In this document: positions 1 to 44,859 of the stretch, one piece after another
Numbering within the stretch: position 1 is the stretch's first letter
Layout: each line of letters begins with the position of its first letter
From: a virus
Direction: 5' to 3' (one strand)
DNA length: 44,859 bases
IMG/VR virus record: IMGVR_UViG_3300031841_003346
Location: 1 to 44,859 of that record
Program-made: the position numbers and the translations under genes
The notes under the pieces: model-generated
Told to the model about the DNA's origin: nothing
The model's input: only the letters and a program-made list of their open reading frames with translations
Database searches by the model: none

Positions 1-324
1 ACAGGACAATCAGGAGTTGTTATTCATAACTGGAATGATGGACACGTATTTTATCACACAACACCAGCAGGTGATATTACTGCAAACTTTACAAACGTTA
101 ATTTAACGGCTGAATATGCTACGAATGTAACAATAATTATTAATCAGGGTGCTACACCTTATGAAGTTACCGCAGTGCAAATAGCAGGAGTGGCACAGAC
201 TATTAATTGGCAAGGTGGCTCGGCTCCTACAGGAACAGCCAACGGAATTGATAGTTTCTCATTTACGATATTAAATGATGGTGGCTCATACGTTGTGCTT
301 GGACAAATGGTAGACTTCACATAA
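1..324 (+). CDS. C-terminal part of a phage structural (tail/fibre) protein, 5' end missing
   Basis: Frame 1 is open from the left edge to a TAA at 322-324, giving 107 residues of a protein that begins outside the window. The piece is rich in Thr, Asn, Gly and Val and reads like alternating beta-strands, with QSGVVIHNW near its start and INWQGGSAPTGTANGIDSF later. That GG-x-x-PTG-x-ANGID-x-F pattern is typical of the repetitive C-terminal domains of marine T4-like tail or fibre proteins. The stop overlaps the next ATG (TAATG), so the two are probably translated together. The exact virion part cannot be told from this fragment. Confidence 0.7.
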   Translation, partial: TGQSGVVIHNWNDGHVFYHTTPAGDITANFTNVNLTAEYATNVTIIINQGATPYEVTAVQIAGVAQTINWQGGSAPTGTANGIDSFSFTILNDGGSYVVLGQMVDFT

Positions 325-1184
325 TGCCTTTTATAGCATCAACCACAGGTAGTTTTTTCTCAGGACGTAGAGCAACAGCATTTAGTAGCACGCCTTACAA
401 TCCTTCAGTAAACATACCCAATCTCAGTCTTTGGCTTGATCCAAGTGACACTTCGACAACAACTTACAGTGGCACAAACCTTACATCAATCACAGACAAG
501 ACTGGCACAGCAACTATGTCAATAACTAACACTCCAAGTAAAGGCACGTCTAATGGATTAGAAACAATAGTATTCGATCAATCATTTAATGAATATTTGT
601 CTACAGGTTATACCGCTCAGGCGTCTTCGGGCAATCACTGGGCATTGTTCATTGGACAGATAGCCACACCCGACAACACTAAAGATAGTATATGGAGTTT
701 TGAAACCAATCAATCACCTAAAAGAGATTATGCTGTCAGTGCCAGTAACGCCAGTGCATTTGATGGGGAGTTGGATTTAGATGGTTTGAGTTCAAACAGG
801 ATTAGTAGCACAGCAGGAAACTTGATAGAGTTCACTGCCCAGACACCTATTGCCGCATCAACCAATGTTATTGTAGTAACTTTCTTCAACAAGACAGGCA
901 GTGAGATAGGGGTGAGGGTAAACGGTGTCAACGCATTTACTCCTGAAACAGATTACGACAATAACTTACAAAACAATCAACTGTTGAGACTATTCCGTAA
1001 CAGAGGCAGTCAAACGTTTGGTGGCACAATGTATGAATTTATGAGCGTAAAGGGATTGCCAGGCACAGGCGGCACGGATATGACCTACATAGAAGAGGCA
1101 GAAGGATATGTAGCACACAAATGGGGTGCAGAGTCGCTTTTACCTGTAAGTCATCCTTACAAGAGTTCGGCACCAACAGGATAA
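324..1184 (+). CDS. Putative virion structural protein with LamG/concanavalin-like fold
   Basis: A 286-residue protein, Ser/Thr/Asn rich, with no signal peptide or membrane segment. After a short N-terminal arm (about 1-30) it has LSLWLDPSDTSTTTYSG, an opening often seen in phage LamG/concanavalin-A-like jelly-roll domains. It ends with EAEGYVAHKWG followed by LLPVSHPYKSSAP, a C-terminal signature (E-G-Y-x-A-H-K-W ... HPYK) I know from marine phage structural proteins. The start overlaps the upstream stop by one base. Likely role: a carbohydrate-binding or decoration component of tail or baseplate. The fold is inferred; the attachment site in the virion is unknown. Confidence 0.65.
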   Translation: MPFIASTTGSFFSGRRATAFSSTPYNPSVNIPNLSLWLDPSDTSTTTYSGTNLTSITDKTGTATMSITNTPSKGTSNGLETIVFDQSFNEYLSTGYTAQASSGNHWALFIGQIATPDNTKDSIWSFETNQSPKRDYAVSASNASAFDGELDLDGLSSNRISSTAGNLIEFTAQTPIAASTNVIVVTFFNKTGSEIGVRVNGVNAFTPETDYDNNLQNNQLLRLFRNRGSQTFGGTMYEFMSVKGLPGTGGTDMTYIEEAEGYVAHKWGAESLLPVSHPYKSSAPTG

Positions 1185-1187
1185 ATA
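1180..1187 (+). promoter_or_regulatory. T4-type late promoter octamer (GATAAATA)
   Basis: GATAAATA sits 20 bases before the ATG at 1208 and overlaps the stop codon of the preceding gene. T4 late promoters need only a -10-like TATAAATA recognised by the gp55 sigma factor with the sliding clamp. The 20 bases starting here (octamer followed by CTGTATAAGAGG) are almost the same as those starting at 28748, which supports a shared promoter element. Confidence 0.55.
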
Positions 1188-1207
1188 CTGTATAAGAGGT
1201 ATTTACT

Positions 1208-1966
1208 ATGACACACTTCGTACGACTATTTGTAAATAACAAACATCAACTATCTGAATCAGAAGTACCGTATAATACGGTATTGGAATCAGAAGATAAT
1301 TTAGTTTATGAATTCCAACATGATACTGCGCTAACAGAAAAACAAGCAGATGACTATGCAGGAGCACTGTCTGACTACTTGTTAGAAAGTGGTATTGAGG
1401 ATTTTGATATTGAAATATCCATGAGCGAAGAAGATAGTTTAGCAGAAGAAGCAAAAATTGCACATAAAACTATTGCCGAGGATTGGCGCATCAATGTGCA
1501 ACCTATACTAGAAGAAAACACAGGCAGTCATTACATGGGTGCATATGCGTTTAACAAGAAAGCTGAAAAAGCAATTAAAGAACACAAGCGGTTTAAAGAG
1601 ATGCTTACCCTTGACGAGATAACGCTAGAAGAAGACGAAGACTTTCATGAATTGTTTGGATATTTAGGTTATGTTGAAGAAGCAGGTATTTTTGAAGCAA
1701 AGTACAGAGGGCGTACAGTGAAGCTTAACAAGCCTATGCGTGGCGATGTAAAAAAATTCAAAGTGTACGTTAACAAACCAGGCAAAGGCGGCAAGAAACG
1801 TGTAGTTAAAGTTAACTTTGGACACGGCGGTACAAGTGCTAAACGTAAAACAATGCGCATACGCAAAAACAATCCTGCAAGACGTAGAAGCTTCCGTGCT
1901 AGGCATAACTGTGATAATCCAGGGCCAAAGTGGAAAGCACGTTATTGGAGTTGTCGCAAATGGTAG
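1208..1966 (+). CDS. Conserved phage protein with basic Cys-containing C-terminal module
   Basis: 252 residues. The first 150 are acidic and probably helical (several E/D runs). From about residue 170 the protein turns strongly basic: KKFKVYVNKPGKGGKKRVVK, then VNFGHGG, RIRKNNPARRRSFRARHNC and finally DNPGPKWKARYWSC. This tail (R-x-x-N-P-x-R-R-x-S-F-R-A-R-H-x-C ... P-G-P-K ... Y-W-S-C) is a module I recognise from marine T4-like phage proteins, with two cysteines near the end. Lack of the MK-x-x-E-I leader separates it from the genes that follow. It lies directly behind a late promoter, which fits a virion or head-assembly role. A DNA- or scaffold-binding function for the tail is my inference. 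Confidence 0.6.
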   Translation: MTHFVRLFVNNKHQLSESEVPYNTVLESEDNLVYEFQHDTALTEKQADDYAGALSDYLLESGIEDFDIEISMSEEDSLAEEAKIAHKTIAEDWRINVQPILEENTGSHYMGAYAFNKKAEKAIKEHKRFKEMLTLDEITLEEDEDFHELFGYLGYVEEAGIFEAKYRGRTVKLNKPMRGDVKKFKVYVNKPGKGGKKRVVKVNFGHGGTSAKRKTMRIRKNNPARRRSFRARHNCDNPGPKWKARYWSCRKW

Positions 1967-2259
1967 GTTGGGATGTTGCTAATGATTTCCTAGTGTACGC
2001 TAGAAACGATAAAGATTTTTACCCAAAACACTATTACCCTTGCATGAGCAAGATGAGTGATATTATGGATATGAAAAAGCCAGTAAAGCGTTCGCATGTA
2101 ATGCCTATGCTTAAACAAGGTATGCAATCATATTGTGATAAATTTGATCTAGGTCCTGCAGATCAAGTATTCTCTAAAGAAATCGTTGATGATATATTAA
2201 AACGTATTTCAACTGAAGAAATGCCGTTAATACGTAAAGGTGAGTACAGATGCAGATAA
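1960..2259 (+). CDS. Conserved hypothetical phage protein, 99 aa
   Basis: I place the start at the ATG at 1960, which has GGAG about 10 bases upstream and overlaps the previous stop; an in-frame GTG at 1930 would add 10 residues but is less likely. The protein has YARNDKDFYPKHYYPCMSKM near its start, then a middle FDLGPADQVFSKE and an end EEMPLIRKGEY. It resembles small all-helical proteins encoded next to head genes in marine T4-like phages. It has no membrane segment and no catalytic motif I can name. Function unknown; its place in the late operon suggests virion assembly. Confidence 0.6.
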   Translation: MVGWDVANDFLVYARNDKDFYPKHYYPCMSKMSDIMDMKKPVKRSHVMPMLKQGMQSYCDKFDLGPADQVFSKEIVDDILKRISTEEMPLIRKGEYRCR

Positions 2260-3005
2260 GAGAAATAGTTTCTCAATCACTTTACGAACAAGGAAGGGGC
2301 GGCACTGCTACTAGAGGCACATCCAAGCACATGGGTTTAAGATTTACCCAACCTACCCAACAAGGTCAAACACCTAGAGGATCTAGCGCATCTATCAAGT
2401 CATCACCTAGTAGAGCAGCAGCACAACGTATAAATCTAAATCCTAGACAACAAAGAAGAATAAAAAATTTAGATAAATGGACAAGTATAGGTAAGGATAC
2501 AGCTAGCAAGTTTAGAAAGTTTCCTACAAATCTACAAAAACAACATCGAATTGCTATTAAGCAGCTACAAAGAAAAATACAAAAAATAAAAAATCCTAGA
2601 AACAAAAAACTTGCTCAATCTTTTGCTGTAGCAAGACAAACTGCAGGCATAGCAACGAGTACAAGATTACAACTTACTGCAATACCTAAAATGATAGGTA
2701 TATATACAGCTATCCAAAGTTTAATAGATTGGGCTAATAATCCTGAAGAATACACAACTTCCAAGGACGGAATATCTCGTGTAATGAATATATTAAAAGA
2801 AGAAGCAATTTGGGCAGCAATCGGCATTTTAGGGTTTAATATTATTGGTAAAGGAGTTGTGTCTCTGATTAAACTATTAGGTAGAGTTTTACAAAAACTT
2901 TGGAATAAGCTACCTGATATTGTTAAAGGAATAACAGTATTAGGCACAAGCGGTAGTGGAATTGTGGCGACTCCGGCGTTAGCAGGATCAGGAGCACAAG
3001 AATGA
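2250..3005 (+). CDS. Putative head-internal protein with capsid-targeting-like leader
   Basis: 251 residues starting MQIREIVSQSLYEQ. The MxIxEI start plus L-Y-E at residues 11-13 resembles the T4 capsid-targeting leader that prohead protease gp21 cuts after [L/I]-x-E. Residues 15-110 are very basic with many Arg, Lys and Gln (about 70-75 has PRQQRR). Two hydrophobic helices follow (roughly 180-200, AAIGILGFNIIGKGVVSLI, and a weaker one near the C-terminus). The ATG overlaps the previous gene by 10 bases and has AAAGGTGAG upstream. The basic middle could bind packaged DNA and the hydrophobic end a membrane during ejection; both are inferences. Confidence 0.55.
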   Translation: MQIREIVSQSLYEQGRGGTATRGTSKHMGLRFTQPTQQGQTPRGSSASIKSSPSRAAAQRINLNPRQQRRIKNLDKWTSIGKDTASKFRKFPTNLQKQHRIAIKQLQRKIQKIKNPRNKKLAQSFAVARQTAGIATSTRLQLTAIPKMIGIYTAIQSLIDWANNPEEYTTSKDGISRVMNILKEEAIWAAIGILGFNIIGKGVVSLIKLLGRVLQKLWNKLPDIVKGITVLGTSGSGIVATPALAGSGAQE

Positions 3006-3580
3006 AAATATCAGAAGTATTTGGATTAGGCAAAAGAGGGAAACAAGCAGCATTTGCCTTCGGTAGATTAAATCCTGCTACAGTTGGTCATGAGCTTATG
3101 GTAAACGCTATAGCACAACAGCCAGGTGATGGCTTTTTGTTTCTAAGTGATAGAGCAGCTAAGTTGCCCACTGATCCGCTGAGTCCACAAGAAAAACTAG
3201 AATGGGCTAGATTAAGTTTTAATAATGTAGCAGTAGGCTTAGCAAAAACTGTGTTAATCGCAGCTGACAGATTATATAAAATGGGTTATACTGATATTGT
3301 ATTTGTAGAAGGCGAAGATAAACTATTTCCACTAATAGAAAGATACAATGGTGTAGAAACTGCTATACATAACTACAATTTTAACAGCATAAAACAGTTT
3401 AGATTGACTAGAAATCCCGATGCGGAAGATGCGTCAGGTATGAGTGCTAGTAAAATGCGCCAAGCTGTGATAGATAACAATTTTGATTTATTTAAATCTG
3501 GTGTAACACAGCCTGCACAACCACAGGCACAGGCTATGTTTGATAAGTTAGGTCAAATTCTAGGTGTCAACAATGGATGA
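3002..3580 (+). CDS. Nucleotidyltransferase (cytidylyltransferase-like), leader-tagged
   Basis: 192 residues. After a leader-like MKISEVFG, residues 20-30 read FGRLNPATVGH, the nucleotide-binding strand and (T/H)xGH motif of the cytidylyltransferase/HIGH superfamily, with Thr in place of the first His. SGMSASKMRQAV near residue 150 is the second family motif (IS-x-S-x-[IM]-R). These two motifs show a Rossmann-fold enzyme that would transfer a nucleotide from NTP; the substrate is unknown. RNPDAEDASGMSASKMR is a pattern I know from marine phages. Start and upstream stop overlap as ATGA, with AGGAG upstream. Unlike its neighbours it lacks a clear [I/L]-x-E cleavage site. It sits among head proteins, so it may be packaged, as T4 Alt is. 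Confidence 0.75.
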   Translation: MKISEVFGLGKRGKQAAFAFGRLNPATVGHELMVNAIAQQPGDGFLFLSDRAAKLPTDPLSPQEKLEWARLSFNNVAVGLAKTVLIAADRLYKMGYTDIVFVEGEDKLFPLIERYNGVETAIHNYNFNSIKQFRLTRNPDAEDASGMSASKMRQAVIDNNFDLFKSGVTQPAQPQAQAMFDKLGQILGVNNG

Positions 3581-3785
3581 GTTAGATCAGATTCGTAAAT
3601 TAGCAGGTATAAATGAATTTAAAGGATACACTGCCTACGAAGGATCTAATATCTCTGTTACAGGGACAGAAAAAAGACAAATAGAACGTGAGGAAAATAT
3701 ACAACCAGGTACAGACGACTGGTTTAAGCTATGGTTTTCTAGGCCCTATCTAAATGGACCTATTAGTTTTAGGGGACGCAAATGA
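3573..3785 (+). CDS. Small conserved phage protein, 70 aa
   Basis: I start this at the ATG at 3573 (MDELDQIRKLAGINEF), which overlaps the end of the nucleotidyltransferase gene by eight bases; a GTG three codons earlier is less likely. The opening M-x-E-L-x-x-[IM]-R-x-L-A-G-[IV] is common at the start of small marine phage proteins. The end (DDWFKLWFSRPYLNGP) is aromatic. No enzyme motif or membrane helix is visible. Function unknown; coupled to the surrounding late genes. Confidence 0.55.
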   Translation: MDELDQIRKLAGINEFKGYTAYEGSNISVTGTEKRQIEREENIQPGTDDWFKLWFSRPYLNGPISFRGRK

Positions 3786-4888
3786 AAATATGGGATATTT
3801 TTGAAGGCGTTGGCCGTATTACTACACAAAACCAAACTGCAGACGTAGGTCCAAACCAAGTTAGTATAGAAGCTGCTAAATTTGGCTTTAAAGTAGACAA
3901 AGACGGGCGGCCTGCTCACACAGCAAGGGGTTCTAGTGTACACAAACTGTTTAATTTAGGTTTATCTGAGTCAGTGCTTATCAAATTAGAGCGTGATAAA
4001 CGTAATAACATCTATGTACTACATATGGTCGACAACGAAGACAAGCATAGAGTAGAACTGCGTGGCGAAAAAGGCTACGAAACTGGAAATTACAACAAAA
4101 ACGATCGCTTACATCAAGTTTTAGACGGCTTAGGTAAAGCAGTTGACCTCGGCGCACTGTTTGCTGGCGAAACTGTAAGTATAAATCCACATCACCCTGA
4201 TGGCGAACAAGCATTAAATATTACTAAAGCTGTAATGACCAATGAACAAAAAGGTCCCTGCCCTGTAACAGGCGAAGCTGTATGTAAATGTGATGATAAA
4301 AACCTAAACGAAGCTGGATCTGCAATAGGTAAAATTGTACAAAAGTTAGGTTTTGGAAAAGAAGCAGTAAACTCAGTGTTTAGAATACTAAGACGCAGGA
4401 AAGGAAACAGCGGTTTATCCGACAGCAAAGTACGTGCTATGGCATATCGTGCTGTACAAAGAGAACGAGAAGAACTTGAAAACGTTAAATCTGCTACAAG
4501 AAAAAAACAACAATTTAAGTATGATCAAAAAATGGATGAATTACCTGGGCAACGTTGGGACGATGAACTAGGCATGTATGTAATAGACGAAGTTGCACCG
4601 CCAGGTAGAGAAGATCAAGTTCTAGCGCTTAAAGGAAAAGTTGATAATCCTTATGCAGTAGCATGGGCTAGTTATAACAAAAGTAAAAAAAAAGAAAGCG
4701 TAGATGAAAACTTTGCCGATGGTAAGAAAAAAGGCAAAAGCAGACCAGGACGTGTAAAACGTTCAGGAGCAAGTTGCAAAGGATCAGTAACAAGCCTTCG
4801 TAAAAAAGCAAAAAAGTACAAGGGCGAACGTGGAAAAATGTATCATTGGTGCGCAAATATGAAAAGTGGTAGAAGAAAGAAAAGCTAG
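3782..4888 (+). CDS. Putative head-internal protein, modular, with leader and Cys/Lys-rich tail
   Basis: 368 residues starting MKIWDIFEGVG; IFE at 6-8 gives a prohead-protease-type [I/L]-x-E site followed by Gly. The middle has CPVTGEAVCKCDD (about 160-172), a possible metal-binding cluster. A module APPGREDQVLALKGKVDNPY continuing AVAWASYNKS lies near residues 270-305, and the C-terminus carries GRVKRSGASCKGSVTSLRKK and GKMYHWCANMKSGRRKKS. I have seen both modules in other marine phage proteins in different combinations. The start overlaps the previous stop as ATGA, with AGGGGA upstream. Probably a packaged nucleoprotein or core protein; no enzymatic function is visible. Confidence 0.6.
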   Translation: MKIWDIFEGVGRITTQNQTADVGPNQVSIEAAKFGFKVDKDGRPAHTARGSSVHKLFNLGLSESVLIKLERDKRNNIYVLHMVDNEDKHRVELRGEKGYETGNYNKNDRLHQVLDGLGKAVDLGALFAGETVSINPHHPDGEQALNITKAVMTNEQKGPCPVTGEAVCKCDDKNLNEAGSAIGKIVQKLGFGKEAVNSVFRILRRRKGNSGLSDSKVRAMAYRAVQREREELENVKSATRKKQQFKYDQKMDELPGQRWDDELGMYVIDEVAPPGREDQVLALKGKVDNPYAVAWASYNKSKKKESVDENFADGKKKGKSRPGRVKRSGASCKGSVTSLRKKAKKYKGERGKMYHWCANMKSGRRKKS

Positions 4889-4890
4889 TT

Positions 4891-5667
4891 ATGAAAATGA
4901 ACGAAATAATTACTGAACAACAGGGTTTAGCAAAAATCACAACTAAAAGTGGCAAACAAGCTTGGGTTGCTGCACCTGTGCAGGCACAATTTCAAGCTTT
5001 TGTAAATGATTTAGAAGCTACTGGATATAATATATACTCTATAGGCGGATATAATAAAAGAAGGACAAGCAGCGGTAAGTGGAGTCATCATGCTCAAGGT
5101 TTAGCAATTGACATAAATCCAGATGACAATCCGCAAGGACCAACATTAATTACTGACATGCCTCCTAATATAAGTCAAATAGCTGCAAAACACGGTTTAG
5201 GATGGGGCGGAAATTGGAACCGTTCTAAAGACGCTATGCATTTTAGCGCAGCAGCTAGAGAAGGAGGCAATATTCAAGTGTCTAGAGGACCTAATATATA
5301 CGGAGGCGGCGCAAGCACTAAAACTACCACTGTAACACGGCCTACTAGCAATAAAAAAACAAGAAAACCTTCTGCTCCTATGTCAACGTCAGGTGCAAAT
5401 CTACTTAGAAACACTGGCTCTTACAGTCCACAACTAATACCAACAGTTAAAAAACTACAAACAAGACTAGAAGAATTAGGTTATAGTGTTGGTTCAACAG
5501 GCATAGACGGAAAGTTTGGGCCTCGCACAGAACAAGCAGTACGCCGCTTCCAACAGGCTAATAGTTTACAGGTCGATGGAATAGTTGGTCCTGAAACAAG
5601 AAAAGCACTTGCTGCTGCAAAAGCGAGTACTAACACGTCCGGATACAATAATGAATTTGATACTTAA
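4891..5667 (+). CDS. M15-family peptidase with C-terminal peptidoglycan-binding domain (endolysin or virion lysin)
   Basis: 258 residues. The leader MKMNEIITE (I-T-E at 7-9) matches the neighbouring genes. Residues 65-74, SHHAQGLAID, are the S-x-H-x-x-G-x-A-x-D zinc motif of M15 D,D-carboxypeptidase/L-alanyl-D-glutamate peptidases (H67, D74), and MHF gives the third ligand H117. After a Ser/Thr/Lys linker (about 140-180), residues 183-240 form a PG_binding_1 repeat with KLQTRLEELGY, DGKFGPRTEQAVRRFQ and DGIVGPETRKAL. It should cut peptide stems in peptidoglycan. The leader suggests it might be packed in the head and ejected, rather than acting only at lysis; no holin was recognised nearby. 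Confidence 0.85.
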   Translation: MKMNEIITEQQGLAKITTKSGKQAWVAAPVQAQFQAFVNDLEATGYNIYSIGGYNKRRTSSGKWSHHAQGLAIDINPDDNPQGPTLITDMPPNISQIAAKHGLGWGGNWNRSKDAMHFSAAAREGGNIQVSRGPNIYGGGASTKTTTVTRPTSNKKTRKPSAPMSTSGANLLRNTGSYSPQLIPTVKKLQTRLEELGYSVGSTGIDGKFGPRTEQAVRRFQQANSLQVDGIVGPETRKALAAAKASTNTSGYNNEFDT

Positions 5668-5711
5668 ACACCCGGGTATGGTAATGAATTTGATTGAAAA
5701 GGAAATTAACA

Positions 5712-5951
5712 ATGAGTGAATTAGCAGACAAAGTTAAAAAAGTACTAGCAGATACATTAAACAAAGACGTTGATATGTTTACAGAATCTGCTAATTTTAT
5801 AGACGACTTAGGTGCTGACAGTTTAGATACTGTAGAAATAGTTATAGCACTTGAAAACGAGTTTGACATTACAATTGACGACGACGATGCTGAAAGTTTA
5901 ATGACAGTCGGCGAAGTTGTTTCATATGTAACTGAAGCTGTAGGAGAATAA
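5712..5951 (+). CDS. acpP-like: Acyl carrier protein
   Basis: 79 residues starting at ATG 5712 (AAAGGAAAT upstream); a longer TTG start at 5694 is unlikely. FIDDLGADSLDTVEIVIAL is the classic ACP signature; Ser37 of DSL would carry 4'-phosphopantetheine. The high Asp/Glu content, the EFDIT-x-x-DDDAE loop and the length match bacterial AcpP (77-80). The protein is cytosolic. It lies between the lysin and a tiny leader-tagged protein in the late operon, with no fatty-acid gene beside it. Partners could be host synthases, or the phage adenylate-forming enzyme at 30075-30773 (speculative). A phosphopantetheinyl transferase is not seen, so the host enzyme would be needed. Confidence 0.9.
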   Translation: MSELADKVKKVLADTLNKDVDMFTESANFIDDLGADSLDTVEIVIALENEFDITIDDDDAESLMTVGEVVSYVTEAVGE

Positions 5952-5952
5952 A

Positions 5953-6117
5953 ATGAAAATGAATGAAATTACTGAAACAACAACCAGCGCAAGTGTTGCC
6001 ACAGCATTTGCAGACGGCGGAAATGGTTTTGTAAACGGCGGCCCTGGAACACCACCAATTAGTCGCACAGGGTCAAAAAAGAAAAAGAAAACTGAAGATC
6101 AAAAAAAGCAGAAGTGA
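5953..6117 (+). CDS. 54-aa leader-tagged phage protein (putative head-internal peptide)
   Basis: A short frame of 54 codons, ATG one base after the ACP stop and TGA at 6115-6117. It begins MKMNEITETTTSASVATAFA, nearly the same leader as the lysin gene (MKMNEIITE), with I-T-E at 6-8. A Gly/Asn-rich centre GNGFVNGGPGTPP follows and then SKKKKKTEDQKKQK. The nucleotide sequence of the leader is also almost identical to that at 4891, apart from one extra codon there. Function unknown; a cleaved basic internal head peptide is my best reading. Confidence 0.55.
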   Translation: MKMNEITETTTSASVATAFADGGNGFVNGGPGTPPISRTGSKKKKKTEDQKKQK

Positions 6118-6123
6118 TAAATA
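6116..6123 (+). promoter_or_regulatory. T4-type late promoter octamer (GATAAATA)
   Basis: GATAAATA overlaps the stop of the preceding 54-codon gene and lies 23 bases upstream of the ATG at 6147, a suitable distance for late transcription. AATAGGAATT provides a ribosome site between promoter and start. Confidence 0.5.
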
Positions 6124-6146
6124 TAATATATTAATAGGAATTCATC

Positions 6147-7979
6147 ATGGCTCGTAAAAAAGTTCAAGAAGGTCACTTAGGTGACATGGCATATAAAGCA
6201 GAAATGGATCACGAAGTGCAAATGGCACGCAGTGACTTATTTAAAGTTGCAAAATATGCTGTAGAATTACACGATATGTTAAAAAGTGTAAGTGAAGCAG
6301 AAGGCATTGAAGGTTGGCAGCAAGCAAAGATTACCAAAGCTGCTGATTACTTAGGCTCAGTTTATCATAGTATGGATTATGAACACAATCAAATGGATGT
6401 GGAATACACTACAAACGAGTCCGAGCAACTAGATGAAGGTCCGTTGGGAGACTTGGCAAAACTTGCTGCTAAAACTTCTTTGGGCAAAAGAGCAGGCGAG
6501 ATTGCTACAAAAGTTAGACAGCGAGTATTGAATCGTCGTGCTTCTACACTTGCAAATCTTGCATATACTCACGCTGCTGCAAAGGCAGAAATCAACAAGC
6601 TAGTAGCCATTGCAAATGCTAGAGCAAAAAAAGGTGCACTGCAAATAGCTGTTTTTAAAACGTTGAAAACAAGAAATGATGCTCTTGATGCTGCTAACAA
6701 ATTAGGCCAAATGGCTGAAAGAGGCATACTCAAACGTTTCTATAAAGGTGATCTTGGAAATGCAGATGCAAAGATGAGATCACTTATAAAACAGGTAGTA
6801 GAACTCGAAGATGCTGTTGATAACAACATGGCAAGAAGAGCTGTAAAAAAAGCGCAATTAGAATTGCTAAGAACTACCGACATTGCAAAAGAGATAATTG
6901 AACAAACTCAAGATGCTAAAAACAAATACGATGCTACTACTTCAGCACTTCTTTTGGGCCTAGGAGGCGCATGGTGGTTGATTGACGCAGGTATTAAAAA
7001 ACTTAAAGATACTACTGATAGTGAAGAAACAGAAACACCAGTTGACGAAGCTGAAGTTGAAGAAGGCAACGAATTTGCACAAAGAGTGAGAGAACTAAAA
7101 GCCTCTGGTGCAAAACCTGGTACAAAGTTTAAAACATCAGATGGTAAAGAACACACTTTAGAATCTACAAGAAAAAGTGCTAATGCATCAATGTTACGCA
7201 TTGTAGAGCAAGCTATTAGATACCAAGCAAGTAACATTGGACGTGCTGACGTATCGCCTAAAGCTATCAAATTAGCAGAAACAACTCACAAAGATGATTT
7301 GCGTAGGTTAGCACTTGATTTTAAAAAGCGTGTTATAGCAGAGGGACAATTTGGTGAAATTACACATCACGACGAAGATGCTACACAGTCTGAAGTACTA
7401 GTGAAGGGCATGGGTGTGTATCGCATGGAGCAACTAGAACAGCGTATCAAAGATCGTCTGTCTAACGTAGCACAGTTAATGGATCGTGGCGAACCAGATC
7501 AAGCAGCACGTCTATTAGACGCTAACAGCGGCACATACAAGTCTTTAATAGCAATGATGAAAGCTTACGCAGAAGCACACGACGATCTAGCATTTGGCGA
7601 TCACGGTGGTTCTGGTAATGATGCTTCTTTTGACGGAGCAGCATCAGGCATGCGAGCAGCATATGGCGAATCTAAAAAGCCAGATGCTGACGGTGACGGC
7701 GTTCCAGATTGGGCAGATAAGAAGCCAGGCGAAGACGATAACGCTAAAAAAAAAGAAGTAAGTGAAGATACTGATATACCATTTAACCAATGTCCTTCTT
7801 GCGGCGGCGAAATAGTACATGTAAGCGAAGCAGCTAAAAAAGGCGGAGGCCCTAAGGACGCATGCTATCATAAAGTGAAAAGACGTTATAAGGTATGGCC
7901 GAGTGCTTATGCAAGCGGGGCACTAGTACAGTGTCGTAAAAAAGGCGCAGCTAATTGGGGCAATTCAGGACAACGCTGA
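6147..7979 (+). CDS. Large modular phage protein (helical N-terminus, TM segment, Cys-rich C-terminus)
   Basis: 610 residues built from distinguishable modules. Residues 1-80 carry DHEVQMARSDLFKVAKYAVE and GWQQAKITKAADYLGSVYHS, a helical module I recognise in marine phage proteins. LDE followed by GPLG near residues 97-103 is a possible prohead-protease site. Long helices follow, then a hydrophobic segment at about 266-285 (ALLLGLGGAWWLIDAGI). FAQRVRELKASGAKPGTKF sits near 325-345. DADGDGVPDWAD at about 513-524 is a thrombospondin-type-3-like calcium loop. CPSCGG (C549, C552) looks like half a zinc site. The end DACYHKVKRRYKVWPSAYAS is another Lys/Cys-rich phage module. I infer a virion or head-internal protein; no catalytic motif is apparent. 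Confidence 0.65.
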   Translation: MARKKVQEGHLGDMAYKAEMDHEVQMARSDLFKVAKYAVELHDMLKSVSEAEGIEGWQQAKITKAADYLGSVYHSMDYEHNQMDVEYTTNESEQLDEGPLGDLAKLAAKTSLGKRAGEIATKVRQRVLNRRASTLANLAYTHAAAKAEINKLVAIANARAKKGALQIAVFKTLKTRNDALDAANKLGQMAERGILKRFYKGDLGNADAKMRSLIKQVVELEDAVDNNMARRAVKKAQLELLRTTDIAKEIIEQTQDAKNKYDATTSALLLGLGGAWWLIDAGIKKLKDTTDSEETETPVDEAEVEEGNEFAQRVRELKASGAKPGTKFKTSDGKEHTLESTRKSANASMLRIVEQAIRYQASNIGRADVSPKAIKLAETTHKDDLRRLALDFKKRVIAEGQFGEITHHDEDATQSEVLVKGMGVYRMEQLEQRIKDRLSNVAQLMDRGEPDQAARLLDANSGTYKSLIAMMKAYAEAHDDLAFGDHGGSGNDASFDGAASGMRAAYGESKKPDADGDGVPDWADKKPGEDDNAKKKEVSEDTDIPFNQCPSCGGEIVHVSEAAKKGGGPKDACYHKVKRRYKVWPSAYASGALVQCRKKGAANWGNSGQR

Positions 7980-8007
7980 TAAACAAGAACGTAAAGAGCA
8001 AGAAAAA

Positions 8008-8937
8008 ATGAATATATTTGAAATCGTTGAAGGAACACGTTGTTGGAATGGATACAAAAAGAAGGGCATGAAAACCATGTTCGGAAAGCGTGTCCCTAAC
8101 TGTGTAAAAAACGAATCAGACGAATATATCGACGAGAACCTAACAGAAAATTACGATAATTGGGATCATAATGAATCTGCTGACTATAGCAAGCACTTAG
8201 AAAAAACATTCGGCACGCCAGACGAAGTAACAGATGAACAAACTGTATGGCATAATGTAGATGGCTTTAAACGTATAGTGTGCCGGGATGAGTATATACT
8301 ACATGGATCGCCGGCACCACACTATGACTTTATCTACTGTTACATAGACTTAGAAGTTCCAGAAGATCTCAGCGACGAACTTGCAAAGTGTAGTGGTAGC
8401 ATATTGATTGATCATCTAAAAAATGAAGTAGGCGCACGTTGCGGCAGTCTAACTGCAAATGCAACTACCCTAAACTTTGTTTTAGATGTTGTAGCCGGCA
8501 GAGTTGACCCAGTAAAAGAAGAATATGAAAAACGTATTTTAGACATGAAAGATATGTTTGACGAAGGGCAACGTTATGAATTAGATTGGTGGCCTGACGA
8601 ATCAGATGATGCAGATCCCAGCAATCCATACTATGCAGAAAGTTTAGAAGAAAGTTTACGTGATTGGTTCGGCAAAGGTAAAAAAGGCGGTGCCGGAGGC
8701 GGCGGCTGGGATCGTTATAATACCAAAGGCGAGCGCATTGGCAAATGCGGCGACCGAAAAAAAGGCGAAGGTAAGCCTAAGTGTTTAAGTAAAAGTCGTG
8801 CTGCTAGTTTACGTCGCAAAGGCGGTAAAAAAGCAATTGCTGCTGCTGTACGTAAAAAGAGAAGAGAAGATCCGAATAAGAATCGCAGAGGTAAAGCTAA
8901 AAACGTAAGTAACACTACTAGGTCAAAGAAGAAATAA
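8008..8937 (+). CDS. Leader-tagged modular phage protein with two basic Cys modules
   Basis: 309 residues starting MNIFEIVEGTRCW; I-V-E at 6-8 is a good prohead-protease-type site. It is followed at once by CWNGYKKKGMKTMFGKRVPN ending in Cys, a short basic Cys module. Residues 45-200 are acidic with no family I can name. The C-terminus has AESLEESLRDWFGKGKKGG, then KCGDRKKGEGKPKCLSKSRA and a long Lys/Arg/Ala-rich tail. Both end modules recur in marine phage proteins. The arrangement (leader, acidic body, basic tail) fits a cleaved head-internal DNA-binding protein. Only 28 bases separate it from the gene before. Confidence 0.6.
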   Translation: MNIFEIVEGTRCWNGYKKKGMKTMFGKRVPNCVKNESDEYIDENLTENYDNWDHNESADYSKHLEKTFGTPDEVTDEQTVWHNVDGFKRIVCRDEYILHGSPAPHYDFIYCYIDLEVPEDLSDELAKCSGSILIDHLKNEVGARCGSLTANATTLNFVLDVVAGRVDPVKEEYEKRILDMKDMFDEGQRYELDWWPDESDDADPSNPYYAESLEESLRDWFGKGKKGGAGGGGWDRYNTKGERIGKCGDRKKGEGKPKCLSKSRAASLRRKGGKKAIAAAVRKKRREDPNKNRRGKAKNVSNTTRSKKK

Positions 8938-8938
8938 A

Positions 8939-9487
8939 ATGTATTTGAGAGAAGTTTTTGATAAAAAGTACGGGCATGATACTAACAGTCACGTTGTAAA
9001 ACACAAAGATGACAACGGAAAAGACTTCTGGGCTGTATACAATAACAAAGGTGACATTGTCAAATTATTTTATTCTGCAAAGCAAGCAAAAACCTACGCA
9101 GAAAAAAATCATGATGATCTAATGCAAGACAAAATTGTTGCTGAAAAATGGTCTCAAAAATACAAAGACAGTATTAACTGTTCTAACCCAAAAGGCTTTT
9201 CTCAAAAAGCCCATTGTGCAGGAAAGAAGAAAAGAATGAACGAAAAAGAATACAAAACAAGAGATTATATTTCTGCTCTTAGACAAACAAAAACATTAAA
9301 GAAAGAACAACCAAATCATGTTCAAGCTGCACAAGCTCTTGCACTTGCTTCAGCTGGTGAAGAATTAAGTGATGAACAACAAAAAGCTTTAGGCCCTTAT
9401 GTTACAATTTTTAGCACACTGTTAATTGAACCGCGATACCGTGAACGTTTACACAGTATGATTAAGATGCTTAAACAAAGCAAATGA
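8939..9487 (+). CDS. Conserved phage protein with WSQKYKDSINC module
   Basis: 182 residues starting MYLREVFDKKYG, a looser version of the leader seen in neighbouring genes and without a clear [I/L]-x-E site at residues 6-13. Residues 20-60 (FWAVYNNKGDIVKLFYSAKQ) suggest a small beta/alpha domain. EKWSQKYKDSINCSNPKGFS continuing with QKAHCAGKKK is a basic two-cysteine module known to me from marine phage proteins. The last 80 residues are helical, with NHVQAAQALALASAGEELSD. The ATG follows the previous stop by one base. Function unknown; likely virion-associated by context. Confidence 0.55.
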   Translation: MYLREVFDKKYGHDTNSHVVKHKDDNGKDFWAVYNNKGDIVKLFYSAKQAKTYAEKNHDDLMQDKIVAEKWSQKYKDSINCSNPKGFSQKAHCAGKKKRMNEKEYKTRDYISALRQTKTLKKEQPNHVQAAQALALASAGEELSDEQQKALGPYVTIFSTLLIEPRYRERLHSMIKMLKQSK

Positions 9488-10095
9488 TAAACCCGTTAGT
9501 TGACGATACAGAAGAAGATTTTGTATGGCAACGAACTAATCCAGATAAGCTTTGGGTATTTGATAAGCTTATACTTTCAAGAAAACTAGGTTACACATGC
9601 GGACCGACCGGTATAGATGTGCCTAAGCCAGCACATTATATTGTACGCCCTTGTGTAAATGCTTTAGGATTAGGTCTAGGAGCAGAAAAAAGATGGATAG
9701 AAAAACTAACAACAGATTTACCAATAGGTTTTTTTTGGTGTGAATGGTTTGAAGGTAAACACATAAGCGTAGACTACAATTATGGTAGACAAGTGTTAGC
9801 TGTAGAAGGTTTCAAAGATTCAAACACTTTTACAAAATGGAAAGTATGGCGTAAGGTAAAAGATCAAATTAGTCTACCAAGTGTGTTAGAAGAATATAAA
9901 GATGAAGAATATTTAAACTGTGAATTTATAGGCAATAAACTTATAGAAGTGCACTTACGTAAAAATGAAGACTTTAACTATGCACAAGAAGAATTTATAC
10001 CTGTTTGGGAAGGGGAAAATACTGCTGCTCCGGAGGGATATACATATATAGATTACCCCGATATACACGGAAGAATTGGAGCATTTGTCAAATAA
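9484..10095 (+). CDS. Conserved hypothetical phage protein, 203 aa
   Basis: Contains DKLWVFDKLILSRKLGYTCG (about 21-40), then PTGIDVPKPAHYIVRPCVNALG, GFFWCEWFEGKHISVDYNYG and a C-terminal YIDYPDIHGRIGAF. I recognise this pattern from marine T4-like phages but know of no assigned function. It is soluble and shows no nucleotide-binding motif; the pattern IVRPCVN-x-x-G with a later EVHLR vaguely recalls ATP-grasp folds, which I regard as unproven. The start overlaps the preceding stop as ATGA. It is the last gene before the promoter at 10099. Confidence 0.55.
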   Translation: MINPLVDDTEEDFVWQRTNPDKLWVFDKLILSRKLGYTCGPTGIDVPKPAHYIVRPCVNALGLGLGAEKRWIEKLTTDLPIGFFWCEWFEGKHISVDYNYGRQVLAVEGFKDSNTFTKWKVWRKVKDQISLPSVLEEYKDEEYLNCEFIGNKLIEVHLRKNEDFNYAQEEFIPVWEGENTAAPEGYTYIDYPDIHGRIGAFVK

Positions 10096-10098
10096 CAG

Positions 10099-10127
10099 TT
10101 GACTTTTCTGTATTTTTATATTATATT
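10099..10127 (+). promoter_or_regulatory. Sigma-70-like promoter for the dsbA-like/gene 43 operon
   Basis: TTGACT (10099-10104), a 17-base AT-rich spacer and TATATT (10122-10127). It is followed by TTAGGAG and the ATG at 10152. The expected transcription start is near 10134, giving a short leader. It belongs to a set of similar promoters in this window. Confidence 0.7.
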
Positions 10128-10151
10128 TAATTATTATTAGGAGTTTATTTA

Positions 10152-10412
10152 ATGAGTGATAGAGTCTATGGTCCTGACGAAAAAGGAAAACTTGAACGTA
10201 TTGTAGCTGAAGGTGTATCTGTACTACAAGAAGTTGACGATTTACAAGCAGGACTAAAAGATACAGTAAAAGCAATTGCTGAAGAATTAGATGTAAAACC
10301 TGCACTAATCAATAAAGCGATTCGTGTTGCATATAAGCGTGACTGGGATAAGCATGTAGATGATTTCCAAGATCTTGAAACTATAGTTGCAACAGTAGGA
10401 GTTGATAAGTAG
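10152..10412 (+). CDS. dsbA: DsbA-like double-stranded DNA-binding protein
   Basis: 86 residues, all helical, mixed charge. AEGVSVLQEVDDLQAGLKDT followed by VKAIAEELDVKP and KAIRVAYKRDWDKH matches my memory of the small DsbA homologues annotated in marine T4-like phages. T4 DsbA (89 residues) binds double-stranded DNA and assists late transcription. The length is right. It has its own promoter and strong AGGAG site, and lies four bases upstream of the DNA polymerase gene. The assignment rests on length, pattern and context, not on a catalytic motif. Confidence 0.55.
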   Translation: MSDRVYGPDEKGKLERIVAEGVSVLQEVDDLQAGLKDTVKAIAEELDVKPALINKAIRVAYKRDWDKHVDDFQDLETIVATVGVDK

Positions 10413-10415
10413 AGT

Positions 10416-13094
10416 ATGCCATACGTTGACGCTTTTTTTGACAGAGATGCAGACATTATTAGAATTGTAGAACGTATTGAAGGCAAGCGTGTTTTCAAAG
10501 ACATTCAAGCAAAATATACTTTCTATTACGCAGATGCTGCCGGCAAATATAAAAGCACACACGGCGAGCCTCTTAAACGTATTGTGTGTAAGAACACAAA
10601 AGAGTTCAAAAAAGAACTTGCAATAAACAAACACTTAAAGCTTTTTGAAAGTGATACTAATCCTATCTTTCAATGTTTAAGTGAAAACTATTTGAATCAA
10701 GATTCACCAAAACTAAATGTTGCGTTTTGGGATATTGAGACAGACTTTGATCCTGATAAAGGCTTTGCTCCGCCTGAAGATCCATTTATGCCAATTACTG
10801 CTATTACAGTATATTTGCAATGGTTGGAAGTTCTAGTTACAGTTGCTATGCCGCCGAAGGGCTTGCCATACGACGAAGCAGCAGCGATGTGTAAAGAGCG
10901 TTGGGGTGAAGAATGTATCTTGTTTCCTAACAGTAAACAAGGCGAGAGCGATATGCTTGAAGCATTCCTCGACTTGATTGAAGATGCTGATATCCACAGC
11001 GGTTGGAACTCAGAAGGTTATGATGTACCATATACAATTAACAGAATTGCCCGTGTTTTAAGTAAAGACGATACACGCAGATTCTGTCTATGGCAACAAT
11101 TGCCAAAGCGTCGTGAGTTTGAAAAATTTGGCAAAACGAGCGAAACGTATGACACTATCGGTCGTGTACACATGGATTATCTTAATCTATATAGAAAGTA
11201 TACATACGAAGAACGTCACTCTTACAAACTAGATGCTATTGGCGAATATGAAGTAGGAGAAAACAAAACTGCATATGAAGGTACACTTGATCAGCTTTAC
11301 AACAATGACTTTGAAAAGTTTATTGAATATAACAGGCAGGACGTTGCACTACTCGATAAACTAGATAAGAAACTGCGGTTTATTGATCTTGCAAATGAAC
11401 TTGCACATGCAAATACTGTGCTACTGCAAACTACTATGGGAGCAGTAGCAGTGACGGAACAAGCAATTGTAAACGAAGCACATCGTAGAGGCATGCAAGT
11501 ACCCAATCGTCGCGAGCATGAAACAACAGGTGCTGCTGGTGCTTATGTAGCCTATCCGAAAAAAGGACTACACAAGTGGATCGGCTCTATGGACTTGAAC
11601 TCACTGTATCCTAGTGTAATTCGTGCACTAAACATGGCTCCTGAAAGCATTGTAGGACAACTTCGTCCCGATGCTACCGATGCAATGATTCACGAAGCTA
11701 CTACCCTTAAGAAAAAATCATTTGCAGCAGCATGGGAAGGACATTTTGGTTCGTTAGAGTACGAAGCTGTTATGGAACAGCGTAAAGACTTTATGATCAC
11801 AATAGATTGGGAAGAAGGCGGTAGCAATGTATTAAGTGCAGCCGAAGTTCATAAACTAATTTTTGACAGTAACATGCCTTGGATGCTTAGTGCAAATGGT
11901 ACTATTTTTACACATGAATTCGAAGCTGTTATTCCGGGTATTTTGAAACGCTGGTATGCTGAAAGAAAAGAACTTCAAGGTAAACTTAAGAAAGCAATTG
12001 CTGCTGGCAATAAAGCTGAAATTGAATACTGGGATAAGCGACAACTAGTTAAAAAGATTAATCTTAACTCGTTGTATGGTGCAATTCTAAATCCTGGTTG
12101 TAGATTCTTCGATAAGCGTATTGGTCAAAGCACAACACTCACAGGTCGACAAATTGTAAAACATATGAGTGCCGAAGTTAACAAAGTTGCTACTGGTGAA
12201 TATGATCATGTAGGTGAAACTGTAATTTACGGCGATACAGACTCAGTTTACTTTTCAGCTTATCCTGTATTGAAAAAAGACATCGACGCTGGTAATATAC
12301 CGTGGAGTAAAGAAAACGTAATTACTCTATACAATCAAATAGCAGAACAAGCTAACTCAACTTTTCCAGATTTTATGCAAAAAGCGTTTCATTGCCCAAA
12401 CAGTAGAAGTGACGTAATTGCAGCTGGTAGAGAAATTGTTGCAGAATCAGGTTTATATATTACAAAGAAACGATATGCTGCACTTGTAATCGACGACGAA
12501 GGCAATAGAAAAGACATAGATGGCAAAAGCGGAAAAGTAAAAGCAATGGGCTTAGACTTGCGTCGTGCAGACACGCCGCCGTATATGCAAGAATTTTTAA
12601 TGAGAATTTTAACAAGAGTACTCGAAAGTGCTCCGCAACAAGAAATTCTTGATATGATTATACAATTTAGAAAAGACTTTGAGTCACGTCCTGCATGGGA
12701 AAAAGGTACACCCAAACGTGTAAATAACCTAAATAAGTTTAGAACACTTGAAGAAAAGCAGGGCAAAGCCAACATGCCAGGGCACGTAAGAGCAGCATTA
12801 AACTGGAATACACTAAAAAGAGTACACGGTGACAAATACTCTCAAGATATTGTAGATGGTATGAAAACTATTGTGTGTAAGCTTAAACCAAATCCACTAG
12901 GTTATACAAGTATCGGATACCCAACTGATGAACTTAGACTGCCGCAATGGTTTACAGAATTGCCATTTGACGATGCTGCGATGGCTGAAACTATAATTGA
13001 TAATAAATTAGATAATTTAATCGGTGTGCTAAACTATCCGTTGGAAGACACAAAACAAAATACAACATTTGCAAGTTTATTTGAGTTCGAATAA
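10416..13094 (+). CDS. 43: Family B DNA polymerase (T4 gp43 type)
   Basis: 892 residues, close to T4 gp43 (898). The exonuclease I motif FWDIETD has its Asp-Ile-Glu at about 106-108. Polymerase motif A is DLNSLYPSV (from about 393), motif B KINLNSLYGA (about 549) and motif C YGDTDS (about 605-610, catalytic Asp607 and Asp609). It should replicate the phage genome with 3'-5' proofreading, using the clamp encoded at 14064. No intein or split is present. Its stop overlaps the next gene's start (TAATG). The nearby DsbA-like and clamp genes agree with a T4-type replication block. Confidence 0.97.
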   Translation: MPYVDAFFDRDADIIRIVERIEGKRVFKDIQAKYTFYYADAAGKYKSTHGEPLKRIVCKNTKEFKKELAINKHLKLFESDTNPIFQCLSENYLNQDSPKLNVAFWDIETDFDPDKGFAPPEDPFMPITAITVYLQWLEVLVTVAMPPKGLPYDEAAAMCKERWGEECILFPNSKQGESDMLEAFLDLIEDADIHSGWNSEGYDVPYTINRIARVLSKDDTRRFCLWQQLPKRREFEKFGKTSETYDTIGRVHMDYLNLYRKYTYEERHSYKLDAIGEYEVGENKTAYEGTLDQLYNNDFEKFIEYNRQDVALLDKLDKKLRFIDLANELAHANTVLLQTTMGAVAVTEQAIVNEAHRRGMQVPNRREHETTGAAGAYVAYPKKGLHKWIGSMDLNSLYPSVIRALNMAPESIVGQLRPDATDAMIHEATTLKKKSFAAAWEGHFGSLEYEAVMEQRKDFMITIDWEEGGSNVLSAAEVHKLIFDSNMPWMLSANGTIFTHEFEAVIPGILKRWYAERKELQGKLKKAIAAGNKAEIEYWDKRQLVKKINLNSLYGAILNPGCRFFDKRIGQSTTLTGRQIVKHMSAEVNKVATGEYDHVGETVIYGDTDSVYFSAYPVLKKDIDAGNIPWSKENVITLYNQIAEQANSTFPDFMQKAFHCPNSRSDVIAAGREIVAESGLYITKKRYAALVIDDEGNRKDIDGKSGKVKAMGLDLRRADTPPYMQEFLMRILTRVLESAPQQEILDMIIQFRKDFESRPAWEKGTPKRVNNLNKFRTLEEKQGKANMPGHVRAALNWNTLKRVHGDKYSQDIVDGMKTIVCKLKPNPLGYTSIGYPTDELRLPQWFTELPFDDAAMAETIIDNKLDNLIGVLNYPLEDTKQNTTFASLFEFE

Positions 13095-13540
13095 TGAAAT
13101 TTTTTGTTACAGGTTCACGAAGAGGCTTAGGAAAAGCATTAGCAGAAAAATATGGTAATTGCGCAAGCCTAGAAGAATGCGATATTTTTATTAATTGTAA
13201 ACATGATTGTTTTTCACAAGTTGAACTATTGTATGATGCTGCTGCACTAGGTAAAAGAATTATTAATATTAGTAGTAATAGCGGTGACGGAAATAAACCA
13301 AAACCGCATATCTATGCAGTAGAAAAAGCTGCGCTCGACAAAGCAAACGAACAACTTTACTATCAAGGAGTGAATACAACTAGCGTAAGATTTGGATGGT
13401 TTGATAGTCCAAGAGTTGCACACGTAGATGCTTATAAGATGAGCTTAGATTATTGTGTAAATGTAATCGATTGGATATTACAACAACCACACAGAGTAAA
13501 AGATATAACTATTACACCCGACCAAGGAGACAAAAAATGA
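13094..13540 (+). CDS. Short-chain dehydrogenase/reductase-like protein (compact)
   Basis: 148 residues, much shorter than usual SDRs (about 250). TGSRRGLG at 6-13 is the T-G-x-x-x-G-x-G dinucleotide-binding motif. INISSNSG near 57-64 holds the active-site serine region. YAVEK at 74-78 is the Y-x-x-x-K catalytic pair. FGWFDSPRV resembles the segment after the active site. It keeps all three SDR landmarks while losing much of the spacing between them, so it could be a minimal NAD(P)-dependent reductase or a cofactor-binding relic. The substrate is unknown. It lies between gene 43 and a nucleotidyltransferase. Confidence 0.7.
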   Translation: MKFFVTGSRRGLGKALAEKYGNCASLEECDIFINCKHDCFSQVELLYDAAALGKRIINISSNSGDGNKPKPHIYAVEKAALDKANEQLYYQGVNTTSVRFGWFDSPRVAHVDAYKMSLDYCVNVIDWILQQPHRVKDITITPDQGDKK

Positions 13541-14001
13541 AAATGGGTTTCACTGCAAGCACATTTGATTTGCTGCATGCTGGTCATGTGCAAATGCTTG
13601 CAGACGCAAAAGATCAGTGTGATTACCTAGTTGTAGGTTTACAAGTTGATCCATCTGTTGATAGGCCAGAAAAAAACAAACCAGTACAAACATTAGTAGA
13701 AAGATTTATACAACTAAAAGGTGTAAAGTACGTTGATGAAATAATTTGTTATCAAACAGAAGAAGATTTGTTAGACATTTTGAAAATTTATCCTATAAAT
13801 GTTAGAATTTTAGGCGAAGAATATAAAGAAAAAGAATTCACTGGTAGAGATCTGTGCAAACGTAAAAATATAGAATTGTATTTTAATAAACGTGATCATA
13901 GATTTAGCTCTAGTGATATAAGACAAAGAGTTTGTGATGCGTTGAAAGAACCAGCTGCAACATCTCCGTGGTATAAAAATATTATTCCACCACGTAAATA
14001 A
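13537..14001 (+). CDS. Cytidylyltransferase-like nucleotidyltransferase (TagD/RfaE type)
   Basis: 154 residues from the ATG at 13537, with AAGGAGAC upstream and ATGA overlap. FTASTFDLLHAGHVQML contains HAGH at 14-17, the HxGH ATP/CTP-binding motif. RFSSSDIR near residue 127 is the second motif (R-x-x-S-[ST]-S). This is the size of glycerol-3-phosphate cytidylyltransferase or the adenylyltransferase domain of HldE. It probably activates a sugar or polyol phosphate as a CDP or ADP derivative. It is distinct from the leader-tagged enzyme at 3002, which has TVGH instead of HAGH. Confidence 0.8.
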   Translation: MKMGFTASTFDLLHAGHVQMLADAKDQCDYLVVGLQVDPSVDRPEKNKPVQTLVERFIQLKGVKYVDEIICYQTEEDLLDILKIYPINVRILGEEYKEKEFTGRDLCKRKNIELYFNKRDHRFSSSDIRQRVCDALKEPAATSPWYKNIIPPRK

Positions 14002-14013
14002 CCTAAATATTTA

Positions 14014-14042
14014 TTGACACTAGACACAAAATACATTACAAT
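14014..14042 (+). promoter_or_regulatory. Sigma-70-like promoter for the sliding clamp gene
   Basis: TTGACA (14014-14019), 17 bases, TACAAT (14037-14042). TTGGAGA follows as ribosome site before the ATG at 14064. The -35 is a perfect consensus. Expected start of the transcript is near 14049. Confidence 0.7.
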
Positions 14043-14063
14043 ACATAATATTGGAGAATCATA

Positions 14064-14795
14064 ATGAAAGATATTTTACAAGACATTGTTGCACATACAC
14101 ATACTCTAGGTCTTCCTATGGTAAAAGTAAGTGTAAGCGATGCAAATGATACTGTTATTGAATCAATGGCTGAAGATCGCAGTGTAATTGTTACAGCTAA
14201 AACGCATACGCCTGTTGCAGAGTTTAATGATACATTTGGAATGCCAAACTTAGATAAACTTTCTTTGCATCTTAAGAATCCTGAGTATCGTGAAAACGAG
14301 AAGATTGAAGTTATTACAGATGTGCGCAACGGCGATACTATTCCTACACACATTCATTTTGAAAATTCTAGTGGCGACTTTCATAACGACTATCGCTTTA
14401 TGAGTAAAGCTATTATCGAAGAAAAACTCAAAGCAGTAAAGTTCAAAGGTGCTACGTGGGTAATTGTGTTCGAGCCAACACTTGCTAGTATTAGCAGACT
14501 TAAACTTATGAGTGCTGCACATTCAGAAGAGCCACTATTTCGAGTATCTACAAGTAACAATAATTTAGTATTCTCGTTTGGCGATGCAAACACACACGCT
14601 GGTGAATTTATTTTTGAAGCAAATGTAAGCGGACAGTTACAGCATACTTGGTCTTATCCTGTAGCACAAGTACAAAGCATTCTCAACTTAGATGGCGATG
14701 TTACAATGAGTATTTCTGATCAAGGTGCTATGAAAATTACTGTAGACAGCGGCATGACTACATACGACTATATTATTCCTGCACAAAGTAAGTAA
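14064..14795 (+). CDS. 45: Sliding clamp (T4 gp45 type) DNA polymerase processivity factor
   Basis: 243 residues (T4 gp45 has 228). FGMPNLDKLSLHLKNPEYRE, DYRFMSKAIIEEKLKAVKF, and SAAHSEEPLFRVSTSNNNLV with FSFGDANTHAGEF fit the gp45 clamps of marine T4-like phages as I know them. The protein should form a trimeric ring on DNA, tether gp43, and serve as the mobile enhancer for late transcription at GATAAATA promoters. It has its own promoter. The clamp loader genes (44/62) are not in the window. The stop overlaps the next start (TAATG). Confidence 0.85.
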   Translation: MKDILQDIVAHTHTLGLPMVKVSVSDANDTVIESMAEDRSVIVTAKTHTPVAEFNDTFGMPNLDKLSLHLKNPEYRENEKIEVITDVRNGDTIPTHIHFENSSGDFHNDYRFMSKAIIEEKLKAVKFKGATWVIVFEPTLASISRLKLMSAAHSEEPLFRVSTSNNNLVFSFGDANTHAGEFIFEANVSGQLQHTWSYPVAQVQSILNLDGDVTMSISDQGAMKITVDSGMTTYDYIIPAQSK

Positions 14796-16249
14796 TGAAC
14801 ACAAACTTAACTGAAACACAAAATGATTATGCTATATTTCTTCCTGCACTAAGTGGTTTTTATGCCACTTATGTAGGTAAGCAGCGCTTTGACGAATATG
14901 TTTCTGCAGATAGAATTCCCAGTAATCTACCTAATGGCATTGAAAGTTTAAACTACCTAAACAAAGATGAAGGTAAATTCCAATACAAGTGGACACTGTA
15001 CTCTGCTGGGCATGCTGACCTAGACACTACTAAAGAAGCACCAAAAGAAGATATGGTGCGTAATAGAGATAGAGATAATACTTGGGTACTAGGCGACTCA
15101 GGTGGTTTCCAAATTGGTAAGGGTGTATGGGAAGGTGATTGGAAAGATCCTAACTGTCCTAAAGCACACAAAAAACGTGATGGTGTGCTCAAGTGGATGG
15201 ATGCATACATGGACTACGGTATGATTCTTGATATTCCAGCATGGGTATCTAGATCAGAAGCAGGACAACGTGCAACAGGTATTAGCACATACCAAGAAGC
15301 TGTAAATGCTACACGGATTAATAATGATTACTGGCAAAAGAATCGTACAGGTGCTTGTAAGTTTTTGAATGTCCTACAAGGTGAAAACTTTGATCAAGCT
15401 GACGACTGGTACGAGCAAATGAAAGACTTCTGCGACCCAAAGCTGTATCCAGATACACATTTTAACGGCTGGGCAATGGGTGGTCAAAACATGTGTGATA
15501 TCGAACTTGCTATCAAGCGTCTTGTTACGCTACGGTTCGACGGGTTATTAGAAAAAGGCATACACGATGTTATGCACTTCTTAGGTACTAGTAAGCTAGA
15601 ATGGGCTGTACTGCTTACTGACGTTCAACGAGCTATTCGAAAGTATCATAACGAAAACTTTACAATTACGTTCGACTGCGCTTCTCCGTTCCTTGCTACT
15701 GCAAATGGACAAATTTATATACAAACTGAAACTGAAGATAGATCAAAGTGGGTATATCGCATGGTGCCTAGTGTAGACGATAAAAAATACGCCACTGATG
15801 CTAGAGGCTTTCGAGATGCTACATTAGCCGACGGTATTTTTGAAAACTTCACAGATTCTCCAATTAGTGACGGTCTTAAAGTAAGTGACATTTGTACATA
15901 TGCCCCTGGCGACTTAAATAAAATAGGTAAAGAAGGAAAAACTAGTTGGGATTCTTTTAGTTATGCACTACAAATGGGACATAATGTATGGAGTCATTTG
16001 AATGCTGTGCAAGAAGCAAACAGACAGTATGATGCAGGTGTTATTCCTAAAATGTTAGTAGACGAAACATTTGATAGAATATATTTTAGAGATGTTGTAG
16101 AACGTATTTTTAGTATAGACAACCGTGATCATGCATTAGCAGAAGTTGAAAAACACAGAAACTTCTTTTTAACTGTGATTGGTACACGAGGTGCTGTTGG
16201 AAAGAAAACAATAAATGCTAGTGCAAACTTTAATAAGTTTTTTGAGTAA
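14795..16249 (+). CDS. dpdA: DpdA-like DNA 7-deazaguanine transglycosylase (TGT family)
   Basis: 484 residues. LGDSGGFQIGKG around 99-110 contains the DSGGFQ motif of tRNA-guanine transglycosylases (Asp101), and MILDIPAWV has the second catalytic Asp at about 146. FLNVLQGEN and NGWAMGG correspond to the base-recognition segments of the TGT barrel. The typical C-terminal zinc-cysteine cluster of bacterial TGTs is not visible, as in phage DpdA proteins. DpdA swaps guanine in DNA for a 7-deazaguanine base. FolE, QueE and a QueD-like protein in the same block would supply the base. It directly follows the clamp gene. Confidence 0.8.
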   Translation: MNTNLTETQNDYAIFLPALSGFYATYVGKQRFDEYVSADRIPSNLPNGIESLNYLNKDEGKFQYKWTLYSAGHADLDTTKEAPKEDMVRNRDRDNTWVLGDSGGFQIGKGVWEGDWKDPNCPKAHKKRDGVLKWMDAYMDYGMILDIPAWVSRSEAGQRATGISTYQEAVNATRINNDYWQKNRTGACKFLNVLQGENFDQADDWYEQMKDFCDPKLYPDTHFNGWAMGGQNMCDIELAIKRLVTLRFDGLLEKGIHDVMHFLGTSKLEWAVLLTDVQRAIRKYHNENFTITFDCASPFLATANGQIYIQTETEDRSKWVYRMVPSVDDKKYATDARGFRDATLADGIFENFTDSPISDGLKVSDICTYAPGDLNKIGKEGKTSWDSFSYALQMGHNVWSHLNAVQEANRQYDAGVIPKMLVDETFDRIYFRDVVERIFSIDNRDHALAEVEKHRNFFLTVIGTRGAVGKKTINASANFNKFFE

Positions 16250-16258
16250 GGAAATAAA

Positions 16259-16654
16259 ATGACAATATTTGTAAAAGAAGACTTTGTATCACATGCAGGC
16301 CTTGATCTTAAATGGAAAATTGAATGTGACGGACTTACCGAAGACGACTGGGAATGCCTAGGACTTATGATCTCGGAAATTGAAAATCGTCCTTTTTCAA
16401 AAGTAGTTGGTATTCCACGTGGCGGGTTGCCATTGCAGTATGCAATGGAGAAATATGCCACAGGAGACGAAAAACACCCTATACTAATTGTAGATGATGT
16501 TTACACTACTGGTACAAGTTTTAAAGATTTTGTTGAAGAAAATTATGCAGATCAAGATGTAATTTGCTGGGTTGCATTTGCTAGAAATCCTGCAAACCAA
16601 CAAGTTAATGCGCTGTTTCAAATGGCTTCTAGTATATGGAAAAATTTAAAGTGA
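16259..16654 (+). CDS. Phosphoribosyltransferase-like protein
   Basis: 131 residues. VVGIPRGGLPL (about 49-59) and ILIVDDVYTTGTSF (75-88) are the two type I phosphoribosyltransferase landmarks, the second being the PRPP loop with D79-D80. The fold is smaller than usual, lacking an obvious hood. It would bind PRPP and act on a purine or pyrimidine. It follows the DpdA gene after nine bases, so a role in base exchange or salvage of deazapurines is possible but unproven. A second one is encoded at 19224. Confidence 0.75.
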   Translation: MTIFVKEDFVSHAGLDLKWKIECDGLTEDDWECLGLMISEIENRPFSKVVGIPRGGLPLQYAMEKYATGDEKHPILIVDDVYTTGTSFKDFVEENYADQDVICWVAFARNPANQQVNALFQMASSIWKNLK

Positions 16655-17169
16655 ACAGAGATTACGACACTGGCGAAAAGAACGATGTAACTTTTTTTAC
16701 AGGTTATGAAGTTGAAAAAACACCTGCTTATGGAATGAAAACACTTTTTGTAGTTGGAATAAAACCTCTAGATACTATTGAAAGACATTACGAAAAAGAA
16801 CAATGTGAACATATTTTCTTCGGCGCAAATCATTCTTTTAATCCAAAAGATGATCATATGTGGCGTAAGTGGGAAATATACATAATGCACTTTGTAAATC
16901 AAGATATACTGTGTAGTATAGATATTCCGTATGACAAAGCTGAAACATTTTTACAAAGTGCAATAGTTGAGCGTAATAATGTTATACCGCAAATACGTAT
17001 TCCAATGCCGTATGTACAGCAATGGCCCTATAACACTATGTTAAAAATAGATGATGTAGATTTTAAAGCAACAAATCCCGGTGTGTGGTGTCATAGCTTA
17101 CATGAATTAAAGGACAAAAATAAATTTACAGATTGGTCACAATATAAACTTGACAAAGTTTTAAAATAA
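16636..17169 (+). CDS. Conserved hypothetical phage protein, 177 aa
   Basis: Starts MEKFKVNRDYDTGEKNDVTF, then FFTGYEVEKTPAYGMKTLFV. The middle HIFFGANHSFNPKDD has a possible metal-binding set of His. RIPMPYVQQWPYNTMLKIDD lies in the last third. I recognise the N-terminal pattern (V-N-R-x-Y-D-x-G ... G-x-E-V-E-x-T-P-A-x-G) from marine T4-like phages, always uncharacterised. It overlaps the preceding phosphoribosyltransferase gene by 19 bases, so the two are probably translated together. It contains the -35 box of the next promoter in its last codons. Function unknown. Confidence 0.6.
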   Translation: MEKFKVNRDYDTGEKNDVTFFTGYEVEKTPAYGMKTLFVVGIKPLDTIERHYEKEQCEHIFFGANHSFNPKDDHMWRKWEIYIMHFVNQDILCSIDIPYDKAETFLQSAIVERNNVIPQIRIPMPYVQQWPYNTMLKIDDVDFKATNPGVWCHSLHELKDKNKFTDWSQYKLDKVLK

Positions 17170-17178
17170 TTGTATATT
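17150..17178 (+). promoter_or_regulatory. Sigma-70-like promoter upstream of the QueD-like gene
   Basis: TTGACA (17150-17155) lies inside the last codons of the preceding gene, then 17 bases, then TATATT (17173-17178). The ATG at 17214 follows, with AAAAGAG as a weak ribosome site. Confidence 0.6.
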
Positions 17179-17213
17179 AAATATATTGTTAATAACAAAA
17201 AAGAGCTTCAACA

Positions 17214-17618
17214 ATGAGCAAAATGCTTGCAAAGCGGCACATTTGGGTTACTTTTCAACGTGAAGGTATCCATAAGTATCCAGCAGCACTAGAAGATCCT
17301 AGTCTTGCTACTGGAGACAAATATGACGTTAGTTTTTTAGGTTATCCTCATCGTCATATTTTTCACTTCAAGGTTCAAATTGAAGTGTTTCACAACGATC
17401 GTGATATTGAGTTTATTCAATTTCAACGATGGTTGCAAGAGCTGTACGAACAAGGCACTCTTGAACTAGATTACAAGTCGTGTGAAATGATTGCAGATGA
17501 TTTGTATGATATGATTTCCGAACGGTATACCGGACGGGCTATTACTATTAATGTTAGCGAAGACAACGAAAACGGTTGTCGTATTTACTACCCTGCTAAA
17601 CTGGAGAAAATTGACTAA
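17214..17618 (+). CDS. queD-like: Divergent QueD/6-pyruvoyltetrahydropterin-synthase-like protein
   Basis: 134 residues, similar in size to QueD (about 120). PHRHIFHFKVQIEV (45-58) aligns with the H-G-H zinc strand of QueD, and His20 could be the third ligand. DIEFIQFQRWLQELY matches the following strand-helix (I-D-F-x-x-L). SCEMIADDLYDMI matches the N-P-T-x-E-x-x-A helix, and VSEDNENGCRIYY the V-x-E-T-x-x-x-G-x-x-Y end, with Glu116. The catalytic Cys before HGH and the L-D-H-H motif are absent. Known QueD makes 6-carboxytetrahydropterin from the FolE product. The assignment is by hand alignment; the activity may differ. Confidence 0.55.
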   Translation: MSKMLAKRHIWVTFQREGIHKYPAALEDPSLATGDKYDVSFLGYPHRHIFHFKVQIEVFHNDRDIEFIQFQRWLQELYEQGTLELDYKSCEMIADDLYDMISERYTGRAITINVSEDNENGCRIYYPAKLEKID

Positions 17619-17812
17619 TGGGAATTCAAAACCCAACTATCCGTAAAGTTTTTGACGATCTTGACAAGTTCCGCGACTACTGTCGTTTCGAAGGCAAGGT
17701 CTTTAATGAGAAGGATCTGTATAAGCAAGATTCGGAGGTATGGCAAGCATACCAGCGCCATCAAGGCTGGCTTCGTGCTAAAGCTCGTAATGCAAATAGG
17801 AATAAAGGATGA
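17618..17812 (+). CDS. Small conserved phage protein, 64 aa
   Basis: The pattern KVFDDLDKFRDYCRFEGKVF followed by NEKDLYKQDSEVWQAYQR, ending in a basic tail, is one I have met in marine T4-like phages. It is helical and soluble, with no enzyme motif. The start shares a base with the stop of the QueD-like gene (TAATG) and its end overlaps the glycosyltransferase start by four bases, so it sits in a tightly coupled operon. Function unknown. Confidence 0.6.
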   Translation: MGIQNPTIRKVFDDLDKFRDYCRFEGKVFNEKDLYKQDSEVWQAYQRHQGWLRAKARNANRNKG

Positions 17813-18876
17813 CCGTATACATTGTTGATATAGAAGCTGTTGATACACGCTATACAAAACAATGGAAAACGCACCTACCTGAACAACTGAAAAGAGCAAC
17901 TAACGAAAATGTAGTTGTTATTTCTGGTGGCGAAACGCCTCAGGCTACTACGCCTGGGGCTTTTCTAAATTTTGGCGGTACTAACGTGTACAAGAGTAAC
18001 CAACTGGCACAGATTGGTGAAATGTTTTGTAACGGTGAAGTTAAAGATGGCGATTACTTTCTTTACACTGATGCGTGGAACCCCACAGTAATTCAATTAA
18101 AATATATGGCTAGTTTGCTAGGCGTTGATATTAAAATCGGCGGTATGTGGCATGCTGGCAGTTATGATCCCCAAGACTTTTTAGGACGTCTTATTGGCGA
18201 TGCACCTTGGGTACGTTCAGCAGAACACAGTATGTTTAGCTGCTATGATCATAACTTTTACGCAACTGATTTTCACATTGACTTGTTTGCTGAAGAGTTT
18301 TTTGACTGGGTCGGTGACGAGCTTCGTGAAGCTAACCAAACTGTTGAACAAGTTGGTTGGCCAATGGAGTATTTAAAAACTGCTCTTGAGCCATACAGGC
18401 ATATGCCTAAAAAAGATATTGTTCTTTTCCCGCATCGTATTGCACCTGAAAAACAATTAAATATCTTTAAGGATCTTGAAAAGCAGCTACCTGAATATGA
18501 ATTTGTTGTAGCACAAGAACAAGAACTTTCTAAGCACGATTATCATATGTTGCTAGCAAAATCTAAAGTAGTGTTTAGTGCTAACCTACAAGAAACACTT
18601 GGTATTAGTTGGTATGAAGGCGTGCTAGTAGATACTATTCCTATGGTGCCGGATCGTCTTAGTTACGCAGAGATGGCCGACGAAAACTTCTTGTATCCAA
18701 GTGATTGGACTGAAGATTACGATGCATACGAACATTTTAAAGAAGATGTTATAGCAACAATTAAAGACTACATGAACAACTATGAAAGTTATTTGCCGGC
18801 CTTAGAAAAACAAAAAGAAAAGCTTCAATCATTCTTTAAAGGAGACAAGTTGTATGACGCAATCAAAAAACGTTAA
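17809..18876 (+). CDS. GT-B fold glycosyltransferase
   Basis: 355 residues. The N-terminal half has GDYFLYTDAWNPTVIQLKYM and IKIGGMWHAGSYDPQDFLG. The C-terminal half has IVLFPHRIAPEKQLNIFKDL (sugar-nucleotide domain start, as in GT4 R-x-x-x-x-K), then LLAKSKVVFSANLQETLGIS and WYEGVLVDTIPMVPDRLSYA, the E-x-x-x-x-x-x-x-P sugar-nucleotide loop of family 1/4 enzymes. It should move a sugar from a nucleotide donor. The acceptor could be DNA, a cell-envelope glycan or a virion protein; proximity to DpdA makes modified DNA worth considering. No signal peptide is visible. Confidence 0.75.
   Translation: MTVYIVDIEAVDTRYTKQWKTHLPEQLKRATNENVVVISGGETPQATTPGAFLNFGGTNVYKSNQLAQIGEMFCNGEVKDGDYFLYTDAWNPTVIQLKYMASLLGVDIKIGGMWHAGSYDPQDFLGRLIGDAPWVRSAEHSMFSCYDHNFYATDFHIDLFAEEFFDWVGDELREANQTVEQVGWPMEYLKTALEPYRHMPKKDIVLFPHRIAPEKQLNIFKDLEKQLPEYEFVVAQEQELSKHDYHMLLAKSKVVFSANLQETLGISWYEGVLVDTIPMVPDRLSYAEMADENFLYPSDWTEDYDAYEHFKEDVIATIKDYMNNYESYLPALEKQKEKLQSFFKGDKLYDAIKKR
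17937..17964 (+). terminator. Terminator-like hairpin inside the glycosyltransferase gene
   Basis: GCCTCAGGC (17937-17945), loop TACTAC, GCCTGGGGC (17952-17960) and then TTTT. The nine-base stem has a single G-T pair and is far more GC-rich than its surroundings. It lies about 130 bases into the coding sequence, so if functional it would attenuate the operon when translation is poor. It could also be coincidental codon choice. Confidence 0.35.
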
Positions 18877-19231
18877 AGCAGGCTCTATATCATTGCCAGA
18901 TGCAAAGGGCGATGCAACTATAGACATGCATGTTCTCAAAGAATTTGCAGAATCACTTACTGCTGCAAGTAGCTTATTTACTAGTACTACTATTTCTAAT
19001 ATTGCTGCTACCACATATGCAGACGGAACGTATTACAAATATGACGGACTCACAGCAAATGATCCTCTTAGTATATGGGTTGACCCTCCTCAACTATGGG
19101 AAGAAAAATTACCGTCCGCTAAAGAAGTTACTGCAATGGCCAAAGAGTACCCTGCATTTGCAAAAGCGTATGAACAATTTCGCAATGCTTATAATTTAGT
19201 AATTGATGATTGGAATAGTAAAGATGACTAA
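18854..19231 (+). CDS. Hypothetical phage protein, 125 aa
   Basis: Begins MTQSKNVKAGSISLPDAKGD, then a helical stretch with FAESLTAASSLFTSTTISNI and YADGTYYKYDGLTANDPLSI, and a C-terminal helix FAKAYEQFRNAYNLVIDDW. It overlaps the glycosyltransferase end by 23 bases, and an AAAGGAG site 15 bases upstream supports this start. I do not recognise a family. It is soluble and acidic. The next gene starts inside its last codons. Confidence 0.55.
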   Translation: MTQSKNVKAGSISLPDAKGDATIDMHVLKEFAESLTAASSLFTSTTISNIAATTYADGTYYKYDGLTANDPLSIWVDPPQLWEEKLPSAKEVTAMAKEYPAFAKAYEQFRNAYNLVIDDWNSKDD

Positions 19232-19718
19232 ACAACAAGAATTTCACTGGGACGTAATTACAAGCATGACGCTTAAACTAGCAGATCAAGTACGCAAAAG
19301 TAATTGGCGTCCTGATTATATTGTAGGACTTACTAGAGGCGGATTAGTACCTGCTGTTCTCTTGTCTCACGAATTAGATGTTCCTTGTGAAACTCTTAAA
19401 GTAGCGCTGCGTGATGGCGAAGAGCAAGAGTCATGCTATTGGATGGCTGAAGACGCTTACGAAGGAAAAAAAATTCTTATTGTAGATGATATTAACGATA
19501 CAGGAGAAACACTTCTTTGGATTCAAAAAGATTGGCGTACGGCTCATTATCCCGGTAACGATCGCTGGGACAATATTTGGGGCGATAACGTACGAGTTGC
19601 TGTGATTCATAATAATACCCCAAGTAACTTTTCTAATGTTACATATGTAGCAAGCACTATTAACAAAACTGAAAACCCAGTATGGATTGTTTATCCGTGG
19701 GAGAAAAGCAATGTTTAA
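19224..19718 (+). CDS. Phosphoribosyltransferase (xanthine-guanine PRTase-like)
   Basis: 164 residues from the ATG at 19224; an upstream TTG at 19203 is rejected. PDYIVGLTRGGLVPAVLLSH (30-49) and KKILIVDDINDTGETL (82-97, PRPP loop D88-D89) are clear type I PRTase motifs. A purine PRTase converts a base and PRPP to a nucleotide. The C-terminal NPVWIVYPWE resembles the end of Gpt-type enzymes, where a W-x-x-x-P-W-E segment occurs. Together with the one at 16259 it gives two PRTases in the deazaguanine block, but a direct link is inference. Confidence 0.85.
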   Translation: MTKQQEFHWDVITSMTLKLADQVRKSNWRPDYIVGLTRGGLVPAVLLSHELDVPCETLKVALRDGEEQESCYWMAEDAYEGKKILIVDDINDTGETLLWIQKDWRTAHYPGNDRWDNIWGDNVRVAVIHNNTPSNFSNVTYVASTINKTENPVWIVYPWEKSNV

Positions 19719-20019
19719 AGAATCTGACAATATTGTAAAGACAAAAAAATATGATGTGTACGCTGTAAACACATTAACACAAGGACATATTGTGTTTGTG
19801 CCAAAAAAAGACACTTGGCAAAATTTGCGAGACTGTTTTGAAGCAGCATATAAATGGGGGTATGACTGGGTAGATAAAGACTACTGTAAATCATTTCATG
19901 TATTGCAAAACGTAGGCGAAATAGCAGGTAATGAAAATGGAAATCTTGTTTACCTAATTCCAAGACAAGAAAAAGACAATATCGATTTAGATAAAGTTAA
20001 AACATTTTTTAACTTTTAA
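19711..20019 (+). CDS. HIT-like protein lacking the histidine triad
   Basis: 102 residues from the ATG at 19711 (GGGAGAAAAG upstream). VYAVNTLTQGHIVFVPKKDT resembles the G-H-x-L-x-x-P-K strand of HIT hydrolases. NVGEIAGNENGNLVYLIPR aligns with N-x-G-x-x-A-G-Q-x-V-x-H-x-H-x-H-x-x-P-R, but the three histidines are replaced (N-L-V-Y-L). If this alignment is right, it is a catalytically dead HIT fold that might still bind nucleotides. It overlaps the PRTase gene by eight bases. Moderately uncertain; no other function suggested. Confidence 0.4.
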   Translation: MFKESDNIVKTKKYDVYAVNTLTQGHIVFVPKKDTWQNLRDCFEAAYKWGYDWVDKDYCKSFHVLQNVGEIAGNENGNLVYLIPRQEKDNIDLDKVKTFFNF

Positions 20020-20048
20020 TTGACAAAAACCTAAATACAAAGTATATT
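20020..20048 (+). promoter_or_regulatory. Sigma-70-like promoter for folE
   Basis: TTGACA (20020-20025), 17 bases, TATATT (20043-20048); an overlapping TATTAT lies two bases later. CGGAGATAAG precedes the ATG at 20086. The -35 overlaps the stop of the previous gene. Confidence 0.7.
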
Positions 20049-20085
20049 ATACAGATGACATCCACGTCAATAACTCGGAGATAAG

Positions 20086-20769
20086 ATGAAAAAATACGAA
20101 GAAATTATACAGCGCATTAAAGACGCCGGCGAAGGCTTTCACGCAAACGATAATATTACTAAGTTTATCGAAGACGGCGAAAAAGAACAACTAATCGATG
20201 AACTTACTGAAAAGTTTGAAGGTGTTCTTGACGCACTTATCATTGATCGTAACAATGATCCTAACTCGCAAGATACTGCTCGGCGCCTCGCGAAAATGTA
20301 CTACAAAGAAATTATGAGCGGACGTTATGATGCTCGTCCTAATGCTACTGCTTTTCCTAATGTAACTAATGACCCTTATAAAGGCATGTTAGTAGTACGT
20401 AGTGAACTTAAAAGTATGTGCTCGCATCATCATCAACCAGTAAGCGGTGTAGCATACATTGGTATTATTGCTGCTGACACACTTATTGGACTTAGTAAGT
20501 ATACACGTTTAGCACAATGGTGCGCACGTCGCGGTACCTTACAAGAAGAACTAGCAATGGATATTGCTAAAGAAATTATGAATGCTACTGGGTCTGAACA
20601 TGTTGGTGTTTATATTCAAGCTACACACGGCTGTTGCGAAAATCGTGGCATTAGTGCACATAGCTCACTTACTCAAACCACTGTCCTTAAAGGTGCATTT
20701 TACGACGACCCTAGCACTAAAAAAGAGTTTATGGACAATATCAAACTACAACAAGGATATGCAAACTAA
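20086..20769 (+). CDS. folE: GTP cyclohydrolase I
   Basis: 227 residues (E. coli FolE 222). SMCSHHHQPVSGVAYIG gives zinc ligands C112 and H115, and ATHGCCENRG gives C183 as third ligand. LIGLSKYTRLAQWCARR and LQEELAMDIA are core family segments. It converts GTP to 7,8-dihydroneopterin triphosphate, the first step toward folate and 7-deazaguanines. With QueE, the QueD-like protein and DpdA in the same block, the deazaguanine route is the likely purpose. It starts a transcript from its own promoter and overlaps the next gene by one base. Confidence 0.95.
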   Translation: MKKYEEIIQRIKDAGEGFHANDNITKFIEDGEKEQLIDELTEKFEGVLDALIIDRNNDPNSQDTARRLAKMYYKEIMSGRYDARPNATAFPNVTNDPYKGMLVVRSELKSMCSHHHQPVSGVAYIGIIAADTLIGLSKYTRLAQWCARRGTLQEELAMDIAKEIMNATGSEHVGVYIQATHGCCENRGISAHSSLTQTTVLKGAFYDDPSTKKEFMDNIKLQQGYAN

Positions 20770-20978
20770 TGGCTGCTACAAAACCAGTAGAACTTGGCCC
20801 GTTTCAAACTATTTACGATAGCGACGATGAGGGTGTAATTAGAAAAGAACTAATTATATATAGAAAAGTAGGAGATCGAGTACTTCGTGAAACTGCTGTA
20901 CGTGAATATCATCGAGAAAGCGACTATCACGATTCACTCAGTGTAACCCCAATTTATTATGGAGACAAAGATGGCTGA
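20769..20978 (+). CDS. Hypothetical protein, 69 aa
   Basis: A small, charged, probably beta-rich protein with LGPFQTIYDSDDEGVIRKEL and IYRKVGDRVLRETAVREYHR. No known motif. The start shares a base with the folE stop (TAATG), and the end overlaps the next gene by eight bases, so it is a coupled operon member. Function unknown. Confidence 0.5.
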   Translation: MAATKPVELGPFQTIYDSDDEGVIRKELIIYRKVGDRVLRETAVREYHRESDYHDSLSVTPIYYGDKDG

Positions 20979-21156
20979 ACCAGTAGATATAAGTAAAAAG
21001 CACTTTTACATAAGTCTAGTAAAGAGTGCTGTGCGTATTGGTGCTGGGGCTGCTTTTGTAAGTAGTTTGTTTACACCAGTAATAGTAATGCCAGTTGTAG
21101 TAGGTGGTGCACTGCTAATTGCAGCAGAAGTTCTTGGCATCCTTGAGGAGCTTTAA
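20971..21156 (+). CDS. Small membrane protein, 61 aa
   Basis: I start at ATG 20971, which has TGGAGAC upstream; the ATG at 20959 is also possible. After KKHFYISLVKSAVRIG, most of the rest is hydrophobic (AGAAFVSSLFTPVIVM and VVVGGALLIAAEVLGI), room for one long or two short membrane helices, ending EEL. I recall similar tiny proteins in marine T4-like phages. Its stop shares a base with the queE start. Function unknown. Confidence 0.55.
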   Translation: MAEPVDISKKHFYISLVKSAVRIGAGAAFVSSLFTPVIVMPVVVGGALLIAAEVLGILEEL

Positions 21157-22049
21157 TGAAATTACGATACTCTGAAGCATTTTATAGTGTACAAGGTGAA
21201 GGCAAGTATGTAGGTGTACCCAGTGTATTCCTACGTACATTTGGTTGTAACTTCCGTTGTATGAACTTTGGTCTTCCGAAAGACAAAGATCGATGGGAAC
21301 AACATGCCGAAGGCAATAGATACAATCCCGAAGTAAAAGAACTTATTGATAATAAAGTTCACGAAACTACGGAAAAGTTTGAAGACCTGCCTATTATTCA
21401 CACAGGCTGCGATACTTACGCAAGCATTTATCCTGAATTTAAACATTTTAATCGGCAAGCAGATGTCGAAGAAGTAGTAGAACACTTGCTGAGTCTTACT
21501 CCAGAAGGTAAGTGGACTATGGATAATGGTCAAGATATTCATCTAATTCTAACAGGCGGTGAACCTTTGCTTGCTTGGCAACGACTATATATCGAACTGT
21601 TCGAACATCCTCGAATGTCAGATTTAAAGAACGTAACATTCGAGACAAATACAACACAAAAATTACACAAAGAATTTAAAGAATATTTAGATACTCAGGA
21701 CCGTTTTGAAGTAACATGGAGTTGTTCTCCTAAACTAAGTGTTTCAGGCGAACCCTGGGACACTGCTATTCTCCCTGATATTGCAAAACAATACAGTGAA
21801 ATTAAAGGCAGTGACTTATACTTAAAATTTGTTGTAGCTGATAAAGATGATATTGATGAAGTTTCTAAAGCAGTAAACGAATATCGTGCAGTTGGTGTAG
21901 AGTGTCCAGTATATTGTATGCCACTAGGCGGTCGTTCTGAAGAATATAATATGAATGTTAAAGAAGTAGCTGAAATTTGTATGCAGCGTGGATGGCGATT
22001 TACCCCAAGACTGCACATTTCACTATTTGGTAATGCATGGGGAACATAA
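21156..22049 (+). CDS. queE: 7-carboxy-7-deazaguanine synthase (radical SAM)
   Basis: 297 residues, longer than usual QueE (about 220). EAFYSVQGEGKYVGVPSVFL is the QueE N-terminal signature (S-x-Q-G-E-G). FGCNFRC gives C31 and C35, but the third cluster cysteine is not two residues later. It appears at C85 in HTGCDTYAS, whose C-D-T-x-Y-[AS] matches the usual end of the motif. About 47 residues are thus inserted between cysteines two and three. LTGGEP is the SAM-binding motif. QueE turns 6-carboxytetrahydropterin into CDG. QueC was not found in the window. Confidence 0.9.
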   Translation: MKLRYSEAFYSVQGEGKYVGVPSVFLRTFGCNFRCMNFGLPKDKDRWEQHAEGNRYNPEVKELIDNKVHETTEKFEDLPIIHTGCDTYASIYPEFKHFNRQADVEEVVEHLLSLTPEGKWTMDNGQDIHLILTGGEPLLAWQRLYIELFEHPRMSDLKNVTFETNTTQKLHKEFKEYLDTQDRFEVTWSCSPKLSVSGEPWDTAILPDIAKQYSEIKGSDLYLKFVVADKDDIDEVSKAVNEYRAVGVECPVYCMPLGGRSEEYNMNVKEVAEICMQRGWRFTPRLHISLFGNAWGT

Positions 22050-22414
22050 TGAAAAATATGCTAAAACGCCTAATGGGCATCGACAAACTTGAAAAAGAAA
22101 AGCTTAAACTGCTTGAAGAAACTGATCCTAAAGCAGCAGCAACAGCTAAAGGTGAGCCTTATATTGCAGTAATTGATACACAAGTTAATCCAGATAATAT
22201 TAAAAATGGTTTTTTTGAATTAGATTGGAACAACGAATTTATCGAACAATTACTCGATGCTGGTTATAAAGGCGAAACCAACGAAGATATTGTCGATCAA
22301 TGGTTTAGAACAATTGTACAGCAAATGCTTGTCGAAGACGGACAAAGTACAGACAGAGACATGGGTTACATCAATGTTATACCGATCGACAAAGGAAAAT
22401 CAGAAGTTTCTTAA
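22049..22414 (+). CDS. Conserved hypothetical phage protein, 121 aa
   Basis: Started at ATG 22049, sharing a base with the queE stop. A basic amphipathic helix and coiled coil (MLKRLMGIDKLEKEKLKLLE) lead into EPYIAVIDTQVNP and FFELDWNNEFIEQLLDAGYK, GETNEDIVDQWFRTIVQQML. The pattern F-E-L-D-W-N-x-x-F-I-x-x-L-x-x-A-G-Y-x-G is one I recognise from marine T4-like phages, function unassigned. Soluble, acidic. Last gene before the promoter at 22423. Confidence 0.6.
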   Translation: MKNMLKRLMGIDKLEKEKLKLLEETDPKAAATAKGEPYIAVIDTQVNPDNIKNGFFELDWNNEFIEQLLDAGYKGETNEDIVDQWFRTIVQQMLVEDGQSTDRDMGYINVIPIDKGKSEVS

Positions 22415-22422
22415 AAAGTTGG

Positions 22423-22451
22423 TTGACTTTTCCTTTATTATATACTAGTAT
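22423..22451 (+). promoter_or_regulatory. Sigma-70-like promoter for the exonuclease gene
   Basis: TTGACT (22423-22428), 17 bases, TAGTAT (22446-22451). An alternative -10, TATAAT at 22449-22454, would need a 20-base spacer. Either choice puts the transcript start at or within a few bases of the ATG at 22458, implying a leaderless or nearly leaderless mRNA. Confidence 0.55.
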
Positions 22452-22457
22452 AATTAT

Positions 22458-23447
22458 ATGAGCACTTATATTCTAGTTGATACTATGAACACTTTCTTTC
22501 GAGCTAGACACGTAGTTCGGGGAAGTCTCGACGACAAAGTCGGTATGGCTTTGCATGTTACTCTTAACAGCATTAAAAAGGCATGGCAAGACTTTGATGC
22601 AGATCATGTTGTATTTTGCTTAGAAGGGCGTAGTTGGCGCAAAGACGTATACGCACCGTACAAACGAAATCGGCAAGAAGCACGAGACGCCATGAATGCA
22701 CAGCAAGCCGAAGAAGATCGTGTGTTCTTTGAAATCTTTGACGAATTTAAAGACTTTGTTCGCACAAAGACTAACTGCACAGTACTGCATCATAAACAAT
22801 TAGAAGCAGATGACCTTATTGCTGGGTGGGTACAAGAGCATCCGAACGATAATCATGTTATTCTTAGTACAGACGGTGATTTTGCACAACTTATTGCACC
22901 TAATGTAAAGCAATACAATGGTGTAAGTAATGTAACTATTACTCACGAAGGTTACTTTGACGATAAAGGCAAACGTGTTATAGATAAAAAAACAGGCGAA
23001 GAAAAGCCTGCGCCTGATCCGCAGTGGCTACTTTTTGAAAAGTGTATGCGTGGCGATACTAGTGACAATATTTTTAGTGCATATCCAGGTGTACGTAAAA
23101 AAGGTACTAAAAATAAAGTTGGGCTATTTGAAGCTTTTGCAGATAAGAATACAAAAGGCTACAACTGGAACAACATGATGCTACAACGCTGGACAGATCA
23201 CGAAGGAGTAGAACATCGTGTGATTGATGACTACAATAGAAATGTATTACTTTGTGATCTAACAGCACAGCCTGTCGATATTAAAGAACTTATTACAAGT
23301 ACTATTGATAGCGAGACTGAATCACCTAAAGATTTGTCACAAGTTGGTGTTAGGCTTCTAAAATTTTGTCACAAGTGGGATATGAATAGAATTGCAGACA
23401 ACATTAGTTTGTATGCAGAACCGTTTCAATCAAGGTATGTAAAATGA
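22458..23447 (+). CDS. rnh: 5'-3' exonuclease/flap nuclease (T4 RNase H type)
   Basis: 329 residues (T4 RNase H 305). Acidic metal-binding residues of the FEN family are in place: D8 in ILVDTMN, LEADDL (E116, D118, D119) and STDGDFAQL (D139, D141), plus RGDTSDNIF near 200. The R-K-x-x-Y-x-x-Y-K arch start is visible (RKDVYAPYKRNRQ). It removes RNA primers and flaps on the lagging strand. An in-frame TAG at 22446 and D8 together force the ATG at 22458, which has no Shine-Dalgarno sequence. Its last codons overlap the next gene. Confidence 0.9.
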   Translation: MSTYILVDTMNTFFRARHVVRGSLDDKVGMALHVTLNSIKKAWQDFDADHVVFCLEGRSWRKDVYAPYKRNRQEARDAMNAQQAEEDRVFFEIFDEFKDFVRTKTNCTVLHHKQLEADDLIAGWVQEHPNDNHVILSTDGDFAQLIAPNVKQYNGVSNVTITHEGYFDDKGKRVIDKKTGEEKPAPDPQWLLFEKCMRGDTSDNIFSAYPGVRKKGTKNKVGLFEAFADKNTKGYNWNNMMLQRWTDHEGVEHRVIDDYNRNVLLCDLTAQPVDIKELITSTIDSETESPKDLSQVGVRLLKFCHKWDMNRIADNISLYAEPFQSRYVK

Positions 23448-23914
23448 ACGCTAAAGAAATTTTAAAAGATAAGTTTTGGATTGTAGAAGATAACGGTGAA
23501 AGTGTAGGTACAATTTCGTTTAACAACGATCATTACATTGTACACACCGAAAAAGACTCGCCTGCTGTTTGTAATTCAAAGTCTAGTGTAAACAAAAAAC
23601 TAGGATCGCTTACTTGGACGCAACTAAAAGTTACAGAAACTACACAATTTTATGTGCACGATTTCCCTACAAATTGTAAACCTTTTAACAGTATGTATGA
23701 CATAAAACGGAAACTTCCGTTGTTTACAAAAAGTGAAAAATCGAAAAGTGTTTACTGTGCAGGATACTACATCATCCAATTCAATAAAGGTTGGGTAAAA
23801 AGTTACTGTCCTAAACTAATTACAATTGAACGATACAATAACAAAGGCCCATTTAAAACTGATATAGAAATGCGGCAACAACTGAGTATTGCAAATGCAA
23901 AAACAACCAATTAA
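23444..23914 (+). CDS. Conserved hypothetical phage protein, 156 aa
   Basis: Begins MNAKEILKDKFWIVEDNGES then VGTISFNNDHYIVHT; a beta-rich N-terminal domain. TQFYVHDFPTNCKPFNSMYD lies in the middle, and a second beta-rich half has YCAGYYIIQFNKGWVKSYCP. The opening D-K-F-W-I-V-E-x-x-G-x-x-V-[GA]-T recurs in marine T4-like phages next to the RNase H gene. No catalytic motif is seen. ATGA overlap with the exonuclease implies coupled translation. Function unknown. Confidence 0.6.
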   Translation: MNAKEILKDKFWIVEDNGESVGTISFNNDHYIVHTEKDSPAVCNSKSSVNKKLGSLTWTQLKVTETTQFYVHDFPTNCKPFNSMYDIKRKLPLFTKSEKSKSVYCAGYYIIQFNKGWVKSYCPKLITIERYNNKGPFKTDIEMRQQLSIANAKTTN

Positions 23915-24134
23915 TACGTCTCCTATCAAACAATTTTTGACTCTTGTTAAAGAAGCTGAAACTAGTCGACAACAAGAAATTAGGATGAATGTAGATCAAG
24001 CAAAAAAGTTGCACTACTGTCTTACAGAACTTTTAGCAAGGCATACAGAAGACTTGGAATCTCTTCTTATGTCTCAACCCCAACAGAATAATGAAGTAAT
24101 CAATATCAGAATGGACGGCGGTTCTAGCTGGTAA
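23895..24134 (+). CDS. Small helical phage protein, 79 aa
   Basis: Start taken at ATG 23895 (MQKQPINTSPIK); a TTG two codons earlier is less likely. One long helical region (IKQFLTLVKEAETSRQQEIR, VDQAKKLHYCLTELLARHTE) suggests a coiled coil, and the end reads INIRMDGGSSW, a [IV]-x-M-D-G-G-x-x-W tail I recognise from related phages. It overlaps the preceding gene by 20 bases. Function unknown. Confidence 0.55.
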   Translation: MQKQPINTSPIKQFLTLVKEAETSRQQEIRMNVDQAKKLHYCLTELLARHTEDLESLLMSQPQQNNEVINIRMDGGSSW

Positions 24135-24136
24135 AA

Positions 24137-24144
24137 GATAAATA
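24137..24144 (+). promoter_or_regulatory. T4-type late promoter octamer (GATAAATA)
   Basis: GATAAATA, 26 bases before the ATG at 24171, followed by AT-rich sequence and a GAGGAA ribosome site. A late promoter inside the replication block would allow the two following genes to be made late. Confidence 0.45.
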
Positions 24145-24170
24145 TATACGTATATAATGAGGAACGATAA

Positions 24171-24458
24171 ATGAGTAGGCCAAAGCCTGTAGTACTAAAA
24201 GAGTACACAGACAAGAACACATATAGAACTGAGCAAGTGTTAGAAGCTGAGGCAATTTGGGCTGTATTCTTCCAAGGTAAGCCTTTTAACCTAAAAAGTT
24301 TTAACAGCCTAACAAATTACCCTGGCCCAAAGTATAAAAAGACAAGTTTCAGTAACCCCGGACATGCTCATAACTTAGCAGAACGGTTAAATACTGTTTG
24401 GAAGACAGACGAATTCAAGGTCGTTAAGTTTACAAACAGTTTTACAGAGAATGAATAG
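24171..24458 (+). CDS. Conserved hypothetical phage protein, 95 aa
   Basis: Reads MSRPKPVVLKEYTDKNTYRT, EQVLEAEAIWAVFFQGKPFN, LKSFNSLTNYPGPKYKKTSF and SNPGHAHNLAERLNTVWKTD. This order of motifs (V-L-E-A-x-A-I-x-A-V-F ... G-P-K-Y-K-K-x-S-F-S-N-x-G-H-A) is one I know from marine T4-like phages. It is a small basic alpha/beta protein without enzyme motifs. It follows a late promoter. Function unknown. Confidence 0.6.
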   Translation: MSRPKPVVLKEYTDKNTYRTEQVLEAEAIWAVFFQGKPFNLKSFNSLTNYPGPKYKKTSFSNPGHAHNLAERLNTVWKTDEFKVVKFTNSFTENE

Positions 24459-24837
24459 AGTCACATACACTAAAATTTTTTTAAACAGTTCTAAATTAAG
24501 CACCGATGATGCTAATATTAAAAAATATTCGTCAGACTGGTGGTATAATACTCGTGACAAAAAAGAAGGTGGACTACGTCTCACTGAAGCAGGGCGTGAT
24601 TTTTTAAAAAATAATCTAGAACTTACACTTTTTAGAATAAAATTTCCCCCCGATGTAAACATTTATAAAACGAACATTCTGATACATTTAGACAACTTTA
24701 TCACTTGTCCGTACTATCTCACAAAAAAATATATCGAAGTAACAGACGATCGCAAAGCTATGGAGATAAGTCTGTTTTCTGGTGATATAGAACGATACGG
24801 CTTAATAAAAGCAATTGAGCGCCAAAAAAACATTTGA
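24451..24837 (+). CDS. Conserved hypothetical phage protein, 128 aa
   Basis: SSDWWYNTRDKKEGGLRLTE (27-46) followed by AGRDFLKN, then ILIHLDNFITCPYYLTKKYI and AMEISLFSGDIERYGLIKAI. The W-W-Y-N-T-R-x-K-K-E-G-G-L-R-L-T and D-N-F-I-x-C-P-Y-Y-L patterns are familiar from marine T4-like phages but uncharacterised; the first looks like a winged-helix or nucleic-acid-binding surface. It overlaps the previous gene by eight bases. The next promoter begins in its stop region. Confidence 0.6.
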   Translation: MNRVTYTKIFLNSSKLSTDDANIKKYSSDWWYNTRDKKEGGLRLTEAGRDFLKNNLELTLFRIKFPPDVNIYKTNILIHLDNFITCPYYLTKKYIEVTDDRKAMEISLFSGDIERYGLIKAIERQKNI

Positions 24838-24862
24838 CTTTCTTGCCTATTTGTCGTATTAT
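24834..24862 (+). promoter_or_regulatory. Sigma-70-like promoter for the MoxR ATPase gene
   Basis: TTGACT (24834-24839), 17 bases, TATTAT (24857-24862), within the sequence TATTATATAC that is also present in the promoter at 25996. The ATG of the gene at 24895 follows 32 bases later with a weak ribosome site (ACAGG). Confidence 0.7.
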
Positions 24863-24894
24863 ATACATAGTTAATAAACAAACAGGTACACATC

Positions 24895-25980
24895 ATGGAC
24901 ACGATTCGCACTACTTCCCCTAATAGCGCAAAAAAAGTTATTGCTGCTGCATTCGATCAACAACGCCCTATTTTTGTTTGGGGACCTCCAGGTATTGGTA
25001 AATCCGACATTGTACATCAGATCGGCGAAAGCATGGATGCGCATGTTATTGATATTCGTTTGAGTCTTTGGGAGCCTACTGATATTAAAGGTATTCCATA
25101 TTTTGATTCTAATGTAAATAAAATGGTATGGGCTGCACCAAGTGAACTGCCGGATGAAGAAATGGCTAGTGAACACAAGCATGTTATTCTTTTTCTTGAC
25201 GAAATGAACTCAGCTGCACCAGCTGTGCAAGCGGCTGCATATCAGCTTATTCTAAATCGTCGTGTAGGTCAGTACAAACTACCAGATAACGTTCTTATCG
25301 TAGCTGCTGGTAACCGTGATAGCGACAAAGGTGTTACATATCGTATGCCAGCGCCACTTGCTAACCGTTTTGTTCACCTTGAGATGGCAGTATCATTTGA
25401 CGATTGGTTTGAATGGGCTGTAACTAATAAAATTCACCCTGATGTAGTTGGTTATTTACAATTTAGTAAACAAGATTTGTACGACTTTGATCCTAAATCG
25501 CCTAGTCGTTCTTTTGCAACGCCTCGTTCGTGGTCGTTTGTAAGTGACTTTTTGAACGATAATTACGATGCAGAAACACTTATGGATCTAGTGTCTGGCA
25601 GTGTTGGCGAAGGATTGGCTGTGAAGTTTGTTGCTCATCGCAAAGTTGCAAGTAGCATGCCCAATCCTACAGATATCCTTGCTGGTAAAGTCAAAGATCT
25701 TGACACTAACGAAATTAGTGCAATGTATAGCTTAATTGTAGCCATGTGTTATGAACTAAGCCAAACTGTTGCAAATAGTCAAGACGATAAAAAAGAGTTT
25801 TATGATCAGGTAGAACAATTCCTTAGCTTTTCGATGAAAAATTTTGATACTGAACTAGTTGTTATGGCAATGAAGTTAGCACTGACACAATACAAACTGC
25901 CAATTGATCCTGATAAAGTGCCAAGCTTTGACGAGTTCCACGAAAAATACGGTAAGTATATTAAAGCAGCTCAATCCTAA
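24895..25980 (+). CDS. MoxR-type AAA+ ATPase
   Basis: 361 residues. Walker A is GPPGIGKS (30-37), Walker B VILFLDEMNSA (D102, E103), sensor 1 near AAGNRDSD (N140), and APLANRFVHLEM holds the arginine-finger region. Helices and a lid domain follow. MoxR ATPases usually act with a VWA-domain partner as chaperones that remodel or load metal into target proteins; exactly such a gene follows at 26052. It is soluble. In a phage the target is unknown: virion assembly or host takeover are both possible. Confidence 0.9.
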   Translation: MDTIRTTSPNSAKKVIAAAFDQQRPIFVWGPPGIGKSDIVHQIGESMDAHVIDIRLSLWEPTDIKGIPYFDSNVNKMVWAAPSELPDEEMASEHKHVILFLDEMNSAAPAVQAAAYQLILNRRVGQYKLPDNVLIVAAGNRDSDKGVTYRMPAPLANRFVHLEMAVSFDDWFEWAVTNKIHPDVVGYLQFSKQDLYDFDPKSPSRSFATPRSWSFVSDFLNDNYDAETLMDLVSGSVGEGLAVKFVAHRKVASSMPNPTDILAGKVKDLDTNEISAMYSLIVAMCYELSQTVANSQDDKKEFYDQVEQFLSFSMKNFDTELVVMAMKLALTQYKLPIDPDKVPSFDEFHEKYGKYIKAAQS

Positions 25981-25987
25981 TAAACTT

Positions 25988-26024
25988 CAAAGCGCTTGAC
26001 TTTTCGAGCGCTTTGTTGTATTAT
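25988..26024 (+). promoter_or_regulatory. Promoter overlapping a 9-bp inverted repeat
   Basis: TTGACT (25996-26001), 17 bases, TATTAT (26019-26024), for the gene at 26052. Perfect inverted arms CAAAGCGCT (25988-25996) and AGCGCTTTG (26007-26015) surround the -35 with a 10-base loop. The repeat begins seven bases after the stop of the ATPase gene, so it may end that transcript, act as an operator, or both. There is no long T-tract after the stem. Confidence 0.65.
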
Positions 26025-26051
26025 ATACGTACATTAAAGAAAGGAAGCTTT

Positions 26052-27287
26052 ATGTCTGTTGCAGGTAAAAAACATTGGGAACCTGATCCTGATATTACTG
26101 AAGATGCACTCGAACAAATGACCAAAGATGTCATCGATCGTATCACTGTTGCTCGGGTAGGTCTTTTGCTTAAACACCCGTTCTTTGGCAACATGGCTAC
26201 TAGACTTAAAGTAAAAGCAGCAAACGACTGGCTTCCTACTGCTGCGGTAGACGGTCGTAACTTGTACTTTAATGCACAGTTTTTTAATGCAATGTCTAAC
26301 GCAGAAATTGAGTTTGTAATTGCACACGAAATTTTGCACTGTGTATTTGATCACCTAGGCCGACGTGATGACAGAGATCCTAAAATTTACAATGTAGCAG
26401 CTGACTATATTGTAAATAACTTGCTTGTACGTGATAAAATTGGTGAAAAGCCTAAACTTGTTGATTGCTTCCAAGACTTCAAATACGAAGGCTGGACTAG
26501 TGAAGAAGTTTATGATGATTTGATGGAAAATGTAGTTGAACACATTGACATCGACGAACTTGGCGAATTACTAGATGAACATTTAGATCTTGAAAATGGT
26601 GACGGCGATGGCGGCGCTCCTAAGTTATCTAAAGAAGAAATGAAAGAAATCCGTGATAGCATTAAAGAAAGTATGCTTTCGGCAGCACAAGCTGCTGGTG
26701 CAGGTAAGGTGCCCGGAGAAGTAGCCCGTCTTATTAAACAGTTCACAGAGCCAAAAATGAATTGGCGTGAAATTTTGCAACAGCAAATTCAAAGCACTGT
26801 AAAAAACGATTACAGTTTTGCAAGACCATCACGTAAATCACACTACGGTGCTGTGATTCCTGGTACAATTAATGAAGAAACAATTGATGTATGTATTGCC
26901 CTAGATACAAGCGGAAGTATTGGCAATGAACAACTGCAAGATTTTCTCGGTGAAGTACAGGGTATTATGAATCAATATAATGATTATAATATCAAAGTTT
27001 GGTGCTTTGATACTAAGGTATATAATCTTGAAGAGTTTAGTGCTCACGACGGTGACATTACTGAATACGAAGCAGCCGGAGGCGGCGGCACTGACTTTGA
27101 TGCGAACTGGGACTTTATGAAAGAAGAAGGCATTGAACCTAAAAAGTTCATTATGTTCACAGACGGCTATCCTTGGGGCAGCTGGGGCGATGATTCTTAT
27201 TGCGATACAGTATTTGTTATTCATAGTAACTACGATAAAGATTTAGAAGCTCCGTTTGGTGTTACTACACATTATGACAAGGCCTAA
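26052..27287 (+). CDS. VWA-domain protein with N-terminal HExxH metallopeptidase-like domain
   Basis: 411 residues from ATG 26052 (AAAGGAAG upstream); a TTG start at 26013 would lie before the -10 and is rejected. AHEILHCVFDH (91-101) has HEILH as zinc-peptidase motif with H101 as possible third ligand. A helical middle includes an acidic linker. CIALDTSGSIGNEQLQDFL carries the VWA metal-binding site (D285-x-S-x-S), with GGGGTDF and FTDGYPWGSWG as further VWA landmarks. This two-part layout matches the predicted metallopeptidase/VWA proteins that accompany MoxR ATPases. Probably the ATPase's partner; its own promoter allows separate dosage. Confidence 0.85.
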   Translation: MSVAGKKHWEPDPDITEDALEQMTKDVIDRITVARVGLLLKHPFFGNMATRLKVKAANDWLPTAAVDGRNLYFNAQFFNAMSNAEIEFVIAHEILHCVFDHLGRRDDRDPKIYNVAADYIVNNLLVRDKIGEKPKLVDCFQDFKYEGWTSEEVYDDLMENVVEHIDIDELGELLDEHLDLENGDGDGGAPKLSKEEMKEIRDSIKESMLSAAQAAGAGKVPGEVARLIKQFTEPKMNWREILQQQIQSTVKNDYSFARPSRKSHYGAVIPGTINEETIDVCIALDTSGSIGNEQLQDFLGEVQGIMNQYNDYNIKVWCFDTKVYNLEEFSAHDGDITEYEAAGGGGTDFDANWDFMKEEGIEPKKFIMFTDGYPWGSWGDDSYCDTVFVIHSNYDKDLEAPFGVTTHYDKA

Positions 27288-27552
27288 AATAGATACTAGA
27301 CCTAATCCATACGAAGTGTTCGGCATACGTAAAACAAAAATTTTGCCCGAACACTTCGAAATCACAGTAGTACCTTACCCAGACAAGCCTTATCCGTCTA
27401 GACCTAAAGGACTTGTTGAACACGATATCGAAACATGGATTCTAGAAAATACTCATGGTAGATATTTTTTATTAAGAACACATCACGAAGGTTATATAGT
27501 AGGGTTCGAAGAACCAAAAGAACTCAGCTATTTCATTTTAGCTTATAAATAA
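27274..27552 (+). CDS. Hypothetical protein, 92 aa
   Basis: Begins MTRPKIDTRPNPYEVFGIRK at ATG 27274, overlapping the VWA gene by 14 bases; an earlier ATG at 27256 is possible. The rest reads VPYPDKPYPSRPKGLVEHDI and THGRYFLLRTHHEGYIVGFE. Pro- and aromatic-rich alpha/beta protein with no motif I can name. Function unknown. Confidence 0.5.
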   Translation: MTRPKIDTRPNPYEVFGIRKTKILPEHFEITVVPYPDKPYPSRPKGLVEHDIETWILENTHGRYFLLRTHHEGYIVGFEEPKELSYFILAYK

Positions 27553-27572
27553 TTTACAACATAGGAGATAAT

Positions 27573-27833
27573 ATGTCAGAAGAAAATACTGAAGTATCTG
27601 CTGCTGCAGAGTCTGCACCAAACGATACCCAACAAGAAGCACCTGTAGAGCTTACAGTAAACGACTTGTCTGCAATTAGGCAAGTAATCGATGCAGCACA
27701 AAGTAGAGGCGCATTTAAAGCTAACGAAATGGTTGCTGTAGGAACTGTCTATACAAAATTAGATAACTTCCTCAATGCAGTAGCCGCACAACAGCAGCCT
27801 GCTGAAGCAGCAGAGCAAACTGACGGAGAATAA
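27573..27833 (+). CDS. Conserved small phage protein, 86 aa
   Basis: Acidic Ala/Glu/Gln-rich ends surround a core ELTVNDLSAIRQVIDAAQSR and GAFKANEMVAVGTVYTKLDN. The core pattern (L-T-x-N-D-L-x-A-I-R ... R-G-A-F-K-A-x-E-M-x-x-V-G-x-x-Y-x-K-L) is one I know well from marine T4-like phages. Helical, soluble, no assigned function. AGGAGATA precedes the start. It is followed one base later by the next gene. Confidence 0.65.
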   Translation: MSEENTEVSAAAESAPNDTQQEAPVELTVNDLSAIRQVIDAAQSRGAFKANEMVAVGTVYTKLDNFLNAVAAQQQPAEAAEQTDGE

Positions 27834-27834
27834 A

Positions 27835-28449
27835 ATGTTAAAACACGTAGGTCGTATTAAGAAAACACAAAAAAAGTGTGTAGTTGCCTACCGTTTAGTG
27901 CCAGGCACCGATGACCAAGCAATTATTGTTCCGACTGAAAGCTTAATGGCCGAAGAGCATGACACAATTATTAAATTAGTCGAAAGTGCTGCCGGTCAAG
28001 AAGCATATGAATTAGCCGAAGCAATGGCTAGAACACCGTTGCCAGATGGCAGAAATATGCTTGCAGGTTTTCATACTACAGGAAAAATGCTAAAAGTACC
28101 GACAAAAGATATCGAAATGACTCCTGATCTTAAAACTGTGATTGATTTAGATGAGTTAAACACTACCATTGCACAGCAAAAAGGTGTTACTGTTGCAGAC
28201 TTAGCACTTAAAAATCCAGACGGTACACAAGAATCAGCAGTTGAAGAAGTACAAGAATCAGTAGACCCTGTAGAACTGTATACTTCTGATACTCCAGCTA
28301 CAATCATTTCAGAAGAAGTTTTAACGGATGAAAAATTAGCAGCACAGTATAGATCACAAGCCGACGCTTTATTCAAAGAAGCAAAATCTTTGCGGGAAAA
28401 AGCAAAAGATATAACTGATCGTCTTAAATCAGAAGACGTCGGTGGCTAA
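27835..28449 (+). CDS. Conserved phage protein, 204 aa
   Basis: Starts MLKHVGRIKKTQKKCVVAYR followed by LVPGTDDQAIIVPTESL, a small beta domain. A helical part EHDTIIKLVESAAGQEAYEL with AEAMARTPLPDGRNML follows. The final third is Glu-rich and ends in a coiled coil (QYRSQADALFKEAKSLREKA). I recognise the N-terminal half (M-L-K-H-V-G-R-I ... V-V-[AV]-x-x-x-[IV]-P-G) from marine T4-like phages encoding it near tail genes. A virion role is possible; function not established. Confidence 0.6.
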   Translation: MLKHVGRIKKTQKKCVVAYRLVPGTDDQAIIVPTESLMAEEHDTIIKLVESAAGQEAYELAEAMARTPLPDGRNMLAGFHTTGKMLKVPTKDIEMTPDLKTVIDLDELNTTIAQQKGVTVADLALKNPDGTQESAVEEVQESVDPVELYTSDTPATIISEEVLTDEKLAAQYRSQADALFKEAKSLREKAKDITDRLKSEDVGG

Positions 28450-28744
28450 AAGAAAACGGTTCGAAGACAAAACTATACAATCATGGCCTGAAGTTCTAAA
28501 AGACATAGAAATTCAGTCTATTCCTTCTGATTATGTAAAACAAATAAAAGTAAACTTCAGTGATGGGCGTGAATGGTTAATTGATATGGCCGAAAACGAC
28601 ATCACTGATGTTGAAACTATTGTCTCAGAAATTTACAAAGAATATGAAAATTTAGTTGACACTATTAATTTTAGTGTTGACATTGATAGAATTAGAGCAG
28701 ACATTGAAAAAAGAACTACTATCTTTTTGAAAAAACGTAAGTAA
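28442..28744 (+). CDS. Conserved small phage protein, 100 aa, GTG start
   Basis: Uses GTG at 28442 (first residues MAKRKRFEDKTI), overlapping the previous stop by eight bases. SWPEVLKDIEIQSIPSDYVK, IKVNFSDGREWLIDMAEND and an end IRADIEKRTTIFLKKRK. The K-R-K-R-F-E-D-x-T-I-x-x-W-P-E-V-L opening and the F-L-K-K-R-K end are familiar from marine T4-like phages near structural genes. Function unknown. It is the last gene before the late promoter at 28748. Confidence 0.6.
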   Translation: MAKRKRFEDKTIQSWPEVLKDIEIQSIPSDYVKQIKVNFSDGREWLIDMAENDITDVETIVSEIYKEYENLVDTINFSVDIDRIRADIEKRTTIFLKKRK

Positions 28745-28747
28745 GTA

Positions 28748-28770
28748 GATAAATACAGTATAAGACTGTA
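28748..28770 (+). promoter_or_regulatory. Late promoter octamer followed by a small inverted repeat
   Basis: GATAAATA (28748-28755) lies 36 bases before the ATG of the fibre gene. TACAGT (28754-28759) and ACTGTA (28765-28770) form a perfect six-base inverted repeat around the expected transcript start. The sequence after the octamer closely matches that at 1188-1199 (GTATAAGA shared). Confidence 0.55.
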
Positions 28771-28791
28771 TATTGCATTCAGGAGTTTTCA

Positions 28792-30078
28792 ATGGCTTTA
28801 CAAATAAGACGTGGTACCGATGCCCAACGTTTAACAATTACACCTGCAGAAGGTGAATTAATCTACACCACTGACACAAAATTACTATATGTAGGCGACG
28901 GTTCGACCGCAGGCGGTACAAAAGCTGATACTGGTATTAACGATCTTTTAGAAGACACAACACCACAACTAGGCGGAAACTTAGATTTAAACAGTCAAGA
29001 TATAACCGGTGTTGGTAACATTAACAACAGCGGTAATATAACAGCATCAGGTGTAGTATCAGCAGCCAGTGGTAACTTTACAAACGGCACATTTGGTTTA
29101 GCTACTGGTAACTTTAAAGGTACTTTTGCAGCTGATGATAGTGTAATATTAATAGACGGTGTAAGTGGAAAAGTTAATTTAGCACCAAATGCAATAAATG
29201 ACATAGGCAATGTGGCTGCTCCTAATCCGTCAAATGGGGATGTGCTTGTATATAACACTAGTTCTGGCAATTGGGAAAGTGGCACTGCAAATGTTACAGG
29301 AAATTTGGTAGGATCTGTTTTTGCCGACGATAGTAAACTAATGATCGACGGTATAAGTGGTATTGCTTACGGACCATTTATAGGCGATCTTAATGGTTCT
29401 GTTTTTGGCGACCAAAGCACACAAATAGTCGACGGACAAAGTGGTAATATCCTTCCAGCCGCAATAATAGCTGTAGGTAATACACTAGATATTAATCCAC
29501 AAAGTACTGGCACAAACGAAATAATCTTAAATTCCACTGACGAACTTGGTATTTTAAGATTTAAAAGAACGCAAGCGGGTGATTTAGAAGGCAATACTAC
29601 AATTAGATATGGTAGTATTTTCTTTGAAAGAAACGACGACAATGGAACAAGAATTGTCAACCAAATTACTGGTAAGGAAGATGCCCTTTATTTTATTAAC
29701 AATCCAGACGGTGATTTTGAAGCACTTAGAGAAGAAACTTATCTTGCATGGATTGGAAATAAATTAGGTGTTGGCACATATGCACCTAGAGAGCACTTAG
29801 ATGTAAGAGGAAGTGCTATCATCGAAAGTGACCTAAAAGCTGCTGCAATTACTGGTGACTTAAAAGCTGACGATTCAACTGTAATTGTAGATGCTACAAC
29901 GCAAGGCGGTTCATTTACTACACTTGCTTCTAGTACTTCATTACAACTAGCAACTTATGCAGATGCTACTGCTAGAGATGCAGGAATAACTTCGCCTGCT
30001 AACGGAATGCTATGTTATCTAACAGGCACACATAAATTCCAAGGTTATGCTAACGGTGCATGGGTAGACTTGAACTAA
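28792..30078 (+). CDS. Tail fibre-like structural protein with internal repeats
   Basis: 428 residues. LQIRRGTDAQRLTITPAEGE and LIYTTDTKLLYVGDG form the small N-terminal domain common in phage fibres and tropism-determinant-like proteins. Then come Asn/Gly/Ser-rich strands with four copies of an F-x-x-D-x-S-x-x-[IL]-[IV]-D repeat (see 29119-29895). The C-terminus PANGMLCYLTGTHKFQGYAN with GAWVDLN is a compact fibre tip domain I know from marine phages. It should contact the host surface or connect to adhesins. AGGAG precedes the ATG and a late promoter drives it. Its stop overlaps the end of the convergent gene. Confidence 0.8.
   Translation: MALQIRRGTDAQRLTITPAEGELIYTTDTKLLYVGDGSTAGGTKADTGINDLLEDTTPQLGGNLDLNSQDITGVGNINNSGNITASGVVSAASGNFTNGTFGLATGNFKGTFAADDSVILIDGVSGKVNLAPNAINDIGNVAAPNPSNGDVLVYNTSSGNWESGTANVTGNLVGSVFADDSKLMIDGISGIAYGPFIGDLNGSVFGDQSTQIVDGQSGNILPAAIIAVGNTLDINPQSTGTNEIILNSTDELGILRFKRTQAGDLEGNTTIRYGSIFFERNDDNGTRIVNQITGKEDALYFINNPDGDFEALREETYLAWIGNKLGVGTYAPREHLDVRGSAIIESDLKAAAITGDLKADDSTVIVDATTQGGSFTTLASSTSLQLATYADATARDAGITSPANGMLCYLTGTHKFQGYANGAWVDLN
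29119..29895 (+). repeat. Four copies of a ~17-residue fibre repeat
   Basis: Within the fibre gene the encoded units are GTFAADDSVILIDGVSGK (29119 onward), GSVFADDSKLMIDGISG (29311), GSVFGDQSTQIVDGQSG (29395) and the more distant GDLKADDSTVIVDATTQG (29851). Consensus: G-[TSD]-[FVL]-x-[AG]-D-[DQ]-S-x-x-[IL]-[IV]-D. Probably repeating beta-strand turns in a trimeric shaft. Confidence 0.7.
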
Positions 30079-30087
30079 GATCTACCC
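30062..30087. terminator. Hairpin at the convergent gene junction
   Basis: GGGTAGA (30062-30068) and TCTACCC (30081-30087) can pair around a 12-base loop that contains both overlapping stop codons (TAA plus strand, TAG minus strand). The position suits a two-way terminator, but no T-tract follows on either strand, so it may be factor-dependent or only structural. Confidence 0.45.
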
Positions 30088-30773
30088 TTAAAAACGAAAC
30101 ATTGATTTATTTTGTTTACTTTATCATAAGTTTTTAGCCATCCTTCTTTATAGCAAGTAGGCCCTTTTACATACAATATGCCATTTTCTATCTTAGTATC
30201 ACAATACACTTGATCGCCTAAAATTATCGAACTTTTTAACATTTTTTGGTAGTGATCAACTTTGTCTATGCTTTCAAATACAGTATTAATTGTTATAGGA
30301 CCCACTTCACTCATGCCCCAGTTAGGCTGCACTGTTGCTCCTTTTTTAACAAATTCTCTTATCATTTCCCACGAAACTATATCACTGCCGCCTAATATCC
30401 ATTTTCCTTTCAAGCAACAATCTTGAAATCCTTTGGTCATCATTAGTGCATGCATATGCGCTGGAGTTAAAAAAGTATGTGTATAATCTTTAAAATCTTT
30501 TAAAAAACTAAAAGCATTAAAATTTTGAATTTTTAACTCTGCTCCAAGCACATGCGCTGGCAAACTTTGTGTAAGTAAACCACCAGCATGTGTCATACGT
30601 GTTACTGTTAGTACTTTACTGTTTTTTGAAAGCTTTTGTGCCTCTATAGCAACGGCAACTGATTCTTTTAAATTTTTCGATGTTCGAAATATTTTTTTTG
30701 GAGGTCCTGTTGTTCCGCTAGATGTTATAGAAACTCCATTTTTGTAAATTTCATCAAAATCAATAATAGGCAT
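30075..30773 (-). CDS. Truncated adenylate-forming enzyme (ANL/AMP-binding superfamily)
   Basis: 232 residues against 450-550 for complete family members. SSGTTGPPKK (18-27) is the ATP phosphate-binding motif. QPNWGMSEVGPI (149-160) is the adenine-binding [YF]-G-x-[TS]-E region, and EGWLKTYD (210-217) corresponds to G-W-x-x-T-G-D with Asp217 for the ribose. The large N-terminal part and C-terminal lid domain with its catalytic lysine are missing. It resembles a minimal MenE-like or NRPS-like adenylation core. It overlaps the aminotransferase gene by 14 bases, suggesting joint action on a carboxylic or amino acid, possibly with the ACP at 5712. Confidence 0.8.
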   Translation of the reverse strand: MPIIDFDEIYKNGVSITSSGTTGPPKKIFRTSKNLKESVAVAIEAQKLSKNSKVLTVTRMTHAGGLLTQSLPAHVLGAELKIQNFNAFSFLKDFKDYTHTFLTPAHMHALMMTKGFQDCCLKGKWILGGSDIVSWEMIREFVKKGATVQPNWGMSEVGPITINTVFESIDKVDHYQKMLKSSIILGDQVYCDTKIENGILYVKGPTCYKEGWLKTYDKVNKINQCFVFKGRS

Positions 30774-31584
30774 TATAGTGTGCTTGAAGTTGTTTTACAA
30801 CAACATTATTCTCATTATATTCTTTGTGGTCTACTTTTGCAACTTCGGTTATTCCGCCACTAGTACTACAAATAAAAACTGTATCAGCATTATACAACTC
30901 TATCGGCGTTATAGGCTTCCTAGTAAACTGTATTTGTAAGTCCCTGCAAATATCTTCAACAACTTCTATTGTAACACTGCCTAGAACATTTTCGCTTGGT
31001 GTATAAACCTGTTTATTTTTTACAATACACACGCCAAATCCTGGTCCTTCTGTAACAAAACCATTATAATCTAATACTAATGCACTTGTAAGATTTTGAG
31101 CATCTGCATATTTTTGTGCTTTAGTTAATTCAATCCAGCCAAAATTCTTATATTTTTGGGGATAAGATTTATCAGATACACGTCTATTGTTATAATCTAA
31201 AGTAAGCGAAACTTTATCATTTGATATATTGTAATAAGGCTTTACATACACTACCTGATGTTCAATTGCAGTCATATCTCTTGGACTTCCACTAGGCGGA
31301 GTCCCTCGCCAGTTACAAACCCAAACAAATGCATCGTCTAAATTATTTTTTTCTAGCAAATCTTTTGCAATTGTATCTATATTTGGAATAGGCGTAAATC
31401 CAAAATATTTACAACTATCTGTGTATCTATTTAAATGTTTTTGATAAAATAGTATATTTTGATTTTTTGTTTTCATCACATCGTAGGTTGCATCGCTATG
31501 AATAAATCCAAAATCTAATATACTGACACTAACATCTGCTATACTCTTAAAATTATTATTGTGCCAACAAATTAAATTATTCAT
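30760..31584 (-). CDS. Class IV PLP-dependent aminotransferase (BCAT/D-amino-acid transaminase-like)
   Basis: 274 residues, starting at the ATG at 31584 (a TTG at 31587 precedes it). SILDFGFIHSDATYDVM near the N-terminus is the class IV D-x-G-x-x-x-[GS]-[DE] segment. YKNFGWIELTKAQKYADAQN with Lys before N-F-G-W resembles the PLP-lysine region of IlvE. ALVLDYNGFVTEGPGFGVCI matches the G-x-[LV]-x-E-G segment, with Gly in place of the usual Asn, and STSGGITEVAKVD is the phosphate-binding end. It would swap amino groups between an amino acid and a keto acid, or act as a lyase. Substrate unknown. Confidence 0.85.
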   Translation of the reverse strand: MNNLICWHNNNFKSIADVSVSILDFGFIHSDATYDVMKTKNQNILFYQKHLNRYTDSCKYFGFTPIPNIDTIAKDLLEKNNLDDAFVWVCNWRGTPPSGSPRDMTAIEHQVVYVKPYYNISNDKVSLTLDYNNRRVSDKSYPQKYKNFGWIELTKAQKYADAQNLTSALVLDYNGFVTEGPGFGVCIVKNKQVYTPSENVLGSVTIEVVEDICRDLQIQFTRKPITPIELYNADTVFICSTSGGITEVAKVDHKEYNENNVVVKQLQAHYNAYY

Positions 31585-31840
31585 CAAAATGTACTTTCTT
31601 TAACTGCGGATCATCTGGTAATTTTTCTTTTAGTTTTTTAAGCCTAGCAATACGCCACTCGAGTAATTTAAAATCTAAAGCCCATGGGAATATAGCATGT
31701 AATAAGCTACCTAAACAAACAAGCAACAAAAAGAAAAATTCATCAATAGCTAGTCTAAAATGCCAAAAATAACCAGCTGATGGTTTATTTGCTTTTTCTT
31801 TGGCTTCTTTTAAATGATTCCAATTAATCCACGTACTCAT
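31577..31840 (-). CDS. Small membrane protein (DUF6356-like)
   Basis: 87 residues. PSAGYFWHFRLAIDEFFFLL continuing LVCLGSLLHAIFPWALDF has one or two membrane segments (about 30-55) and the pattern G-Y-x-x-H-x-x-x-A and [IL]-H-A-x-[FL]-P-[FW] that I associate with the uncharacterised DUF6356 family. A basic and acidic cytoplasmic tail (ARLKKLKEKLPDDPQLKKVH) follows. It overlaps its neighbours on both sides. Function unknown. Confidence 0.6.
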   Translation of the reverse strand: MSTWINWNHLKEAKEKANKPSAGYFWHFRLAIDEFFFLLLVCLGSLLHAIFPWALDFKLLEWRIARLKKLKEKLPDDPQLKKVHFDE

Positions 31841-32387
31841 TTGTTATTAAACTCCGACGTTTTAAATACTCATCTATATTTAGTTGCCATAAAGTTTGCT
31901 TTGTAAAAAACAGTTCTCTAGTACCACAATCTTTAAGAATACCCTGTTTTGCTAACAAGCCCATAAGTCTGTGATTGCGTGCAGCTTTTCCGTTTGAATG
32001 CTCATTATCTACATTAGTTGTTAGGTAAAGTTCATCTGACTGACAGTAGTCGATCATTTTAGGAATAAATTCACGTTGTGTGATACTATTCCAATCGCCC
32101 TTACTTAATCCTTTAAAATTATCAGTAAAAGGTAATTCGCATCCCCTAAAAAGAATACGCCAAGCTGATTTAGAGACTTCGGGCAACGGATGACATCCGC
32201 CTACAGCAATAATTTTTGCTCCTTTTAATGCACAATAATATTCTCCGTAAGACTTGCACCATTCTAATTTCATAGCTTCAAAACTAGAGTTATTTGTATA
32301 TCCTAGTTTTTCGCACTCTTTACAAAAATCTGCAAGCGCCCTTAGATGATAAGTTTTTATAGGAGTAACTTTAATTTTTTCTATCAC
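31824..32387 (-). CDS. Possible GNAT-type acetyltransferase, GTG start
   Basis: 187 residues starting at GTG 32387 with AGGA upstream. LRALADFCKECEKLGYTNNS and AMKLEWCKSYGEYYCALKGA with KIIAVGGCHPLPE look like the first half of a GNAT fold (x-x-G-x-x-x-V-G). LYLTTNVDNEHSNGKAARNH followed by RLMGLLAKQGIL resembles the late helix region, where N-x-x-[NS]-x-x-x-x-x-x-x-L-x-x-x-G occurs. The acetyl-CoA signature is weak, so I rank this as tentative. It fits in the cassette as an amine-acylating enzyme. Confidence 0.45.
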   Translation of the reverse strand: MIEKIKVTPIKTYHLRALADFCKECEKLGYTNNSSFEAMKLEWCKSYGEYYCALKGAKIIAVGGCHPLPEVSKSAWRILFRGCELPFTDNFKGLSKGDWNSITQREFIPKMIDYCQSDELYLTTNVDNEHSNGKAARNHRLMGLLAKQGILKDCGTRELFFTKQTLWQLNIDEYLKRRSLITNEYVD

Positions 32388-32388
32388 T

Positions 32389-32955
32389 TTATCCTAAAGA
32401 TACAACTAGATGATATCTTTCTTCCCTACTAGAATTTATTGCTGTATGATACTTCGTAGTATCAGTCCACACCCATTCATGTTTTTTCAAATGAACTGTT
32501 TCATTTTCTATGATCATTAAGCACCCTTCTTGTGTTTTTAAAGGATAGTGTATTCTTGGATGTGTATCTTTATGCCAAGATAAGCATGTTTTAGGTTTTA
32601 AATTCATTACTCTTACCCTGCCTATATTGTATAGTCTTTTCACTTTGCTAAAGACATCATCAAACCCTGTACCTTTAAATTGATTACATAAAACAGAAAA
32701 ATCGCTTTCTTTAAATTTTTCTTGCCTTTCTGGTACTATAATTTTTCCACTTTCGTCTTTATAGTTGTTATCCCAGTCGTAATGTAAACTGCCCCTACCG
32801 AGATGAATATCGTCTTCGTATCCAGGCACGGTGTTTATACATATTTGATCTTTGTTTAAAGGATGCCATTTAATAGCTCCTGAATCAATAAGATTTACAA
32901 ATTCACTCCATAAATCATAACATGGTAAATTATTTAAAACTTCAAAATTAGACAT
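32389..32955 (-). CDS. Aspartyl/asparaginyl beta-hydroxylase-like oxygenase
   Basis: 188 residues. RVRVMNLKPKTCLSWHKD gives H128 and D130 of the HxD iron site. RIHYPLKTQEGCLMIIEN with the following strand, DTTKYHTAIN (H170) and REERYHLVVSLG (2-oxoglutarate-binding Arg region) complete the double-stranded beta-helix core in the order expected for the Asp/Asn beta-hydroxylase family. It would hydroxylate a peptide side chain or small molecule using Fe(II) and 2-oxoglutarate. It has its own ATG and starts seven bases inside the upstream gene. Confidence 0.8.
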   Translation of the reverse strand: MSNFEVLNNLPCYDLWSEFVNLIDSGAIKWHPLNKDQICINTVPGYEDDIHLGRGSLHYDWDNNYKDESGKIIVPERQEKFKESDFSVLCNQFKGTGFDDVFSKVKRLYNIGRVRVMNLKPKTCLSWHKDTHPRIHYPLKTQEGCLMIIENETVHLKKHEWVWTDTTKYHTAINSSREERYHLVVSLG

Positions 32956-33697
32956 TGTATGTGCTTTCTATAATATTTATTGCGTTGAAAATGTCTATGC
33001 TAGTAGTAATTGATAATTGTAAAAAACTATCAGAAGTACAAACTTTGTCATATACTAAATTAGTGTTTACAGCATATAGCCTGTGTGGCTCGATATTTAC
33101 TTGTTCTACAAGATCAAAATTATCTTCGTATCTAATAGTTAAATTTTGCGGTTTATCAAATGCCCAAAATTGTATAAAAGTTGTAGGCATAACCATGTCT
33201 GTTCGAGGCGTTTCATTTGCGCCTACTTCCCAACGCTTAATGCTACTTCTAAGCATGTGTTGTTTAAAATTATTTAAAACACTAAAAACAGGATCATCTA
33301 ATACTTCGGTAGGAATTAAAAAATCATTTTCTAATGTAATATAATAATTTACAGCTCGATTTATGTCTTCCAAGTTACCAATAGAAACATCGTCTAAATC
33401 TAATTGTCCTGTTTTATTAACTAATGGTAATGCATATTGATTTTCATATATTTGCTTAGTTTCTTCATTTTTCCAAGATACAAAATACTTGTTAAATTTT
33501 TTACAGCAGTTATCAAAAAGATCTGCATCTAGTTTAATGTCTGTAGGATTCATAAAACTAGGCAACTTTTTTTCAAATGCATCTTGATCTAAGGATCGAA
33601 GCATCCTAAATTTATTGAAAACAGGCCTTGGATCACTATTGACTTTTTCTTGTTGATTTTGCAGCCATAACTTTGCTTTTAATATCTCATCAAGCAT
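32948..33697 (-). CDS. Hypothetical protein, possible cupin/oxygenase-like fold
   Basis: 249 residues from the ATG at 33697 (AGAGAAAG upstream, eight-base overlap with the radical SAM gene). The C-terminal third, FIQFWAFDKPQNLTIRYEDN and EPHRLYAVNTNLVYDKVCTS then DSFLQLSITT, reads like the last strands of a cupin or oxygenase barrel, but the H-x-D pair is not found. No other motif is recognised. It lies between a radical SAM gene and a hydroxylase gene and may bind the same substrate. Confidence 0.45.
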   Translation of the reverse strand: MLDEILKAKLWLQNQQEKVNSDPRPVFNKFRMLRSLDQDAFEKKLPSFMNPTDIKLDADLFDNCCKKFNKYFVSWKNEETKQIYENQYALPLVNKTGQLDLDDVSIGNLEDINRAVNYYITLENDFLIPTEVLDDPVFSVLNNFKQHMLRSSIKRWEVGANETPRTDMVMPTTFIQFWAFDKPQNLTIRYEDNFDLVEQVNIEPHRLYAVNTNLVYDKVCTSDSFLQLSITTSIDIFNAINIIESTYNV

Positions 33698-34808
33698 TAA
33701 ACTTTCTCTTAGGTATTTTACTATCAGCACTACTTACACAACTGTTTGTAATGCAAGGTTGTGGTTTATCGAATAATTTAAACCCAGTTTCTATGTTTCC
33801 TAAAGGAGCATCATGGCAACTATAGCTACGCTTAATTGATCCGTCAGGTTCTCGTATGATTATACCTTGATATCCAGCATTGCAACTCCATCCATTAAAG
33901 TTATTAAAGTTAAATGCGTTGAATCGCTCTGCTTGATCCATATACCATTTTTTACCTTTACTATCAGTAAATTCAACTTGCATATGCCAAGGTACACTTT
34001 TGTCGTTTTGCCCTATTACATATTCAGGTAGTTCAAAACTTGGTTTTGGTCTATTAGCCCATGTGCGTTTTACTTCAGTGTACGCCATCTGTGGCATTCC
34101 GTTGTATAAACGTTGTTTCATATCATCAGTATACCCGTCTACTACACGGCTAGCTGTGGGATCGCTTTGTGGCTTTAGTGTTACATTTATACCTTGTTCA
34201 TGAAAGAACAACGCATTGTCCCAGTCTTTCTCAAACCACTCTGGCACCATTACCATGTTGATGGTTACTTGTACATCATGCTCTTGACACAGTATAAGCT
34301 TGTCAGCAAAGTCCTGCATCTTCTCACGAGTGTTTAGGTGCTCTGTGTGTAGGCTAGCAGTGATACTAGCACGGTGGAACGGCTTTGCGTATTCTACATA
34401 CGTCTCAAACCACTTCTTGGGTCGAGAGCAGTTTGATGTCATATGAATACTAGTGTAATTGGTGTTATCAACGTCGTCAGCGAGATATTTAAGTATGTCA
34501 AGATAACCGGGATGAAAAGTAGGCTCGCCCCCACTAAGGCTGAAATGAAAGCTATTAAATCCATTGCCTCGGGCTTGTCGTTTGATTTCATCTATTGTCC
34601 TCAAACATAGTTCGGTTGGCCTGTGATCTTTTTTATCACTACGGGCATAGGGCCAGCAGTAGCTACAACGATAGTTACAGAAGCGTCCTAATAGCCAGCT
34701 TACTGTAAACAAGTCTCTGTATAATAAAGTACGCTGCCCTACTTGTACAATATCGTCAAATGGTATTTTTGTAAAGTCATAGTCTGACCATGTAAGGTCG
34801 TCCGTCAT
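33690..34808 (-). CDS. Radical SAM protein with SPASM-like C-terminus
   Basis: 372 residues. FCNYRCSYCW carries the Cx3Cx2C motif (C44, C48, C51) and SLSGGEP the SAM-binding GGE motif. A C-terminal cysteine set (GWSCNAG, YSCHDAP, QPCITNSC) would bind an auxiliary iron-sulfur cluster. NDKSVPWHMQVEFTDSKGKK is a strand region between the two parts. Its radical SAM core differs from the other six in this cassette. Such enzymes act on peptides or small molecules; the target here is unknown. ATGA overlap with the gene upstream implies a shared operon. Confidence 0.85.
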   Translation of the reverse strand: MTDDLTWSDYDFTKIPFDDIVQVGQRTLLYRDLFTVSWLLGRFCNYRCSYCWPYARSDKKDHRPTELCLRTIDEIKRQARGNGFNSFHFSLSGGEPTFHPGYLDILKYLADDVDNTNYTSIHMTSNCSRPKKWFETYVEYAKPFHRASITASLHTEHLNTREKMQDFADKLILCQEHDVQVTINMVMVPEWFEKDWDNALFFHEQGINVTLKPQSDPTASRVVDGYTDDMKQRLYNGMPQMAYTEVKRTWANRPKPSFELPEYVIGQNDKSVPWHMQVEFTDSKGKKWYMDQAERFNAFNFNNFNGWSCNAGYQGIIIREPDGSIKRSYSCHDAPLGNIETGFKLFDKPQPCITNSCVSSADSKIPKRKFNA

Positions 34809-36034
34809 TTAAATATTTTTCCAAAATAATCTAAATAATCTTTTTTGTACGTTTTAGAAAAGTACGCAAGATCATCATAAAGTAATTTATTACTAGCTAT
34901 ACTGTACTTATGATTATCAAGGGCTGTAAAAATATTTTGCCAACCAGATATACTGTAGCTGTCTTGTGAAGGAATACTAGAAATTTGATCATTTATTTTT
35001 TGTTTTACTGAATGTATTAACTCAGTAGGAACACTATTTAAAATCATCGATTGTGGTTCATAAATTATATTAGGCAGAATACGCATGTCATTATCATCTT
35101 CACAAAGAGATATATACCACGCAATTAACTCATCTATTTCTGTAATATTCAATGCATGAATTACAGGCACTAGACTTATCTGAATGTTGCCTTTTTGTTT
35201 TTTAAAATCTATTAACTTTCGAAGGTTAGTTTCGATCAAACTCCAATCAGAACCAAACCGCAAATAGTCATTTGTTCGACCAGCAGCGTCTATACTTAAA
35301 CCTAAATTAACGTGTTTAAATTCGCTTAACAACTCTAGTTGTTCGTCTGATATCATGCTTACATTTGTAGAACACCAAAAATTAATATTCTTTGCATGAC
35401 CTTTATCGACAACAGATTTAATATACTTCCATAGATTTTTTATGATAAAAGGTTCGCCGCCAGTTACATAAAGACGATTTAGTTTATGATCTATCTCGCT
35501 TAAACTTTGCCATAATTTTTCATTTTGATCTATATTACTTCTGTTGTTATACAAATGTCCTGCAAATCTATCTGGTCTATCTATTTCGTTTTTTACTGTA
35601 ATAGAGTGTAGTAAACTAGACCAAACAGGACTACACATAATACATGCGTAATTACATGTGTTAGAAACTTGCAAATTATAATAAGACGGTTGTATGCTTT
35701 TGCCTAATTCCCAATTTTCAAAAGTATTAACAAAATCTTCTCTAACAAATTCGTAGTCCATTAGTCTTTTACTAGAGTAACCTTGTTCTTCTTTTTCCCA
35801 ACACTGTTTGCATTGGGGTATTTTCTCACCTGCTAGTAATCTTTGTCTACTTTGATTATATACATCGCTGTTAAAAATTTCTTCTACGCTATGCTTGCTT
35901 GCATTAAGACCTATTGATTCTGCTTCGCAACAAAATTTAATATCACCGTTTGTTTCCATACTAAAGTGCTGCCATAAGTGTGGACAAAAATTTTCATAAT
36001 TTTTGACTTTGTTGTGATATTTGCTTAGATCCAT
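34805..36034 (-). CDS. Radical SAM protein with N-terminal twitch/SPASM-type Cys domain (series B)
   Basis: 409 residues with the unusual order auxiliary-cysteine domain first. FCPHLWQH (C17), IKFCCEAES (C35, C36) and IPQCKQCWEKEEQGYSSKR (C75, C78) precede the SAM-cluster motif CNYACIMC (C127, C131, C134) and the VTGGEPF motif. Later segments (LSIDAAGRTNDYLRFGSDW, SLVPVIHALN) share the pattern of the gene at 42395. Two [4Fe-4S] clusters are likely. It belongs to one of two paralogous series in the cassette. Function not known. Confidence 0.85.
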   Translation of the reverse strand: MDLSKYHNKVKNYENFCPHLWQHFSMETNGDIKFCCEAESIGLNASKHSVEEIFNSDVYNQSRQRLLAGEKIPQCKQCWEKEEQGYSSKRLMDYEFVREDFVNTFENWELGKSIQPSYYNLQVSNTCNYACIMCSPVWSSLLHSITVKNEIDRPDRFAGHLYNNRSNIDQNEKLWQSLSEIDHKLNRLYVTGGEPFIIKNLWKYIKSVVDKGHAKNINFWCSTNVSMISDEQLELLSEFKHVNLGLSIDAAGRTNDYLRFGSDWSLIETNLRKLIDFKKQKGNIQISLVPVIHALNITEIDELIAWYISLCEDDNDMRILPNIIYEPQSMILNSVPTELIHSVKQKINDQISSIPSQDSYSISGWQNIFTALDNHKYSIASNKLLYDDLAYFSKTYKKDYLDYFGKIFK

Positions 36035-37177
36035 TTAGTTTTTCTCTACATAAATTAGATCTTTTGTTGCATAAAACTCTTTATTTTCAACAAGCTGACC
36101 GCAGTCTTCAGAACATGCATAACAGAAATCTCCTTTTTTATGACTTTCATACACTTCGCTCCACCAACCATTTTCCATTATTTCTTCAATGTCATATTTG
36201 TGTAAACTGTTAGTATTTCTTGCGTCGTGATCTGTTTCCCAATGCTGCGAATAACAATAATCTTGATCACTGCGATTTTTGCTAGGCAAGTTAAATCCTA
36301 ATTTATTACATGGCCATATTGTTCCTTCACTAAACACAAAAACATTGTGTCTATCTTGACTACTACACTTTACAAACTTTCCGGTGGTTAAGTCGTAATT
36401 ATCAAACGGAATTGACTCAGGGTAGGTATACGCAGGCAAACTGCCTAACGGTTTTGTGGTAGGATACTCAGGCACTTCTGTTGACTCGCTGTTGTCTTTA
36501 GAAATAAAATGTCTATATTCATCAGGCAAATCTTCAGCTTTGTAATCAGCATTTCTAAAACTTAACACTTTTCTAAAATATGCAAAACCTTCTGCTTTAG
36601 ATCTAGCTTTTGCTTCTTCCACGTCTTGAAAATTATGGGGAAATATAATGTACTGCCAATGACTGTTACCGCCTGCTTGATTAAATGCTCTAAAGTTCTC
36701 TTCTAATCTTTGCCATCTTACACCAACTCTATAAATTTCATTTGTAGCTTCTAATCCGTCTATGCCCCAAATTACTTCATGATAGTATGCTTTTTTCAAA
36801 GAGTGTGCAAGTCTTGTCCAGTAGTCTGCTGTTTTTAGTCCACCGTTTGTGTGAACATATATACTAAGTTGCGGAAACTCTTCAATAAAGTAATCAATCA
36901 TTGGTATAAAGTTAGGGTGTGTCAACGCATCACCAAAACAACCGCAAAACGAAATATTTTGTAAACTAGGTGTTTTATTTTGATTAAAGTTACGTTTAAT
37001 CAAGTCTAATGGCAAGAAATGCGTATCTATCCATCCTAGTGGCAAATATCTATTCTCGCCAGTTGAATCGTCTATTTCCATGGGATCTGATCTAGGACAT
37101 TCAGGGCACGCTGCGTTACAATAATTGCTTATCTCAAAATGAATATCGCGAATTTGGTTTGGTTTAAAATACCACAT
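36035..37177 (-). CDS. Radical SAM/SPASM protein (series A)
   Basis: 380 residues. The N-terminus HFEISNYCNAACPECPR has C20, C24, C27. SFCGCFGDALTHP replaces the usual GGEP region with G-C-F-G-D, and GIDGLEATNEIYRVGVRWQR followed by LEENFRAFNQAGG is shared with the genes at 37177 and 43814. The C-terminal GTIWPCNKLGF and DFCYACSEDCG hold auxiliary-cluster cysteines. The start shares one base with the upstream stop. Substrate unknown. Confidence 0.85.
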   Translation of the reverse strand: MWYFKPNQIRDIHFEISNYCNAACPECPRSDPMEIDDSTGENRYLPLGWIDTHFLPLDLIKRNFNQNKTPSLQNISFCGCFGDALTHPNFIPMIDYFIEEFPQLSIYVHTNGGLKTADYWTRLAHSLKKAYYHEVIWGIDGLEATNEIYRVGVRWQRLEENFRAFNQAGGNSHWQYIIFPHNFQDVEEAKARSKAEGFAYFRKVLSFRNADYKAEDLPDEYRHFISKDNSESTEVPEYPTTKPLGSLPAYTYPESIPFDNYDLTTGKFVKCSSQDRHNVFVFSEGTIWPCNKLGFNLPSKNRSDQDYCYSQHWETDHDARNTNSLHKYDIEEIMENGWWSEVYESHKKGDFCYACSEDCGQLVENKEFYATKDLIYVEKN

Positions 37178-38229
37178 TATAACTCCACTAAGTCTGTTAA
37201 AATATCTCTTGCTACTTTCTTTTCACAAGTTTCTATGCACGCTTGACATTTTCCTAACGGGTCGTCTTTTGCCTTTTCCCAACTTGCATAGATGTACTTG
37301 AAAAAATCATTATTTAAAATTTCACCTATAGGGTGATTATGTAAATTGCTTACTTCTTTCCCGCCTGCTAATTTATGCCATGCTTCTATTTTCAAATCGT
37401 TTGAATACATTCTAGCACCAATATGACAGCAGGGATATACACTACCGTCATTCATTATCATTATATCTCTGTGTCCCAAAACTTGACAGTCGATATCTGT
37501 GGTGTTTTTAGGAAACTCTTTTCTAGGCGGTAGTTCACGTTTTGTTTCATGAAATTTACTACTATCAATTTTTACAGGCTCAATTTTTTTATAATCTACA
37601 TCGTAATTTTTTGGATTGTATTTAGGATCTATATTTTCATTTCTGTGACTTTGTACCAAATAAAATCGCATAAAACCTTTTTCTATAGCATAATCCCTAG
37701 CATCAAATACTTGATGCTTATTATGATCAAAAACAATAAACTGCCACTGTGCATATCCGCCTGCTTCGATAAAAGCAGTAAAATTTTCTTCTAACTTTTT
37801 CCAATTAACCCCAACTCTATACATATGGTTTGTGTCAGACAGCCCGTCTATACCAAATATAATATGGCGTAAATTGCTGTTAAGTAACTTTCCTAACTTA
37901 GTCCAAAGATCAACATTTTTTAACCCACCGTTTGTTGCTATACCAATTTCAATACCAGGCCATTCAGAAATAAAATGTTCTATAATTTCTATAATGTTAG
38001 GATGGGTTAACGGATCTCCAAAACTTCCGCAAAACTTTACATGAGTGAGTCTTGGTAATTGATCTATAGTAAATCGCTTTTTAATAAGATCTAGCGATAA
38101 TGCAGTTTTATCTAGGAAAGGCCAACATTGATTATCAATTTCTCGTACACATTCAGGACACTTTGCATTACAAATATTTGTTAAGTCGAAGTGAAGCCAT
38201 TCTACATCTTCAGCTTGTAACGGCCACAT
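37177..38229 (-). CDS. Radical SAM/SPASM protein (series A)
   Basis: 350 residues, evidently a paralogue of its downstream neighbour. HFDLTNICNAKCPECVR has C20, C24 and C27, KFCGSFGDPLTHP stands for the SAM-binding loop, and GIDGLSDTNHMYRVGVNWKK is the shared core. DGSVYPCCHIGARMYSN and GKCQACIETCEKK are C-terminal cluster ligands (SPASM-like). Stop and start overlap with flanking genes (TAATG type), so it is part of one operon. Function unknown. Confidence 0.85.
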   Translation of the reverse strand: MWPLQAEDVEWLHFDLTNICNAKCPECVREIDNQCWPFLDKTALSLDLIKKRFTIDQLPRLTHVKFCGSFGDPLTHPNIIEIIEHFISEWPGIEIGIATNGGLKNVDLWTKLGKLLNSNLRHIIFGIDGLSDTNHMYRVGVNWKKLEENFTAFIEAGGYAQWQFIVFDHNKHQVFDARDYAIEKGFMRFYLVQSHRNENIDPKYNPKNYDVDYKKIEPVKIDSSKFHETKRELPPRKEFPKNTTDIDCQVLGHRDIMIMNDGSVYPCCHIGARMYSNDLKIEAWHKLAGGKEVSNLHNHPIGEILNNDFFKYIYASWEKAKDDPLGKCQACIETCEKKVARDILTDLVEL

Positions 38230-39452
38230 TATTCGTCCTCCAATACGTCTACAATTTTCTTTACATGATCAAACGTATCAGCAATGTCTACTCCACGTCT
38301 AGCACTCACGCCTTCTAAAAACCATTTTAATTTTCGCCATGTATCTATATTATTATTCATTGCAATATTACTTTTAATATTTTCTAAATGCTTTATCCAA
38401 TGAACTGCGTTATAAGTCATATTTTCAGCTGGATTTATCATAAGTGATTTTTTAATTGCTTCGTCAATTATAGATTCATAATCTTCACCTAGCATAAATG
38501 GGCTTAAATAGTCTGGTCCGTAAATTACATTAGTAGCAAATGCCCATCCATTTTGATACCTATCTTTACCTAGTAAGTTTGTAAAGTAATCTATGTATTC
38601 TACAATATAAGGCAAAGAGAAAACATTAATAGACGGCATTAAAACAACGTTTGCTGTACTATTGTTTACTTTTAGCAAATTATCAATGCAAGTATCAAAT
38701 TCGCTACGATATCTAATAGCATTGTTCCTATCATACAAGTCATCAATACTTGCCATAAACAACCATTTTATATTTGGGTTATCGTTTACCAGTTTTATAA
38801 ACTTGTCCATTTGCTTAGGTTTAGTATTAAAATTACTCGTAATATGAATGTTTATATCGTCAGATTTATCTTTAACAATTTCTACAATATTTTCAATCAA
38901 ATCAAATGTTTCGTTATTGTATGTAGGCTCACCGCCACTAAAACTAAAAACCAATCCGTCAGGTAAATTAGAATAATCCTTTTGCTCTAAGTAGGCATAA
39001 AAGTTTTTTACTAGTTGATTCTTCCATTCGGGATCTGTTTTTACAATAGGAATATTCATTTCCTTAGCCCAAGTACTACTGTTTTCGGCATTACAGTATA
39101 TACACGCTAGATCACAAGCAGTGGAACTTACAATTTCAAAGTAAAATAAATGATCTGTGTTTTCTATTTCTTCACGTTTGCTATCTCTAGTAGGTTCTGG
39201 CCATTTATTCCAAAACTTACGCATGCTATTAGGTTCTGTTTTTGCACAAAAATTGCACGCATCTGGTAATTTGTTTTCCCATAAATGTGTTTTACGTCTT
39301 TCCACTAACTCTCTGTGTTTTAAGAAAACCATAGGACCATGCTCTTGCATATCTTCTATAGTAAAATCTGTCTCGTCAGTTTTACAACAGCTCTTTACAC
39401 TATGGGCAAATAATCTTAAATTAAGATCCGTAAATTGCTTACTACATATCAT
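38229..39452 (-). CDS. Radical SAM protein with N-terminal Cys domain (series B)
   Basis: 408 residues from the ATG at 39452 (a TTG at 39476 is rejected as it overlaps the divergent gene). MICSKQF (C3), VKSCCKTDE (C22, C23) and LPDACNFCAKTEPNSMRK (C66, C69) precede CDLACIYC (C113, C117, C120) and FSFSGGEPTYN. The order and spacing parallel the gene at 34805, but the N-terminal part is shorter and its first cysteine has a different setting. It is the first gene of the left minus-strand operon. Confidence 0.8.
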   Translation of the reverse strand: MICSKQFTDLNLRLFAHSVKSCCKTDETDFTIEDMQEHGPMVFLKHRELVERRKTHLWENKLPDACNFCAKTEPNSMRKFWNKWPEPTRDSKREEIENTDHLFYFEIVSSTACDLACIYCNAENSSTWAKEMNIPIVKTDPEWKNQLVKNFYAYLEQKDYSNLPDGLVFSFSGGEPTYNNETFDLIENIVEIVKDKSDDINIHITSNFNTKPKQMDKFIKLVNDNPNIKWLFMASIDDLYDRNNAIRYRSEFDTCIDNLLKVNNSTANVVLMPSINVFSLPYIVEYIDYFTNLLGKDRYQNGWAFATNVIYGPDYLSPFMLGEDYESIIDEAIKKSLMINPAENMTYNAVHWIKHLENIKSNIAMNNNIDTWRKLKWFLEGVSARRGVDIADTFDHVKKIVDVLEDE

Positions 39453-39475
39453 GAAATATTTAGCACACAAGTTCA

Positions 39476-40819
39476 ATGTGTAAATACTTTATGAGAAAGA
39501 CTTTACGCAATGATGTCATAATATATATTATCGATGACGAAGAAATACAAGACCCCCTTGCAAAACAAATATACTATAATTTACTCGAAGGAACAGTTCG
39601 ACACGATGTTTTGTACAAATATTTCACTTCTTTTGATGAAGCATTTGAATCTTTAGCTACAGAAACAAGTAAGTTTGCACTGTTTACAAAACTGTCTAAC
39701 ACGTTTGATCCTATACATATGTCGTATTTGTTAGAAGAGAATCTACATGACAATGCACTACTAGGACACATTTTAGATTTTGGTGACAGATATTATCAAT
39801 TACACAATCAGTGTTTTGTTATCAGTAGTAAAGCCTATCAAAAATGCGGAAGTCCAAAATACGGTTATAGCAAAAATGTTTCATTAGTCAACATTGAACG
39901 CTCCGAAGATAACTTTCATGATCACTATACTCCAATATGGATGCGCAAAGGAAAAGGCAGCAAGTCATATAGTTTTGTTGAAAAAGGCGGCGAAATAATT
40001 TCAAAACTTTTAGAAAATGGATACTCCATAAGTCCGTTTACTGATGAGCAGCGTAGACATAAATTTTTTATGTATAACGACTTCACACAAAAATGGGGTA
40101 GTTACCTACGTATAGAAACTAATCTAAGTGACATAGTTTTTAACTGTGCTACAGAACCGTTAATGAAAGAAAAAAATACAGATATACATCGTATTGTAAC
40201 TCCAGCTAACGGGCTTCAAGCATTAGCTATTATAGACAAATGTCCAAATGTACATACTATTGAATTCAATGATATCAACGAAAAACAATTAGAATTTACA
40301 CGTCATATTGTACAAAATTACACAGGTGAAAATTTTGCTGATTTATGCTTTAGCGGCAATTATCATTTACACGTAAGCGATAGAAATGTTATAAATGATT
40401 ACGAAAAACAATTTTTAGAAAACTTATCCACTAACTTTAGTGATCTTAAACAAAGATTACAAAAAATGAGTATTCATTTTGAACGAAAAAGCTTTTTTGA
40501 AATCGAACAATTCAAACATAGTGTTCGCACCAATAGAAATACTTTATATAACTTCAGTAATATTCTATCTTACAAAAAAACTTATTACTTGTATAGCCAA
40601 ATACACTTCAATTTAATGATAAAGATACTTGCATCAGCTGAGTGTAAAGCAGGTAATAAAAGTATTATTCGTGGGATTTTACCTAGCAGTGAAACAGATT
40701 CTCCCGGATTTTGTAATACTCCAGTATCACAACTAACAAATAATCCCGATCCTATTGTAAATTACGAATGGAGGAAAGATCTTTATGAATACTACACAAG
40801 CTATCTCGAACTTCTTTGA
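39476..40819 (+). CDS. Two-part protein with methyltransferase-like C-terminal half
   Basis: 447 residues (442 if ATG 39491 is used; neither start has a good ribosome site). The first half (YIIDDEE, then LHNQCFVISSKAYQKCGSPK and DHYTPIWMRKGKG) is a module I have seen in marine phages near hydroxylase genes. The second half has RIVTPANGLQALAIIDKCPN followed by VHTIEFNDINEKQLEFT, resembling the SAM-binding glycine loop region and acidic strand of class I methyltransferases, though G-x-G-x-G is not intact. YNFSNILSYKKTYYLYS fits later strands. Its 3' end overlaps the next gene by 35 bases. Function tentative. Confidence 0.5.
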   Translation: MCKYFMRKTLRNDVIIYIIDDEEIQDPLAKQIYYNLLEGTVRHDVLYKYFTSFDEAFESLATETSKFALFTKLSNTFDPIHMSYLLEENLHDNALLGHILDFGDRYYQLHNQCFVISSKAYQKCGSPKYGYSKNVSLVNIERSEDNFHDHYTPIWMRKGKGSKSYSFVEKGGEIISKLLENGYSISPFTDEQRRHKFFMYNDFTQKWGSYLRIETNLSDIVFNCATEPLMKEKNTDIHRIVTPANGLQALAIIDKCPNVHTIEFNDINEKQLEFTRHIVQNYTGENFADLCFSGNYHLHVSDRNVINDYEKQFLENLSTNFSDLKQRLQKMSIHFERKSFFEIEQFKHSVRTNRNTLYNFSNILSYKKTYYLYSQIHFNLMIKILASAECKAGNKSIIRGILPSSETDSPGFCNTPVSQLTNNPDPIVNYEWRKDLYEYYTSYLELL

Positions 40820-41507
40820 ACAACGTAGACAAGAAAAACATTATGATAATGTAAAAGCTATTCCAAGCAATTTTTCCGATGATGAAAAATTAGAATGGAT
40901 AATAAATGAATCTAATATTACAACTTTACGTTTAGACATAGAAATGCCTTATCGTGAAATGTATAAAGAGGCTGCTTCTTTGCTTCCTGAATTTTATGCA
41001 CATAGAACTGATGGCGAATCTCATGCAGGGTGGAAAAGTCTAGTGTTACACGGTAGAGGTAAACACATTACTCAAGGTGACGACCAATACCCTAACTTGG
41101 ACGAATTGCCTGATATGCACTGGACAGAAATAGCTGATAAATGTCCTGTTACTACTAACTTTTTTAAAAATAATTTACCGTTAGATCAATACTTACGTGT
41201 AAGATTTATGCTTCTTGAACCAGGTGGATATATACTACCGCATAGAGATAATGACAAAAATAAATTACAAGCATTTAATTTTGCCTTAAATAATCCGGAG
41301 GATTGCTTTTTTGGTATGGAAGGTACAGGTCTAGTACCATGGCAGTCGGGCGATTCTAGAATTATTAACATAAGCACAAATCATGCTGTTTGGAACAACA
41401 GCAATACACCAAGAATACACATGATTGCTCACGGATGGGCAAAACACAAATACAAAGAATATAGAGATTGTGTAATTAGAAGTTACAACAAACTAATCAC
41501 ATCTTAG
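40785..41507 (+). CDS. Aspartyl/asparaginyl beta-hydroxylase-like oxygenase
   Basis: 240 residues; GGAGGAAAG precedes the ATG. LRVRFMLLEPGGYILPHRDN has H153 and D155 (HxD), NHAVWNNSNTPRIHMIAHG has H200 and R210, and FNFALNNPEDCFF with MEGTGLVPWQSGD are the strands between. The order matches Fe(II)/2-oxoglutarate Asp/Asn beta-hydroxylases and the paralogue at 32389, but with a longer N-terminal part. With its upstream neighbour it forms a plus-strand island in a minus-strand cassette, converging on the next gene with an 11-base overlap. Confidence 0.8.
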   Translation: MNTTQAISNFFEQRRQEKHYDNVKAIPSNFSDDEKLEWIINESNITTLRLDIEMPYREMYKEAASLLPEFYAHRTDGESHAGWKSLVLHGRGKHITQGDDQYPNLDELPDMHWTEIADKCPVTTNFFKNNLPLDQYLRVRFMLLEPGGYILPHRDNDKNKLQAFNFALNNPEDCFFGMEGTGLVPWQSGDSRIINISTNHAVWNNSNTPRIHMIAHGWAKHKYKEYRDCVIRSYNKLITS

Positions 41508-42393
41508 CTTGTTCTTTGCGCCAATCTGCTAATAGATCATCATCCAGTTCTACAAGATAAGTTAACAGTAGACCCATCTTTGCGTTCCACATTTTCATCT
41601 TTTTGTCTTTAGATCCTTCGTTGCTGTTATGCAATTGTACAGCGTCAAAACTCATTGCTGTTCCTGGAACCCAATCATAAACTTCTTCTATGCTTAATCC
41701 CTGGAGTCTATCATAAGGAGTATTCATAAACTGCTTGTGAGTTTCTTTATCAAACGGTGTGGCATTGTTTTCTTTAGGTATAGCATTTCCGTTGCCATCA
41801 TGGAATTGTAAGTCTGTGTAATCTGTTGATATTTTATAAACACTTGCTATGTTAGGAACAAGAGCGCCGCCGTTATATACGTGTGCCCAGTCAATATGCC
41901 TTTGGTCAAAGAAAGCTATTTGACCTCCATCAACTTCGTCATGGTGAGTGCCAATCCATAGTGGCATTAGAAAGTTTTTCCATGTTGTATATTTTCGACG
42001 TTCGTGATTCAAAGGCGTCCACTTGTAAGTATTCTCAAAATCTTCAGGACGTATACTATCGTTATGCAAGCCATACTGCTGTGGTGTAATAAAATAATTT
42101 CCGCCTATGCTAGGTGATTGTTCTGCCTTAGGCCCCAAAAGACTATCAATACGTTCTTTATATTGAAAATATATTTCTTGTAAATCACCAGCTACTAAAA
42201 CAGTGCCATTTCTATTCATGCGAGGCTGTCTATTAGATCTAAAACATTGTTTCCATATGTCGTCTAGCTCATCTTTTGTAAACACATCATCATAAAGTTC
42301 TGCTTTAGATATATGTCTACGCATGTTCTCTACTGCAATAGGATGATCCATCGGTAGCATATAATGCTCTCTTAAATATTCATTTACAACCAT
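41497..42393 (-). CDS. 2-oxoglutarate/Fe(II)-dependent oxygenase-like protein
   Basis: 298 residues. GGNYFITPQQYGLHNDSIRP gives H110 and D112, and DWVPGTAMSFDAVQLHNSN gives the distal His255, with K272 in AKMGLLLTYL where an Arg or Lys binds the 2-oxoglutarate carboxylate. Spacing between the metal ligands (about 143 residues) resembles phytanoyl-CoA-type oxygenases more than the two beta-hydroxylase-like proteins here. VDGGQIAFFDQRHIDWAH lies between. It follows the radical SAM gene at 42395 after one base, so both are probably made together. Substrate unknown. Confidence 0.75.
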   Translation of the reverse strand: MVVNEYLREHYMLPMDHPIAVENMRRHISKAELYDDVFTKDELDDIWKQCFRSNRQPRMNRNGTVLVAGDLQEIYFQYKERIDSLLGPKAEQSPSIGGNYFITPQQYGLHNDSIRPEDFENTYKWTPLNHERRKYTTWKNFLMPLWIGTHHDEVDGGQIAFFDQRHIDWAHVYNGGALVPNIASVYKISTDYTDLQFHDGNGNAIPKENNATPFDKETHKQFMNTPYDRLQGLSIEEVYDWVPGTAMSFDAVQLHNSNEGSKDKKMKMWNAKMGLLLTYLVELDDDLLADWRKEQAKM

Positions 42394-42394
42394 A

Positions 42395-43804
42395 TCAAAG
42401 TCCTTTAAAAATATCTTTCATTTCCGGAAATACTGTTTTCCAGTTGAGTCCACGCTGCTTATCGCATAATTCGATAAATTCTTTTGTTTCAGGAAGTCGA
42501 ACACTCCAATCTTCACTTTCCATAAACTGCAACATACCTTCTAATCGTTTTATGCCGTAATCGGCATCACGCCATTGCTCATATTCTACTTTACCTTTGT
42601 GCCAAGCAGGTATACTTTTTTCCCAGTTAGCTTCCCACCAAGGATAAAAATCTTCGTATTTCTTACGACATTCTGCTTTAAACCATTCTGGCAAAACTTT
42701 TACATTTAAGTGCGGTGGGTGATAAACAAAATGATAGTTTATGCCGCCTGCGCCAAACGGCCACATGTTTATTTTGTTATACCCTTGGGTAACTTTCCAT
42801 TTTATAAAATCAGGAAGATAATAAACATTAAGTGCTTGTACTGCACATGCAACTGTTATTTCTACATTGTCGCCTGTTTGCTCGTCTAATATTCTAAATA
42901 CTTCTTCAGTACGACTCCATTGACTTGGGTAACGTATATAGTCATTCATTTCATGTATGCTATCAACACTGTAATGAAATCTTACAAGTTTGAACTCTTT
43001 CCATAAATCAAACAAATCATCCCGCCATTCAACACCATTTGAATTATAGCGCAACTCAAGATTTTTTGCATGACCTTGTCGTATGCATTCTTCTAGTATT
43101 TCGTAGTGCTCTTCGATAATTAGACTTTCGCCGCCGGCAAAATATATCTGCTGCATGTTAGGAATTTGATCGTAAAATTGTTCCCAAAACACAGGGTTTT
43201 GTTTGTGCCAGTTATAACTGCTTCCGTTATAACTGCCTTTGTCTTTCCACTGCATAGTAGTTTTTAAACTTGCATTTTCCACTTCAGGGAAGATTGCTTT
43301 GTAATCTTTTATCCATCCGCTACTATCATGTGGCGAACACATTACACACGCTAATTGACATTTGGTGCCAAAGCGCAAGTCAATATATGCTAACTGCGGC
43401 GGCACACTACCATCATCAAGGGTTTCTTCTATAAGTTTATCAACATCAACTCGCTGACTCCAATAGTGTGTTTCCCACTGACGCTTACTGCGATGACCTG
43501 CTGCTTCTTCCTTAAAACACTTTACACAACTCGGCGGAACTTCGCCATTAAGCATTTGCTTACGCACATTTTTCATATATGTGCTGTTCCAACTACTTAA
43601 AAAATCACTTACATTAAGATTGTTTGGTTTGCCATCTTCAGTTTTAAGAATGCCTACTTGACCGCCGTGCTCTTTATCATTAGTAGGCCCAACACTACTT
43701 GCATTTGCTGTACAGCAAACACGCATACTACCGTCGGGTCGTGTACTCAAGTGTACCCACGGTAAAATGCAAAAAGTGTCAGATGGATATTTTGTCTCGT
43801 TCAT
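42395..43804 (-). CDS. Radical SAM protein with N-terminal twitch-type Cys domain (series B)
   Basis: 469 residues, the longest of the group. FCILPWVHLSTRPDGSMRVC (C12, C30, C31) and PPSCVKCFKEEAAGHRSKR (C93, C96) form the N-terminal auxiliary domain. Then LRFGTKCQLACVMCSPHDSS holds the SAM cluster (C149, C153, C156) and FAGGESLI the GGE motif. VDSIHEMNDYIRYPSQW corresponds to the same core as the gene at 34805. A helical C-terminal extension (about 390-469) is rich in Trp and Glu. Likely two iron-sulfur clusters; function unknown. Confidence 0.85.
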   Translation of the reverse strand: MNETKYPSDTFCILPWVHLSTRPDGSMRVCCTANASSVGPTNDKEHGGQVGILKTEDGKPNNLNVSDFLSSWNSTYMKNVRKQMLNGEVPPSCVKCFKEEAAGHRSKRQWETHYWSQRVDVDKLIEETLDDGSVPPQLAYIDLRFGTKCQLACVMCSPHDSSGWIKDYKAIFPEVENASLKTTMQWKDKGSYNGSSYNWHKQNPVFWEQFYDQIPNMQQIYFAGGESLIIEEHYEILEECIRQGHAKNLELRYNSNGVEWRDDLFDLWKEFKLVRFHYSVDSIHEMNDYIRYPSQWSRTEEVFRILDEQTGDNVEITVACAVQALNVYYLPDFIKWKVTQGYNKINMWPFGAGGINYHFVYHPPHLNVKVLPEWFKAECRKKYEDFYPWWEANWEKSIPAWHKGKVEYEQWRDADYGIKRLEGMLQFMESEDWSVRLPETKEFIELCDKQRGLNWKTVFPEMKDIFKGL

Positions 43805-43813
43805 ATGCAGTAC

Positions 43814-44859
43814 TTATTTGAATTGCGCACCAAAAGGATCAAACTCGGCTCCGCACTTCATAGCACAAACTTTTAACTTGCCTTCTTTCACACTAGATTT
43901 TTGCCAACTACTTTCTATATTATCAAAAATACCAGTATCAAATATAGCTTTCAAACCGTGTGTTTTTGCATTTAACGCATCCTTGCCGCCGGCATCGTCA
44001 ATAAAGTCCCATATTTGTTCTACTTTAGGATCTTTGTGCCACCATTTATACATACGTCCAGCAGTCCAACAACAGGGTAAAGCTAACCCTTCTGCTGTGA
44101 TATATAAATTACCTTCGTCTTTTACTTTACAAATTATTGGTGTTTTGTCATAGTAATTTTCCATATCACCGTGTTTAGATATTACTTGATCTATTTCGCT
44201 TACTGCTTTATTTCTATATTTTTTATCTGGCTGCTTTAATTCTGCTGTTGATTTACCTTTGCGATTCACTGCTTGATGCTTGTCTTTTTTCTCGCTATTG
44301 GCATTCACAAAACGACCTGTCTTTTTTGCTACGAATTTTTCAAAACCTAACTCTTCACTTAACGCTTTAGCTTCGTCTACTTGATGTTGATTATGTTCAA
44401 ATATTAAAAAATCCCACCTTGCACGTCCGCCAGCTTTTGTAAAAGCTCGCATGCTACGTTCAACATGTTCCCATACTACCCCTTGACGATATATATGATT
44501 AGTGTCAGATAAACCATCAACGCTAAAAATAACAGCCCCCATGCGGCCAAAGGTACTTGCGAGTTCTTGCCACCACGTTTCATCTCTTGCTCCTGCGTTT
44601 GTATTCATACTTAGCCACATATTAGAATTATGTTGCCTAAAATATTTAAAAATCTCTAATGTGTCACGTGCTACAATAGGATCGCCTAGATTACCGCACA
44701 TGTACATTGTTTTAAGTTGTGCAATAAATTCAGGTTCAAAAATACGCTTGCAATCGTCTATCGTAAGCTCACTTAAATCAATATGTGGATTTAAAGCGCC
44801 GCCATTTTGATTACGGTCACACATAGGACAACTAGCTTGACATTTCTGTGTATTCTCTA
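43814..44859 (-). CDS. Radical SAM/SPASM protein (series A), N-terminus beyond window
   Basis: The frame is open to the right edge, giving about 348 residues. The upstream residues read NTQKCQASCPMCDRNQ, a Cx3Cx2C motif, so the ATG at 44824 lies inside the motif and is not the start. MCGNLGDPIVA replaces the usual GGEP loop, and SVDGLSDTNHIYRQGVVWEH is the series A core. ITAEGLALPCCWTAGRMYKW and KVCAMKCGAEFDP hold the C-terminal cluster cysteines. It is the first visible gene of the right minus-strand operon, which continues outside the window. Confidence 0.85.
   Translation of the reverse strand, partial: ENTQKCQASCPMCDRNQNGGALNPHIDLSELTIDDCKRIFEPEFIAQLKTMYMCGNLGDPIVARDTLEIFKYFRQHNSNMWLSMNTNAGARDETWWQELASTFGRMGAVIFSVDGLSDTNHIYRQGVVWEHVERSMRAFTKAGGRARWDFLIFEHNQHQVDEAKALSEELGFEKFVAKKTGRFVNANSEKKDKHQAVNRKGKSTAELKQPDKKYRNKAVSEIDQVISKHGDMENYYDKTPIICKVKDEGNLYITAEGLALPCCWTAGRMYKWWHKDPKVEQIWDFIDDAGGKDALNAKTHGLKAIFDTGIFDNIESSWQKSSVKEGKLKVCAMKCGAEFDPFGAQFK

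Follow-up and report, generated by a model that had tools for sequence, protein, structure and literature searches.

The nearest described counterparts of the locus analysed here are found in two groups of phages. The Campylobacter phages CP220 and CPt10 have been reported to carry an interchangeable radical SAM module, and 11 and 12 proteins of this type were counted in their genomes (PMC2853527), while in pelagimyophages tail fibres, GT8-type glycosyltransferases and radical SAM cassettes have been described in one variable island, the host recognition cluster (PMC7029224). Multi-radical-SAM phage islands have been on record since 2010, with no function assigned in the available part of the earlier report (PMC2853527). 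The cassette presented below, located in a viral sequence of 44,859 nt (IMG/VR record IMGVR_UViG_3300031841_003346; this whole stretch is referred to as the window), is a variant of these modules as they are portrayed in the accessible text of both publications, and the sequence-only reading, which regarded radical SAM genes as occurring singly in marine phages, understated what is in print (PMC2853527, PMC7029224). It resembles the CP220/CPt10 module in that several radical SAM genes are packed together and in profile matches to the rSAM-A2 and rSAM-E-like proteins (E-values 5e-35 and 9e-25). CP220, however, has a putative (glycine) amidinotransferase, a domain that Pfam did not identify in any of the 16 genes of the cassette, and the profiles of AspH1, g5, rSAM-B, Y and X (see below) exhibited no match in the 24.6-kb stretch of CP220 searched. 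Like the pelagimyophage cluster, the cassette unites tail fibres with glycosyltransferase-like and radical SAM genes; in the pelagimyophage isolate Mosig EXVC030M the rSAM-A/A2, X, AspH and E-like profiles find matches near tail-fibre genes, but those of rSAM-B, g5, Y and the GT8 family do not in the 24.6-kb stretch searched.

The cassette (30075-44859) comprises 16 genes, which are listed here together with the neighbouring tail-fibre-like gene:

28792..30078, plus strand: Mtd_N-domain gene (tail-fibre-like), convergent neighbour of the cassette; PF18454, 45.9 bits
30075..30773, minus strand: ANL (adenylation) core, truncated at GR(S/L); PF00501, 53.7 bits (cut-off 29.9)
30760..31587, minus strand: class IV aminotransferase; PF01063, 127 bits; nearest structures fold-IV amine/branched-chain transaminases, E-value 2e-39
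31577..31840, minus strand: 87-aa protein with one predicted hydrophobic segment; DUF6356, 20.2 bits, under the cut-off of 24.4
31824..32387, minus strand: possible GNAT-type acyltransferase (candidate); weak profile match to the GNAT structure 3t9y, E-value 0.0025
32389..32955, minus strand: AspH2, Asp/Asn beta-hydroxylase-like; PF05118, 43.3 bits (cut-off 22.6)
32948..33730, minus strand: g11, 260 aa; no Pfam match above cut-off, no PHROG match
33690..34808, minus strand: rSAM-E, strongly conserved core member; PF04055, 61.4 bits
34805..36034, minus strand: rSAM-B3, twitch radical SAM; NF033640, 280 bits; PF13186, 30 bits
36035..37177, minus strand: rSAM-A3, CxxxCxxC; PF04055, 28.8 bits, narrowly below the cut-off of 29.5
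37177..38229, minus strand: rSAM-A2 with SPASM domain; PF04055, 45.3 bits; PF13186, 29.3 bits
38229..39476, minus strand: rSAM-B2, twitch radical SAM; NF033640, 180 bits (cut-off 170)
39476..40819, plus strand: g5, GT-A-like domain (aa ~7-206) and Rossmann/methyltransferase-like domain (aa ~210-418), from the predicted structure
40785..41507, plus strand: AspH1, Asp/Asn beta-hydroxylase-like; PF05118 (Asp_Arg_Hydrox), 65.7 bits (cut-off 22.6)
41497..42393, minus strand: g3, HxD...H protein (2OG/Fe(II) oxygenase-like); H110, D112 and H255 invariant in 7/7
42395..43804, minus strand: rSAM-B, N-terminal twitch radical SAM; NF033640, 423 bits (cut-off 170); PF04055, 36.3 bits
43814..44857, minus strand: rSAM-A, incomplete at the window edge, cysteines conserved in its C-terminal part; PF04055, 31.6 bits; family alignment A11

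This inventory bears out the composition proposed from the sequence alone: seven radical SAM genes with CxxxCxxC (33690, 34805, 36035, 37177, 38229, 42395 and 43814), three HxD...H oxygenase-like genes (40785 and 32389 by PF05118, 41497 by the invariant motif residues), a class IV transaminase, a truncated ANL enzyme and, next door, a tail-fibre-like gene with an Mtd_N domain. Seven motif-bearing proteins among 16 is far above a control in which each protein was shuffled 2000 times (mean count 0.047, maximum 2), and the packing is indeed gap-free, with distances between neighbouring genes of -41 to +9 bp. The idea of a complete pathway was not confirmed: the window edge cuts the cassette, and its continuation toward tail-fibre genes is carried by another contig (L020), in which rSAM-A has 359 aa compared with 347 aa in the window (the copies are 99% alike). 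We read the block as the 3' portion of a modification cassette in the tail region of a marine, T4-like jumbo phage. The T4-type late-promoter motif was found at a single site in the window (27544) and nowhere inside the cassette. At 21156, away from the cassette, there is one more radical SAM gene, the eighth of the window, which is QueE-like.

The PF04055 cut-off (29.5 bits) is passed by six of the seven radical SAM proteins; the exception, rSAM-A3, nevertheless aligns with the others. The products of 42395, 34805 and 38229 pass the NCBIfam model NF033640 of twitch-domain radical SAM proteins, whose name implies no function, while those of 43814 (L020 copy), 37177, 36035 and 33690 remain below its cut-off of 170, at 43.7-50.5 bits. 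In rSAM-E, besides C44, C48 and C51, four further cysteines (C309, C331, C352 and C357) are invariant in all seven aligned proteins, and relatives of this protein are present in Bdellovibrionia-type genomes. A scenario of two separate acquisitions of rSAM-E by phages found no support, as a single clade was not rejected (p-AU 0.41, 22 rows) in a test that left out L137, the long-branched row of the first tree.

In the AspH1 family H153, D155, H200 and R210 are invariant in 16/16 sequences. The g3 protein has no Pfam match, and its structural model is poor (pLDDT 54.6); Foldseek matches include GriE and a prolyl hydroxylase, and most of those listed exhibit the double-stranded beta-helix fold. 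The g5 protein, which likewise has no Pfam or NCBIfam match, had been called methyltransferase-like; in its model (pLDDT 78.8) this description suits the second domain, but a GT-A-like domain is predicted in front of it. Foldseek matched the model to LH3, GlyE and COLGALT1 (E-values 4e-5 to 5e-4), with low TM-scores over the whole chain (0.18-0.27 in 19 rows with E-values up to 0.001), and structure comparison with VIA yielded GT-A-type matches with Z of 8-9 for the first domain, values that barely exceed those reached by models without clear relatives, and NNMT (Z 7.9) for the second. The GT-A fold is widespread. The arrangement recalls the glycosylation of collagen hydroxylysine by LH3 and COLGALT1, both among the top Foldseek matches, in that a hydroxylase-like gene usually adjoins the GT-A-like g5; however, the hydroxylase of the cassette belongs to another family (PF05118), and the TM-scores are low.

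The adenylation core covers only positions 169-378 of the 384 in PF00501 and ends at the same GR(S/L) in three lineages (the window, L006 and L116), without the C-terminal domain, which in ANL adenylating enzymes bears the catalytic lysine. A single-sequence scan with this core returned only L011 (a second stretch of the contig of L005) despite a 70% relative in L006, hence such scans overlook relatives. Single-sequence queries with relatives of rSAM-E, g5 and Y found no match in 50,697 phage records. A separate scan with g5 as a single sequence found nothing either and was replaced by one with an alignment. The protein at 31824 (69% to the L006 copy, 55% to the L116 copy) had been proposed as a possible acetyltransferase: Pfam offers only YecR, under the cut-off, and no GNAT match for the copies of the window, L047 and L116, but the weak match to a GNAT structure keeps it as a candidate.

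Across phages, a core recurs beside tail-fibre genes. It consists of radical SAM proteins E, A and B, AspH1, usually paired with g5, two GT8-like proteins, Y with a conserved DxD, and X. The GT8-like family matches glycogenin (E-value 0.001); for Y and X, comparison of their profiles with the PDB yielded no usable match. Y-Y-X are fused in one ORF in L020 and Y-Y in L012, according to domain hits. Among 80 viral loci found by g5 alone, the AspH1 family is adjacent in 71, and rSAM-A, X and rSAM-E are present within the locus in 67, 66 and 65, respectively; five of the 14 g5 groups have neither rSAM-E nor rSAM-A at the locus. The order F - p115 - GT8a - GT8b - ~180-aa protein - Y1 - Y2 is found in jumbo and other T4-like contigs, and in 35 of 41 loci, a count that includes near-copies, the tail-region protein F is encoded upstream of GT8a at a distance of no more than three ORFs. 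The claim of the same gene order is borne out within the core, which comes in two arrangements, while the tailoring gene sets around it differ strongly between phages. The idea that the genes belong together gains support from the joint recurrence of the core in diverged phages and, in part, in Bdellovibrionia-type genomes; in the related genomes checked, they were not scattered singly without co-occurrence. An assignment of the 100-145 kb contigs to pelagimyophages was dropped, the capsid of one of them (G013) being nearest to jumbo phages.

A location linked to fibre genes is seen in the jumbo group, in a second T4-like group and in an isolate, the Sinorhizobium meliloti phage Phosso (PV764938), the nearest capsid relative (72.6%) of the phage of L023. 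In Phosso, whose radical SAM block spans 184.9-193.0 kb, four CxxxCxxC ORFs lie on the minus strand directly behind tail genes with homologues in the core phages, namely a 4,555-aa virion structural protein (E-value 9e-95), a 199-aa protein (7e-74) and a 626-aa fibre homologue (6e-46). The radical SAM cassette itself is, however, another one: the 48-kb stretch searched has only distant E-like and rSAM-B2 profile matches, and none for rSAM-E, rSAM-A, rSAM-B, g5, Y, X or AspH.

In Bdellovibrionia-type genomes, rSAM-E, -A and -B occur together in 13 of the 18 loci with a strong E, and AspH1 and g5 in none of these 18. On a single Bdellovibrionales contig, F - p115 - GT8a - GT8b - Y is present along with rSAM-E and rSAM-B. 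F as a general substrate of the E-A-B trio was rejected, since it was found in only one of the 13 E-carrying Bdellovibrionia-type genomes searched (G034, also the positive control) and in 0 of 143 genomes of the class of G031, a set that G034 lies outside. At some E-A-B loci of this type there are genes of the polysaccharide kind, for an epimerase, an asparagine synthase or GT2 proteins, and these speak for a glycan target. The GT2 family recurs at these loci (in L133 by Pfam, in others by similarity); a radical SAM-GT2 fusion, considered for it, would apply to at most three of its seven members, those with CxxxCxxC.

As to the target, for which the sequence-only reading had offered several alternatives, the data lean to decoration of a glycan type or of a protein; the cassette probably decorates a surface molecule, perhaps the fibres of the virus itself. 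We tentatively prefer, at somewhat less than even confidence, the interpretation that its products build a tailored decoration of glycan-like nature and attach it, most likely to virion fibres. The hydroxylase and the radical SAM enzymes would create attachment sites or lay them open and would alter sugar or amino-acid units, and the glycosyltransferase-like proteins would attach the decoration. A phage-specific version of it may come from the variable genes, here those for the transaminase, the ANL core, the acyltransferase-like protein and the oxygenases. Least certain is the acceptor: it would be a virion protein, with the fibres encoded beside the cassette as the likeliest choice, so that the decoration would alter adsorption or shield the fibres. 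The main competing explanation, somewhat less probable yet far from negligible, is that a host surface glycan (O-chain or capsule) is remodelled, with radical SAM enzymes and oxygenases tailoring unusual sugars or amide groups, so as to block superinfection. The glycosyltransferases of the pelagimyophage tail-fibre island have been read likewise, at least in the accessible portion of that work (PMC7029224). The variable gene sets look like O-antigen loci, and the Bdellovibrionia-type E-A-B loci point in the same direction with the recurrent GT2 family, GT2-type genes near some of them (N-termini read by eye), the epimerase and asparagine synthase adjoining the L133 locus (Pfam), and proteins with at least three hydrophobic segments in 5/5 loci scanned. 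In the window, however, none of the 16 cassette proteins has two or more predicted hydrophobic segments (the only one is that of the 87-aa protein), as would suit soluble enzymes with an acceptor in the cytoplasm, and no flippase or polymerase was seen among them; the placement tied to fibre genes also argues against a host glycan.

A diffusible small molecule or a modified peptide (natural-product-like or RiPP) seems unlikely as the product. Radical SAM/SPASM proteins, oxygenases, a transaminase and an ANL core make a natural-product-like mix, extended at related loci by genes of the B12-radical SAM, IMPDH-type and Fe-S carrier kinds, but Pfam finds no carrier protein among the 16 genes and the C-terminal domain of the ANL core is missing in all three lineages. 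As had been remarked from the sequence, no precursor peptide is obvious: adjoining genes of the cassette are at most 9 bp apart, too close for a precursor to be encoded between them (beyond the window, the sequence was inspected by eye), and an upstream conserved 74-aa ORF is alike along its whole length in two copies, judged by eye, rather than leader-plus-core. Viperin-like or other nucleotide-modifying enzymes for host takeover or counter-defence are very improbable: viperins are the best PDB and PADLOC profile matches of rSAM-E, but the match spans only part of the radical SAM core, the prokaryotic model viperin_w_prok gives 39.9 bits for rSAM-E and 42.3 bits for 34805 against a cut-off of 180, and rSAM-E has its four further invariant cysteines, so a viperin-like function was rejected.

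Returning to fibre decoration, the E-A-B part in Bdellovibrionia may serve a related modification of surface or adhesin molecules. The extended version, in which rSAM-E, -A and -B and the hydroxylase-glycosyltransferase pair rewrite phage fibres by post-translational modification and bacterial predators share part of the machinery for fibre-like adhesins, we regard as doubtful. If it holds, virion proteins would, to our knowledge, be a target new to radical SAM systems.

What is new here is that one multi-radical-SAM phage island has been given a defined core (E-A-B, AspH1-g5, Y, X and GT8-like proteins), a position after tail-fibre genes that recurs, and a counterpart in genomes of the Bdellovibrionia type; in Phosso it also has a relative that has been isolated and whose own cassette follows homologous tail genes. 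With these in hand, the question of the target of the island becomes testable. If the fibres are the target, radical chemistry would diversify the receptor binding of phages; if a host glycan is, the cassette would represent a new chemistry of superinfection exclusion.

The cassette at positions 30075–44859 comprises 16 genes that run to the end of the window, with neighbours spaced by only -41 to +9 bp, which bears out the gapless packing described in the sequence-only reading. That reading had also claimed seven CxxxCxxC radical SAM genes, and the motif is indeed carried by 7 of the 16 proteins (after shuffling of the same proteins: mean 0.047, maximum 2, in 2000 trials); Pfam places six of them above its cut-off and one narrowly below. 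The three proposed HxD...H oxygenase-like genes comprise two Asp_Arg_Hydrox proteins (Pfam) and the 41497 protein (g3) with an invariant HxD...H triad. Pfam also recognised the proposed class IV aminotransferase and truncated ANL enzyme, a core without the C-terminal domain; the acetyltransferase label of the 31824 protein was not firmly upheld by Pfam and a profile match. Given the motif counts against shuffles, the Pfam matches and the 41497 triad, the original observation stands, and the cassette is real, non-random and not ordinary housekeeping.

The window is a linear virus record of 44,859 bases, whose first 28 kb carries the following genes of jumbo-phage type:

First 28 kb: DNA polymerase
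20086–22049: GTP cyclohydrolase and QueE-like radical SAM protein
First 28 kb: exonuclease and MoxR-type ATPase
26013–27287: VWA/metallopeptidase protein

The 17809 protein shows about 46% identity to proteins from jumbo phages of Pseudomonas and Sinorhizobium. The gene pair at 20086–22049 suggests a preQ0-type (7-deazaguanine) pathway, its QueE-like member being the eighth radical SAM gene of the window, outside the cassette. The 26013–27287 family is labelled 'HNH endonuclease' in PHROG 1314, whereas Pfam finds DUF2201 metallopeptidase and VWA-like domains; the PHROG label is likely a misannotation. No capsid gene was found in the window, and its phage affiliation rests on shared synteny. 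Among 18 records bearing g5 (the 39476 family), hand-picked and mostly longer ones, 9 have a Gp23 capsid match. Two capsids were compared with those of known phages, and their closest relatives come from Phosso, Vibrio phage 2.275.O and jumbo phages of Pseudomonas, Pectobacterium, Cronobacter and Erwinia; thus the carriers are T4-like and, where tested, jumbo. The largest contig has 364,554 bases.

The cassette extends beyond the window: contig L020, whose overlapping proteins are 99–100% identical to those of the window, runs on past 44859. Going from the tail-fibre genes towards the radical SAM gene A (43814), it encodes:

Two F-type proteins, 319 and 315 aa
p115, 107 aa
Two GT8-like proteins
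A 171-aa protein
An 878-aa protein that joins two Y domains to a single X domain
A 74-aa protein and three more ORFs, before A
Further upstream: a Collar-domain protein and an ORF of at least 3,530 aa

F is solely a label for the family located beside the tail-fibre genes. The cassette shares the orientation of the tail-gene series, with the exception of the pair formed by g5 and the Asp_Arg_Hydrox gene at 40785 (AspH1). The GT8-like family matches glycogenin by profile with E 0.001, the one member tested gave no Pfam match, and the Y family conserves a DxD motif with no usable profile match in the PDB; the glycosyltransferase labels of both are therefore weak by sequence.

The sequence-only reading had proposed that the genes form a unit, and a search of related phages agrees: core families recur together around g5. 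The g5 alignment alone was scanned against 2.9 million viral contigs, and the best 80 of 92 relatives, many clipped at contig ends, fall into 14 groups at 70% g5 identity. AspH1 adjoins g5 in 71 of the 80, and all but one of the 14 groups have at least one such locus. The radical SAM families E (33690; at least 180 bits) and A (at least 150) are present in 65 and 67 loci, X (at least 90) in 66 and the radical SAM family B (42395; at least 400) in 47. Many loci being near-copies, group counts are fairer: E occurs in 8 of the 14 groups, A likewise in 8, and neither in five. In jumbo contigs the order is p115, GT8a, GT8b, a protein of about 180 aa, Y, Y, X, the 74-aa protein, A, B, g3, AspH1-g5, E, varied by fusions and insertions in L012, L015 and L023. 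A second group (e.g. L090, L098, L099) has p115, GT8a, GT8b, a protein of about 200 aa, Y1, Y2, E, A, X, AspH1, g5 and a B-type gene. Locus L110 lacks AspH1, and in its group AspH1 adjoins g5 in only 4 of 10 loci. In 41 loci GT8a is preceded by two ORFs or more, and in 35 of these F lies upstream of it by no more than three ORFs; the six others are near-copies beginning near that point, and G003, the record behind one of them, has F at exactly that place.

Part of the cassette is variable. The related contig L006 (like the stretches L007 and L008) retains, at 61–76% identity, the genes for the acetyltransferase-like and 87-aa proteins, the transaminase and the ANL core, with six genes between the last two:

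An IMPDH-type gene, a weakly GT2-like gene and a methyltransferase
Two radical SAM genes that also match B12-binding models, one above cut-off and the other weakly
A 186-aa gene without Pfam match

Relatives of the acetyltransferase-like, transaminase and ANL genes also occur in L116, so that the sub-module is seen three times, each time beside different genes, a pattern like that of loci under diversifying selection. The L116 locus bears radical SAM genes, on a contig that binning assigned to a gammaproteobacterium; it also encodes an Fe-S biosynthesis carrier (7045–7356, PF01521 by Pfam) and, by eye, an IMPDH-type gene (7928–8965). The ANL cores (232–258 aa; window 30075–30773, L006 16733–17509, L116 8958–9671) all end at GR(S/L), and this common end in three lineages indicates that the truncation is a stable trait of the family and no sign of decay.

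Single-sequence tblastn queries at E 1e-5, a setting that leaves absence unproven, gave no match in 50,697 phage records for relatives of E (L060), g5 (L095) and Y (L023), the first two standing in for the window proteins, nor for the window ANL, acetyltransferase-like and g3 proteins. Window B has two partial matches (25%), the radical SAM protein A2 (37177) four (30%) and the transaminase eleven matches (19–25%). In the Sinorhizobium phage Phosso, the tail genes are followed directly by a minus-strand block whose four CxxxCxxC ORFs are only distant matches to the radical SAM profiles. One Phosso protein annotated 'oxidoreductase' (XYS97444; L171 4527–5624) has CxxxCxxC and an E-like radical SAM profile match (E 5e-7). 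Its 4,555-aa virion structural protein resembles the 3,530–3,563-aa ORFs of the core phages (E 9e-95 and 1e-91), its 199-aa protein their 203-aa protein (E 7e-74), and its 626-aa protein their fibre series (best E 6e-46; Collar-domain protein E 2e-19); by these alignments the tail genes are homologous. In the Pelagibacter phage Mosig, homologues of the radical SAM, AspH and X families lie close to tail-fibre genes, and the Campylobacter phage CP220 has A2-like and E-like radical SAM genes. In the CP220 paper such an abundance of radical SAM proteins is termed highly unusual, and the region is described as an interchangeable module (PMC2853527), and parts of the pelagimyophage paper describe a host recognition cluster of tail fibres, glycosyltransferases and radical SAM cassettes, GT8 being its commonest glycosyltransferase family (PMC7029224). 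Since these papers report them, tail-region radical SAM islands are of a known kind, and the window cassette belongs to them.

Modification of the fibres is our first, tentative choice for the function. The g5 model (pLDDT 78.8) likely combines a GT-A-like domain (best Foldseek matches including LH3 and COLGALT1; Z 8–9 to several GT-A proteins) and a methyltransferase-like domain (class I; NNMT, Z 7.9); these Z values are barely above those of models without clear relatives, so the claim is limited to a probable fold class. The frequent AspH1-g5 pairing suggests that AspH1 might hydroxylate and g5 then glycosylate, as in collagen. A host-surface glycan is a somewhat less probable target; the pelagimyophage paper interprets its glycosyltransferases as modifying the host surface (PMC7029224). 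None of the 16 cassette proteins has two or more hydrophobic segments, so a soluble acceptor fits better than polysaccharide export, although the export functions could come from the host. A small-molecule product appears unlikely. The ANL core, its C-terminal domain being absent, is not a complete adenylating enzyme; the closest structures to the transaminase are amine and branched-chain transaminases of fold IV. Nucleotide chemistry by the cassette is very improbable. The Phosso tail-gene comparison firmed the place of the cassette, not its target, and left this ranking unchanged.

When bacterial genomes were scanned, in a single run with E, 43 loci emerged; from these we excluded 18 whose matches were weak or distant (L139–L156) and five MAG contigs judged phage-like from their gene content (L114, L115, L116, L127, L128), of which only L115 has the jumbo-phage VWA marker. 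The titles of the remaining 20 name Bdellovibrionales, Bdellovibrionia, Bacteriovoracaceae, Halobacteriovoraceae and Oligoflexia, one reading 'bacterium'. E scores at least 400 bits in 18 of the 20, and 13 of these 18 have both A (at least 300 bits) and B (at least 580); on contigs of which some span only 4–10 kb, Y occurs in 9, X in 8, and AspH1 and g5 in none. E is patchy, being present in 15 of 143 genomes of one class. Neighbours include seryl-tRNA synthetase in L120 (on a 936-kb contig) and TrmD and PheT in L126, all by eye, a MoxR-type ATPase in L119 (Pfam), and polysaccharide-type genes in some loci (L133). Three of seven GT2-family members in Bdellovibrionia carry CxxxCxxC (L133 13684–15186, L136 14195–15700, L131 6437–9385), in L133 near the N-terminus, ahead of the GT2 domain. 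L126, a possibly mis-joined Bdellovibrionales contig, has a phage-like F-p115-GT8a-GT8b-Y series (11231–15642) beside E and B; profile searches of 13 E-carrying genomes found F nowhere else, and those of the class found it in 0 of 143. The E tree neither establishes nor refutes a single phage clade. According to passages of one study, phage-like fibre proteins serve prey recognition in Bdellovibrio (PMC10769870), which makes a fibre link attractive. A literature search confined mostly to listings recognised no published account of the defined core; what is new here is the definition of this core, the finding that these phages conserve it, and the counterpart in bacteria.
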